Shown in pieces: positions 1-64,000 of a stretch of 64,000 nt of DNA. Below the pieces are notes generated by a model. It was not told where the DNA came from and ran no database searches. It saw nothing but the letters and a program-made list of their open reading frames with translations. Source of the stretch: Dastarcus helophoroides (taxonomy: Eukaryota > Arthropoda > Insecta > Coleoptera > Bothrideridae); contig CM053335.1 in the NCBI GenBank assembly GCA_028583605.1, forward strand, positions 10,794,053 through 10,858,052, in the 5' to 3' direction. The translations under genes were made by a program, and so were the position numbers. How positions within the stretch are numbered: position 1 is the first letter of the stretch; every line of letters starts with the position of its first letter.

Positions 1-1280
1 ATGACTTCACGTTATTGAATTTTTACTTTATGATTATTGGGAAATGCTTTCATTGTTTTACGTAGAAAAATACGATAATAATTAATAATAAAAGCAAAAT
101 TATTGTAGTTGCCATATTTTTGACTATGAAATTATGATGGTAAAACTATTCTTCTATTCCCTTTCATTCTTGCTACAGGTTTGACAAAATGATGATAACA
201 TTTAGGGATAAACCCCTCGATTTATCCAACAAAGACTACACTGACTAAATTTGGGCCCTTTTTGAGTTACATACACCAGCTCCATCATAGTTTTCATTGG
301 GGAATATCAATAAATAAACTATATTACAACCAAATTCACACGAATCCATTAGAGCAGTATCAAGGATTCACCCAATGTATTCCATTGAGAACTATCGTAT
401 TTTGAGTTACTGCATATTAAGAAACCTGTCACAACTTTTAAATTCTACATTTGTCTAGCAAATTTTAAGATATTTCGCAGAAAAATATGTTTTCAACTTA
501 CTGATTTTTCCTATTTATGTAAACTTGAATTATCTCAATATTACGAATAATGAGCTACTAAAGTCTTAATTGTATGAGTCGAATTGTCATTGTAAAAATT
601 ATAATGTTTCACAATTACAATTACACCGAAGAAAGCTTTGGGGTCTTAAGCTGAAGATTAAAACAACAGAAAAATGCACTGTTAGGTATTATTTTTTTTG
701 TAATCTTCTCAAGTTTAAGAGCTTGTTAACCATGAGCATCCCTTTGTAATCCACTGTAACAAATTTTTCCGTGGCCAAAAGACTTGTTTTAACGACTCAA
801 CTGAGAACTAGGAGTGTATAATGTAGTCATTTCATCTTTTTTCATGACCACAAATTTTAACTAATTCCGATGCAACTATTTCTCACAGGAGAGACACTTC
901 GTTAACATTTCTTGCTCTTTAGTTGCTTAGAAAATAAATTGTCGAAATAATTAGAATACTATAATAATAATAACAACAATAATAATGTACCCTACCCTGA
1001 CAACATCAATTTAGTATACAGGATATTTTAATGAAGCTAAAACTGATATAGCCAAAATCCTGAATATAGTAAAGGAGCTAAAATATTTGTCCAATTAAGA
1101 GCGTTCTTGCTCCTAAATACTTTGAACCTATTAAACCTAAATCAGATTCTTGCACATTTACGATGCAAATTGTAAATTTCAGGTGCCCGAGCCTAAATGA
1201 TCGAAAGTGAGTCCCCCCTGTGAGATTTACTGCAATTCATTAACATAAGTTCGTAAATTGAGGCCGCGAAACGAGATTCA
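1..1280. other. ordinary AT-rich sequence, no gene seen
   Basis: No long reading frame, tandem repeat or element boundary is visible. The base order is ordinary, unlike the low-complexity DNA downstream, so it may be intronic or intergenic host DNA. Confidence 0.5.
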
Positions 1281-1916
1281 ATCCGGCAAGCCGTACTTAC
1301 AGTATAACCATATCTTCTAAAACGACGAAATAAAAAGTCCTAAACTGGTTAAACCAACTCGAATAAACATCAACACGTAATATCTGTTTACACCAATTAA
1401 ACCGGACATGTGAACTCGAATTAAACGTTCATAATTGCTTAATAACGCGTTCGCGTACCGATATCGAGGTCGAATTCGAGCTGCGACACCCCTATCCTTC
1501 GCTTCCGCCAGGATAACTAGACTGAAAACGCCTGAAAGCTCCCGTTTCACCCTAGCAATAGAAAACCACACCCTCCGCATCCCTACCAACGGATTTCTAA
1601 CGATAGGCAACCAATGGAGACCATAGAAACACCCATACACTTCCTATATCTAACACCTGATACCTGTGCGGGTCGCTATTGGAGATTTGAAATTACCTGG
1701 ACGATTCCTGCGGAAGCTAATATCTGGCCCAGCGAATTAGCAGGATTTTTGATCGCAAGGAAACGGGAACTTAACCCTGCTCAAACAATGACGGAAATAA
1801 ATACGTTTTCACGTCCAACGGCAAAACCAAAAATGTCTAACTGTGCCAAAAAAAATCTAGCTCTATCAGTAACTTACTATTTTTACTTCAAATGTAGAAA
1901 TAGGTTGTCTTTTTAA
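1281..1916. other. GC-richer island with short unassigned reading frames
   Basis: About 1430-1760 is clearly less AT-rich than its surroundings. It holds overlapping short open frames on both strands (for example 1435-1626 and 1614-1916 on plus, 1317-1640 on minus). None has a recognisable domain, and I see no convincing splice structure. It could be an exon fragment, conserved noncoding DNA or an old repeat. I do not call a gene. Confidence 0.3.
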
Positions 1917-2174
1917 TCATTTTTTTTATCAGATTTTTTGTATCTAGTTTTATCAAAAGTTACAATCCAGTTATTCTGTAAGTTGAAATCTTCTGTCATC
2001 AATGGAACTCTTCTTTAGTCATTTTAACTGACCCAGAAATTTCGAGTGTAAAAAATCTCGAGTGTAAAAATCTCGAGTGTAAAAAACTTTGAAAATTGAC
2101 TATTTTGAGTGTTAAACATTTTGACTTGTTTTAATAATCAAAGATTTGAACAAAATTTAGGGCTTGATTACAAC

Positions 2175-2754
2175 CAAGAGATGCAGATGCAGATGCAGAA
2201 GTCGTTAGAGCTTGAAAGTGGAAATTTCAGAAAAAACATTTCAGTTGAAAGTCGTAATTTCGAGGTTGAAGTTAAAATGTTGAGATTTTTCATATACATT
2301 TTTTATTTCGAATTTTCCAAATTCCATTTAAATATAAAATTGTCATTTTTTATTAATTTCGAAGTTTGCCTCAAATTTTCGAGTTTTGTATCGAAATTTA
2401 GTTAGTTGGGTTCCAAAAATCTCAAAAGAGTTTTGGTTAAAACATTACGAAGCGTGTGATGTTGGTCAAGCAAGAGATGCAGAAGTGGTTAGAGCTTGAA
2501 AGTGGCAATTTCAGAAAAAAAACATTTTAGTTTAATGTTGTAATTTCGAGGTTGAAGTTAAAATGTTGAGATTTTCATATATATTTTTTATTTCGAATTT
2601 TCCAAATTCCATTTAAATATAAAATTGTCATTTTTTATTAATTTCGAAATTTGCCTTAAATTTTCGAGTTTTGTATCGAAATTTAGTTAGTTGGGTTCCA
2701 AAAATCTCAAAAGAATTTTGGTTAAAACATTACGAAGCGTGTGATGTTGGTCTT
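2175..2754. repeat. two tandem copies of a ~296 bp unit
   Basis: The unit begins near CAAGAGATGCAG at 2175 and again at 2471, and each copy ends near GAAGCGTGTGATGTTGGTC. The copies are nearly identical over most of their length. The first has an extra run of GCAGAT triplets at its start. No coding potential is evident. Confidence 0.85.
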
Positions 2755-3190
2755 AGTTGGGTGAAATTCGTTACCAGTGGGGCCAAATATTGTATAGCGG
2801 AAAATTTCAAAATGTAAAACCCTGTTGAAAGTACCCAAATGATTAAGAAATTAAATTTTTTGTGATTTTGATGGTTCCATTGATGTTTACTTGGTGGAAC
2901 ATACAGGACAACCAGGAATGAAATTTGGCTAAAAATTTCGGGTTCTAAACATTAAGAGGAGTATTGATTTGTGTGATATTGGTTTAAGTTGGATGAAATT
3001 ACCTATCAGTGAAGCCAAATATTGTATACCAGCAAAGTTAGAAATGTCCAACCCTGTTGAAGCTACCCAAACGATTAACAAGTTAATTTTTTGTTGATTT
3101 TGATGGTTTCATTGATCTTTAATTGGTGGAACATCAGACAAACCAGGTATTCGCCTAGACCGCTGGAATCTAAGGGGTAATCTAACGATT
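2755..3190. repeat. two diverged tandem copies of a ~232 bp unit
   Basis: GCCAAATATTGTATA occurs at about 2782 and 3014. It is followed in both copies by related text including the words ATGGTT and TTGGTGGAACAT. The second copy has diverged. The unit directly follows the 296 bp tandem pair, and the joining sequence GATNTTGGT is shared. Confidence 0.7.
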
Positions 3191-3750
3191 ATGGGCATGG
3201 GCGTAGGCAGAACTTCCTTCAAGGGGAGCCACAATCATTCTAAAAAAAAATTTCGACAACAAAAACCTTTCGACTGAGTAATGTATATTTCCAGTTAAAA
3301 CTACACGAATAGAAGAGCTCGAATTTCCAGATTAAATTCGAAGTTTCAAAAATGGGCCAAACTTTACCGAGAAACTTTTCGGAGAACTTCCAGTCCAGTG
3401 AATTTTTTGAAAAAACTGGCATATTCCAGAACAAGTCGAATTTAGATGAAAAAATTGCAACTTTCAAAAGCACTTCTCTCATAATATTCCTTCCTATTAA
3501 AATCTTGATTTAATTTTAGAAAAATAAACAAATTTTGTGCAGAAGTCAAAATCTTCATAAAAAAATTAACTTTTAAACGGAAATGTCCCCAAACAGAAAA
3601 TATAGAAAATATCGAATTTTGAAATAAAAGTCAAAATTTGAAGAGTAAGATGAATTTTGAACAAGTTAAAATGACTGGCATTAAAATGTATAAAAAATAC
3701 GAATAAAAATAAAGAAATTCAGAAAAAAATTAATCAACACAACGGAAATT
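3191..3750. repeat. degenerate A-rich low-complexity sequence
   Basis: Runs of A are broken by words such as TCGAATTT and GTCAAAATTTG. The start (TCATTCTAAAAAA, then GAGTAATGTATATTT) resembles 52,220-52,275, so the two stretches belong to one dispersed repeat. No gene. Confidence 0.6.
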
Positions 3751-4114
3751 AAAATACAAATCTTGTTCCCTGAAACCAAGAAAGATTAAAAAACACAACA
3801 AAGGTTGCCCTAACGCGTTTCGATAGCGAAGCTATCATCTTTAGAGAGATACTAGTATCTCTTGAAGATTAAAATACAGAACTTGTCCCCTGAACCCAAG
3901 AAAGATCAGTTTCTCTCTGCAGATGACAGCTTGGCTGTTGAAACGCGTTAGAGCAACCTTTGTTGTGTTTTTTAATCTTTCTTGGTTGAAAAACAGAACA
4001 GAACTTGTCCCTGAAGGGGACAAGTTCTGTTTTTCAATTTTTGAAGATAACCAAGGACCAGTCCGTTCCATCAAATCTCTTGAAGATGACCAAGGACCAG
4101 TCCGTTCCACCAAA
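3751..4114. repeat. family A foldback element with hammerhead-like arms
   Basis: Two inverted arms share the order ATACAAATCTTGTC, CTGAAACCAAGAAAGATT, AACACAACAAAGGTTG and CGCGTTTCGATAGC, and then the same text inverted. The right arm ends at GACCAGTCCGTTCCACC. The plus-strand ribozyme-like core at about 3913-3953 has stem II arms GACAGC and GCTGTT, covarying with GATAGC and GCTATC in other copies. Its first core box reads CTGCAGA and so is mutated. The tail GACCAGTCCGTTCC occurs twice. Confidence 0.75.
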
Positions 4115-4802
4115 ACAAAACTGACTTCAAAAAAAATCCACGATCTTTGAAAAATACGTCGTAATTTCAGAAAAAAGATCGCACTTTCCAAAATAATATT
4201 CCAAATTTCTAAAGGAAAATTCGAATTTTAAGTGGAAAATTGGAACTCTGAAAATAAACTAGTAATTTCGACAAAAACGAATTTCGAAAAATAAATTGGA
4301 CAAATCGTAAGTTTCAGTAAATTTCATTAAAAATGAAAACATATTCGTCCTCAACAGCTCGAAAATTGTCAACGTTTGGAAAAAAGTTCAAAGATCCTAT
4401 TTTGTGAAAACACCCAATTTTCAGAAAAAGTTCAAAATTGGGAAAGAAAAACCGCAATCTCTAAAAATATTGTTCTCATCAAAATTTAAAGTAGTAAAGA
4501 TGTTGAATTTACAAGAAATATTTATTTCTAAATCCCCAAAAATATTTGTTTCGACATTTTTACTAACATTCCGATCTAATTTAGAGAAAAGTGAACATGT
4601 TTAAACCACAACATATCACATTTTGAGCTTAAAGTCAACATTGGTCGAAAGAGACACATATTTAAAAAAAAATGGCAGAATTTTAAAATAAATAAACGAT
4701 TTTTGAAACAACAGTTTAAAAAGTAGAATTCGGAAAATAAAATCAAAATTTAAAATAAGACGAATTTTGAGGAAAAGGCGAATTTTATAAAAAGACTATT
4801 TT
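4115..4802. repeat. degenerate A-rich low-complexity sequence
   Basis: Short imperfect words of the GAAAATTCGAATTTT type separated by A runs. Only short chance frames such as 4404-4604 exist. No gene or clear unit length is seen. Confidence 0.55.
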
Positions 4803-4998
4803 AGGAGGAACGGACAGATCCTTGGTTTTTTTCAAAAATTGAAATGCAAATCTTTCTAAAGATGATAGCTCGGCTATCGAAACGCGTTTAGTATCTCTCC
4901 GAAGATGATAGCTTTGCTATTGAAATGCTTTAGAGCAACCTTTGTTGTGTTTTTTAATCTCTCTTGGTTTCAGGGGACAAGATTTGTATTTCAATTAT
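4803..4998. repeat. rearranged family A copy
   Basis: It starts with GGAACGGACAGATCCTTGG and contains two GATGATAGC to TATCGAAACGCG type segments in the same orientation (about 4860-4890 and 4904-4945). It ends with the arm sequence TTTCAGGGGACAAGATTTG. Both ribozyme-like cores are mutated (CTAAAGA and CCGAAGA). Confidence 0.7.
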
Positions 4999-5398
4999 TT
5001 TAGAAGAAAAAAATCAAAATTTTGTGAAAAAAGACGAATTTCCCACGAAAATGGCAATTATTTTTAGAAATATTGACTATCGGATATTGAGATAAAAATA
5101 AAAATCTCGTGAAAAAGGCGTATTTTGAGAAACAAGTCGAAATTTCTGAAAAATCAGATTCTAAAAGAACTAAACTTTTAGAAAAAGCTTAAAGTTCGGG
5201 AAAATATAGAAATTTGGAAAGAAAATCGAAACGAGAAAACTTTGAAATGGACAAATAGTTGAAATTTTTCGGGAGAAAATCAAATTTTAAGAGAGAAGTT
5301 GAACTTTTTAAAAAATAATCGAAACTCCTAAAAGTGAACAAAATTACGAGAAAAGGATCGAAATTTTGCCAGCGTGAACTAATGTTGAGAAAAAGAAT

Positions 5399-5482
5399 TA
5401 CAAGTCATATCCCCTGAAACCAAGAAAGATTAAAAAGCACAACAAAGGTTGCTCTAACGCGTTTTGATAGCCAAGCTTTTAA
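5399..5482. repeat. truncated family A arm
   Basis: A single left arm (TCCCCTGAAACCAAGAAAG, then GGTTGCTCTAACGCG and GATAGCCAAGC) breaks off in the middle of stem II and runs into A-rich repeat. Confidence 0.7.
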
Positions 5483-5499
5483 TACAAAATTATTTTAAA

Positions 5500-7544
5500 A
5501 AAGCCAAATTTTGACAATTAAAAATTTTGTATCAAAATTTTCAAAAAATTGGAAATAAATCAAAATCTTAGAGAGTCAAAATTGTGAAGAAGTTGACATT
5601 TACAAATTAAGTTAAAATTTGGAAAAAGTGGAAATTAAAAAAATGGAAAATTGGAAATTTGAAGTTTTCAAAATATAAAGTTGGAAAGTTTAAAAAAGTA
5701 GAGATTTTCAATCTCAAAGTTTCAACCAAAAACGAAGTCAGATATAAAAAAAAATCGTTACTTTCAGAAAGTCGAAACAAGAAAAAGCTGAAATTTGAAA
5801 AAAAGTCAAATTTAGAAAGGAAATGTTTTATAAAAATTGCATATAAAAACATTCAGGTTTGCAAAAAAAGAGGAAATTTCGAGTCAACATTTTAAAAAAC
5901 GTGTCAAGAATATTCATTAATAAGAAGAGAATTTTGAAAAAAGGTCAAAATTTTGAAAAATATGGTCAAAAATGTGATAAAAAGTCAAAATTTTCAAAAA
6001 AAATTGCAAAATAAAATCAAAACATTAAAAATATTAAATACTGACTCGCAAATTTTCAAAAAAGAAATTTTTTAACAAAAACAGAAATTATCATAAAAAG
6101 TTTCCAAAAAAGAAAATCAAAATATACCCAAAAAAGTTTCGACTTTTATGTATTAAAAGTCGAAACTTGAAAAAATGCCAAAATTTTCAAAAAATGTCAA
6201 AACTTCGAGCAATAATAAAAAATTTGAACAAAAGTTGATATTAAAAAAGCGGTTTTTGATAAAGCAATATTTCAATAGAATTAGGCTTAAAAAAACAAAA
6301 TTTAAAAATAGTCATAATTTTGAGAAATCAAAATTTTATATCAAAACTTTCAAAAAATTGAAATATAAATCAAAATCTTAAAGGGAGTCAAAATTGTGAA
6401 AGAGTTGTAATTTACAAATTAAGTTCAAATTTGGAAGAAGTGGAAATTAAAAAAAAATGGAAATTCTAAGTTTTTTAAAATAAAAAGTTGAAAAGTTCAA
6501 AAAAGTCGAGATTTTCAATTTCGAATTTTCCATCAAAATCGAAGTCAGATATAAAAAAAATCGTTGCTGGAAAAAGCTGCAACTTTCAAAAAAAGTCAAA
6601 TTTAGAAAGGAAATGTTTTATAAAAATCGGATTTAAAAACATTCAGGTTTGCAAAAAAGAGGAAATTTCGAGTAAAAATTTTAAAAAACGTTGCAAGAGT
6701 ATTTATTAATAAGAAAAAAATTTCGAAAAAAGGTCAAAATTTCAAAAATATGGTCAAAAAAGTGATGAAAAGTCAAAATTTAAAAAAAAAAACTCCAAAA
6801 TAAAATCAACACATTAAAAAGTTAAAATAGTGAACAGCAAACATTCAAAAAAGAAATTTTTTAACAAAAACAGAAATTATAAAAATTTTCCAAAAAAGAA
6901 AATTAAAATATACCCAGAAAAGTTTCGACTTTTACTACATAAAAGTGAAAACTTGAAAAAATGTAAAAATTTTCAAAAAATATCAAAACTTCGAGAGACA
7001 TAAAATTTTTTTTAACAAAAATGGACATTAAACAAGCGGTTTTCAGTCAAGCAATATTTCAATAGAATTAAGCTTAAAAAAATGTAAAAAAAGCCACAAT
7101 TTTGAGAAATAAAAATTTTGTATCAAAATTTTCAAATAATTGGAAAATAATCAAAATCTCAGAGAGAGTTAAAATTGTGAAAAAGTTGAAATTTACAAAT
7201 TAAGTTAAAATTTGGGAAAAGTCGAAATTAAAAAAATATAAAATTGGACATCCAAAATTTTTAAAATATAAAGTCGAAATGTTTAAAAGAGTCGAGATTT
7301 TCAATAAAAATCGAAATCAGATTTTAAAACAAATCGTTACTTTCAGAAAGTCGAAACAAAGAAAAGCTGAAACTTTGAACAATAAAATCGAATTTAGACT
7401 GGAAATGTTTTATAAAAATCGAATTTAAAAACAGTGAGGTTTGCAAAAAAGATGAAATTTCGAATCAAAATTTTAAAAAACGTTGCAAAAATATTTTATA
7501 ACAAGGGAATTTTGAAACATGTAGTCAAAAATGGTAAGTAGCTA
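5500..7544. repeat. tandem array of ~790-810 bp A-rich units
   Basis: The phrase AAAATTTTGTATCAAAATTT recurs near 5520, 6331 (as a variant) and 7118. The later phrase TTTCGACTTTTA, followed by an inverted AAAGTCGAAACTT, recurs near 6135 and 6917 and can form a short hairpin. TTTAGAAAGGAAATGTTTTAT recurs near 5811, 6600 and 7390. The frames in this stretch are products of A-rich sequence, not genes. Confidence 0.8.
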
Positions 7545-8597
7545 TAGTATAAGTATAAGTATAAGTATAAGTATAAAGTATAAGTATAAGTATAAGTATA
7601 AGTATAAGTATAAGTATAAGTATAAGTATAAGTATAAGTATAAGTATAAGTATAAGTATAAGTATAAGTATAAGTATAAGTATAAGTATAAGTATAAGTA
7701 TAAGTATAAGTATAAGTATAAGTATAAGTATAAGTATAAGTATAAGTATAAGTATAAGTATAAGTATAAGTATAAGTATAAGTATAAGTATAAGTATAGG
7801 TATAAGTATAAGTATAATATAAGTATAAGTACAAGTACAAGTACAAGTACAAGTACAAGTACAAGTACAAGTACAAGTACAAGTACAAGTACAAGTACAA
7901 GTACAAGTACAAGTACAAGTACAAGTACAAGTACAAGTACAAGTATAAATATAAGTACAAGTACAAGTACAAGTACAAATATAAGTATAAGTATAAGTAT
8001 AAGTATAAGTATAAGTACAAGTACAAGTACAAGTACAAGTACAAGTACAAGTACAAGTACAAGTACAAGTACAAGTACAAGTACAAGTACAAGTACAAGT
8101 ACAAGTACAAGTACAAGTACAAGTACAAGTACAAGTACAAGTACAAGTACAAGTACAAGTACAAGTACAAGTACAAGTACAAGTACAAGTACAAGTACAA
8201 GTACAAGTACAAGTACAAGTACAAGTACAAGTACAAGTACAAGTACAAGTACAAGTACAAGTACAAGTACAAGTACAAGTACAAGTACAAGTACAAGTAC
8301 AAGTACAAGTACAAGTACAAGTACAAGTACAAGTACAAGTACAAGTACAAGTACAAGTACAAGTACAAGTACAAGTACAAGTACAAGTACAAGTACAAGT
8401 ACAAGTACAAGTACAAGTACAAGTACAAGTACAAGTACAAGTACAAGTACAAGTACAAGTACAAGTACTACAAGTACAAGTACAAGTACAAGTACAAGTA
8501 CAAGTACAAGTACAAGTACAAGTACAAGTACAAGTACAAGTACAAGTATAAGTATAAGTATAGGTATAGGTAGAGGTATAAGTATAAGTATAAGTAA
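7545..8597. repeat. hexanucleotide microsatellite, TATAAG then TACAAG blocks
   Basis: About 1.05 kb is almost pure hexamer. A first block of AGTATA units (7545-7830) passes through a mixed zone into a long block of AGTACA units (about 7828-8547), then back to AGTATA with a few AGGTAT variants. It is open in several frames on both strands purely because of its 6-bp period, so the long Tyr-Leu, Lys-Tyr and Ser-Thr frames are artefacts. It interrupts an ~800 bp tandem unit. Confidence 0.97.
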
Positions 8598-9035
8598 AGT
8601 AAAGTCAAAATTCTTAAAAACGCTTTGAAATAAAGTGAAAATATTAAAAAACTATTGAAAAGCAAATTTTCAAAAAAGAATTTTTTTAACAAAATTAGAA
8701 ATTATCATAAAAAGTTTCCTAGAAAGGAATTCAAAATATACCCAAAAATCATTATTATTAAAGGTGCAGTTTTCAAAACAAAAGTAAAAACTCCGAAAGA
8801 AGTCGAAATTTTCCAAATTAAGTCAAAATTTTGAAAAAACTTGAAATTTTGGGAGTCGAATGAGAAAATGTCGATATTCTGAAAAAAATTGATATTTTAA
8901 AATGTCGAAATTTACAAAATACATAATTTTCGTAATACATAATTTTCAAAATACGTAATTTTCAAAATACACAATTTTCAAAATGCACTCTCAGTCAAAA
9001 TTGAATTTTTCAAAAGAGTCGGAATTTCCAAAAAG
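8598..9035. repeat. continuation of the ~800 bp unit plus a short ~17 bp tandem run
   Basis: Text after the microsatellite (TTTCAAAAAAGAATTTTTTTAAC, given here only as its start near 8667) matches the part of the ~800 bp unit seen near 6055. At about 8918-8990, AATACATAATTTTC-like 17-bp units repeat about five times. No gene. Confidence 0.6.
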
Positions 9036-9039
9036 GTGA

Positions 9040-9890
9040 CCCAAGAATTCTTGCTCTTATTCCACGCAGACGAAGGCTTGTTGGTTATAAAGCCAGCTGT
9101 TTCTTTTCTCGATTTCATTGACAAATATTCACCCAAACGAGATCATATTTTCTAATTGACCTTCTTAGAGTGCTTTTTCTGATACTGATCAGCATAATAT
9201 TTCAGAATTACCTCAATGAAGAGTAAGTATTGATGACAGATTAAAATATCATGATGGCACATTTGTAATCCATAAATTTAGTACTTATTCACATCGATTC
9301 TGAAAGATACTGTTGTAAAAACGTCAAAAATATGTATTCACCTGCACGGGATTTTATTTTATTTTCATAATCATTTCATATCAAGCGCATCGATTTCCAA
9401 TTTGATGTAATTATGACGCACTTGTTACCAATTTCAGGCATCTTAAGTCAAGCTCGAAGAACTCTATAAAAAAAACTCTTAATTTCGTATTACTGAAAAC
9501 CGAACTCAGTGAAGTTTTGTCCTAAATTTTTTGTACTTTTCGCTTCATGATTTATTTGTTATTAACCCTACGCACAACTTATAAATTCATATACTGGATA
9601 GTCTACAGTTTCTCATACATAAAAAAACATTTTGTGTTTTTCAATTTATTTAACATTTCTTCGGCCCAGTTTGAAAATATTTAAATTTTTATGGTTTGTT
9701 GACAATTTTCTAAACAGTTTTTGAAATGCGTGTACGTGATATTTAAATTTATTGAAAACGTCACTTCATAACAGTTCACAAATTAGGAGGTTAATTTATT
9801 TTACATAGAATAGGAGTAATGAAAAATAGGAGACCAAAAATTAGATGTGGAAAAAAAATGTTTTTTTAATAAATTAGGAAAATATCAAAA
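9040..9890. other. ordinary AT-rich sequence, no gene seen
   Basis: Ordinary base order with no long frame or repeat. It is probably old host intergenic or intronic DNA between repeat blocks. Confidence 0.45.
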
Positions 9891-9898
9891 ACATAAAA

Positions 9899-10246
9899 AA
9901 AGTTGTAGCACTGGACATCGATGTTTCGCTCTCATTTGAGCTCATCAGCAGTGCATAACATAGAAAGAAAACAATGAGGAAATAATATTTAAAAATAAAA
10001 GGTTTTTTTTTATATTTTTGAAATATAAAAATGAAAAATAAAGAAATTTTAACATGAATAGACGTCTTATCATCAATTTAATGTGTTAAAAAATTAAATA
10101 TTGATGATAAAACGTCTATTCATCTAAAAAGTTCTTTATTTTTCTTTTTATATTTTAAAAAAAACCTTTTATTTTTAAATATTTCTTCCTCATTGTTGCC
10201 TTTCCATGTTATGCACTGCTGACGAGATTTGTTAGATTTATGAAAG
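9899..10246. repeat. family B palindrome (foldback element)
   Basis: The left arm (9942-10082) and right arm (10093-10226) are inverted copies around a ~10 nt spacer (GTGTTAAAAA). Matching landmarks are ATGAATAGACGTC at 10054 and GACGTCTATTCAT-like text near 10112, and GCAGTGCATAACAT at 9948 and ATGTTATGCACTGC near 10205. The left arm carries a perfect hammerhead motif on the minus strand. The right arm has a truncated, altered one (CTGACGA, then GAAAGG). Confidence 0.9.
9908..9954 (-). ncRNA. hammerhead ribozyme, family B
   Basis: Read on the minus strand, the order is: stem I 5' arm GCACTG (9954-9949), core CTGATGA (9948-9942), stem II GCTC and GAGC around a 6-nt loop (9941-9928), core GAAA (9927-9924), stem III CATC and GATG with no loop (9923-9916), cleavage triplet GTC ending at 9914, and stem I 3' arm CAGTGC (9913-9908). 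All conserved core positions of the hammerhead family are present and stem I is 6 of 6. GTT and AAC flanks could extend stem I beyond an internal loop, as in type I ribozymes. The loopless stem III is typical of short-stem hammerheads that work best as dimers. Self-cleavage is inferred, not shown. Confidence 0.85.
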
Positions 10247-10249
10247 GAA

Positions 10250-11030
10250 AATTTTGAAATTTTACAAAAATTTAACACTCTGATATTAAAATAGAAATTT
10301 AAACAATAAAAAAAATATAAAATTATTAGAATCCAACTTTAATTTCGAGTTCAAATTCCAAATTATAACCAAACTTAAAGATACACCGAAAAAGTTGAAA
10401 TTTCAAAATTAATAACAAAAAAAAATTGAGGTAAATTGTAGAAAGTGTATCAGTTTTAGGAAAATAATCGAAGTTTTAAAAAAAGCTTATTATATGAACA
10501 AGGGTCAAAAGTATTGAAAAAAAAAGAACTAAAATTATTATAAAAATTGAAAATTGGTTCAATATGTTAAAATTTCAAAATAAAACTTAACTTTTCAAAA
10601 CCAATGTCAAAATAAAATGGGAGAACGTAAAAACTGAAAGGGTGAATTTTGAAAAAGGTCAACAATTTATGAACCATGGCCAAAAGATTTTTTGGAAAGA
10701 ACCAAAATTATTATGAACATTAAAAGTTGTGTCCAGTGTCGAAATTCCACAATAAAACTTGACATTTTAAAACCAATGTTAAAATGAAATTGGATAACGT
10801 AAAAACTGAAAGTGTGAATTTTGAAAAAGTACAACAATTTATGAACAATGGCGAAAAGAATTTTTAAAAAAGAACCAAAATCAGTATAAAAACTGAAAAT
10901 TGTGTTTAATGTCGAAATTTCAAAATAAAACTTCAGATTTTAAGACCAATTTCAAAATGAAATGAGACAACGTAAAAACTGAAAGTGTAAATTTTGAAAA
11001 AGGTCTATACTTTATTTAAGATTTCTTAAC
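10250..11030. repeat. ~170-176 bp tandem A-rich units
   Basis: GTGAATTTTGAAAAAG-like text recurs near 10641, 10817 and 10988, and AAGAACCAAAATNA recurs between. The copies are diverged. No gene. Confidence 0.7.
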
Positions 11031-12730
11031 GCTTTCAGAAAACATCAAAATAATTATAGTAGAAAATATTTGAGTTTAAGTTTAAAATAAAACACTTGAG
11101 TTTGGAATTGGTTCTTGAAATTGAAGGTCGAAACGGATAATGCATAATCCCCCCATCTCCTGATGTGCAGCAACTCTCTTTATCGACCTGATAGCATGAT
11201 AGGCTCTTATCAGGCTCAGGTGTAAAGGAAGGCTGGCTAAAGAGAGTAACGATGGTGGCTAAAAATGTGTTCCAGCACAATTATTTGTATTTCCATACAT
11301 TTGAAACTAATATGAAAAAAATTGTATATTTTTCGTTTTTAAATTTAACGAAATTTTTAAAAATAAATAACAAGACATTCACAAAGTTAATATTCGTTGT
11401 TCAAACAGTCAAAGTATTTACTTTCGAAGTATATTAAACATTTATCGGCCGTTAAGTTATTTATAAAAAATGTGCCAACGGCGGAATTTCCGTTCAATTG
11501 GTTCGACCGGTGTAGGAGAATAAAAGCCTCACCGATACGGTCTTAATATAAATCCTCCATTAGATTTCTCCCTAAGGACAGTGTTCAAGTTTCCTGATCT
11601 GTATAGTTAATTACGTTAATTACTCAACTGCCACTAGTTTTCGGCCGAATAACATTATAAAACTCGAGCTGCGGTGCCCTGTCAGCTAAAAATGAAAAAA
11701 AACATTCCCCCATCCATCTATCATTACCATTCTTAAATCGATCTATCAATAAAATGTTACTGGTTTATTACGTATTTATATAGAATCTTTTCAATTTTTC
11801 TCATTAAAATCGTCCGTAAAAAACGCCAGCAATTATTACTTCATAGACATGGAAAAACTAGACGAGTGCGTACAGATGCTAAAAAGGGCATCGTCCGCTA
11901 AAACAGAAAGAAGCAAAAAAAAAGCATCAGGAATGTTAGATAGGCGAACTAGTCCAGGTGTTTCGCAGGACTGGTAGGGTAGACAAGACAGGTAAGCGGT
12001 GTGCACCCGGCGGGACTCGCGATAGGACGTGCTCGTAGCACGAGCTAACCGCATACCGCCGGTTACGCTGCTATAGCCACCCGTATGAATCCAAGAAGTC
12101 CACGTGCCGGAGTTTAGACCGCTGACACACTGCCCCTTACCTGATACGCTAAGGCGAAGAGGTACCACTTCAATTTGTAACGCTTCACGTTAATAAAGCT
12201 GTGACACGATGGGTTTTTTCATGGAACGGGTGCAATATGAACAACCGCCGGTCTAACATTATTCAGTGACGACTAGCAACCAGTTTATCTAGTCTGATTC
12301 CATCGCACGTTGCAGCATTAAGAACAGATTCTCGAATAATGATATTCAGAGGTGTTCGGTTTCTCGAATAATGAAATTCTAAATTGCTTTCTGTATTACC
12401 ATAATGCGGATTGTACCAAAAATGAACCACATGTGCACAGCTGGTGGGGCATCCACTAAAAACAAGACTAATTTTAGTAGTGTTAATCATACTTCTAAGA
12501 TTAACCAGAGGTTTGGGAGCTTTCATCTTCTGTAGAACAGGTATTCAAATGAAAAAGTAGGTCGTCAGGTATGCTGTGGCTTTTTGTTAGAAGAAGACGT
12601 CGAGAAAAAGGCACACGATTACTTATTGATTGCTTTGTGTGGTCTGACAAGTGTCACTGCCTATTTTTGAAGTTTTCGTGCACAAAGATTTTTGAAACTC
12701 GTTTTTAAAGACAAAAGAAACTCCTCTGAA
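11031..12730. other. ordinary-complexity island with unassigned short frames
   Basis: Base composition is more balanced than in the flanking repeats. Open frames of 81, 110 and 87 codons lie on the minus strand (11035-11280, 11836-12168, 12263-12526). None shows a domain I recognise, and the first is flanked by A-rich DNA. They could be exon fragments, pseudogene pieces or chance. No call is made. Confidence 0.3.
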
Positions 12731-12745
12731 AGGTTAGCTTAGGTT

Positions 12746-12882
12746 AAGTAGCAATAAGCATAAGTATAAGTATGAAGTATAAAGTATAAAGTATAAGTAT
12801 AAAGTATAAAGTATAAAGTATAAGTATAAAGTATAAAGTATAAAGTATAAGTAGTATAAGTATAAGTATAAGTATAAAGTAT

Positions 12883-12934
<52 letters not shown>

Positions 12935-14137
12935 TATAAGTATAAGTATAAAGTATAAGTATAAAGTATAAGTATAAAGTATAAAGTATAAGTATAAAGT
13001 ATAAAGTATAAGTATAAAGTATAAAGTATAAGTATAAAGTATAAGTATAAGTATAAGTATAAGTATAAGTATAAGTATAAGTATAAGTATAAGTATAAGT
13101 AAAGTATAAGTATAAGTATAAGTATAAGATAAAGTATAAGTATAAGTATAAGTATAAGTATAAGTATAAGTATAAGTATAAGTATAAGTATAAGTATAAG
13201 TATAAGTATAAGTATAAGTATAAGTATAAGTATAAGTATAAGTATAAGTATAAGTATAAGTATAAGTATAAGTATAAGTATAAGTATAAGTATAAGTATA
13301 AGTATAAGTATAAGTATAAGTATAAGTATAAGTATAAGTATAAGTATAAGTATAAGTATAAGTATAAGTATAAGTATAAGTATAAGTATAAGTATAAGTA
13401 TAAGTATAAGTATAAGTATATAAGTATAAGTATAAGTATAAGTATAAGTATAAGTATAAGTATAAGTATAAGTATAAGTATAAGTATAAGTATAAGTATA
13501 AGTATAAGTATAAGTATAAGTATAAGTATAAGTATAAGTATAAGTATAAGTATAAGTATAAGTATAAGTATAAGTATAAGTATAAGTATAAGTATAAGTA
13601 TAAGTATAAGTATAAGTATAAGTATAAGTATAAGTATAAGTATAAGTATAAGTATAAGTATAAGTATAAGTATAAGTATAAGTATAAGTATAAGTATAAG
13701 AAGTTGAAGTTGAAGTTGAAGTTGAAGTTGAAGTAGAAGTAGAAGTAGAAGTTGAAGTTGAAGTAGAAGTAGAAGTAGAAGTAGAAGTAGAAGTTGAAGT
13801 AGAAGTAGAAGTAGAAGTAGAAGTAGAAGTAGAAGTATAAGCATAAGTGTAGGTACAAGTACAAGTATAAGCATAAGTAAAGGTACAAGTACAAGTATAA
13901 GGATAGGTACAAGTACAAATTCAAGTGTAGGTACGAGTACACGTACAAGTATAAGTATAGGTACAAGTACAAGTACAAGTACAAGTACAAGTACAAGTAC
14001 AAGTACAAGTACAAGTACAAGTACAAGTACAAGTACAAGTACAAGTACAAGTACAAGTACAAGTACAAGTACAAGTACAAGTACAAGTACAAGTACAAGT
14101 ACAAGTACAAGTACAAGTACAAGTACAAGTACAAGTA
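12746..14137. repeat. composite hexanucleotide microsatellite (~1.4 kb)
   Basis: The order is: mixed AGTATA and AGTATAA (7-mer) units (12760-13130); pure AGTATA (to about 13700); GAAGTT and GAAGTA hexamers (13700-13835); mixed units with AGCATA, AGTGTA and AGGTAC variants (to about 13965); and pure AGTACA (to 14135). AAGTAGCAATAA lies at both ends (12748 and 14133). The very long low-complexity minus-strand frames here are not proteins. Confidence 0.97.
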
Positions 14138-14139
14138 GC

Positions 14140-14436
14140 AATAAAATGGAAATTTAATCCAACATAACAAAATAAGTCTCCAGCATAAATTTTAAACAAA
14201 AGTAATTTAACAATCACTACTCTTATAGTCTTCTCTTTACCTGCTATTCTTACGCAGGACAATTGAACTATGTTGCTATTTATCTAAATATTATTTCTGA
14301 AAAAAACAAAAATACCAGTAAAATAATAAAATTATGGAAGGATATTCTTCTTGTAAAATTTGTTTTTGAACTGTCTTGTGCAAAGTGCTGCGAAAAGTGC
14401 CTCTAGAAAGTGCTTTCATTAATTCATAGTTTGTAT
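14140..14436. other. ordinary AT-rich sequence
   Basis: No gene or repeat recognised between the microsatellite and a family A arm. Confidence 0.4.
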
Positions 14437-14566
14437 TCAGAGATGATAGCTTGGCTGCCGAAACGCGTTAGAGCAACCTTTGTTGTGTTTTAGTCTTTCT
14501 TGGTTTCAGGGGACAAGATTTGTGTTTCAATTTTTGAAGATAACCAAGGACCAGTCCGTTCCACCA
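14437..14566 (+). repeat. single family A right arm
   Basis: One half of the foldback: GATGATAGCTTGG, GAAACGCGTTAGAGC, TTTCAGGGGACAAG and the terminal GACCAGTCCGTTCCACC. Stem II has decayed (GCTGCC instead of GCTATC). The 5' part of the ribozyme core (CTGAAGA) is cut to CAGAGA. Confidence 0.75.
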
Positions 14567-15836
14567 CATAGTTTTTAGTCAACTGGAGAAAACATGGTTT
14601 TTTCTTATTTTTTTCTCAAATTTCGATTTAAATTCCTAATTTTAACTTTTACCTTGACTTAAACTTTGTATCAGAACGTTTGGACATTGAATATTCTTTC
14701 AAATTTTGAAAAATTCCCACCAGCGTTCAACTCTTTTTTTTTCTAACTAGTTACAACTTCACGTCGTAGATTTTTCTTTTAGGAAATCTTGAAATTTCAA
14801 TTTTTTTACACTTTTATTTAAATTTGCAGTGTTGAAATGCATTTGATTGTTCAGAATTTCGAAATAAAGTTTTTGGTATAAAGTTATTCATCTTTTTTTT
14901 GGGTTCAACTTTAATCACAAAATTTTGGAAATTTTAAATTTAAATTAGATTTACTGTTAAACTCGGAGTACCTCTATATTTTTTAATTATTTCACAAAAT
15001 GCAGAGTTTAAAATTTTGGCTTTTATTTTAAATCTACTGATTTTTGTTTTAAATGTCGACTCTTTCTAGAAACATGCAAGCTGAGCGGAAATGTTTGTGA
15101 AAAATGCTGTGTATCAAAATTTTGAATTTAATTTTGGATTTTTTGAATTTTGAATCTTAATTCGAAATGTTCAGAACAGTTTACATTTATAGTGGACAAA
15201 GTTGTTTTACAAAACCTCTAATTACGAAGGACCTTGAATTGAAAAAAAAAACCGAATTTATTAATAAACATTTCTCACATTATCAATTTTTTTTTAAATT
15301 TTATTAACTTTAGAAACTTCCGAACAAAGAATAGAATAGGTTAATTCGTAACCTTCCAGTTCGAACCCAAAATATTCAATTCTTTAAATTTGAAATACTA
15401 GAAATAAATTGATCTTTTTAGAATCACTATCTAGAGCTTGAGAAAAGAGAAGCTGTAATTTCTGGGAAAAAAGTTTTGAAAGTAAAATGACAAAAAACAC
15501 GAAAAATTATAAAAATTGCAAGGTTTGAACTTCGAATTTTAGAACAAGAATCTCTAAATTTTGAAAAGATCAAAGCTAGTAACAAAAATTATCAAAATTC
15601 AACATTTTCTTCTAAAGCAAAATTTAGAAAAACTTTGATATTTCTTCAAACCTGTGCTGTTTTCTAAAAAATTTTTAGTTTAAACTCTAGATGCAAATAG
15701 AATACAACTTAGACTGCAACTTCATGCAGCCCTCCAGGCGTGTATAGTGAATCATAGGTAGCTGAACTACCAACAGTTGAAACACTGCTACCTAGCAAAG
15801 TGGTTGCTCTCTAGGAAAGTTCCCAGAAGACAAGGA
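14567..15836. repeat. degenerate low-complexity sequence with a dispersed repeat at its right part
   Basis: No gene. About 15,530-15,700 (ATCTCTAAATTTTGAAAAGA and following text) has a clear relative at 31,560-31,740, after the LINE, so this is a dispersed repeat. 15,710-15,836 is ordinary sequence. Confidence 0.55.
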
Positions 15837-15889
15837 TTCTAATGCACAGATCAATAGGTTTGAACATTTATTTGAGTCGAAGTTTGGAA

Positions 15890-15932
15890 ACCAAAGACCG
15901 GTTTCGATCTTGTTAGATCTCGTCAGTTTGGT
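15890..15932 (-). ncRNA. hammerhead ribozyme, family C copy 1
   Basis: Minus strand: stem I ACCAAA (15932-15927), core CTGACGA (15926-15920), stem II GATCT and AGATC with AACA loop (15919-15906), core GAAA (15905-15902), stem III CC and GG without a loop (15901-15898), triplet GTC ending at 15896, stem I TTTGGT (15895-15890). All stems pair perfectly. Outer TTGG and CCAA could extend stem I past an internal loop. The core agrees with the CUGANGA and GAAA consensus. Confidence 0.82.
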
Positions 15933-16606
15933 ATATCCAATTCGAATCGATTCGAGTTAATATTTTTGAAAATCACAATTTTTTTGTTCAAAATTGGTCT
16001 CTTTTACTGAACTTCGATCTTTTATTCGAAACTTCTATTTTTTTTTTCAAAATTTGTTTTTGGAAATTTGGAATTTTTTTGAAAATAGTTTATTTTTGAA
16101 AGTTCAACATTTTTCTCAAAATTTTGGAAATTTCTACAAATCTCAACTTTTTTTGAAAGTTCGTTTTTTTTCCCAAAATTTTAATTTTTTTGCTTTAAAA
16201 TTCGTCTTTTTCATAGACAACTATTCTCAAAATTTCACAATTTTTTCAAATTTAACTTTCTGTGGGAAATTTCTGTTGTTTTCTTGAAGTTTTGTCTGTT
16301 TTCTCAAAATACGTCTTTTTCAAGATTTTCGACTCGTTTTATTCGTTCTCAAATTTCCATTTTATTCAAAAATTCGAGTTTTTCTTAAAATCGACTTTTT
16401 TGGAAGACTTCGACGTCAACTGTCGAAATTTCGACTGTTTTTTTCGAAATGTCACCTTGTCTTCGAAATTCCGTTATTTTTGGTTCATTTTTCTTAAAAT
16501 TGTGATATGTTGCCTAGAAATGTTCAGAAATTTTGACTAAATTCTTGAATTCTATCTAATGCATAGAAAAATAGGTTTGAACATTTATTAAATTCGAAGT
16601 TTGGAA

Positions 16607-16649
16607 ACCAAAGACCGGTTTCGATATTGTCAGATCTCGTCAGTTTGGT
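16607..16649 (-). ncRNA. hammerhead ribozyme, family C copy 2
   Basis: Same layout as copy 1 and in the same orientation. The core boxes, stem I, stem III and GTC triplet are intact, with one mismatch in stem II (GATCT against ATATC). Its predicted cleavage site (after 16613 on the minus strand) is 717 nt from that of copy 1, so two cuts would release a unit-length RNA. Confidence 0.75.
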
Positions 16650-17342
16650 ATATCCAACTCAAAGCTACACGATTTAGATATACTAAGTAGTTATTATTTT
16701 TGGAAATCACGATTTTTTTTTCAAAATTGGTCTCTTTTATTAAACTTTCGATTTTTTACTAAAACTTCTATTTTTTTTTCAAAATTTGTTTTTGGAAATT
16801 TGGATTTTTTTGAAAATAGTTTTTTTCTTGAAACTTCAACATTTTTCTTAAAATTTTCGAAATTTCCACAAATCTCAACTTTTTTGAAAGTTCGTTTTTT
16901 TCCCCAAAATTTTGATTTTTTTACTTCAAAATTTGTTTACTTTCATAGACAACTATTCTCAAAATTTCACAATTTTTTTTAAATTTAACTTTCTGTGGAA
17001 AATTTCTGTTGTTTTCTTGAAGTTTTGTCTGTTTGCTCAAAATACGTCTTTTTTCAAGATTTTCGACTCGTTTTATTCGTTCTCAAATTTCCATTTTATT
17101 CAAAAATTGGACTTTTTCTTAAAATCGACTTTCTTTGGAAAACTTCGACGTACAACCGTCGAAATTTCGACTGTTTTTCTCGAAATGTCACCTTGTTTTC
17201 GAAATTCCGTTATTTTTTGTTCATTTTTCTTAAAATTGTGATATGTTGTCTAGAAATGTTCAGAAATTTTGACTAAATTCTTGAATTCTATCTAATGCTC
17301 AGAAACATAGGTTTGAACATTTATTAGATTCGAAGTTTGGAA

Positions 17343-17384
17343 ACCAAATATCGGCTTCGATCTTGTTAGATCTCGTCAGTTTGA
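17343..17384 (-). ncRNA. decayed hammerhead, family C copy 3
   Basis: CTGACGA and stem II are intact, but the second core box reads GAAG, stem III is altered and the cleavage triplet is changed. Probably inactive. It lies 736 nt beyond copy 2. Confidence 0.6.
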
Positions 17385-17472
17385 TAAATGAATGCTAACA
17401 AATCTTTCGACAAGTTCGGTGATTCTTTAGTACTTACTTGTCGGAACATTTGTTAGCATTCGAGTTGGATAT

Positions 17473-17515
17473 ACCAAACTGACGAGATCTAACAAGATTG
17501 AAACCGGTCTTTGGT
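17473..17515 (+). ncRNA. hammerhead ribozyme, family C inverted copy 4
   Basis: Plus strand: ACCAAA (17473-17478), CTGACGA (17479-17485), stem II GATCT and AGATT with an AACA loop (a G-U wobble closes it), GAAA (17500-17503), CCGG, TC ending at 17509, TTTGGT (17510-17515). It is opposite in orientation to copies 1-3, so either transcript of the locus contains at least one intact motif. Confidence 0.78.
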
Positions 17516-17550
17516 TTCCAAATTTCGAATCTAATAAATGTTCAAACCTA

Positions 17551-18463
17551 TTAGTCTCTGAATTAGAGCACTAAAGTTTTAATGTCTAAAGAGGAAAGTC
17601 GAAATATTTTGAAGAAGATTATTGAACCAATACCAATGTGAAGATTGTAAAAGAAAAAACTAAATTTATTAAACAATTTGTTTTCAAAATTTCGACTTTA
17701 ATGTAGGGATTTTAAACTCGAAAAGTAAAAATGTCAAAAATTTTCTCAAAATGAGTTTAAGGTCAAAATATCGTGATTAAAAGTAAAAAAATTGCCAATT
17801 AAAGTTAAAATTTGGTAACTAAGACAAACAATTTAGTAGTTAATTTAAAACGTCAATCTTTTTCCGAAGTTGGAAGTCAAAATTCTGACAAACAAGTCGA
17901 ATTTTCGGAATCAAAATCGAAATATGAAAAAATCAACTTTACAATAAAAAATGTTGACGTTTTTTTATTGTAAGGTTAAAATTTTACCAAAAAAATCAGA
18001 ATATTTAAATGAACTGGGAGAGTTATTAAAAAAATCTTAAATTTTCTAGTTTAGAAATGCTCAAATTTTGTGTAAAACTCGAGATTTATAAAAAAAAACC
18101 TACATTTTAGACGAAATTTGTTAAAGAAATTTTTAGAAAAATTTTTTTTAAAGAATATCTTTTCAAAATTATGACTTTATAAGCGATTTCCAATTTCTAG
18201 TCAAGAGTCAACATTTTTAGTCTAATACCGAATTCAAACTTTGAATTTTTATAGATTTACAGTTTTTATTTTTATTTGGATTTTTTCTCAAAGTACAGGG
18301 TTTAAGCCCTTAAAACAGCAAACGTTGACATTGTTTTTATAAAATTTAAAACGCAAGATCGAAACTTTGACTAAAAAAGGAGAAATCTCAAGAAAAGTTT
18401 AAATTATTTTTAAAAAATTCTCTAAAATTGAAGCCTTAACTTTGAAATGTTTTGGTGAAATGA
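17551..18463. repeat. degenerate low-complexity sequence, no gene
   Basis: A- and T-run sequence with words such as AAAATTTCGACTTTA. No boundary, unit or coding frame is recognised. Confidence 0.5.
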
Positions 18464-18895
18464 ACTGGACCTTGGTTATATTCAAAAATTGAAATACAAA
18501 TGCTGTCCCCTGAAACTAAGAAAGGTTAAAAAATACAAAAATATTGTTGTAACGCGTTTCGATAGCCGAGCTATCATCTTCAGAGAGATATTCATACTAC
18601 CTCTTTGAAGATGGCTATTGAAATGCGTAAGAGCAATATTTGTTCTGTATTTTAATTTTTTTGGTTTCAGGGGACAAGATTTCACAAACTGAAATACAAA
18701 TCTTGTCCCCTGAAAAAAAGAAATTTAAAAACACAACAGTTATTGCTGTAACACGTTTCGATAGCCAAGCTATCATCTTCAGAGAGATCTTATAGTATAT
18801 CTCTGAAGATGGGCTATCGAAACGCGTTAGATCAACATTTGCTGTGTTTTTTACCCTTTCTTGATGTCAGGGGACAATATTTGTATTTCAGTTCG
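18464..18895. repeat. two adjacent family A palindromes
   Basis: The first palindrome starts at GAACTGGACCTTGGTTAT and the second near 18,690. Both have inverted GTTTCGATAGC and GCTATCGAAAC segments. The left arms (about 18,555-18,600 and 18,757-18,790) keep GAAA, GATAGC, GCTATC and CTGAAGA on the minus strand. The right arms lost part of stem II. Stem I partners have decayed. Confidence 0.75.
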
Positions 18896-21800
18896 TGAAA
18901 TGTTGGATTTTTTCTTGAATTTTTAACTTTAAATACATAGTTTCTACTTCTAGAAAGTTTTCAACGAAATTTCAGATTTAAAAGTTAAAATTTTGAGAAA
19001 AACATTAGAATATTTAAGTTTAAAGCAAACATTTCAATGTTTTTGGTAACGATTCGAGAATCAGCACGAAACTTTAAGGATTTCTTTTTTTAGAAATATA
19101 CTTCTTCTGAATATTCTGAGTATAACTTAAAATTTAGTTTTTTTTTGAAATTTCGAGTGAAAACCTTGACACGATTTCTCCCAAACTTAATCGCAAACTT
19201 TTGGCTTTTTTCGCAATATTTTGAGTCTAGGCTGATAATTTTGGTCAATTTCAAGATTAACATTTTACTTTATTCTTCAAATTTTAAAAATTGAAATACA
19301 AATCTTGTCCCCTGAAACCAAGAAAGATTAAAAAACACAACAACGCTCCCTCTCCAGTCGTCTTGTTCTGCTGAAATTGGGTAAATTCAGGGAAGGTCAT
19401 TAAATTTGTAGTTGGGAATAAACTAGTGTTGAAATATACTTCTTCTGAATATTCTGAGTATAACCTAAAATTTAGTTTTTTTTTTGAAATTTCGAGTTAA
19501 AACCTTGACACGATTTCTCGCAAACTTTTGAATTTTTTCGCAATATTTTGAGTCTAAGTTTGTAAATTTGGCCAATTTCAAGATTAACGTTTAATTTATT
19601 TATCAAATTTTAAAAATTGATATACAGTAATACCCCGTTTAACGCGGGGATTACGTTCCAACCAAGTAGAGCGTTTTACGAAACAGCGTTAAACGAGGTC
19701 ATCTCATTATGTAAATAATGGGGTTAGGGGAAAACCGGTATAAAAAGTACAACAAATTTTGCTGTGATGCGTTTCGATAGCCGAACTATCATCATGGGCT
19801 ATCGAAACGCATTAGAGCAACATTTGTTGTTTTTTACCCTTTCCTGGTTCCAGGGGACAGTTCAGTTCGTGAAATGTTGGATTTTTTCTAGAATTTTTGA
19901 CTTTTAATACATATTTTTTACTTCTAGAAAGTTTCCAACGAAATTTCAGATTTAAAAGTTAAAATTTTGAGAGAAACATTAGAATATTTAAGTTTAAAGT
20001 AAACGTTTCAATTTTTGATAACGATTTGTGAATCAGCGCGAAACTTTAGGGATTTCTTCATTTGGAAATATACTTCTTCTGAATATCCTGAGTATAACCT
20101 AAAACTAAATTATTTTTCGAAACTTCGAATAAAAACCTTGACACGATTTCTCGCAAACTTTTGAATTTTTTCGCAATATTTTGAGTCTAAGTTTGTAAAT
20201 TTGGCCAATTTCAAGATAAACGTTTAATTTATTCATCAAATTTTAAAAATTGAAATACAGCAATACCCCGTTTAACGCGGGGATTACGTTCCAACGAAGT
20301 AGATGGTTATACGAAACAGCGTTAAACGAGGTCATCTCCTTATATAAATAATAGGGTTAGGGGAAAACGGTTATAAAAAGTACAACAAATATTGCTGTAA
20401 GGCGTTTCGATAGCCGAGCTATCATCTTCAGAGGGATACTCATAGTAACTCTCTGAAAATGCCGATCGAAACTTGTTAGAGCAATATTTGTTCTGTTTTT
20501 TAACCTTCCTTGGTTTCAGGGTATAAGATTTCACGAACTGAAATACAAATCTTGTTCCTTGAAAGAAAGAAAGTTTAAAAAACACAATAAATATTGCTGT
20601 AACTGCGTTTCGATAGCCGAGCTATCATCATGGGCTATCGAAACGCATTAGAGCAACTTAGGTTGTTTTTTACCCTTTCTTGGTTTCAGGGGACAGTTTA
20701 GTTCGTAAAATAATGGATTTTTTCTAGAATTTTTGACGCTTAATACATAGTTTTTACTTCTAGAAAGTTTCCAATGAAATTTTAGATTTAAAAGTTAAAA
20801 TTTCGAGAAAAATATTAGAATATTTAAGTTTAAAGAAAACATTACAATGTTTTTGGTAACAATTCAAGAATCAGCACGAAACTTTAAGGATTTCTTCATT
20901 TGGAAATTTATTTCTTCTGAATATCCCGAGTATAACCTAAAATTTAATTTTTTTTCGAAATTTCGCATAAAAACCTTGACACGATTTCTCGCAAACTTTT
21001 GAATTTTTCGCAATATTTTGAGTCTAAGTTTGTAAATTTGGCCAATTTCAAGATTAACGTTTTACTTTGTTAATCAAATTTTAAAAATTGAAATACAGTA
21101 ATACCCCGTTTAACGCGGGGATTACGTTCCAACCAAGTAGAGGGTTATACGAAACAGCGTTAAACGAGGTTATCTCCTTATGTAAATAATAGGGTTAGGG
21201 GAAAACGGGTATAAAAAGTACAACAAATATTGCTGTAACGCGTTTCGATAGCCGAGCTATCATCTTCAGAGAGATACTCATAGTATCTCTCTGAAGATGG
21301 CTATCGAAACGTGTTAGAGCAATATTTGTTTGGTTTTTTAAACCTTTCTTGGTTTCAGGGTATAAGATTTTATGAACTGAAATACAAATCTTGTCCCCTG
21401 AAAGAAAGAAAGGTTAAAAACACAATAAATATTGCTGTAACGCGTTTCGATAGCCAAGCTATCATCTTCAGAGGGATACTTATAGTATCTCTCTGAAGAT
21501 GTTTTTTAATCATACTTGGTTCAGGGTATAAGATTTCACGAAATGAAATACAATACAAATCTTGTCCCCTGAAAGAAAGAAAGGTTAAAAAACACAATAA
21601 ATATTGCTGTGATGCGTTTCGATAGCCGAGCTATCATCATGGGCTATCGAAACGCATTAGAGCAACATTTGTTGTTTTTTACCCTTTCCTGGTTTCAGGG
21701 GACAGTTTAATTCGTGAAATGTTAAATTTTTTCTAGAATTTTCGACTTTTAATACATAGCTTTTACTTCTAGAAAGTTTCCAATGAAATTTTCGATTTAA

Positions 21801-22250
21801 AAATTAAAATTTCGAGAAAAACATTAGAATATTTAAGTTTAAAGTTAACATTTCAATGTTTTTGGTAACAATTTGAGAATCAGAGCGAAACTTTAAGGAT
21901 TTCTTCATTTGGAAATCTACTTCTTCTAAATATCCCGAGTAATAACCTAAAATTTAATTTTTTTTCGAAATTTCGAATAAAAATCTTGACACGATTTCTC
22001 GCAAAACTTTTGAATTTTGTCGCAATATTTTGAGTTTAAGTTTGTAAATTTGGCCAATTTCAAGATTAACGTTTAATTTATTTATCAAATTTTAAAAATT
22101 GAAATACAGTAATACCCCGTTTAACGCGGGGATTACATTTCAACCAAGTAGAGCGTTATACGAAACAGCGTTAAACGAGGTCATCTCCTTATGTAAATAA
22201 TGGGGTTAGGGGAAAACGGGTATAAAAAGTAAGTTACCATTTCTATTTAG
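18893..22250 (+). repeat. tandem array of ~0.83-1.0 kb chimeric units
   Basis: TTCGTGAAATGTTGGATTTT-like starts occur at about 18,888, 19,870, 20,703 (diverged) and 21,712. Each unit contains AATACCCCGTTTAACGCGGG (19,629; 20,261; 21,101; 22,113), which is the end of a pogo-like element. In the first three this is followed by CAACAAATATTGCTGT-like text and family A palindromes (about 19,760-19,865, 20,390-20,695, 21,225-21,705). The unit is thus a fusion of A-rich repeat, a deleted pogo-like element and family A, amplified in tandem. Confidence 0.85.
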
Positions 22251-22843
22251 ATCATTCGTATTCTGCTCTTCCAATTTTTTTATTTTTTTTTATCAAGAAG
22301 GTGCCTAGTGTCATTTGTAATTTTCTTTTGCGCCCTATAAGAAGTTGGCACCCCGTCTTGCCTTTGAACTCCTATCAAATTCTGCCACATTTTTAATAAA
22401 TTGTTTCTTAATTTCTGTAGCTAAACTGGTTTTTAGGAATGACCTTGACAGTTTATTTTTTTGCTTTATTTTAGAATCACTTTTTTTAATATTTTTGTGT
22501 TCTTCTTGATCCACTATTTCCTTGAGCTCAGCATTAATTTATTTTTTGAAATCTTCCCCATTCCTAAACGTGTTTGATTCGCTAATTCGACTATTTCATT
22601 CATATCAACAGATTTTCTACTATCATCGTCCTCGTTTAGATCTTACCAAACGTTTTTCCACACTCCTTTGAAACATTTTTTTATTACCTCATTTAAAAAA
22701 AATTTATAATGTATGTTGTAGGTACTTTGAATTTAGAGGAAACCTAATGATGCGTGCAATTTTCAGGGAATCCCATTTTTCCAATAAAGAAGCTTTAAAC
22801 CGAAACAGCGCTAAACAGAGCATCGTTAAGCGGGGTTTCACTG
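22107..22843 (-). mobile_element. pogo/Tigger-like non-autonomous DNA element
   Basis: The element begins CAGTAATACCCCGTTTAACG and its other end, read inverted, begins CAGTGAAACCCCGCTTAACG. It is flanked by TA on both sides (22105-22106 and 22844-22845). CAGT ends and TA duplication fit the pogo branch of Tc1/mariner. The sequence it interrupts is a family A arm: ATTGAAA, TA, then CATATCTTGTCCCCTG matches intact arms. The interior holds a short coding fossil. It is 737 bp, far shorter than an autonomous element. Confidence 0.72.
22490..22680 (-). pseudogene. fossil of pogo/Tigger-like transposase C-terminal part
   Basis: Translating the minus strand from about 22,680 gives FKGVWKNVW, a stop, then DLNEDDDSRKSVDMNEIVEL and ANQTRLGMG. 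After a one-base shift it continues EDFKK, a stop, and INAELKEIVDQEEHKN. The WKNVW, acidic linker and VELANQT-like layout is what I expect of the C-terminal tail of pogo/Tigger transposases, after the DDD domain. Two stops and one frameshift show it is dead. The family assignment rests on the short match plus the CAGT ends and TA sites, so it is moderate. Confidence 0.5.
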
Positions 22844-23165
22844 TACATATCTTGTCCCCTGAAACCAAGAAAGATTAAAAAACACAACAAAGGTTGCTCT
22901 CTAGTCGTCTTGTTCTGCTGAAATTGGGTAAATTCCGGGAAGGTCATTAAATTTGTAGTTGGGAATAAACTAGTGTTTGAAATGGTCAACAAATGTTTTT
23001 CTTGTTAATTGTGGTTTTTAACCCTTTAGTGCCTTTTCTAAGAGTATTTTATCTCTTTAATGCCTTTTTTAGATGTTCGTTTTTACCTAATTTAATATTT
23101 TACTCTCCTTTTTACCTTATTTGATTGTAAAAATTGACCAAGGACCAATCGGTTCCACCAAAATT
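22844..23165. repeat. family A remnants after the pogo-like insertion
   Basis: CTTGTCCCCTGAAACCAAG and ACACAACAAAGGTTGCTCT continue the interrupted arm. Then comes a segment (CTAGTCGTCTTGTTCTGCTG onward) that also occurs at 19,350-19,435. A terminal ACCAAGGACCAATCGGTTCC lies near 23,136-23,156. Confidence 0.65.
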
Positions 23166-24620
23166 ATTTAATTGTGCCTAAAATCCGGTCTCTATTTCTC
23201 AGTATCTCAATTTAGAAGACTATTCATAGACCAGCCATTTAATTACCCGCCTGATCCGACCGAATAAAATCGAAATCTTTCTTTTCAGGGCGAAAACTAA
23301 TACTTCGAACTTTTTCAATTAATTCAAGAATAAGTACAACTGAAATTTTGCCAATATTCGAGTTTCCTAATATTTCAAGTTATTGATCAGAATTTGGGGT
23401 AACGAAAAAAGGGAAATAGATGGATTAAGAAAGGGAAAAGCGTTTACATTTTCCGGCATGGAGACCGGAAGATTTTCAAGGGTTTTAGAACTGCTGGTTA
23501 GCTTACAAGGGCTTTTCAGTAGTCTCAGCTTGGCAAATATTTTGAGTTAATTAAAGAACGGCGGAAGCGTTTGTCGGAGGAACGGAAATCACTCAATTTA
23601 ACACGGTTGATATCAACTTATTTGAATTCTCGCTCATGTAATTTGCACCCCATAACTTATTTGTTTCGTAAATGTTTACTATTTTAAAACTAAAATCTAC
23701 ATAGTTGTACGAGGTAGAAATTGCGTTAAAGAGGGGATGTAATTATGGCACGACTTTGAACAAAGTTATTATTTTCAATTTTTTTATAGTAGCTGTCCAA
23801 TTAATAACCGTCAAGGTAATTAAATCATAAATTTTGCTTTATTACACACCGTTTTCCCCAGCTAATTATTTTTGTGTTCTGCTAAGCTTGGAATCAAGCG
23901 GCATACCACCGAAATTTATTTAACGTTTCCACAGTAATTCCAACATGAATTTTTTCATTTGCAAGTATTCTGTGTTTAATGAGCGGCCTTATTAAATCCC
24001 TTATCAGCGAGGTTTTCAATTAAAGTATAATATTTAAAGACTAATTTAGATTAGTCAACAGATATATTCATATGTTGTAAGCTGAAATCATCCTGGGCGA
24101 AAGAATTCTTCACATAGCCAGCCTGCGGTAATTACAGGCGCTTTGCTGTTCATGTTCGACGTTACAAATTAAAGACAAGGCAAAGCATGTACACATACGT
24201 GTACAACCTCCGATTTGACCAAAAAAACCTGTCCAGTTGTAATAAACTGAAATACGTATGTAATTTAACAAAAAAATCATCATTTTAGAATCTCATTACT
24301 ACCCTGGTATGTAACGCTAATATTCTTGCTAGTCAACTTTAATTTTCCCCATAGATCAACCATAAAATAACAATTTTCTGAAGTAAATTTTTATGTCAAA
24401 GTCAATTTGTCGTATATGGATCAAGTAAGGAATAAACGTGAACCTTCCAAAAAAATACAGCAACATACTTCTCAGGAATACATTTAATATAGCACTTTTG
24501 AGCGCCTGTCACGAATCATAATAACGTAATAGGAATAGCTAACCTACTTCCATAGATTTCCATTTGTTTCTTTTTTAGCAGGAATAATTTTCACTTCCAC
24601 TTTTGTTTGATCATTTACGA
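23166..24620. other. ordinary-complexity island, no gene seen
   Basis: Balanced sequence with no long frame. It contains TAAT-rich stretches near 23,800-24,060 and no tandem structure. Possibly retained host intergenic or intronic DNA. Confidence 0.4.
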
Positions 24621-24623
24621 GTT

Positions 24624-27600
24624 AGACAATATTTATTTTCGAAATTGCGATAAAAAAGGCAAAATTCCGAGAAAAAAGCCAAATTTTCATTAAAAAAAAG
24701 ACAAAATTCCTAGAAAAAGATCAAAATTTTGAGAAAAAAGCCGACATTTTAAAAAAAAATTCAAAAATTTGAGAAAGCCACAATGTTTAACGAAAAAATC
24801 GAAATTTCGAAAAACAAGAAATGTTGAATTTTTATATAAAAGTCACCATAACCAGATAAAGCTAAACTTGAAACAGGAGAGATAAATAACAAAAATAGTC
24901 TAAGATTCGAATGAAAGATTGATATTTAGACGAAAAAAAAACAGGATTTCCAAAAGAAAGTAAAATTATGTAAAAAATTATCGAATTTTGTTCATGAAAT
25001 CGAAATATTGAAAAAAGACGAACTTTGAGGTTAGATAAATTGAACTTTTAAGAAAACAGACCAACATAAAAAAGTCAACTTTAGAAAAAAACTTATTTTC
25101 CAAATAGTGAAGAAACTTTTAAAAAAGACGAAACCTCTCAGGAGAAATCAAATTTTAGAAAAAAAATTTGAATTTTGTTTATAAAGTTGTTTAAAAAAGA
25201 CAAATATTGAGAAAAAGAAAAGATTAAGATTAAGATAGTAAAATTTTGATCTAACATCTAGCAACGAAAATAGAAATTTCCAGAAAAAGATAAAGCTAGG
25301 GGAAATAATCGAAATTTCGAAAATTAGAAAATGTTGAATTTTGCGATAAAAGTCAGGATTTCCAAAAAAATGCCAAACTTTGAAAAGAATAAAGTAAATG
25401 AGAAAGAATTTAAAAGAATCAAAATTTTTGATAAAAGATCAATATTTTGAGGAAAAGAATTTTCAAAGGAAATTTTCTACGAAACTCGAATATTGTGAAC
25501 ACAGTTAGATCTAATTTCGAGGATACACTAACATTTTCAGAAAAAAACCAATTTAATAAAAGTTGAAATAAAAAATCATAATTTTGCAGAGAAAGTGACA
25601 AAATTTTGCAGAAAAATTCAAATTTTAAGAAAAAATTCGAATCTTGTTAATAAAGTTGATTAAAAAAGAGAAACATTGAGAAAAAAGATTTGAGGAAAGA
25701 ATTTTTCCCGTTCTAATAAAATTTTGATCTAATATCCAACAACAAAAATAGAAATTTCCAGAAGAAAAATGAATCTCAAGAAAATAATCGAAATTTTGAA
25801 AAACAGAAAATGTTGAATTTTTTAATAAAAGTCAGCAACTGCAAAAAAGGCCAACTCTGAAGAGAATAAAGTAAAAAAAACGAATTAAAAAATATTGAAA
25901 TGTTTGGTAAAAGGTCAATATTCTAAGAAAAAAAATTCAAAGGAAATTTTTGAGAAAAAAGTCGAATATTGGGAAGACAGTTAAGGTTTAAAAAAATTTC
26001 TAATTTCGAGGATGCACTAAATTTTTCAGAAAAAGATTAATTTAATAAAAGTCGAAATAAAAAAAACATAATTTTCCAGAGAAAGTGCCAAAATTTTTCA
26101 GAAAAATTTAAATTTTAAGAAAAAAATTCGAATCTTGTTAATAAAGTTGATTAAAAAAGAGAAACATTGAGAAAAAAGATTTGAGGAAAGAATGTTACCC
26201 GTTCCAATAAAATTTTGATCTAATATCCAACAACAAAAATAGAAATTTCCAGAAAAAAATGAATCTCAAGAAAATAATCGAAATTTTGAAAAACAGAAAA
26301 TGTTGATTTTTTTTGATAAAACTCAGCAATTGCAAAATAGGCCAACTCTGAAGAGAATAAAGTAAAAAAGACGAATTAAAAAATATTGAAATGTTTGGTA
26401 AAAGGTTAATATTCTAAGAAAAAAAAATTCAAGGGAAATTTTTGAGAAAAAAGTCGAATATTGGGAAGGCAGTTAAGGTTTAAAAAAATTTCTAATTTCG
26501 AGGATGCACTAAATTTTTCAGAAAAAGATTAATTTATTAAAGTCGAAATAAAAAAAACATAATTATCCAGAGAAAGTGCCAAAATTTTTCAGAAAAATTT
26601 AAATTTTAAGAAAAAAATTCAAATCTTGTTAATAAAGTTGATTAAAAAGAGAAATATTGAGAAAAAGTATGGACTTGGGAATAAGTTGTTACCCTTTTTA
26701 ATAAAATTTTGATCTAATATCCAACAACAAAAATAGAAATTTCCAGAAAAAGATGAATCTCGAGAAAATTCGAAATTTCGAAAAATGTCGAATTTTGCCA
26801 TGAAAGTCAGCAATTCCAAAAAAACCAAACTTTGAAGAGAAAAAGTAAAAGAGGCAGAATCTAAAAAAAATCGAAATTTTTAGTCAAGGCTGGCATTTTC
26901 AAAAAAAATCATTTTTAATGGAAATTTTTAAGAAAACAATTGAATATTGACAATCCAGATTTTAAAAAAATACGAAGCTTAAGAATGCAGTAAAATTTTT
27001 ACAAAAAGACTAATTTAATAAAAGTGGAAATAAAAAAATATATAGTTTTGCAGAGAAAGTGGCAAAATTTTTCAAAAAAAGTCAAATTTATAAAAAAGTC
27101 GAATTTGGGAAATAGCAAAACGGATACTAAAAAAAAAGGTTTGATCAAAAAACGAATTTTGAAAAGAAAGTCGAATTTCGAAGAAAAAGTCAGATTTCGA
27201 AGAAAAGGTTAGATTTCGAAGAAAAGGTCAGATTTTGAAGAAAACGTCGAAATATGCGAAAATACAAAAGGTTAAACTTTGACAAAAAAGTCGAAATTTC
27301 GGGAGGATGATAAATTTTGAGAAACTAGTCAAAATTTCTAGGAATTGGGATTTAAAGTCGTCTATTTTCAGAAATGCTTAAATTTCTGAAAAATAGGTTT
27401 TTTGAAAAAAGTCGAATCTTGAAAAGGAATTAAAGAAAAATAAAATTTGAGTCGACATTTTTTTCTAAAATTCCCTTGCAAAAAGTAAACTTTTTTCCCT
27501 TTGGAGCATCGAATTTGTTTTTCTTTTTATTTTTGTAAAAGGTTGAAAATTTGCAGAGAAAGTAGGGTTTAAAAAAAAAAGTTGCATTCTTTAAAAAAGG

Positions 27601-28963
27601 TCGACTTTCGAGAATAATATCAAAATATAACTAGTCAAAATTCTTAGAAATTGGAATTTAAAAAAGTCCATCTTCACAAACGCCCAAATTCATAAAAAAT
27701 AGGTTTTTTGAAAAAGTCGAATCCTGAAAAGAAATTCAAGAACAAAAATCCAAATTCTGTGTCGAAATTTGTGTCTAAAATTCACTTGCAAAAAGTATCA
27801 CTTTTTTGTCTTTGAAGCATCGAATTTATTGTTGTTTTTAAGTTAAGTAAAGTGGGGTTTAATAAAAAGTTGAATTCTTTAAAAATACAATTTTTTTTAA
27901 AGGTCGACTTTCGTTAATAATATCAAAATATAACCAGTCAAAATTCCTAGAAATTGGGATTTAAAATAGTCTATTTTTAGAAACGCCCGAATTTTTGAAA
28001 AATAAGTTTCTTGAAAAAGTCGAATCCTGAAAGGAAATTCAAGCAAAAAAAGTCAAAATTTGTAATCGAATTTTTTTTCTAAAAGTCACCTGCAAAATAT
28101 AACCCATTTTTGCCTTTGAAGCATCGAATTTGTTGTTATTTTTACTTTTGTAAATAGTTGAAGTTTTTAAGAGAAAAGGGGGTTTAAAAAAGTTACATTT
28201 TGAAAAAAAGATCGACTTTCGAGAATAATACCAAAACATAACTAGTCAAAATTCTTAGGAATTGGGATTTAAAAAAGCCGATTTTCAGAAATGCCCGAAT
28301 TTCTGAAAAATAAGTTATTTGAAAAAAGTCTAATCTTGAACAGAAATTGAAGAAAAAAAATCAAAATTTTGAGTCAACATTTTTTTCTAAAATTCGCTTA
28401 CACAAAGTAACCCTTTTTTTGGCTTTGAAGCATCAAATTTGTTGTTCATTTTATTTTTGTAAATAATTGAAGTTTTTCAGAGAAAGTGGGGTTTAATAAA
28501 TAGTTGTAAAGTTGTATTCTTTAAGAAGAGAACATTTTTTTTAAAAAGGTCGACTTTCGAAAATAATATCAAAATATAACTAGTCAAAATTCCTAGAAAT
28601 ATAGGTTTAAAAAAGTCTATTTTTAGAAACACCCGAATTTCTGAAAAATAAGTTTCTTGAAAAAGTCGAATCCTGAAAAGAAATTCAAGAATAAAAATAA
28701 AAATTTTGAGTCAAAATTTTTGTCTAAAATTCACTTGCAAAAAGTATCATTTTTTGCCCTTGAAGCATCGAATTTGTTGATCTTTTTTGTTATTAATTGA
28801 AATTTTTCAGAGAAAGTGGGGTTAAATAAAAGTATTCTTTAAGAATACTACTTTTTTTTAAAAAAAAAGGTCGACTTTCGAGAATAATATCAAAATATAA
28901 CTAGTCAAACTTCCTAGAAATTGGGATTTAAAAAAGTCAACAATATCAGACAATATTTATTTT
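24624..28963. repeat. low-complexity block, module A then module B, between 17-bp direct repeats
   Basis: AGACAATATTTATTTTC occurs at 24,624-24,640 and at 28,948-28,964, exactly where ordinary sequence meets A-rich filler. The left part repeats a ~490-500 bp unit (marker CTAATTTCGAGGATNCACTA near 25,509; 26,000; 26,499). The right part repeats a ~300-335 bp unit (marker GAAATTGGGATTTAAA-like near 27,340; 27,640; 27,942; 28,244; 28,580; 28,908). Between them GATTTCGAAGAAAAGGTCA repeats. No coding frame of note. Confidence 0.7.
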
Positions 28964-28964
28964 C

Positions 28965-29465
28965 TGAGTTTCCAAGTGTTAGTATTCATTAGCAATAATC
29001 AAGAGCAAGAATACTAAAAAAAGCCATAAAACTGGCACAAAAACGGTTTGTGTCGCCCTTCACCTCGATCTCATGAAAGGACATCACAATGTGGGACGCA
29101 GCGTCCGGATTTGTTTTGTAGTCACGTGTTTACTGTCACTGATCAACCAAATTACAAGATGTATCGTTTTCCGATGGCCCCCACAAATCCGACAGGCCTA
29201 TTCATACCTTACATCAATACAATTCAGAAATTTGAATCGAACCTCTGACCACACAATGACCCTAACAAGATATTAAATACGCACCGTTAAAACATCGTCG
29301 TCCGCTCATGGACCATTATTTACGATCGCTTTAGCTGTCGATTTGTCGAATTTCATTAGTTTTTCAATAAATATCCGTTATAGTGTCACATATTTTGCAG
29401 AAGAGTATATTGTGTATCTAGAAGTAAAAGCAAATTATTACCGGACGCAAGGCAATAACAGATTA
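28965..29465. other. ordinary-complexity stretch, no gene assigned
   Basis: Short overlapping frames (29048-29276) in GC-richer sequence have no domain I recognise. It separates the low-complexity block from the LINE. Confidence 0.35.
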
Positions 29466-31515
29466 AATTCTAGCAGCGAACAAAACTTTCCGTCGTATAG
29501 AAGGAAGGGAACCACTGCCAAATTACTTGGTGGAGCTGATTAGAACGAAAAATCGTGCCAGGACGAGAGCAAGACGGACCAATCTGCAAGCAGATAAGGC
29601 GGAAGTCAACAGCCTCATCCACGAGCTCTGGTATGAGCTCCGAGAGCACAAAATTTCTAAGCTTCAGGAACACTTAAGAAGTTGCAACCTCGAAACTCCA
29701 TCAGATCTCTGGCGCACAGCCAAAGCTCTAAGAAGAGATAGGAAACCTATCCCACCGATACACGAACCTCAAGGAATGGCTTACTCAGATCAGGATAAGG
29801 CCACAGCTTTCGCTGAGAGCTTTGAACGACACTGTCAAGCCACACTTGAAGAAGTGTACTTAGACTTCGTATAGGAAGTGGAAAAAGAGGTTCAAGTTCT
29901 TTAGAAGGAAGTGCCAGAAGAAGAGGACGTTATCCAACCGACTAACGAGAAGAAAATCCAAAGCTTTCTGCGCAAGCTAAACGTCAAAAAGTCTACAGGT
30001 CCAAACAGAATTCCAAACCAAGCTCTGAAGTCTCTTTCGGAGCAAGGTGTCAAATACTTTGAAGCAATAGTCAATCCATGTTTAAGTACCAATATTTTCC
30101 CAAAAGATGGAAGACTGCAAACGTTATCTTCATTCCTAAGCTAGATAAGGACTGGAAATTTTCCCAAAATTACAGGACAATCAGTCTCCTATCCAACTTG
30201 GGTAAGGTGGCGAAAAGAATTTTGACAAAGCGTGTGCAGAACATCATCAGCGATCGCGACATCATTCCTAAGGAACAATTTGGGTTCCAACCTATGCTCT
30301 CTACCTCAGACAAGCTGCCGAGAGTGGTTGAAACAATCACTCAACGCATGAACTGGAACCAGGTAGTTATCTTTGTTATCTCCAAGGCATTTGACACAGT
30401 TTGGCACTAAAGACTAGTCTACAGGATGCACCAGTTTAAAATACCTCTAACAATGGTTCAAATGGTAAGCTCGTTTCTGGTCCAGCGCTCATTCAGAGCA
30501 AAGGTGGGACAGGAACTATCAAACCAGTTTAGGCTACAGTATGGGGTGCCTCAAGGCTTTGCCTTGTCACCTCTGCTGTTTTCTCTGTTCACAGCAGACA
30601 TCCCGAGAATCAATCCAACAAGCGACCACACATTATTGGCAACTTATGCAGACGGCACAGCTTTGGTGGCGTACTCTTACAGTCCAGAGTTGGTCACCAG
30701 GGGACTTCAGGAGGCAACAGACAGTCTACTAGATTACTTCGGTCAATGGAGAATCCAAGTCAACGGAGACAAGACCCAAGCAGTCTTTTTCACCCGAAGA
30801 AGACTCCAACCATATGGACATGTAAATGTTCATGGGCAAAACGTCGACTGGAGACTTCAAGCAAAGTATCTAGGTGTAATTCTTGATAAAACACTTACAT
30901 TCCTCAAACACATCGATTATGAAGTGTCCAAAGCCAAAATGCTGAAGGGACTGCTGCTGATTGGTAGGAATAGTAACCTGTCCATTGGACTTAAAGCGTT
31001 ACTATACAAATCAATTATAAGACCAGCGATGACCTACGCATCTGCAGCTTGATCACAGGCGATGGATAATCAGATGAAGAAACTCCAGGTGTTCCAGAAC
31101 GTCTTTCTAAGACAAGCCATGGACGCTCCATGGTTTGTGAGAAACAATCAACTCCATAGGAAAGCTGAACTACCTTTGGTAAGAGATTTTCTTAGGGAAA
31201 TTAATTCCAGGGCTATGGTGAGAGCGGAAACGCATCCCAACGAACTAGTTCGACAGGCAGTGGATTACGATTCAAACGTCCCACCAGGATTGGGAGACCA
31301 AGGATGGTCCTCTAGGGTACCACTTCCATTTCGGAAATTTTTGTTTTGTTTTTTTCTTATATTTCAGGCAAAACAGCTTACAATAGTGCACTATTGTACT
31401 GTTCCGACGGAAGGATTGGGGGCCAAGGAAGAAGTAGGGGTTTTTAGTCGGTACCCATAGCTTGAGTGGAAGTTCGACACTATCTGGGTATCTTCCCAGA
31501 TGTCCTTAACAGATT
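29466..31515 (+). pseudogene. 5'-truncated, dead jockey-clade LINE (reverse transcriptase ORF2)
   Basis: The fragment encodes the linker and reverse transcriptase of a non-LTR retrotransposon. Seen in order: YLVELIRTKNRARTR and SDLWRTAKALRRDRKPIPP (29,520-29,760), KSTGPNRIPNQALK (29,990-30,030), ISLLSNLGKVAKRIL and EQFGFQP (30,180-30,290), SKAFDTVWH (to 30,407), YGVPQGFALSPLLF (30,540), YADGTAL (30,648), KYLGVILD, and a C-terminal NELVRQAVDYD-like end (31,240). The endonuclease domain is absent, as in 5'-truncated copies. Damage: a stop near 29,872, a frameshift near 30,100, stops at 30,408 and 31,050, the first catalytic Asp missing (FVISKAFD), and YADD changed to YADG. The 3' end, with GGTACCCATAG and CACTATCTGGGTATCTTCCC, looks like a jockey-type 3' UTR. 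No poly-A tail is obvious. Confidence 0.85.
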
Positions 31516-31740
31516 TTTTTCTACTTAAAAAAACGCAAGGCAAGTTTCGATTACGAATTTTAGAAGAAAAATCTCTAAATTTTGAAAAGATCAAAGTTAT
31601 TAACAAGATTTATCAAAATTCAACATTTTGTTCTGAAGTAAAATTTTGAGAAACTTTAAGGTTACTTGAAACTTGTACTGTTTTTCAAAAATCTGTAATG
31701 TCTATAGTTTAAATGTTCAGAGATAAAAGTCAAAATATTT
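31516..31740. repeat. copy of the dispersed repeat also seen at 15,530-15,700
   Basis: ATCTCTAAATTTTGAAAAGA followed by AAGTTATTAACAAGATTTATC parallels the earlier copy over roughly 170 bp. No gene. Confidence 0.6.
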
Positions 31741-34700
31741 AGAAGACGACGATGTAAACTGTTGCCGAGGCGTTAGCTGAAGCTGACAACGAGGTTAGGG
31801 TTTCAAAAATTTCTAATTTCGAGGATACACCAACATTTTTAGAAAAAGACCAATTTAATAAAAGTCGAAATAAAGAATCATAATTTTCCAAAGAAAGTGA
31901 CAAAATTTTGCTGAAAAATTCAAATTTTAAGAAAAAAATTCGACTCTTGTTAATAAAATTGATTAAAAAAGACAAATATTGAGAAAAAAGTTAGGATTTG
32001 GGGATAAGTTGTTGCTCGTTCTAATAAAATTTGGATCTAATATCCAAGCAACAAAAATAGAAATTTTCATGAAAAAAGATGAATCTCGAGAAAATAATCG
32101 AAATTCTGAAAAATAGAAAATGTTGAATTTTTTGATAAAAGCCAGCATTTCCAAAAAAGGTCAAACTTTGAAGAGCAATAAAGTAAAGGAGAACGAATTA
32201 AAAAAAATCGAAATGTTTGGATAAAAGGTCAATATTCTAAGAAAAAAAGAATTTTCAAGAGAAATATTTGAGAAAGTCGAATATTAGGAAAACAGTTAAG
32301 GTTTACAAAAAATTTCTTAATTTCGAGGATACACTAAAGTTTTTAGAAAAAAACTAATTTATTAAAAGTCGAAATAAAAAAGCATAATTTTCACAGAAAG
32401 AGTGACGAAGTTTTTCAGAAAAATTCAAATTTTAAGAAAAGAATTCAAATCTTGTTAACAAAGTTGATTAAAAAAGACAAATATTGAGAAAAAAGTCAAG
32501 ATTTGAGAAATGTTATCCGTTCTAATAAAATTTGGATCTAATATCCAACAACAAAAATAGAAATTTCCCGAAAAAAATCAATCTCAAGTAATTAATCGAA
32601 ATTCTGAAAGATAGAAAATGTTGAATTTTTTGATAAAAGTCAGCATTTCCAAAAGAGGCCAAACTTTAAAGAGAATAAAGTAAAGAAGAACGAATTAAAA
32701 AAAAACGAAATGTTTGGAAAAAGGTCAATATTCTAAGAAAAAAAAATGTTCAAAGCAAATTTTTCTGAAAGTCGAATATTGGGAACACAGTTAAGGTTTA
32801 AAAAAATTTCTAATTCCGAGGGTACACTAAAATTTTTAGAAAAAGACTTATTTAATAAAAGTCGAAATAAATAAAACATAATTTTCCAGAGAAAAGAGCG
32901 AAATTTTTCAGAAAAGTTCAAATTTTAGGAAAAAAATATCAATCTTGTTAATAAAGTTGATTAAAAAAGGCAAATATTGAGAAAAAGGTCGAGATTTGAG
33001 AAAAGAATGTAACCAGTTCAAATAAAATTTTGATCTAATATCCAACAACAAAAATAGAAATTTACACAAAAAAATGAATCTTAAGAAAATAATCGAAATT
33101 TTGAAAAATAGAAAATGTTGAATTTTTTGATAAAAGTCAGCAGTTCCAAAAAAGGCCAAACTTTGAAGAGAATAAAGTAAAAGACAACGAATTCAGAAAA
33201 ATCAAAATGTCTGGTAAAAGGTCAATATTCTAAGAAAAAAAACTTTCAAAGGAAATTTTTCTGAAAGTCGAATATTGGGAACACAGTTAAGGTTTAAAAA
33301 AATTTCTAATTCCGAGGGTACACTAAAATTTGTAGAAAAAGACTAATTTAATAAAAGTCGAAATAAATAAAACATGATTTTCCAGAGAAAGGATCGACAT
33401 TTTTCAGAAAAATTCAAATTTTAGGAAAAAAATATCAATCTTGTTAATAAAGTTGATTAAAAAAGGCAAATATTGAGAAAAAAGTTAAGGTTTGAGAAAA
33501 GAATGTAACCAGTTCTAATAAAATTTTGATCTAATACCCAACAACAAAAATATAAATTTACAGAAAAAAAATGAATCTTGAGAAAATAATCGATATTTTG
33601 AAAAATAGAAAATGTTGAATTTTTTGATAAGTCAGCAGTTTCAAAAAAGGCCAAACTTTGAAGAGAATAAAGTAAAGGAGAACGAATTGAAAAAATCGAA
33701 ATGTTTGATAAAAGGTCAATATTCTAAGAAAAACGAATTTTCAAAGGAATTTTTGAGAAAGTCGAATATTGGAAACACAGTTAAGGTTTACAAATATTTC
33801 TAATTTTGAGGATACACTAAAATTTTCAGAAAAAGTCTAATTTAATAAAAGTCAAAATAAAAAACATATTTTTTCAGAGAAAGTGGCGAAATTTTTCAGA
33901 AAAATTCAAAATTGAAGAAAAAAATTTGACTCTTCTTAATAAAGTTGATTAAAAAAGACAAATATTAAGAAAAAAGTTAGGATTTGGGGATAAATTGTTA
34001 CTCTTTCTAATAAAATTTTGATCTAATATCCAGCAACAAAAATAGAAATTTCCAGAAAAAGATGAATCTCGAGAAAATTCAAAATTTCGAAAAATAAAAA
34101 TGTAGAATTTTGTGATAAAAATCAGCAATCCCAAGAAAACTAAACGTTGAAGAGAATAAAGTAAAAGGGGCGGAATCGAAAAAAATCGAAATTTCAATGG
34201 AAATTTTTGAGAAAACAGTCAAATATTGACACAGTCCAGATTTAAAAAAAAATACGAAGTTTGAGAATACAGTAAAATTTTTACAAAAAGACTAATTTAA
34301 TAAAAGTGGAAATAAAAAAAAACATAGTTTTCCAGAAGAAGTGACAACATTTTTCAAAAGAAAGTTAAATTTAAAAAAAAGTCGAATTTTGGAAATAGAA
34401 TTTGAACTGCAAAACGGATACTAAGAAAAAAGGTTTGATCAAAAAACGAATTTTGAAACAAACTCGAATTTTAAAGAAAAAGTCAGATTGCGCAGAAAAG
34501 GTCAGATTTCGAAGAAAAGGTCAGATTTCGAAGAAAAGGTCAGATTTGGAAGAAATGGTTGAATTTTGAAGAAAACGTGGAAATATGCTGAAATACAAAC
34601 GGTTAAACTTTGACAAAAATGTCGATATTTCGGGAGAATGATAAATTTTGAGAAACTAGTCAAAAATTCTTAGGAATTGAGATTTAAAATAGTCTATTTT

Positions 34701-37700
34701 CAGAAATGCTTGAATTTCTGAAAAATAAGATTTTTGAAAAAAGTCGAATCTTGAAAAGGAATTAAAGAAAAATAAAATTTGAGTCGACATTTTTTTCTAA
34801 AATTCCCTTGCAAAAAGTAACCCTTTTTGCCTTTGGAGCTTCGAATTTTTTGTTCTTTTTATTTTTGTAAAAAGTTGAAGTTTTGTAGAGAAAGTAGGGT
34901 TTTAAAAAAAATTGCATTCTTAAAAAAAAGGTCGACTTTTGAGAATAATATTAAAATATAACTAGTGAAAATTCTTAGACATTGGAATTTAAAAAAATCC
35001 ATTTTCACAAACGCCCGAATTTCTAAAAAATAAGTTTTTTGAAAAAGTCGAATCCTGAAAAGAAATTCAAGAATAAAAATCAAAATTTTGTGTCGAAGTT
35101 TTTATCCTAAAATTCACTTGCAAAAAGTATCACTTTTTTGCCTTTAAAGCATCGAATTTGTTGTTGTTTTTAAGTTAAGTAAAGTGGGGTTTAATAAAAA
35201 GTTGAATTCTTTAAAAATACAATTTTTTTTAAAGGTCGACTTTCGTTAATAATATCAAAATATAACCAGTCAAAATTCCTAGAAATTGGGATTTAAAATA
35301 GTCTATTTTTAGAAACGCCCGAATTTTTGAAAAATAAGTTTCTTGAAAAAGTCGAATCCTGAAAGGAAATTCAAGCAAAAAAAGTCAAAATTTTTAGTGA
35401 AATTTTTTTCTAAAAGTCACCTGCAAAATATAACCCATTTTTGCCTTTGAAGCATCGAATTTGTTGTTATTTTTACTTTTGTAAATAGTTGAAGTTTTTA
35501 AGAGAAAAGGGGGTTTAAAAAAGTTACATTTTGAAAAAAAGATCGACTTTCGAGAATAATACCAAAACATAACTAGTCAAAATTCTTAGGAATTGGGATT
35601 TAAAAAAGCATATTTTCAGAAAGGCCCGAATTTCTGAAAAATAAGTTATTTGAAAAAAGTCAAATCTTGAACAGAAATTGAAGAAAAAAAATCAAAATTT
35701 TGAGTCGACATTTTTTTCTAAAATTCGCTTACAGAAAGTAACTCTTTTTTTGGCTTTGAAGCATCAAATTTGCTCTTTATTTTATTTTTCGTAAATAATT
35801 GAAGTTTTCTAGAGAAAGTGGGGTTTAATAAATAGTTTTAAAGTTGTATTCTTTAAGAAGAGAACTTTTTTTTTTAAAAAAGGAAGACTTTCGAAAATAA
35901 TATCAAAATATAACTAGTCAAAATTCCTAGAAATTTAGGTTTAAAAAAGTCGATTTTTAGAAACACCCGAATTTCTGAAAACTAAGTTTCTTGAAAAAGT
36001 CGAATCCTGAAAAGAAATTCAAGAATAAAAATCCAAATTTTGAATCGAATGTTTTTTTTTAAAGTCACTTGCAGAAAGTATCACTTTTTTGCCTTTGAAG
36101 TGGCGAATTTGTTGTTCTTTTTATTTTTGTCATTAACTAAAGTTTTCTAGAGAAAGTGGGGTTAAATAAAAAGTTGTATTCTTTAAGAAGTACAACTTTT
36201 TTTTCAAAAAAATGTCTACTTTTGACAATAATATCAAACCAAAACTAGTCAAAATTCTTAGAAATTGGAATTTAAAAAAGTCCATTTTCTGAAACGCCCG
36301 AATTTCTGAAAAATAAGTTTCTTGAAAAAGTCGAATCCTGAAAGAAAATTCAAGCAAAAAAATCAAAATTTTTAGTCGAAATTTTTTTCTAAAAGTCACT
36401 TGCAAAAAGTATCACTTTTTTGCCTTTGAAGTGACGAATTTGTTGTTCTTTTTATTTTTGTCATTGATTTAATTTTCTCCAGAGATAGTGGGGTTAAATA
36501 GAAAGTTGTATTCCTTTAGAATACAACTTTTTTTTTTAAAAAAAGGCCGACTTTCGATAATAATATCAAAATATAACTAGACAAAATTCTTAGAAATTGG
36601 AATTTAAAAAAGTCCATTTTCAGAAACGCCCGAATTTCTAAAAAATAGGTTTCTTGAAAAAGTTGAATCCTGAAAGAAAATTCAAGCAAAAAAATCAAAA
36701 TTTTTAGTCGAAATTTTTTTCTAAAATTCACTTTCAGAAAGTAACATTTTTCTGCCTTTACAGCATCGAATTTGTTGTTCTTTTTATTTCTGTAAATAAT
36801 TGAAGTTTTCCAGAGAAAGTGGGGTTTAATAAAAAGTTGTATTCTTTATGAATACAACTTTTTTTTAAAAAAGGTCGACTTTCGAGAATAATATCAAAAT
36901 ATAACTAGTCAAAATTCCTAGAAATTCGGATTTAGAAAAGTTTATTTTTAGAAACGCCCGAATTTCTGAGAAATAAGTTTTTTGAAAAAATCGAATCCTG
37001 AAAAAAAATTCAAGAAAAAAAAGTAAAATTTTGAGTCGAAATTTTTTTCTAAAATTCACTTACAGAAAGTAAAGTTTTATTGCCTTTGAAGCATCGAATT
37101 TGTTGTTCTTTTCATTTTTGTAAATAATTTGGGTTTTCCAGAGAAAGTGGGGTTTATTAAAAAGTTGTATTATTTAAAAATACAACTTTTTTTTAAAAAA
37201 AAGGTCGACTTTCGTAAATAATATCAAAATATAACTAGTCAAAACTCTTAGGAATTGGGATTTAAAAATGTCTATTTTCAGAAACGCCTGAATTTCTGAA
37301 AAATAAGTTTTTTGAAGAAAGTCAATTCTGTATCGTTAATAAAGTTTATTAGTTATGAAGAAAATTGGAATAAAAAAAACTCGAAAACTTTGAAATTAAC
37401 AAAGAAAGTTTTCTAGAATATTGGTCTTTTCAAAGTTTTCACTTTTTTATCAAAAATTTCCTACAACTTTTGAGGAATAGGCAAATTTTAACAAACGCTT
37501 CGAAAATTGCAGAAATCTGGATTTTTAAAAAAGTGGAAATTTTCAAAAAAACGAAACGAAAAATGTTGAGATACAAATTCAAAATTTCATACATTTTGAT
37601 AAAAAAGAAGCCAAATTTTAATAATAAATTTGAATTTCAAAAATTAAAAAATTTTTTTTCTGAAATTTACTTACAGAAAGTAACCCTTTTTTGCCTTTGA

Positions 37701-38440
37701 AGTATTAAATTTGTTCTTCTTTTTATTGTTGTAAATAGTTGAAGTTTTCCAGAGAAAGTAGGGTTTTGAAAAAAAGTTGCATTCTTAAAAAAAGGGTCGA
37801 CTTTCGAGAATAATATCAAAATATAACTAGTCAGAATTTTTACGAAATGAGATTTAAAAAAGTCTATTTTCGGAAACGCGCGAATTTCTGAAAAACAAGT
37901 TTTTTGAGTAAAGTCGAATCTTGAAAAGAAATTCAAGAAAAAAAAATTTTTGAGTCAACATTGTTTTCTAAAATTCTCTTACACAAAGTAACCCTTTTTT
38001 ACCTTTGAAGCATCGAATTTGTTGTCGTTTGTATTTTTGTAAAAAGTTGAAGTCTCCCAGAGAAAGTGGGGTTTTGAAAAAAAATAGTTGCATTCTTAAA
38101 AAAAGGTCGCCATTCGAGAATGAAATCAAAATATAAAAACGACGAATTTTGAAAACATTTCAAAATTTTAAAAGATGAGAAATATGGTAAATTGGGATTA
38201 AAAAAAGTCGGAGAGTCAGATTAAAAAATAAAGAAATTTAAAAAAAAAAGTTGAATTTAGGAAAGAAGTTCAAGAAAAAATCAACGTATCGAGGAAATTT
38301 TTTTCTACATCCACTCGCAAAAGATAACCCTACTTGACGCATTGAATTTGTCTTTTTTTTTATTTTTGTAAGAATTTGAAATGTTTCAGGATGAGTCAGG
38401 TTTTGAAAAAAAAGTTTTATTTTTAGAAAAGCTCGACCTT
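31741..38440. repeat. second low-complexity block with modules A and B in the same order
   Basis: The ~490 bp module A marker (CTAATTTCGAGGATACAC) recurs near 31,812; 32,320; 32,808; 33,306; 33,797. GATTTCGAAGAAAAGGTCA-like text follows at 34,480-34,560, then ten or so ~300-340 bp module B units (ATATAACTAGTCAAAATTC-like marker near 34,660; 34,960; 35,260; 35,570; 35,910; 36,240; 36,570; 36,900; 37,220; 37,820). The module order is the same as at 24.6-29.0 kb. An unrelated A-rich patch lies at 37,330-37,660. Short frames on the minus strand are repeat products. Confidence 0.75.
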
Positions 38441-39295
38441 TTTAGTTTTAAGGGGTTAAGCCTCGATTATGAAGACTTTCACCACCAAAGTTGGACCCTA
38501 AGTGGGCATCAATTGGTCTTTCCTAGAATCTTCGCGGTATCTTGATAAATTACGAAAGCCCCAATTGCTTCTAACGGGCGCTACTCGTTGGGCGAAATCT
38601 TGTCACATTTTTGGGGCCTCTGGTCGAAGGACGGGGCGAAGGAGCGATTAAAGGAAAGGAATCAAAGGTTGAACTGTTCAAGCTTCGCTGGCTCGCAACT
38701 GTCTGTTCTCATGTTTACGCCGTTCCTTTTCTCTTTTCTACACACACCACCAAAACAAATAGAAGAATCGAAACGAGAGCCCGTCGCCGCTCACCACTTA
38801 CACGCCCCAATTCGCATCCTCGCGCTCCCGCCTTCCAAATTAACGTCACATTAATCAATCTCGGTCACAATGTTGCTAAATCAAACGCCCTTACAAACAG
38901 CGGCCACCCTCCGCTACGAGCATTTGTAAAAAGAAAAAACTACCAGTGTCACTTTAATAGATGAACCCTCATTAGCTTTTTTATCTGGCGATTAACAATT
39001 GAACATCGAGATTCGAGCGTGTGAACGTTCCGAATTATCAAGTGGGCCCCGATGCGTTTATAACAGTTGACAATTAAAATATGGAAATGTGCAATCTTGA
39101 TTTACAGCGCCGCCGTCCGACGTATTGTGTCACACAGGAGTGGTTCATTTGTCTCGCCAAGATACGTCAAACTGTTGAGAGGGCCCCATTCAAAAGCCAC
39201 CGATCGCCAATTATCGACCACTCGTGTAAGATAAGACAAACTATCGTAAAAGAGATACGTCTGTGCTTATTCAAGAAACGAATATTGTTCAGAAG
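38441..39295. other. ordinary-complexity, GC-richer island
   Basis: It includes short plus-strand frames at 38588-38854, 38611-38964 and 39081-39308, with no recognisable domain and overlapping one another in different frames. It contains several TTTATAAC and CAATTAAAATA-type words that homeodomain proteins could bind, but I cannot show function. It may be a conserved noncoding element or old exon-flanking DNA. Confidence 0.35.
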
Positions 39296-42200
39296 TTTTA
39301 TTATTTAAGATTTTCATTTTATTTGAAAAGCTTTTTGATGATATTTTGGTTTTTCTTCCAAACCTAATCATTTCGAAAATGTTGTCTTTTTTTTGAAAAT
39401 TTTTTGTATTTTTCAAAATTACAAAATTATTCTGGAAAATTTTTGGTTTTTTAAAAATTTTTATGCATTTTCGAAATTTCAATTTTTTTAATGAAAATCC
39501 AATTTTTTTGAAAATATTTTTGAAATTTTGTATTTTTTTAAAAATGGCGACTTTTTGAAAATATCGACATTTTAAATTTCGATTTTATTCTATATTTCGA
39601 CTTCCTTTAAAAATTATGCCTATTTTTCAACATTTTGCTCTCTTAATATATCGATTTTATTTAAAAAAATTTTTAATAACATTTTAATTTTTTTCAAAGC
39701 CTAGATTTTCGAATGTTGTCTTTTTTTAAAAAAAATTTTCTGCATTTTTCAAAATCAAGTTTTCTTTTGCAAATTTCAACATTTTCAAAATTTTTACGAT
39801 TTTTTTAAAATTCTAATATTTTTCTAATAATTTTATTACTTTGGAAATTTCTATAATATCGATATTTTTTAAAATAACGTAATTTTTAAAAATGTCAACT
39901 TTTAAAAATGTTTTGATTTTTTTTAAAATTCTAGTCTTTTTTAAAAATATCGACTTTTTAAATTTTTCAATTTTTTTTTTCTAAATTTCGTCTCTTTGAA
40001 AATTGGGCCTTATTTCAAAATATTAACTTTTTTAAAAGTTGGACCTTTCAAACTTTAGTTATTTTTATCAAAATTACACATTTTTAAAATTTGCCTTTTC
40101 TACGAAAATTCTGACAAATTTTTAACTTTTTCATTTTTTCATATATTTTTAAATTTAAATTTAAGTAAAAATTTCGGAATTTTTAAAAATTCTGTATTTT
40201 TCAATAATGTTGATTTTTAAAATTTTTTCAATCTTTTTTAAATTCTAGCCTTTCTTAAAATATTGACATTTTATAATTTTGATTTTTTTCTAAATTTTGA
40301 CTTTTTTTGAAAACTAAGTAGGCCCATTTTTCAAAATTCTGATTTTTTCAAAAATTTGTTTTTTTTAATTACACATATTTTATATTTACCTTTTCTTTGA
40401 AAATTTTGACAAATCTCAAAGCCAACTTCTCTCAAATTTTCGACTTTTTCAAGTTTTCATTTATTTTTAATTTTCTATCATTTAAAATATTTTTACTTTT
40501 TCAAATTGTCAATTATTTAAATTTAGATTTTCTTTTCAATATTTGACATCTTTTCAAAATGTCGCTTTTTTTCAAAATTTTGATTTTATTTGAAAATTTT
40601 TTTGATAATGATAATATTTTGGTTTTTTCAAAACCTAGTCTTTCTGAAAATTTCGTCTTTTTTTGAAATTTTCTCTAATTTTTTCTAATTTTAGACATAT
40701 TTTCAAAATGTCGTTTTTTTCAAAAATTTTGACTTTTTTATATTTCGATTTTATTGGAAATTTTTTGGATATTTTGGTTTTTTTTTTTCAAAACCTATAT
40801 ATTTCGAAAAGTTTGCCTTTTTTTCACTATCTCTTTGTATATTTTAAAATTACATTTTTTTTTAAATTTCGACCTTTTCAAAATTTTTACGATTATTTTA
40901 AATTTCAATTTTATGTTAAAAAATTAATTTTTGGAAATTTATGTATAAATATCGATATTTTTGAAAATACCGTATTTTTAAAAAATGTTGATTTTTAAAA
41001 ATTGTTGATTTTTATAAATTATAGCCTTTTTTGAATACGTCGACATTTTAAAATTTCGATTTTTTGCCAAATTTCGACTTTTTTTTTAAACTAAGTAGGC
41101 CTATTTTTTAAAATGTTTGGTTTTAAGAAATTTGGGTTTTTTTTTTAATTACACATATTTCAAATTTACATTTTCTGCGAAAATTTTGACAAATCTTAAA
41201 GGCAACTACTCCTAAATTTTCAACTTTTTGAATTTTTTATTTATTTTTAATTTTCTATTATTTAGATCTCTTTACTTTTTGAAATTGTTAACTTTTTAAA
41301 TTTAAGTTGTCTAATTTTTGACATCTCAAAATTTTTTTTTAGATTTTGAATTTTTATTATTTCAATTTTATTTAAAATTTTTTTGATATTTTGGCTTCTT
41401 CAAAATTAGAATTTTTTGGAAATTTCGTCTTTTTTTCAAAAATTTGTATTTTTAAAAGTACAATTTTTTTTGAAAATTTCGACTTTTTCAAAATTTTTAC
41501 GATTTCTTATATTTTAATTTTTGTCCAAAAATTTTATTTTTTGAAAAGTTATGTAAAAATATCAACATTTTTGAAAAGTTCGTATTTTTCAAAAATGTCG
41601 TTTTTTAAAATATTTTCGATTTTTTTTAATTTTAGCCTTTTTTGAAAATATCGGCATTTTTAAATTTTGATTTTTTTCTAAACTTCGACCTTTTTTGAAA
41701 ATTAAGTAGGTCTTTTCTTTTAAATTACGATTTTTTAAAAAATTTGGGTTTTTTTCAAAATTACACATATTTCAAATTTTTCAACTTTTTCAAATTTTCT
41801 ATTATTTTTAATTTTCTCATTGAAAATATTTTTACTTTTTCAAATTGTCAATTTTTTGATGAAATTTTCTTTCCAATTTTCGACGTTCTTTCAAACTGTA
41901 ATTTTTTTAAGTTTTAATTTTTAATATTTCGATTTTATTTGAAAATTTTTTGATAATATTTTGGTTTTTTTTCAAAACCTAGACTTTTCGAAAATTTCGT
42001 TTTTTTTTGAAAATTTCTTTGTATTTTTTTAAAAACACAACTTTTTTGAAAATTTCGAATTTTTCAAAATTTTTACGATTTTAATTTTTTTTTAACTATT
42101 TTTTGAAAATTTAAGTAAAAATATCGCAACTTTTGAAAATTCTGTATATTTCAAAAATGTTGATTTTAAAAAATTTTTCAATCTTTTTTAAATTTTAGCC

Positions 42201-43243
42201 TTTCTTAAAAATATTGACATTTTATAATTTTGATTTTGTTCTAAATTTTGACTTTTTTTGAAAACTAAGAAGGCCTATTTTTCAAAATTCTGATTTTTCA
42301 AAAATTTGTTTTTTTTTTTAAATTACACATATTTTATATTTACCTTTTCTTTGAAAATTTTGACAAATCTCAAAGTCAGCTTCTCTCAAATTTTCGACTT
42401 TTTCAAGTTTTCATTTATTTTTAATTTTCTATCATTTAAAATATTTTTACTTTTTCAAATTGTCAATTTTTTTAAATTTAGATTTTATTTCCATTATTTG
42501 ACATCTTTTTAAAATGTCGCTTTTTTCAAAATTTTGACTTTTTAATATTTCGATTTTATTTGAAAATTTTTTTGATAATGATAATATTTTGGTTTTTTTC
42601 AAAACCTAGTCTTTTTGAAAATTTCGTCTTTTTTTGAAATTTTCTCTGATTTTTTCTAATTTTAGACATCTTTTCAAAACGTCGTTTTTTTCCAAAATGT
42701 TGACTTTTTAATATTTTGATTTTATTGGAATTTTTTTGGATATTTTGGTTCTGAAAAATCAGAACCTAATCTTTTTGAAAATTTCGTCTTTTTTTGAAAT
42801 TTTCTTGGTATTCTTCAAAATTACAATTTTTTTGTTGAAAATTTCGACTTTTGAAAATATTTACAATATTTTGTAATTTCAATTTTTTTTCTAAAAATTA
42901 TATTTTATGTGAAAATATGAATAGTTTTGAAAATGTCCTATTTTTTAAAAACGTCGATTTTTAAAAATGTTTGGATTTTTTTTAAAATTTAGTCTGAAAA
43001 TATCGACATTTTAAAATATCGATTTCTTTGCTAAATGTCGACCTTTTTCTAAAAATTAGTCAGGTTTTTCAAAATTTTGACTCTCAAAAATTGGTGCCCT
43101 TAAAAATTTAGTGTTTTTTCAAAATTACACATATTTCAAATTTACCTTTTCTTAGAAAATTTTGACATGACATGCTCTGTCAACTTTTCTTAAAATTTCT
43201 ACTTTTTCAAGTTTCTATTTCTTTTAATTTTTTTATTATTTAA
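39296..43243. repeat. T-rich low-complexity block of ~560-780 bp units
   Basis: The marker AAGTAGGCC (with variants) occurs near 40,316; 41,093; 41,705; 42,267. The text around 40,200-40,570 is repeated almost exactly at 42,130-42,540. Boundaries coincide with a 13-bp direct repeat TTTTATTATTTAA at 39,296-39,308 and 43,231-43,243. Phe-rich frames (40663-40998, 42306-42512) are artefacts of T runs. Confidence 0.7.
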
Positions 43244-43440
43244 ATAATAATGTAATTAATTCATAATTTGGTAATTTTCAAGTCAGGAATCTACATTAAT
43301 AAAACTGATGTGTCTGTATGTCTGTCGACTGATCTTTTGTCCGGGCTAATCTTTGAAATTGCTAAATCGATTTTAATAAAAGTTTTACTAAAATGTAGAG
43401 CGTTTTAAGAGATACCTTTTAAACAATTTTTTGTTATTCA
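43244..43440. other. possible terminal fragment of a dispersed element
   Basis: TCTACATTAATAAAACTGAT and TGTCTGTATGTCTGTCG, followed by a CTAAATCGATTTTAATAAA stretch, resemble the start regions of common insect repeats (Helitron-like starts often begin with TC and carry similar motifs). I see no matching 3' hairpin and CTRR end, so this is only a suggestion. Confidence 0.2.
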
Positions 43441-43705
43441 GGGAATTACTAAAGTACAACAGATAATTACTGAAAGTGTGCAATTTTTGCCCTACCACAC
43501 GAGGCTTCTTTAGAAATGCAAATGGATTGAAACGTTAATTATTTATTGACAGCATGTCAATTAACAATTAGAATAGGGCAAAACTTTTTTGAACTCCTGG
43601 GATCATCAGCATTTTATAGAAATTTAAAATCTTCTTTCACAGGTTATATAAACTTATCTTACAAATTAAGAAAATGTCGGTTAAGATGGAAAAATTTCTA
43701 GTATG

Positions 43706-43958
43706 AGTTCAAAAATTGAAATACAAACCTTGTCTTTTAAAACCAAGAAAGATTAAAAAACACAACAGAGGTTGCTCTAATGCGTTTCGATAGCAAAGCT
43801 ATCATTTTCAGAGATATACTCTCTGCATCTCTCTGAAGATGATAGCTTGGCTATCGAAACGCGTTAGAGCAACCTCTGTTGTGTTTTTTAATCTTTCTTG
43901 GTTTCAGGGAACAAGATTTGTATTTTAATTTTTAAAGATAACCAAGGACCACCAAAAT
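43706..43958. repeat. most complete family A foldback element
   Basis: A ~250 bp palindrome with arms of about 110 bp around a short centre (ATATACTCTCTGCATC). The left arm runs from CAAAAATTGAAATACAAACC to TCATTTTCAGAG. The right arm runs from CTGAAGATGATAGC to ATTTTTAAAGATAACC. It ends at ACCAAGGACCACCAAAAT. It has no coding capacity and carries ribozyme-like cores in both arms. Confidence 0.88.
43829..43869 (+). ncRNA. hammerhead-like motif, family A right arm
   Basis: Order on plus: stem I CTCT (43829-43832), core CTGAAGA (43833-43839), one extra T (43840), stem II GATAGC and GCTATC with TTG loop (43841-43855), core GAAA (43856-43859), stem III CG and CG without a loop, T and T (43864-43865) as the NUH site, and stem I AGAG (43866-43869). 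The only deviation is the extra nucleotide between the CUGANGA box and stem II. An extra nucleotide there is known in a natural viroid hammerhead. Stem I is only 4 bp as seen. Activity is unproven. Confidence 0.6.
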
Positions 43959-44425
43959 TAGGAGTTCAAAATTTTAAAAATTACATTTTTTGGAAATATG
44001 AAAGGTTATCCATTTAGATGGAAAGTTCATGTTCCCTTCGTGGCATGAATTATGCGATATTTTACATATTTTATGTTTTAACAACGATCTAAACCATCGA
44101 CGTTTTCTGATGAATAATAATACTTCTATTTCTTAGACTTTCCCTTTAAAAGAAGTCGGGAATTACTAAAGTACAACAGATAATTACTGAAAGTGTGCAA
44201 TTTTTGCCCTACCACACGAGGCTTCTTTAGAAATGCAAATGGATTGAAACGTTAATTATTTATTGACAGCATGTCAATTAACAATTTGAATAGGGCAAAA
44301 CTTTTTTGAACTCCTGGGATCATCAGCATTTTATAAAAATTTGAAATCTTCTTTCACAGGTGATATAAATTCATCTTGCAAGTTAAAAAAATGTCGGTTA
44401 AGATGGAAAAATTTCTAGTATGAGT

Positions 44426-44582
44426 TCAAAAATTGAAATACAAATCCTGTCCCCTGACACCAAATAAGATTAAAAAACACAACAACAGCTGTTCTAACGA
44501 GTTTCGACAGCCAAGCTATGATCTTCGGAGAGATACTGCATCAATTTTTGAAGATAAGCAAGGGCCAGTCCCTTCCACCAAA
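44426..44582. repeat. internally deleted family A element
   Basis: The left arm with GTTTCGACAGCCAAGC and ATCTTCGGAGAGATAC is present. Most of the right arm is deleted and only the outer end, GGGCCAGTCCCTTCCACC, remains. Confidence 0.75.
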
Positions 44583-46959
44583 ATCAATCTATAAAATTGT
44601 TTTAAAAATAGAATCTTTGAGTCAAAAATATTTTCTACGTGACAGTAGTAAAGCTAGTCTTATTATTTAGAAGTTGGCGTCATTATTTGATATTCATGGA
44701 CTTATTTTTTCAACGGGGTCGACTAGAATGGTTGTCAAACAAATGATTATCAAGATGGGACAGACGGTGGCATTTGTGGGTGCGTATTAAATGGTGAAAC
44801 GTGCGTTGATCGAGAAATTAAGGCTGGAATAATAAAGAGATACCTGATACCGGTCGCAAGTTAATGTTCCACCGACAGTGCCCCCTTTTGTACGATACAT
44901 CGAGACTTCAAAATAAAACATGCCAACATTGTAAACTCCCCAAACAAAAGACCAGAGACAGTACGAGGCAATTCATCAACTCGTTTGTTTTTTAATCAAC
45001 GTTAGCTATCAAACATTTTTAAAGTTTGTCTTTAGCGTTGACATATGATTAGAGACCGGATTATATGCGCATATGCAAATGCATATTCAATTCATTTTTA
45101 CCAGTTATTGCATATTTCACCTAAAATCTAATAGTAATGTATATTTTCGATATACTTACAAAATTGGTCAAATAAACTTCGCATTGTTTGATGTAGGCCC
45201 GCGAAAATTTGAACTAAACTTTGAAAACATTTTGAAAAATTGCCCAGACTATGGAATGATGTGTCTTTTGTGACTTTTGTTCAAAGGAATCAAACCACAA
45301 ATTTTGAAATACTAGTCTTTAACATATAGTTCACAAAAATTATAATCTTTGTTGAGAAAAAAAGACCAAACCTCATTTTTAACTCCTAGCAATCAAAGAA
45401 CCAATCAAATGAACGGGTTGAGTAGGTACATAACCTGCAGAATGGTCATGTCTTTGTGACAGACGGATGGACAAAAAAATGAGATTGTAAGGGTTCCGTT
45501 TTTTCCTTTTAAGGTACGGAACCCTAATAAATGAAATAATCTAAAATGAACATCTAAAATATAACTGAAAGATGATCGAAAATTAATTTTATTAGGAAAA
45601 GTCGAAAAATGTTTTTATATGTTCGAATTATTCGTAAATTCTCCAACCTATAAAATAACTTCGTGTGCTGCACCTTGTAAATAAATGACCAAATAAAAAC
45701 TGTAATCCGACTAGTGGCAAGATTGGTGAAGACTTAAGCCATCTCTTCTCATGATTTATTAAATTACTAAATTATGTCCAGTGGAATTCTCTTCTGCTTA
45801 TCATGCTTAAGGATGATTTAAGTCATATACTCATGAACATTCACTGAAAAAATATGTACGCTGTTTACATGCAAACAAATACTTTTTCAGGAAACTTAAA
45901 CATCCAAACACGGCATCAAAAGAAAAACTAGAGAAAATATCCCCCGATCCTTGTATAAAATAACAAATATTAATCCAAGCCCAGTTTTAGAATTAAGAGT
46001 TGGAAATTAAGTTGTTCGAAATTGACGCATGGTAGGGCACTAAAGTGGGGGATTAAGAAAATGCATAACCGTGACTTCTGACTGTATCATAACCCTTATA
46101 TTAAATTTAACCCTTTCAATTGGGTTGGATTAGCATTACGGTTATTGCCGCTGGTAACCTACGTAATTGCATTTGATTAATTCCGCTTGGACATCAAACA
46201 ATTCTCGCTTTTATCACACTGCTTTCGCAATTTTCATGCTTCGAAATGACCATGGATTTTTTTTGCTAGTGTAAGATAAAATAGGCACTTTGTATTTAAA
46301 AGTCAGTGACAGTATTAAGCGAGCTACATTATCCACATTCAAAATCAGTTCGTATTTGGTAACTGGTATTTGGACTGATTAGATTAAATATAAATATAAA
46401 TAAATGATAACACTGGTGAACAAAATGAAAATGTCATGTCACATTAGGTTCTTTTTTTTTAATAGTGTTAGTTGTCATTTAAAATAAGCAGTTTTGAAAT
46501 TTTCATTACCCATGACGTTTGTGGCGAATCTTAAGAAATATGACATAAAAAATGTATATAGGAACTTATAATTTTTGTTTTTCTAGACTATTTAGCTTGT
46601 AATTGGTCCCTCTTGATCAAGCAGTAGTAGTCAATCAACACGCTTAAGTTTAATCCGCCCTGATAATTTTTTTCTATCATTGGAATGTGCGCATAAAACT
46701 TTTATCAGTTCTTATCACTTAGAGTCCCCTAGTTGGCAGGAATAAAGTCAAGATATGTGTCCAAAAAATGAATCTTGATCGCCATATTGTAACCCAAAGT
46801 TTTATGCTCAAATAAAAGTTTTTTAACCAACCAACTCTTGTGGTAAACCAAAACAATTGCAGTTACATTTTTGAAGCATTTTCATGCTAATTTTTTCAAA
46901 ACATTTAATTTTTCTTGAAACAACGAGTTTTTTATCAATTTTCTTAATTTGAGGTTCTA
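44583..46959. other. ordinary-complexity sequence, no gene seen
   Basis: No supported reading frame (45073-45273 has no recognisable domain). It contains one terminal-hairpin-like repeat end at 45,490-45,525, listed separately. The area around 46,090-46,210 is rich in ATTA-type words. Probably host noncoding DNA. Confidence 0.4.
45490..45525. repeat. AGGGTTCCGT hairpin, tail of a common insect repeat
   Basis: AGGGTTCCGT (45490-45499) and its inverse ACGGAACCCT (45516-45525) flank a 16-nt spacer, preceded by GACAGACGGATGGACAAAA. This pattern ends a widely dispersed insect repeat. The element upstream of it is not delimited here. Confidence 0.5.
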
Positions 46960-46967
46960 CTACTGCC
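46960..46967. repeat. 8-bp target site duplication, left
   Basis: CTACTGCC directly precedes the CAGTGGCGGCT end. The identical octamer follows the other end at 51,657-51,664. Confidence 0.88.
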
Positions 46968-48490
46968 CAGTGGCGGCTGGCGTATAGGCACTGTGGAACT
47001 GCAGGACCCCCAATTTCGCTTACGAGTTTTTTTCTCCAAATTTTCTGACCCCTTTTCAATACATAATTTTTGTAGAAATTTTCTGATTTCTTTTTATAGA
47101 AATTTTAGGTTTCTTTTACGAAGTAACGACATTTAAAAACCTATTTTATTTTTAAATTTGATCAAAATCACATTTTCAAAAACTAATTTTTGTGAAATTT
47201 TTGTGGAAAAAACCAATATTTCGAGCAGGAATTAAAATGTCAGGAAAAAAACTCAAATTTCCTTGAAAATGTCAACATTTTGAGAAAATATTTACAATTT
47301 CAAGAAAAAATCTAAACTCATCTCGCATTTTACTATTTTTCTAAAAAATAAGTTACTACGATTTCTTCGAATTTTTACCTTAAATCTCATTTTGAATAAA
47401 AATTTTAAGTTTTTTCAGATATTTCGATTTTTTAGGAAATTTTATTTTTTTCTGCAGTTTCCATTTTTCCTAAATATTTTATAAAACGAAATTTTCGCTT
47501 TTCCTAAAAGTGTTGTACTTAAAATTTCGTTTAGAAATTCCAACTTCTCCAGAATTTCCTTTGTTCCTCTAATTTGCCTTAAAAATATCAAGTTTTTTTT
47601 ACGATACTTTGACATTTTTAAGTTCATTTTATTTTGTAGTTTTGACAAAAAATGTTTGGAAAAAACCCTGAAAGCTCTATAAAAATTTCAACATTTTGGG
47701 GAAAAAATTTTGCTTTTTTTAAGAAATTTGTGTTTTTCTCTAAATATTTTATACAAAGAATATTTTTTTTAATTTAGAATTTTCCTGAAGATTTTGTCTT
47801 TAGAATATTTTTTCTTGTAGAAATTTCGATTTCTCTCTAATTTGTTTGGGAAATTTAAAAGTTTTTTACCGAAATTTTAATATTTTAAAATTCATTTTAT
47901 TTTATAATTTTGATAAGAATTTAAAAATTATTAAGTATAAATTTAGGGACAATAAACTTCAAAACTGCATTAAAATAAGAATACTTTGGGAAAAATATTG
48001 AAATTTCAAGGAATAATGAACCTTCTAAATTTCAACCTTTTTTACAATTTGATATTTCTCTAAAAAATTACTAATACTGTAGGACAAAAGAAAATTCTGA
48101 ATCTGAATTTTCAATTTTTCTACAAATGTTAAACTTATTCTTGAAATTCTCGAGTTCGAATTTAAAATTCAAATTTCGATAAAAAAAGACATCGAAATTT
48201 AAAGATTAAACTAAAAATTTCAAAAGAAAGCAGATCATATTTCTAGACCAAGTTCTTATTGTAAACAACATTTTTCAAAAAAAATAACATTATCGGACCA
48301 AAGAAAAAACATTTTTTTTTTGAAATAAATTAATTGTCAAAAATATTCTTATAATTTCGACTTTTAAACTGGGAATTATCGAAATTTTTTAAAAAAAGAG
48401 TCAGCATTTCTCGAAGGGTCTCAAAATTTCGAAATTAAAATTAAGCAAAATGTTGAAACCAGAGACTCTGGTTGAAACCATATTTTTTTT

Positions 48491-48562
48491 TAGAGCAACC
48501 TTTGTTGTGTTTTCAATCTGTCTTGGTTTCAGGGGAACAGTTTTTGTATTTCAATTTTTAAA
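48491..48562 (+). repeat. family A right-arm fragment inside the hAT-like element
   Basis: TAGAGCAACCTTTGTTGTGT and CTTGGTTTCAGGGGAACAG match the outer part of family A arms. The ribozyme part is absent. Confidence 0.75.
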
Positions 48563-49189
48563 AGGTTGAAAAAAATTCATTAACAATTTACTGTTCTAAT
48601 TTAATTTTTTTCTAGTAATTTTCAAGTTCCAGAGAAATTTCAAAATTCAAATAATTCAGGTTGAAGCCAATTTTTTGTGAATAAAATTCAAATTTTGGCA
48701 ATTTATTTCTAAATAAAGCGCAAGTTTTTTTGGAAATTTGTTTTAAAACTTGGCACAATTTTAAAAATAGAAAATTTTGTTATTATTTTTTTTTAATTCG
48801 AGTGTTATTTCGAAATTTTTCTCAAAAAATGTAAATTTAAAAAGAAAAACAGTACCACTTTTAAAAAACAATCGGAAAAGTCGAATCTAAAAAAAAAAGC
48901 AATTCCTAAAAAATTTTGAAATTTTCATAGAAAGTTAAATTTTCAAAAGAAAATAAGGATTTCGAAAAAAATTTTAAATTCTAAAATGGTCGACATTTTC
49001 AATAATTTTGGGAATGTGAATAAAAGACGAATTTTTGGAAAAATATCGACATTTAAGTAGTTGCAGAGTTTTTATTTAAATTTTCAAAGAAGCTGAATTT
49101 TTTAAATATTGGAAAAACTCAAAATTATCGAAAATTTCGTATTATCAAAAAAGGTAAAATTTAAAAAAAAGTCGCGATTTTCAATAGTT

Positions 49190-50100
49190 CAAGTTAAAGA
49201 ATCTTTTCTTTTAAGTCGAAGATTTAATTGGAAATGTTTAAAAAAATGTAAATAAAAATTTAAAAAAAGTTCGAGTTATTTAAAAAAAAAAGTCAAGTTT
49301 TCAAAAAGAGTCGAAATTTTGAAAAAAGTCGAAATTTTCCGCAGTTAAAGTTTAAAAAGAATCTTTTCTTTTAAGTGGTAGATTTAATTAAAAATGTTTC
49401 AAAAAATGAATAATTAAAATTTTAAAAAAAGTTTAAACTTTTAAAAAAACAAGTTTTCAAAAGGAGTCAAAATTTTGAAACAAGTTGAAATGTTCCGCAG
49501 TTCAAGTTTAAAAAGAATCTTTTCTTTTAAGTCGTAGATTTATATGAAAATATTTTAAAAAATGTATAATTAAAAATTATAAAAAAGTTTGAGCTTTTTA
49601 AAAAAAATGTCAAGTTTTCAAATAGAGTCGAAATTTTGAAAAAAGTCGAAATTTTCCGCAGTTAAAGTTTAAAAAAGAATCTTTTCTTTTAAGTCGTCGA
49701 TTTAATTGAAAATGTTCAAAAAAATGTATAATCAAAATTCCAAAAAAAGTTCGAACTTTAAAAAAAAAGCAAGTTTTCAAAAAGAGTCGAAATTTTCCGC
49801 AGTTCAAGTTTAAAAAAAATCTTTTCTTTTAAGTCGTAGATTTAATTGGAAATGTTTAAAAAAATGTATAATTAAAATTTTAAAAAAAGTTCGAACTTTT
49901 AAAAAAAGCAAGTTTTCAAAAAGAGTCGAAATTTTTCGCAGTTCAAGTTAAAAAAAAATCTTTTCTTTTAAGTCGTAGATTTAATTGGAAATGTTTAAAA
50001 AAATGTATAATTAAAATTTTAAAAAAAGTTCGAACTTTAAAAAAAACAAGTTTTCAAAAAGAGTCGAAATTTTGAAAAAAAAGAAATTCGAAGTTTTAAA
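49190..50100. repeat. tandem array of ~140-160 bp units inside the hAT-like element
   Basis: ATCTTTTCTTTTAAGT recurs at about 49,202; 49,358; 49,518; 49,680; 49,820; 49,958. It alternates with GAGTCGAAATTTT and CCGCAGTTCAAG segments. Six copies, no gene. Confidence 0.85.
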
Positions 50101-50580
50101 ATGGAGTCGAAATTTTACGAAAGGTTTCAAGAAATGTCTGACTTAAAAAAAAATCGCAATTTTTAAATAAAGGATCGACAGTTTGCAAGAAATGTCAAAA
50201 TTTTGAAAATAGTTGAAATTAAAAAAGGAGTCAACATTTTTGTTTTCTAAAAATTTTAAATTTTGGAAAATGACTAAAATTTTGAACAATTCGATAATTT
50301 GAAAAAGGCCGAAATTTTCAACAAAGTGGGAATTAAAATAAAAAGTCGAAAATTTCAGAATAGTGCGGATTTAAGAAAAGGTAAAATTTTTAATAAAGAT
50401 AGTCGAAATTTGTTGACAAGGGAAAACATTTCAAGATCTTTCAAATTTCCAAAAGTCAAAATTTTGCAAAAGAAGAAATTTTCTAAAAGAAAAGCTCGAA
50501 ATTTGATAGTCGAAATTAAAAAAATATCAAAATTTGCAAAAGATTTGAGAATTTTTATCGAATTTACGAAATAATTCGAA

Positions 50581-50692
50581 AATTAAAACACAGAACTTGT
50601 CCCCTGAAACCAAGAAAAATTAAAAAACACAACAAAGGTTGCTCTAACGCGTTTCGACAGCCAAGCTGTCATCTTCAGAGAGAAACTACAAA
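50581..50692 (-). repeat. family A left arm inside the hAT-like element
   Basis: The left arm reads CTTGTCCCCTGAAACCAAG, ACACAACAAAGGTTGCTCT, and then the ribozyme-like core on the minus strand. It breaks off after the core. Confidence 0.78.
50642..50682 (-). ncRNA. hammerhead-like motif, family A, covarying copy
   Basis: Minus strand: CTCT, CTGAAGA, extra T, stem II GACAGC and GCTGTC with TTG loop, GAAA, CGCG, TT, AGAG. Compared with the copy at 43,829, the T in the first stem II strand has become C and its partner A has become G, which keeps the pair. This compensatory change supports a selected RNA fold, or descent from an ancestor under such selection. Confidence 0.62.
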
Positions 50693-51656
50693 AGAAATAA
50701 TTCGAAATTTTAAAAAAGTTTAAATTTTGAATAGTTGGGAAATTTGCACTCTATTTTTCAATAAAAACCAAAATGTCGATACCGGAATATTAAAAACAAG
50801 TGAAAATTATCAGATAAATCGAGGTTTTCACAAGTCGAAATATTGAGAAGTTAAAATTTTGGAAGAAGTTTAAATTTTTGTTAGTTAGAATTTTCAAAGT
50901 GGAACATTCATTTAAAAAGTTGAAATTTTAAATCAAAAAAAATAAAACTAAAAAAAGTCAAACAATTCGTAAAATTTCAAAATTTTCCAAAAAAAAAATT
51001 TTGAAAGAATTTTGAAAATTAAGAAGTAGACAAATTTTATATAACAAAAAAATCAAAAACTAATCGAAACTGCAAAAAAAGTCGAAATTTTGAAAAATAG
51101 TTGACATTGACATAAAAACTAGTCGAAATTTTCGATAAAAAAATTATAATTCTCCAAAAAAAAATTTAACAAAGATGAAATTTAGAAAAAAATTCGGAAA
51201 TTTAAAAGTCAAAAGTTCAGTTTTGTAAAAATTTACAGTTTCAAAAAAAGTAAGACTTTTCAAGTGGTAAACATTATAAAAATCTAAAAATTAATTTTCA
51301 GAAAAATTACAAAAAAAAACAGAACACCACAAAGTCTAAATATTCACGTAAATACGGAAGTTTTTAAAAGAGTATTCACAGTTTTTCAGAAAAGTCAATA
51401 CCTAAAAATAAAATACGGTCGAGATTACCAGAGAAAAATCTAAATTTTGCAGTACAGTCGAAATTTGGAACAAATCCAACGTTTCAAAAAACGTGAAACT
51501 CTCAAAAATTTTCATTGTCAAGTTTTCAAAGAAATCTAAAATTTTCGAAAAGTAACGTTTTGAAAATGTCGAAATTTTCAGACGAAATTTTAAAAACGTT
51601 AAAACGCTAAACATTATCACAGCACCCCCATCAGTTTTGGCTACGAGCCGCCACTG

Positions 51657-51664
51657 CTACTGCC
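51657..51664. repeat. 8-bp target site duplication, right
   Basis: CTACTGCC directly follows the inverted CAGTGGCGGCT end. Confidence 0.88.
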
Positions 51665-52008
51665 ACTACTTCACTCATTCTGGGGAATTTTTCTTTGAAA
51701 TATAAAAATCCATTTTTATTGGGACCCATCCCCTCTAGAAAATTTTTGGTAAGCCTAATTTGATATGAAGTGGTGGTGGAAATATATCAGAGAGCTTTAC
51801 AAGTGTAAATGCTCTACAATTTTCTATTTAAAAACTAAAGATCTACGTGTAGGACACTAATTGTGATTTTTTTCGATCCCTGGTGTCCCATTCACATAAA
51901 AAGTACCCGAATTTTGAGGATAAAAAAGACTTCAAATGAAGAATTAAGATGATCATTACATTATGCTTTATTTCCGATAAAATTCTTTAAAATGTAAATA
52001 ATACATGT
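51665..52008. other. short ordinary spacer between two hAT-like elements
   Basis: No gene or repeat recognised in about 340 bp. Confidence 0.4.
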
Positions 52009-52016
52009 ACCTAAAT

Positions 52017-55000
52017 CAGAGGTGAGCTACAGGGGGCCACATGCGGCCCGCCTAACATTTTTCGGCGGCCCGCCTAAGCTCTACTGTTTGACATAAACAT
52101 TTTGGAAAAGAAAATGTCAAACAATTTGATGAAAAAAAAAGAGCATAAATTTCCACGATTCATGAAATATCTTAGACATGAGCGTAGGTGTATAGAGTGG
52201 GGGGGGGGCAACATCAATCATTCTAAAAAACTTATGGGTAGAAAAAACCTTCTGGCTTAGTAATGTGTATTTTTACTTAAAAACCACAGAATTGGAGACA
52301 TCGCATTTTCAAATGAAAATCAAATTTTGAAAAAAGCCCAATTTTAAGAAAAAACCTTTGAACTTTAAGAAATGTCGAAATTTCAAAAAAGTGGAAATGT
52401 AAAAGAGACGAAATTTCCAAAAAGAAGTTTTTGTAAAAAAAGTTTTAATTTCCAGAACAAGTCGAATTCAGGTAAAAAAATGCAACTTTTAAAAATAATG
52501 ATTTCAGAATTTTTATTTTATTTCAGTTTTGTCATATTTTTGATATTTTACAAGAAATATTTTTTTTAAGATTTCCTAAACATATTCTTCTCAGATTGTT
52601 TAGATTTCTATTAAAATTTCAATCCAATTAAAAAAAAATAAATTTTGTGAAAAAAATCTTTGGAAAAAAATCCGTTTTAAGTGAAAATGTTCAGAAACAG
52701 ATAAAATTGAATTTTAAGTTAAAAGTCAGAGAGAATAACATGAATTTTGGACAAGTTTAAATTATCGGGAATAACATTTAAAAAAAATCAGAAAAAACAA
52801 AGATTTTGAAAAAAATTTCAGGATTTTTGAAAATGCCTTACAAGTTACAAAAAAATATTGAACTTTCTAGGAAACATTCCAAAACAAGGTCCAATTTTAA
52901 GAGGAAAAGAGGAAAATTTAAAAAGTTGAAATTTTCAATAAATCACATCGAAAATAAAAACCTAACCTTTCTCAAAAATTCAAGAAATGTGCAAAATTCA
53001 AAAAAAAATTAAAAATTTAAAAAATCTAAATTTGTGAAAAGACGCAATTTTCAAAAAAAAAATCCATTTCTGAAAAAGAAAAATCCAAGATTCAAAAAGA
53101 TTGTTCTTAACATTTAAAATTCAGTAAAGATGTTGAATTTAAAAGAAATCTTTTTCTCGAAATCCCCCCAAAAATATTTTTCGCAACAACAGAAAAGTGA
53201 ACATTTTCAGAACCATAAAACCATTTGATCTAAAAGTCGTAGTTTATTGAGAAACAAAAAACAAAATTTTTAAATAAATGAACCATTTTTGAAAAAGTCC
53301 AAAAAGCAGGATTTTGAAAACAAAATCAAAATTTCGAAAAAGACAAATTTTGAGAAACAGGCAAATTTTAGGTTAAAGACTAATTTAGAAAAATTTGAAA
53401 TTTTGAAGAAAAAAGACGAATTTACCAAAAAGATGTATTGAAATATTAAATATCGGATATTGAGATTAAAATCAAGATTTCCTGAAAAAGACAAATTTTA
53501 GGAAACCAGTCAGAATTTTTACAAAAATCAGAATCTAAAAGATCGAACTATTTACTAAATGTTTAGAAAAATATCGAAATTTGCAAAAAAATTCGAGAAA
53601 ACTTTGAAATGGACAAAAAATTGTCCAAAGAAAGTCAACTTGAGAAAAAAGTAAATAAAAATAGTCAAAACCCTGAGAGGAAGACAATATTGTAAGTGAA
53701 ATTTTTGCAAAAAAAGATCTAAATTTTAAGAAAAAGCATTTACTCTTACAAGGAAAGGTCGCGAAGTGTCCTCCGCCGATTTTGCTAATTTTTGGATATG
53801 TTTTAGAGGACTAAAATCTAAGAGACACGTATTTTTTTTTATCGGCTGATAAACGGTTTTAAGGGTAGTTTTACCCCCTCGAAGTTGGGGCAAAAAATGC
53901 AGATTTTGCTGTTTCTCACATACCAAAAATGATATTCGAGTCGTTTCTATTTTCAAAAGTTTTGTTTTGACGAGAAATAAAAGAAAAAAAAATTTCAAAA
54001 TTTTCCCACCCCCCTCATGGGGGCAAACTACCCCATTTAGAAGTTTTTTAATCATAAAAATGGTAATTACGTCAGCAAAATTTTGAAAAAAATATATGTT
54101 ATTTTATACACTAAAACTAATTTTACCTGTTTTTGGATTTTGTCGAAAAAAATTTTTTTGGGGGTAAACACCACTTACACCAATACGTATATGATAGGAT
54201 GTATTTTTATGATTTTTGTTTTATTTTTTTTCCGAAGCGAAGTATTTTGACGAGAAACTAATAAAATAATTTTTTAAGAATTTTTCGGTGACCCCTCCTC
54301 CCCACCCTCCACCCTTCCCTTATAGGAGGGTGAGCTACCTACTTAAAAAACCGGAAAATTCGAGATTATTATGATCCCTCTACTATCTATATGCACCGAA
54401 AGAAAAGTTTACCAAATTTTTTTACCCATATCCCTCCTGATAGGAGTAAATTACCCCCTTATGAAATTTTTAATTAACAAGGAAATAGTCATTATAACAG
54501 CTCAATTTTGAAAAATAAATGTTATTTTATACATCAAAATTAATTTTACCTGTATTTGGGTTTGGATGAAGGAAAATATTTTGGGGGTGAACACCCTTTA
54601 ACGAAATATTTATATATAATAGGAGATATATTTGTATAATTTTCGGTTCGTTATTTTTGAAACGAAGTATTTCAAAGAAGGTAGAAAAATATTATTTTTA
54701 AATTTGGGTTCTACCGTTCCCACCCTTCGTGTTGGCATACCAGTAAAATGAGCCAGTTAGCTATCTACTTGAAAAACTGGAAATTCGAGATCATTGTTCT
54801 CTCTAGATACCACAAAATAGAGTTTAGTAAGGTTTTAAATTTTTGCTTTTCCCATCCCAGGTGACTTATCCTTCTGATAGAAATAGGACGCGAGGTGTGG
54901 CTGGAAAAATTCGGAAACATTATTTTTATTGTTTCTTGTTGAAATATTTCGTTCCAGGAAAAAAAAAACGAATATCTTTACCGCCATAAACACTTAAATG

Positions 55001-57023
55001 TTTTGGTAAATTCCCATATTTCTCGTGTAGGTATATCTAATATACAAAACTTCTAAATTTTTATAAAGTTCAGACAACTGACCGCAGTTTTTATATAGAT
55101 ATTTTATATACGTATTTGCTCTAAAGGGTGTTTAACCCCAAACATTTTTCTTCGACAAACCCCAAAAAAATTCAATAAAATAGGTTTTGGTGTATAAAAT
55201 ATATTGTTTTTTTTCTTTCAAAATTTTGCTGTTATAATGACAATTTTTTGAATACTTAAAAACCTCAGAAAGGAGTAGATTACGAAGGTGCAAAAGTTTA
55301 GAATTTTTTTCGGTGTATAAAAAGAGATCGTAATGATCTCGAATTTTCCGATTTTTTAAGTAGATGACTCACCCTCTGGTAAGATAAGGTAGAGAGAGGG
55401 GAAGAGAGGTGATTGGAAAAGTTCAAAAAAATTAATTTTCTAATTCCTCGTCGAAATACTTCGTTTCAGATAAAAAACGAATTAAAAATCATAGAAATAC
55501 ATCCTGTTATATACGTGTTTGACCTAAAGGGTGTTTACCCCTAAAATATTTTCCTTCGCCAAAACCCAAATAAAAGTGAAATTAATTTTGATGTATAAAA
55601 TAACATTTATTTTTCAAAATTTAGCTGTTATAATGACTATTTTCTTGTTAATTAAAAATGTCATAAGGGGTAGTTTACCATTATCAGGACGGGTGGGGTT
55701 AAAAAAATTTGGTAAATTTTCTTTTGGTGTATACAGATAGAGGGATCATATTAATCTCGAATTTTCCAGTTTTTTAAGTAGGTAGCTCACCCTCCTATAA
55801 GGGAAGGGTGGAGGGTGGGGATGAGGGGTCACCGAAAAAATCTTAAAAAATTATTTTTTTAGTTTCTCGTCGAAATACTTCACTTCGGAAAAAAAAAGAA
55901 AACAAAAATCACAAAAATACATCCTATCATATACGTATTCGTATAAGTGGTGTTTACCCCCCAAAAAAATTTTTTTTCGACAAAATCCAAAAACAGGTAA
56001 AATTAGTTTTGGTATATAAAATAACATATATTTTTTTCAAAATTTTGCTGACGTAATTACCATTTTTATGCTTAAAAAAACTTCTAAATGGGGTAGTTCG
56101 CCCTCATGAGGGGGGTGGGAAAATTTTGAAAAAATTTGTTTCTTTCATTTCTCGTCAAAGTAAAACTTTTGGAAAAAGAAACGACTCGAATATCATTTGT
56201 GGTATTCGAGAAACAGCAAAATCTGCATTTTTTGCCCCAACTTTGAGGGGGTAAAACTACCCTTAAAACCGTTTATCAGCTGATAAAAAAAATACATGTC
56301 TCTTAGGTTTTGGTCCTTTAAAACATATTCAAAAATTAGCAAAATCGGCGCCGGACACTTCGCGACCTTTCCTTGTTAGTGAAACTTTGAAATTCAGAAC
56401 AAGAGTAAATTTTAAGAGAAAAATCGAATATTTATTTTCTTTGGACGAGTCAGAGGAAGACAGGGGTTAGAAAATGTCAAATATTGTACTAACACATCGA
56501 AATTTTGACAAACAGAAATTTGGATTAAAATAGGGTTGAAATTTACAAAGAAATTTTTGCCCTTTCACAAAAATTTTAAATTTTTAAAAAATTACCTTTT
56601 CGTCAAAAGATCGACCGGATTTCGAAAAAAAAGCAAATTTTAATAAACAAGTTGAAATTTTCAGAATCAAACAAGGGTGAAACTTTCAGGACAAGTCGAA
56701 TTTTGAGAAATTACGAAATTTCAGAAAAAAACGAGGAACTTTTAAATTCAAAATTTTGACAAACATGTTTGATTAAAGAAGGCAAATTTTAGGAATAAAT
56801 GCAAAATTTTAAAAGAAAGAGTCAAATTTTGTAAAAGAATATACAAAATTTGAGAAAAAGGTAGAAATTTCGAAAAAATGTTTCAGGGAAAGGATGAATT
56901 CTGAAGAATTGGAAAGTCCTCCAAGTTTTCAGTTTGCTGCATAAACAAGGGGGTGCAAGTGCCCCAGCATTCATATTTTTCTCCTTGTTATTGGCCCGCT
57001 GTAAAAAAGATTGCTCATCCCTG
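52017..57023. mobile_element. second hAT-like element (~5.0 kb)
   Basis: The left end CAGAGGTGAGCTACAGG, with GGCCCGCC downstream, mirrors the right end. Read inverted, the right end is CAGGGATGAGCAATC with GCGGGCC downstream. Flanking octamers ACCTAAAT (52,009-52,016) and ATGTAAAT (57,024-57,031) agree at 6 of 8 positions, as expected of an aged 8-bp hAT duplication. CAGRGRTGAGC-type ends near GGCCCGC are common among hAT elements. No transposase frame is present. The interior is low-complexity DNA plus a 2.6 kb palindrome. Confidence 0.65.
53748..56376. repeat. 2.6 kb near-complete palindrome (large foldback element)
   Basis: The ends are exact inverts: CAAGGAAAGGTCGCGAAGTG at 53,749 and its complement ending at 56,375. 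Matching points run symmetrically about position ~55,062: AATTACGTCAGCAAAATTTT at 54,065 with its inverse at 56,039, and the GGAGGGTG stretch near 54,305 with its inverse near 55,805. Only about 54,900-55,300 is poorly matched. Each arm itself repeats a ~400-425 bp unit (GTGTTTACCCC near 55,129; 55,528; 55,953). TTA lies outside both ends (53,746-53,748 and 56,376-56,378), a possible 3-bp target duplication. No transposase frame is seen; 55531-55740 and 53726-54055 are incidental. Confidence 0.85.
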
Positions 57024-57031
57024 ATGTAAAT

Positions 57032-58382
57032 AAAAACGAACAGTATTTGGGAAGACTACATTTCCAGGAATAAATTTTATCTTTTCACGAGAAAACTGGT
57101 GGTGATGGAGAAAAAATAACTACGGTTTTATGATGGGGGTTACACAATTATCTACCAGAGTTCGTGTGACAAAATCAGTGTTGACCAATGTAATCAATAA
57201 TGTACTAACGACATATATTAAAACCAATCTAACGCTAAAATTGGATATATAAATGATAAAAATATTCAAATGTTACAAGAAATATGCAAGTCACAACCGC
57301 ACGGTGGCATCGATATTGAAAATAACCAAAACTTGGAGGGCACGCAATTAGATAACAATCACTGACATTGATTGATATAATATTCTAGGGGATCCCTTGT
57401 GAAAATACGCTTCGATTACGAATCTTTTCATCTCTATTCTATTAAACCCATTTAAAACTAAAGTGTACCGTATGATTTAGAATTTTCCAAGACATCATAA
57501 CCACCAAAAAAATAAATAATATTGAACTGGCGAAGTAAGGTAATTGCAGTTTAAATTCGGCAGCGTTTATTTTGATTTTAAACGAGTTGGCCACATCTCC
57601 ACACCCTCGACATCAGAGACGAGCAATTGTTCAGCCCCCGGGGCCTATTCAGTGTGGGAATATAGTTTAACACCCGTCAAAGAGGGTGGCCCCTAATGAT
57701 TGAACGTCAGTTCCGATATGGACTGATAATTTTTGTCAGTTGCCTTTCCGACCTAAGTATTATTGGATTAAACGGTGGGTATACGTGCTTTTGTGGGTTT
57801 GTAAAAAACGACTCGCTCTATTCAATACATTTTTATGTTAATGGAAACTTATTATTTGCCATTGTGACTTAATTTGACCTAATAGAGGAAATATTTGATG
57901 CTTTTAGTGTGTAAGGGACAAAACGGAAGTAAAAAAGAATAAGAATAATTTATAGGTGGTGCATCAACGGAAATAGTAATAAGCCGGACAAATTGACATT
58001 ATTTTCTTTTTTGTAACATTGAATATTTTCTTCGAATTTGTTTTGTTCTTCACTATTTAACTGGCAGACTAGAATGGTTTCGACCTATACAGAGTGAACA
58101 GCCAAATGGAATAAATCTCAATTATTGCACATATTATAAAAAATCCCAAGACAGGTCAATTTAGGTCAATCTAAAATTTCATCACTAGATGCAATTTCGA
58201 GTTACCGTTTCAACCCCTACATTTTTTAATTGGAAGTAGAAGCTTGGTATGTGTCATTTGAAAGGTCTTTTTATTCTCTATTCAAAAATGTCATGCTTGC
58301 TACATATGGCCAGGTTCACTTATATCTATTACTCCGTAAAAGTCACTGTCTACATCTTCAACTATTTCATTCACAAATTAGA
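57032..58382. other. ordinary-complexity sequence, no gene assigned
   Basis: A GC-richer island lies at about 57,560-57,790. The 100-codon frame at 58,230-58,532 runs into the piggyBac end and has no recognisable domain. Probably the host target region of the piggyBac insertion. Confidence 0.4.
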
Positions 58383-58386
58383 TTAA

Positions 58387-58402
58387 CCCTTCTTTGCATG
58401 AT
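58387..58402 (+). repeat. piggyBac left terminal inverted repeat
   Basis: CCCTTCTTTGCATGAT immediately after TTAA, an exact inverse of 63,469-63,484. Confidence 0.93.
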
Positions 58403-58751
58403 GATGGAAATTTTAATCATAATATTTAGTCAACAAAAAAGGTACTCAAAACCCTTGTACTGTAAATTTGTTGTTGCTGGCAACTTTTTAAGCGACTATA
58501 GCGTACAACAAAACGCAGTTGTCAAAAAATAGTAAACGTCACTGTCAATTACCAGGCTTAGAACTTGTCATTCCGCTCTTTGTTGTGATTGGAAGAAACA
58601 AGTGATATTTTAAATTGTTTTAAGGAAATAAACGGAGATATAAAATACAAGAAAAGTAAACATGAGTGGAAAAAAGGTTTGTTTTCATGTTTTTGTTATT
58701 TTCTGTACAATTTATATCAAAACACTGTGAATACATTTCTCGAAACTATGT

Positions 58752-58768
58752 GATGGAAATTTACATCA
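58752..58768 (+). repeat. piggyBac subterminal inverted repeat, left
   Basis: GATGGAAATTTACATCA, whose inverse lies at about 63,336-63,352. piggyBac elements usually have an internal inverted repeat near each end that the transposase needs. Here it lies in the presumed intron. Confidence 0.6.
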
Positions 58769-58857
58769 CTGTGCAGTAACTTCACTTGTAATGTATGGCA
58801 ATTTTTTTTTTGTAAATGTTTATTTTATGTTGTTTTTTAGGGAAACTTGAATGATTA

Positions 58858-59041
58858 CACAGGCCCACAAAAAAAAAAGTGATGTGTGCTGGGTGTCGGA
58901 CCCACATAGTCCGGCGTATTTTTTCCCGCTGAACACGAATCTGTAGTCTAAATTGGGGGTCAAACTGCTAAAAGTAGAGAAAAACCAAAAAAAACCGATA
59001 AAAATCACGATCTCGTATTTTTTTCTGTTTGATATTATCAT
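58858..59041 (+). repeat. CMC-type element, left terminal inverted repeat (~184 bp)
   Basis: It matches 61,284-61,466 in inverted orientation with only a few differences (for example GATGTGTGCTGGG against AGTGTGTGCTGGG, and small indels in A or T runs). High identity suggests a fairly recent insertion, younger than the heavily damaged piggyBac host. Confidence 0.92.
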
Positions 59042-59043
59042 TC

Positions 59044-60876
59044 TTATAATTTTCGTCTTTTCCTGACCCTTTTTTCTTCAAATGACCTGTGAAGTGGATT
59101 TCTGCTACGTTTTGTTCCTTTTTCTTGAGTTTCTCTGTGTAGCATCCAACAGTAATCTGCAAACATATTTATTCCCCACTGTCCCTGAAACCGCCGTTCA
59201 AACTCTTTGAGATCTTGGTGAAATCTTTCTCCTTGCTCTTCACTGAAGTCTCCGTTATTCTCCGGGAATTGGTCAAGATGCGAATCAAGGAAGTGCATTT
59301 TCAAATTCATTAGGCAACCTGAATGCTGAAAATTTCTTATCATATTTGCCACAATGCTTTTGTAATCAGCATCCTTGGTATTGCCTAAAAATTTGGTACA
59401 CACTTCCTTGAAACTTAACCACGATGCCTTTTCTTGGTCATCCATGACTGCAACAAACCCTTCATCTTTGAATAACTTTCGGATTTCCGGTCCATCGAAG
59501 ATGCCTTCCCTTAATTTAGCATCAGATTTTTTTTTAAACACAGTACGCAGGTACGTAAAACATTCACCATCTTTATCAAGAGCTTTGACATACTGTTTAA
59601 TTAAGCCAAGTTTTATATGAAGAGGAGGAATGAGAATTTTGGCTGGATCAACAAGCGGTTTCTTTATTATATTATGTGATCCAACCTTAAATGAAGATCG
59701 TAAAGGCCATTCTTTTTTTACGTAGTGATTTTTTTCGATCCCTACTGTCAAACATACACAAATAGCATGGATATTTTGTGAATCCAGATTGCTGTCCAAG
59801 GATCATGGACAAAATTTTTAAATCACCACATACTTGCCACTTATGTTCTTCGTACTTTATTTTCTTTAGGACAACTTCGAGGTTTGAATACTCTTCTTTA
59901 AGTACAGTGGAGTGGGCTAAAGGTAGAGGAGCGAATTTGTTGGTGTTGTGGAGAAGGACTGCCTTAAGACTCTGTTGAGACGAATCAATGAATAACCGCC
60001 AATTTTCTGGCTCATATAAATTTGGCTTAAATTCATCGATAAGTCCTTTTACATCAGTGCAATAGAGTAAATCTTCATTTTTTTCAAAATATTTACGGAA
60101 GGCTTCTTCTCGATTCCGATAAAACGAAACTTTAGTACCTTTTGTCAATAGATTTCTCTTTTTCATATTCGAAGCCAATATTTCAGCCGCTTCTTTTGAG
60201 AGTTTAGCCTCTCTGAATAAATCATTCAGATGTTTTTGATCGTATTTTTCCGGCTTCCGATCTTCACCAATAGGTCTGTATTCTTCATTGCTCGAAAACT
60301 CTTCTTCCTCAGATTCGCTAGAAATGTTTTCACTACTAGTATCAAACTCTTTATCAATAAAAGCTGAATTTTCAGGATCGACGTCGACTTCCATTGTGTC
60401 TAATCCACTAGTCAGACTGTCTTGTGACGTGTCATCTTCTAAACCTTCTATGAAGTTTGCAACTGGTTGTTGAACACTTGAAACAGAAGGATAAGAAATT
60501 TTATCCTTATGCATTCGGCCCACAGTGTTGACATTTGTTGTGCAAAAGTAACAATTACTTGCATCAAGTGGCTTTTTCCATATCGCTGGAGTTTTAAATT
60601 TAAGATTCGCCTTGACCTGGTGCTTTTCAAATCTATTGATCATATTATAACATGAGCCACAAACAAAATTGGGTATCCAATTTTTGAGATCGAGGGAAAC
60701 TTTCATATTGAAGCACTTTTCATACAAAGTCACGAAACGATCTGTTAGTTTCTTTGTATTTTTTATCCCTATGTACTTTGCACAAACGTAGCAAAAAGCA
60801 TTGGGATTTCCAGTACATTTGTGATTGCCACGAGTACTAGAAGTTCCAGCAAAATTTTCAGTAGAAGAATCCATGA
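59044..60876 (-). pseudogene. CMC-like DDE transposase with a single frameshift
   Basis: The first ATG (60,876) gives MDSSTENF. An upstream frame extension to 60,895 begins at GTG and is not needed. Total length is about 610 residues if the shift is ignored. The N-terminal third has Cys pairs (HKCTG, CYVC, CGSC, CYFC) suggesting zinc-binding folds for DNA or protein contact. An acidic linker (about residues 150-205) follows. Candidate DDE residues: Asp in FIDSSQQSLKAVLLHN, Asp in CGDLKILSMILG, and Glu in FSEEQGERFHQD. Between the last two is a zinc-knuckle-like KYPCYLCMFDSR, then HYVKKEWP. The C-terminus is basic (KRVRKRRKL), a likely nuclear signal. The frame breaks at the A7 run at 59,729-59,735 (minus strand). 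One base less there would join both halves. The gene is otherwise intact. Many insects carry similar unnamed proteins. Confidence 0.75.
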
Positions 60877-61283
60877 AAATAAATAAACCCCGCACGCTAG
60901 AATACCTAGGCCTAACTATGAGGGCTTTCCGACTTTGACAAGGACAATGTCAACTCGTCGTCGGACACACTACGGCATCATTCTCATATTCTAGCGCTTC
61001 CCTGCAAAACAGCGCGCCTTCGCTGGCTTCGATACGCCGAAATGTTGACTAGCGAATCATTCTACACATCCCGATAAAGGGCAGTTGTCATCGTAGTCCA
61101 ATCATTCCGGAGTAGCAGGTTTCTGCCGGTAAATGTACCGATTTGGTTAACCATTTCCTTATTTTTTGTCAAAAACAAAATATCATCTATGTGACACTTA
61201 AATAAGACACAATAAGTAGAGAATTAACGTATTTGCACATTACGGTTGGATATTACAGAGAGAAACAAGTAGAAACTGCAAGA
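60877..61283. other. CMC-type element upstream region, probable promoter side
   Basis: About 400 bp between the transposase start and the right terminal repeat with no open frame. It should contain the minus-strand promoter, but I see no definite TATA or initiator motif. Confidence 0.4.
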
Positions 61284-61466
61284 TGATAATATCATACAGA
61301 AAAAAATACGAGATCGTGATTTTTATCGGTTTTTTTGGTTTTTCTCCACTTTTAGCAGTTTGACCCCAATTTAAACTACAGATTCGTGTTCAGCAGCGGA
61401 AAAAAATACGCCGGACTATGTGGGTCCGACACCCAGCACACACTACTTTTTTTTTGTGGGCCTGTG
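61284..61466 (-). repeat. CMC-type element, right terminal inverted repeat (~183 bp)
   Basis: The inverse of 58,858-59,041. A plus-strand open frame that starts here at 61,420 and runs into piggyBac coding sequence is a fusion artefact of the insertion. Confidence 0.92.
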
Positions 61467-63468
61467 TTATCTTAGTAAGTTAGAAGGCGGTTGGCTCTCA
61501 GAAGATGGCCTTGATGACCAAGATTCCGATGATGAAAACCGCGATGCTGATGAAGTTATAAGAGTGTTGCAGGAGGAGAACGATAATGATGATGATGATG
61601 TGGATGAAACTGCTGACATTGATCCTCCTCTTGTAGAACCAGAAGATCAAGAATACTCTCACCCATCAATATCATCCAATTTGCAGTCTTCATCCAGTTT
61701 TCCATTTGACAAAAGAAGCTTGATTTGGAAAAAAAGGAATCTGGTGTATGATACAGATAAAATTACTTTCTTGGGAAGTTCTACTGCTTCAGGCGGTCTA
61801 TCACACCTAGAAACTCCATATCAATGTTTTAACCATTTTATCACTGAAGATTTTATCAAAACATTAGTAGAGGAGACAAATTTATATATAATACAGAGTA
61901 ACTCTAGTTCATCTATAACATTTACAGAATATAATTTGTATAAGCTCTTTGGTATATTATTATACATGTCAGTAATCAAATTTCCTAACACAAGATCATA
62001 CTGGTCGCCCAAGTTTGGATATGAGCCCATTTCTTCAACAATGCCACTAAACAAGTTTGACAAAATAAAGTTATCATTACATTTTAATAACAATGATCTT
62101 CACATCCAGAACATGATAGGCTTTATAAAATCCGCTCTGATATCAAGCATCTCAATGAGAGGTTTGCCACAGTGCCAATGAATCAAAGACTTTCTGTGGA
62201 TGAACAGATGTGTTCTACCAAAGTAGGGCATTTTTTAAAACAGTATCTGCCTAAGAAGCCCCATAAATGGGGCTTCAAATTGTATGTTCTCTGTGATTTG
62301 ATGGGATATGCCCACAAGTTTGAGGTATATTCTGGACAAGAGAATACAGAGAAACTCCCAGATGAACCAGATCTTGGTGCAACAGGAAATGTTGTAGTTC
62401 GTTTGCTTCGAGGAGTGCCAAGAAACCAAAACCACATCATATACTTTGATAATTTTTATACCTCTTTGCCATTGGTAGTTTTTTTTTAGCTAAATCAGGA
62501 ATTCACACAGTGGGAACTGTGCAACAAAACAGGATACCAAATAATAAACTTCCAGAGAAGAAAAATTTCATGAAAAAATCTGTGCCCAGAGGTAGTTTTG
62601 AGGAAAGAGTGTCTGTGCATGATGGTATAGATTTGAGTTGTGTGGCTTGGAAAGATAATAAGATAGTAACCCTGTTATCTTCTTACTCTGGAGCATCGCC
62701 TGTAACTAAAGTCAATAGATTTGACAGGACAACAAAAGAAAAAATTGATATTACTTGCCCGTTTATTAACCAAGAGTACAATAAACATATGGGAGGAGTA
62801 GATCTCATGGATAGCTTTTTGGGCAGAAATCATATAAAACTGAGATCTAAAAAGTGGTATTTGCGTATTTTTTTCATCTATTTGATCTAGCTATTATAAA
62901 CTCTTGGATTATTTATTAAAAAAATGCTTAAAAAAGAGGTGAACCTAAAAAGAGTCTGCTTACAATGGGCCAATTCGGAAACGAATTGGCCTTTGTGCTA
63001 TGCAACAGAGGAACCACCAAAGAGGGCGTCCTAGTACCAGTTTACTAGAAGAAGAACTACAATAAAAAAAAGAAAAGGTTCTCCAGCTCCACCACCTCCA
63101 AAAGACATAAGAAAAGATGGTGCTGAACATTGGCCAAAAGTAGGTGGGTCACTCCGGTGCAAATTTCCCAAATGTAAAGGCTATTCCACAATTTCGTGTA
63201 TTAAATGTGGCGTCAATTTGTGCTTAAATAAAAATAATAATTGTTTTTTAAATTATCATAAAGAATAAAGAAGATTGAGTAAACAATATTTTTTTTATTT
63301 ATTTAGTACTGAGCTAAATATGTGACAATGCATGATGATGTAAATTTCCATCATATTGTTTTTTACATAATACATATTTTTATTTACACTAGGATTTTTT
63401 TAAATATTTTTCCTTTAATCTAGAGCATTAATTACATCACCCTGATTTATTTTAAAAAAATTTAAAAA

Positions 63469-63484
63469 ATCATGCAAAGAAGGG
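63469..63484 (-). repeat. piggyBac right terminal inverted repeat
   Basis: The inverse of the left repeat, followed immediately by TTAA at 63,485-63,488. Confidence 0.93.
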
Positions 63485-63488
63485 TTAA

Positions 63489-64000
63489 TGTGATGAAACT
63501 GATTTTTCTACAATTCATTGAAAATACAATTTTATATTGTTTCATTAAATTAGCGTTTGGTGGTTAAAAACATTCTTCGAACCGTTATTTATTTCGTTCC
63601 GGCTTTCGTTCCGACAAAAATAGCGGTTTCTTCCGGTTTTCGGTTCAGTTCTGGGTGACTCATTTTTTTTTATTTTTCAAAAGTTTTTCGAATTAAAAGT
63701 TGATTTTCGATAATTTAAAAAATGTTATGTCTTTTTTTTTTCTTTAATATTACAACATGTAACTACTCTGATCTTGCCTAAAATTTAAGGAAAATATTTT
63801 TTATTTTTCAAGTTAAAAAATTTCAAGCTGAAATGCTGAATTTTGAGTTCAATTTAAGTATAAACTTCAATAAAAATCTGAATTTTATAAAAAAAACTAA
63901 ATCAGAATTTCGGGTTTAGAAATTTTAAATTTAAATTATTCTTCATTGTAGACTCTTAATGATCGGAAACATTATCATTATTAATTTTATTTAACATTTC
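63489..64000. other. ordinary to low-complexity AT-rich sequence, no gene
   Basis: Right flank of piggyBac. It includes a GC-richer stretch (CGTTCCGGCTTTCGTTCCG near 63,595) and then A/T-run DNA. Nothing assignable. Confidence 0.4.

Follow-up and report, generated by a model that had tools for sequence, protein, structure and literature searches.

What are the palindromic repeats with hammerhead ribozyme motifs that recur in a 64,000-nucleotide stretch of the Dastarcus helophoroides genome (the window)? The initial annotation proposed three unrelated families, A, B and C, and regarded several families with an inverted layout in one insect locus as undescribed. In our assessment, it is highly probable that family A is a Penelope pLTR, that B and C are retrozyme-type non-autonomous repeats, and that the head-to-head layout is a by-product of fold-back. 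The window richly illustrates known kinds and does not add a new one. In particular, the inverted layout is less new than proposed, because a single coral genome has 16 described hammerhead families (PMC7229834), and pLTRs inverted head-to-head, with palindromes at their junctions, have been reported for Penelope (PMC3846280).

A strict scan (core CTGANGA, zero or one inserted base, stem II of at least 3 bp and GAA; then stem III of at least 2 bp with A first and T last, NUH, and stem I of at least 4 bp) finds six intact hammerheads in the window, two in A, one in B and three in C (Table 1). Dinucleotide-shuffled windows yield a mean of 0.01 motifs and a maximum of one (100 shuffles), which bears out the places originally proposed for the three families. 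In the covariance-model search suggested at that stage, nothing in the window reaches an Rfam gathering score. In a looser run (E ≤ 10), B matches HH9 (gathering score 52) with 42.5 bits (E 1.6e-7) and C with 32.0 and 31.3 bits (E 4.2e-4 and 6.8e-4); by these E-values, which are significant although the bit scores stay below gathering, the B and C motifs are canonical type I hammerheads. A broken C copy scores 19 bits (E 6), and family A matches no Rfam hammerhead model in the window at E ≤ 10. A query with family A does not match at either the B or the C positions; the families had been described as sharing no obvious sequence outside the motif. From sequence, we confirm three repeat families with predicted type I hammerhead motifs in the window.

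Table 1 Repeat features of the window, in order of position
Feature	Position	Strand	Details
A segment cluster	3746..5477		aligned copies 3746, 3912, 4893 and 5396, cores broken
B unit, 5'-truncated	9624..10102	-	matches locus L004 1361-1831
B hammerhead	9908..9954	-	strict scan at 9914; HH9; CTGATGA, 4-bp stem II, GAAA, palindrome ACATCGATGT, C17, 6-bp stem I
Inverted, putative fold-back copy of first part of B unit 9624..10102	10100..10226	+	final bases CTGACGAG
Solo A copy with long 3' tail	14441..14565	+	
C hammerhead, intact	15890..15932	-	strict scan at 15896; HH9; stem II GATCT/AGATC, palindrome ACCGGT, C17, 6-bp stem I
T-rich bodies	15948..17290		15948-16554 and 16664-17290, flanking middle C copy; separate dispersed repeat
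C hammerhead, weakened stem II	16607..16649	-	strict scan at 16613
C head-to-head palindrome	17291..17567		arms 17291-17411 (-) and 17440-17567 (+); minus motif broken (copy 17291-17389: GAAG, palindrome broken)
C hammerhead, inverted orientation	17473..17515	+	strict scan at 17479; HH9; G-U at stem II base
Tandem array with A palindromes	18466..22900		6 aligned minus copies, stem I broken (ACAG or ACAA)
A composite	43441..44537	-	380-bp direct repeats 43441-43820 and 44158-44537
A opposite arm of palindrome with 43829..43869	43711..43814	-	core broken, CTGAAAA
A hammerhead, intact core	43829..43869	+	strict scan at 43833; CTGAAGA, extra U, 6-bp stem II, GAAA, ACGCGT, U17, 4-bp stem I
A copy without part before predicted cleavage site	48490..48562	+	
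Solo A unit, ~112 bp	50582..50693	-	flanked by 14-bp direct repeats GAAATAATTCGAAA
A hammerhead, intact	50642..50682	-	strict scan at 50646; stem II GACAGC/GCTGTC

Stem III, which had been described as loopless, is more exactly a palindrome, and A has an additional U after A9. Within a single motif, the possible pairing is one pair closing a CGCG tetraloop in ACGCGT of A, one closing a CCGG tetraloop in ACCGGT of C, and three pairs with UCGA in the B palindrome; between two motifs, each palindrome can pair over its full length. The predicted folding energies of the dimer versus two monomers are -21.7 versus -2.2 kcal/mol for A, -37.1 versus -20.8 kcal/mol for B, and -23.3 versus -3.0 kcal/mol for C. 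The short palindromic stem III would favour dimer action of the B and C hammerheads; the hammerheads of all three families are predicted to be self-cleaving.

Both arms of each family had been thought to carry the motif on opposite strands. For intact motifs this is mostly untrue. The A and B exemplars have one intact arm: the A left arm is broken in its core, and the match of the B right arm stops after its final bases listed in Table 1. In the C palindrome the minus motif is broken too, although C as a whole has an intact motif on each strand. A transcript of either strand would have the orientation to carry a motif, as proposed, but one arm is usually broken in the exemplars, and a transcript through the palindrome is predicted to form a long hairpin with the motif paired to its own complement. 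In addition, the B unit reaches 9624 and does not start at 9899, and the interval 15837-17550 is not one family. The T-rich body is a separate repeat: elsewhere in the genome (40 of 3112 candidates scored), its copies stop at the boundary with C. A 717-bp tandem element as the form of C was therefore ruled out, about 600 bp of it being this T-rich body. Overall, the families, the type I motifs and their places are retained from the initial annotation; the two intact arms, the form of stem III and the extents of B and C are not.

We identify family A as the pLTR, a terminal repeat bearing a hammerhead, of a Penelope-like element that encodes reverse transcriptase and a GIY-YIG endonuclease. Hammerhead-bearing pLTRs of Penelope-like elements were reportedly described by Cervera and De la Pena in 2014. 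The genome contains at least 91 GIY-YIG matches (150 of 1070 candidates scored), from at least two Penelope families, and locus L054 has a stop-free 393-aa frame with RVT_1 (E 4.2e-7) and GIY-YIG (E 8.4e-6). One 3' UTR is common to 18 of 30 GIY-YIG loci (element family 1). A lies downstream on the same strand at 16 of these 18, at a distance of 253-329 bp in 15 and 673 bp in one. Computation establishes this linkage, along with the motifs, copy numbers, head-to-head excess and tandem units given here. The earlier suggestion that the repeats might be built from inverted Penelope-type terminal repeats holds for A; for B and C, no autonomous partner was found. Five of the 18 family-1 loci have an inverted A upstream; of the direct A copies, 11 of 16 carry the 3' tail, and 5 of 6 inverted segments lack it. 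Nine of the 30 GIY-YIG loci (seven of them family 1) have A copies with a strict hammerhead; in five (L017, L018, L026, L032 and L037), the direct downstream copy itself carries it. The named sequences that match the Penelope frame best come from insects, with the longhorn beetle Molorchus minor on top (57%).

As in described Penelope-like elements (PMC11167929, PMC3846280), reverse transcriptase and GIY-YIG lie in one frame and the hammerhead in the terminal repeat. An inverted pLTR upstream, an optional 3' tail and head-to-head junctions are also common to A and Penelope (PMC11167929, PMC3846280), as is a tail that typically goes with direct copies and not with inverted segments (PMC3846280). 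Unlike the Penelope-like elements of these accounts, A has short copies in the thousands (one 28-mer occurs exactly 6,859 times in the genome; reversed control 0), an extra base after A9, and no copy with direct pLTRs both upstream and downstream in the nine family-1 loci examined.

B and C are AT-rich. The B unit is ~680-745 bp long; a 33-mer has 33 exact genomic copies, and two units lie 675-690 bp apart in one of eight B loci (L001). The C unit is ~375 bp long; a 23-mer has 3,426 exact genomic copies (control 0), six direct pairs among 100 listed places are spaced 366-381 bp, and locus L119 has a partial tandem with a period of 379 bp. B and C resemble animal retrozymes (PMC7229834) in their tandem layout, and C also in size, within the ~170-400 nt of animal units; B is labelled only retrozyme-like because its unit exceeds this range. 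The type I hammerhead, the AT-richness and the presence of Penelope in the same genome are further likenesses to the animal non-LTR retrozymes of that account. The head-to-head copies and the short palindromic stem III, as in amphibian motifs, are unlike them. B also resembles the repeat-associated hammerheads of Aedes aegypti (PMC3088659), with a palindromic stem III/loop III and a possible 10-bp dimer stem; unlike the present families, these are given no inverted layout in the available text of that study, which assigns two of its inactive motifs to Aedes and Nematostella. pDo500 of the Dolichopoda cave cricket, likened here by description only, is also an insect satellite with a hammerhead.

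Could A, B and C all be pLTRs of Penelope-like elements or their derivatives, with the autonomous elements that belong to B and C having been missed? All have a type I hammerhead with a palindromic stem III, some copies have head-to-head partners, and the genome holds more than one GIY-YIG Penelope family. In locus L031, a B-like copy and a GIY-YIG match are 1.2 kb apart, and in L045, L050 and L051 such a match is followed 2-4 kb downstream by C copies. However, the latter three loci have no other common sequence between the Penelope end and C, and the 3' UTR of the second Penelope family is a distinct one. Among the places listed, the nearest of 33 B copies to any of the 91 GIY-YIG matches is 31 kb away, and the nearest of 40 C copies 150 kb. 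We consider this origin unlikely and retain B and C as retrozyme-type repeats.

An inverted A 11-mer lies within 110 nt upstream of 43 of 59 sampled A copies, versus 81 of 2000 random stretches; direct neighbours occur in 5 of 59, versus 91 of 2000. Both arms were found in 44 of the 59, a figure without a background control; arm spacing is -6 to +7 nt in 33 of these 44 pairs, and in 32 one or both arms extend to unit position 23 or lower. By 28-mer place alone, the bias of A (four head-to-head, one tail-to-tail and five direct among 100 listed) is weaker than in the 11-mer test. Among 31 A segments in the window, 11 neighbour pairs are head-to-head, four tail-to-tail and two direct. For C, neighbours within 600 bp among 100 listed places are 10 head-to-head, 0 tail-to-tail and 8 direct, with ~1 expected by chance; in a search with part of the unit, only 1 of 40 C places has a head-to-head partner. 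For B, 3 of 9 copies have one (window, L005 and L007).

Ordinary satellite or hairpin DNA, inverted by later recombination between copies and not by reverse transcription, would agree with the array at 18.4-22.9 kb and with the part of A neighbours that are tail-to-tail or direct. Recombination should yield both inverted kinds, however, and the counts of 10 versus 0 for C and of 43 inverted versus 5 direct for A therefore speak against it, as does the abutting of most A arms within a few bases; this origin is quite improbable. The palindromes resemble DNA-transposon fold-back elements, with long inverted terminal repeats and unused hammerhead-like sequences, and most sampled copies have degenerate motifs. 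This origin is nevertheless disfavoured and barely credible: A sits at a near-fixed position behind a reverse transcriptase-endonuclease frame, arm truncation points are many, and B and C are found as tandem units. Twin-priming generates 5' inversions in LINEs. It fits less well than fold-back, because the two arms, one inverted and one direct, duplicate the same stretch of the unit. The head-to-head palindromes are probably best explained by self-primed fold-back during reverse transcription, which has previously been described in Penelope.

In the cycle that we propose, tandem copies would be transcribed, two hammerheads would pair through the palindrome and then cut, and the cleaved RNA would enter target sites by reverse transcription. 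The new cDNA would have its 3' terminus at the unit's 5' end or close to it, and this terminus would snap back and prime the cDNA's own second strand, giving a head-to-head palindrome with one arm longer and the other truncated. B and C may be mobilised in such a cycle. Fold-back is common to A, C and some copies of B, suggesting that Penelope enzymes may mobilise retrozymes; mobilisation in trans is a tentative proposal, possible but doubtful. If true, self-primed second-strand synthesis from snapped-back cDNA would happen often and in both kinds of element, and would point to the enzyme responsible for copying animal retrozymes. One genome combines a Penelope family of thousands of short copies with two retrozyme-like families, several with fold-back junctions; with many natural end points, self-priming can be tested, and Penelope and retrozyme insertion signatures can be compared directly. 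These families bear on Penelope copying, the role of the hammerhead and the enzyme that mobilises animal retrozymes (PMC11167929, PMC7229834, PMC7761336).

Thousands of A pLTR copies are dispersed in the genome, and the ribozyme is damaged in most of those sampled, 8 of 60 passing all structural tests (fixed register). Stem covariation, which had been suggested as a check, is weak in A; for 15 copies from the window it is no higher than in shuffles. A single stem II pair reads CG in 19, UA in 9, UG in 6, CA in 2 and UU in 1 of the genomic copies kept (37 of 60), a variation that two subfamilies could explain. In the 37 copies counted, the extra base after A9 is U 35 times and C twice. For early window copies (48490 and 22844), the start appeared to coincide exactly with the predicted cleavage site; had this been upheld, it would have indicated cleavage in vivo. 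This was dropped, because the 5' ends of 60 copies spread across the unit with no clear preference for the site (five within 0-2 nt, one of them masked) and the copy at 48490 and that of locus L016 are, by their shared flanks, one insertion.

The GAAATAATTCGAAA repeats around the solo A unit (50568-50581 and 50694-50707) are a candidate target site duplication; an equally long match occurs in 23 of 2000 random intervals. The 8-bp flank match of the solo copy at 14441 is at chance level (362 of 2000). In the A composite, each 380-bp repeat stops where a copy of family A has its 5' end. The insect genome is 539 Mb in size. Two exact-pattern scans of viral contigs gave 0 matches each. A Pfam scan of 122 of the 316 stop-to-stop frames of at least 50 aa in the window found no GIY-YIG; it found a LINE-type reverse transcriptase, a piggyBac-type transposase and a weak zf-AD. 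One window frame has its best named matches in Neodiprion and Psylliodes.

Under strict structural criteria, the window contains six complete type I hammerheads against a background of 0.01 per shuffled window (100 dinucleotide shuffles), bearing out the initial annotation's proposal that three unrelated repeat families (A, B, and C) each carry hammerhead motifs. A relaxed scan is less clean (matches in 11 of 20 shuffles, top score 22), and its extra matches in the window are mainly degenerate relatives; the six complete motifs score 24–30, the weakest C motif 26. The predicted cleavage triplet is GUC in B and C; that of A is GUU, with an additional U after A9. Additional bases after A9 occur in other hammerheads. 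The covariance check with Rfam holds in part: within the window, the hammerhead model HH9 matches B and three C copies at E ≤ 10, with no match at the gathering score and none for family A at E ≤ 10.

Family A is the terminal repeat (pLTR) of a Penelope-like element. The genome contains at least 91 matches to the GIY-YIG endonuclease domain (150 of 1070 candidates scored). Of 30 GIY-YIG loci, one 3' UTR is common to 18 and a second to 10; the remaining two are L009, with neither, and L028, with A copies alone. In 16 of the 18 loci of the first group, an A copy lies downstream on the same strand, its distance from the GIY-YIG match being 253–329 bp at 15 loci and 673 bp at one; the other two, L019 and L023, have no same-strand A copy downstream. 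The frame at locus L054 contains both reverse transcriptase (RVT_1) and GIY-YIG domains, as do its relatives in other insects. Position and frame confirm, for A, the guess of Penelope-type terminal repeats. An inverted A lies upstream in 5 of the 18 loci. Of the 16 direct copies, 11 carry the 3' tail, an optional extension of the unit, and five of six inverted segments lack it. Inverted pLTRs, an optional tail, and palindromic head-to-head junctions, interpreted as self-priming, are described for Penelope (PMC3846280), and the A loci match that description in all three features. The 3' UTR of a second GIY-YIG Penelope family (L044–L051, L055) includes a stretch shaped like a hammerhead, its core altered; it is similar in most copies compared and putatively a decayed or variant ribozyme.

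Exact genomic copies of an A 28-mer that begins at the predicted cleavage site number 6,859 (reversed control, 0). We sampled 60 of 100 listed places, skipping a few close neighbours; all lie within the initial 2.7 Mb of contig C1. An inverted A 11-mer lies within 110 nt upstream in 43 of 59 unmasked copies versus 81 of 2000 random window stretches, and a direct one in 5 of 59 versus 91 of 2000. In a separate alignment with no background control, both arms are present in 44 of the 59 copies (L058 probably spurious); the arms abut (−6 to +7 nt) in 33 of these pairs, and one arm extends to unit position 23 or less in 32. Eight of the 60 copies pass all hammerhead tests in a fixed register. Counted by the 28-mer, pairs of the 100 listed places that lie no more than 600 bp apart are head-to-head (4), tail-to-tail (1), or direct (5), with 1.7 expected.

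C has a unit of about 375 bp: ~370 bp are common to L118 and L119, and L119 contains a partial tandem of 379 bp. The T-rich body between C copies was rejected as part of C; it is a separate repeat. Immediately 5' of the motif lies a 23-mer with 3,426 exact genomic copies (control, 0). Its 100 listed places include, at distances up to 600 bp, 8 direct neighbour pairs (six spaced 366–381 bp), 10 head-to-head, and 0 tail-to-tail, with ~1 in all expected by chance. Head-to-head C is found in the window, L051, and L117 among seven C places compared, and at 1 of 40 places in a DNA search covering part of the unit.

The B hammerhead 33-mer has 33 exact genomic copies. The unit is about 680–745 bp, with two tandem units in L001. 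Inverted fragments precede it in three of nine copies (window, L005, and L007). Therefore, the B palindrome is not constitutive.

Stem III is palindromic in all three families (A, ACGCGT; C, ACCGGT; B, ACATCGATGT). In a single motif it has one to three pairs and a tetraloop, as in amphibian hammerheads described as acting as dimers (PMC7229834); in Aedes, a palindromic stem and loop III are reported to give a 10-bp dimer stem (PMC3088659). By nearest-neighbour energy with no concentration term, dimers would be favoured over two monomers in A (−21.7 vs −2.2 kcal/mol), B (−37.1 vs −20.8), and C (−23.3 vs −3.0). Inverted partners cannot dimerise this way within one transcript because one of them is antisense, and the palindromes are predicted to fold, at −149 to −159 kcal/mol, into hairpins that pair the motif with its own complement. 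For both reasons, the inverted layout would be unlikely to serve cleavage.

A new cDNA of a sense RNA would end at or near the unit 5' end; should that end snap back and prime on its own strand, the product would be antisense–loop–sense, i.e., head-to-head with one arm longer. This model fits A and C. Self-priming on an antisense template is favoured for Penelope in PMC3846280, and the present data are compatible with either template. Target-site evidence is thin: the 14-bp flanking repeat of one A copy is equalled in 23 of 2000 random intervals, and the flanking matches of B, C, and a second A copy are no better than chance.

The initial annotation named no earlier description of several inverted hammerhead families in one insect locus. 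A, B, and C belong to kinds already described; these members are new. In the literature as covered, the following are each known on their own: Penelope hammerheads, genomes shared by retrozymes and Penelope, a multitude of hammerhead families in one genome, and head-to-head pLTRs. No report of head-to-head retrozymes was found in titles, abstracts, and partial texts, a scope outside which Cervera and De la Pena 2014 and Lunse 2017 fall. The head-to-head bias that a Penelope pLTR has in common with a retrozyme-like family is a lead to mobilisation of retrozymes in trans by Penelope machinery, a tentative idea that we consider less probable than not and that gained slightly in probability from the neighbour-orientation counts of C and A.

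Positions of individual copies and of other repeats (window coordinates unless a locus or contig is named)
Feature	Position	Strand	Description
B window copy	10102 to 9624		5'-truncated unit, joined to a copy of its initial segment in inverted orientation, 10100–10226
Second-family hammerhead-like stretch	L049, about 5030–5075	endonuclease strand	CTTGAAAAT, stem GCCAG/CTGGC, GAAA, palindrome ATACGTAT
Three C 23-mers in a row	G000:C1:5274088-5274863		spacings 377 and 376 bp; good place for studying the C tandem
Tandem array	18400–22900		units with A palindromes; DNA-transposon-like stretch with ends CAGTGAAACCCCGC or alike seems inserted
Long inverted repeat	53740–56384		spacer about 0.9 kb; arms of 182, 170, 146, 121 bp and more, 90–96% complementary; 16-bp near-match at outer ends, 53720 and 56406
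Two arrays	7546–8605 and 12754–14137		6-bp units, each >1 kb
Non-LTR (LINE-type) reverse transcriptase	29467–31460		broken; RVT_1 in two frames
piggyBac-type transposase fragments	61375–62890		DDE_Tnp_1_7 in three overlapping frames
Frame with weak zf-AD match	59044–60949		hundreds of relatives; probably a mobile element gene
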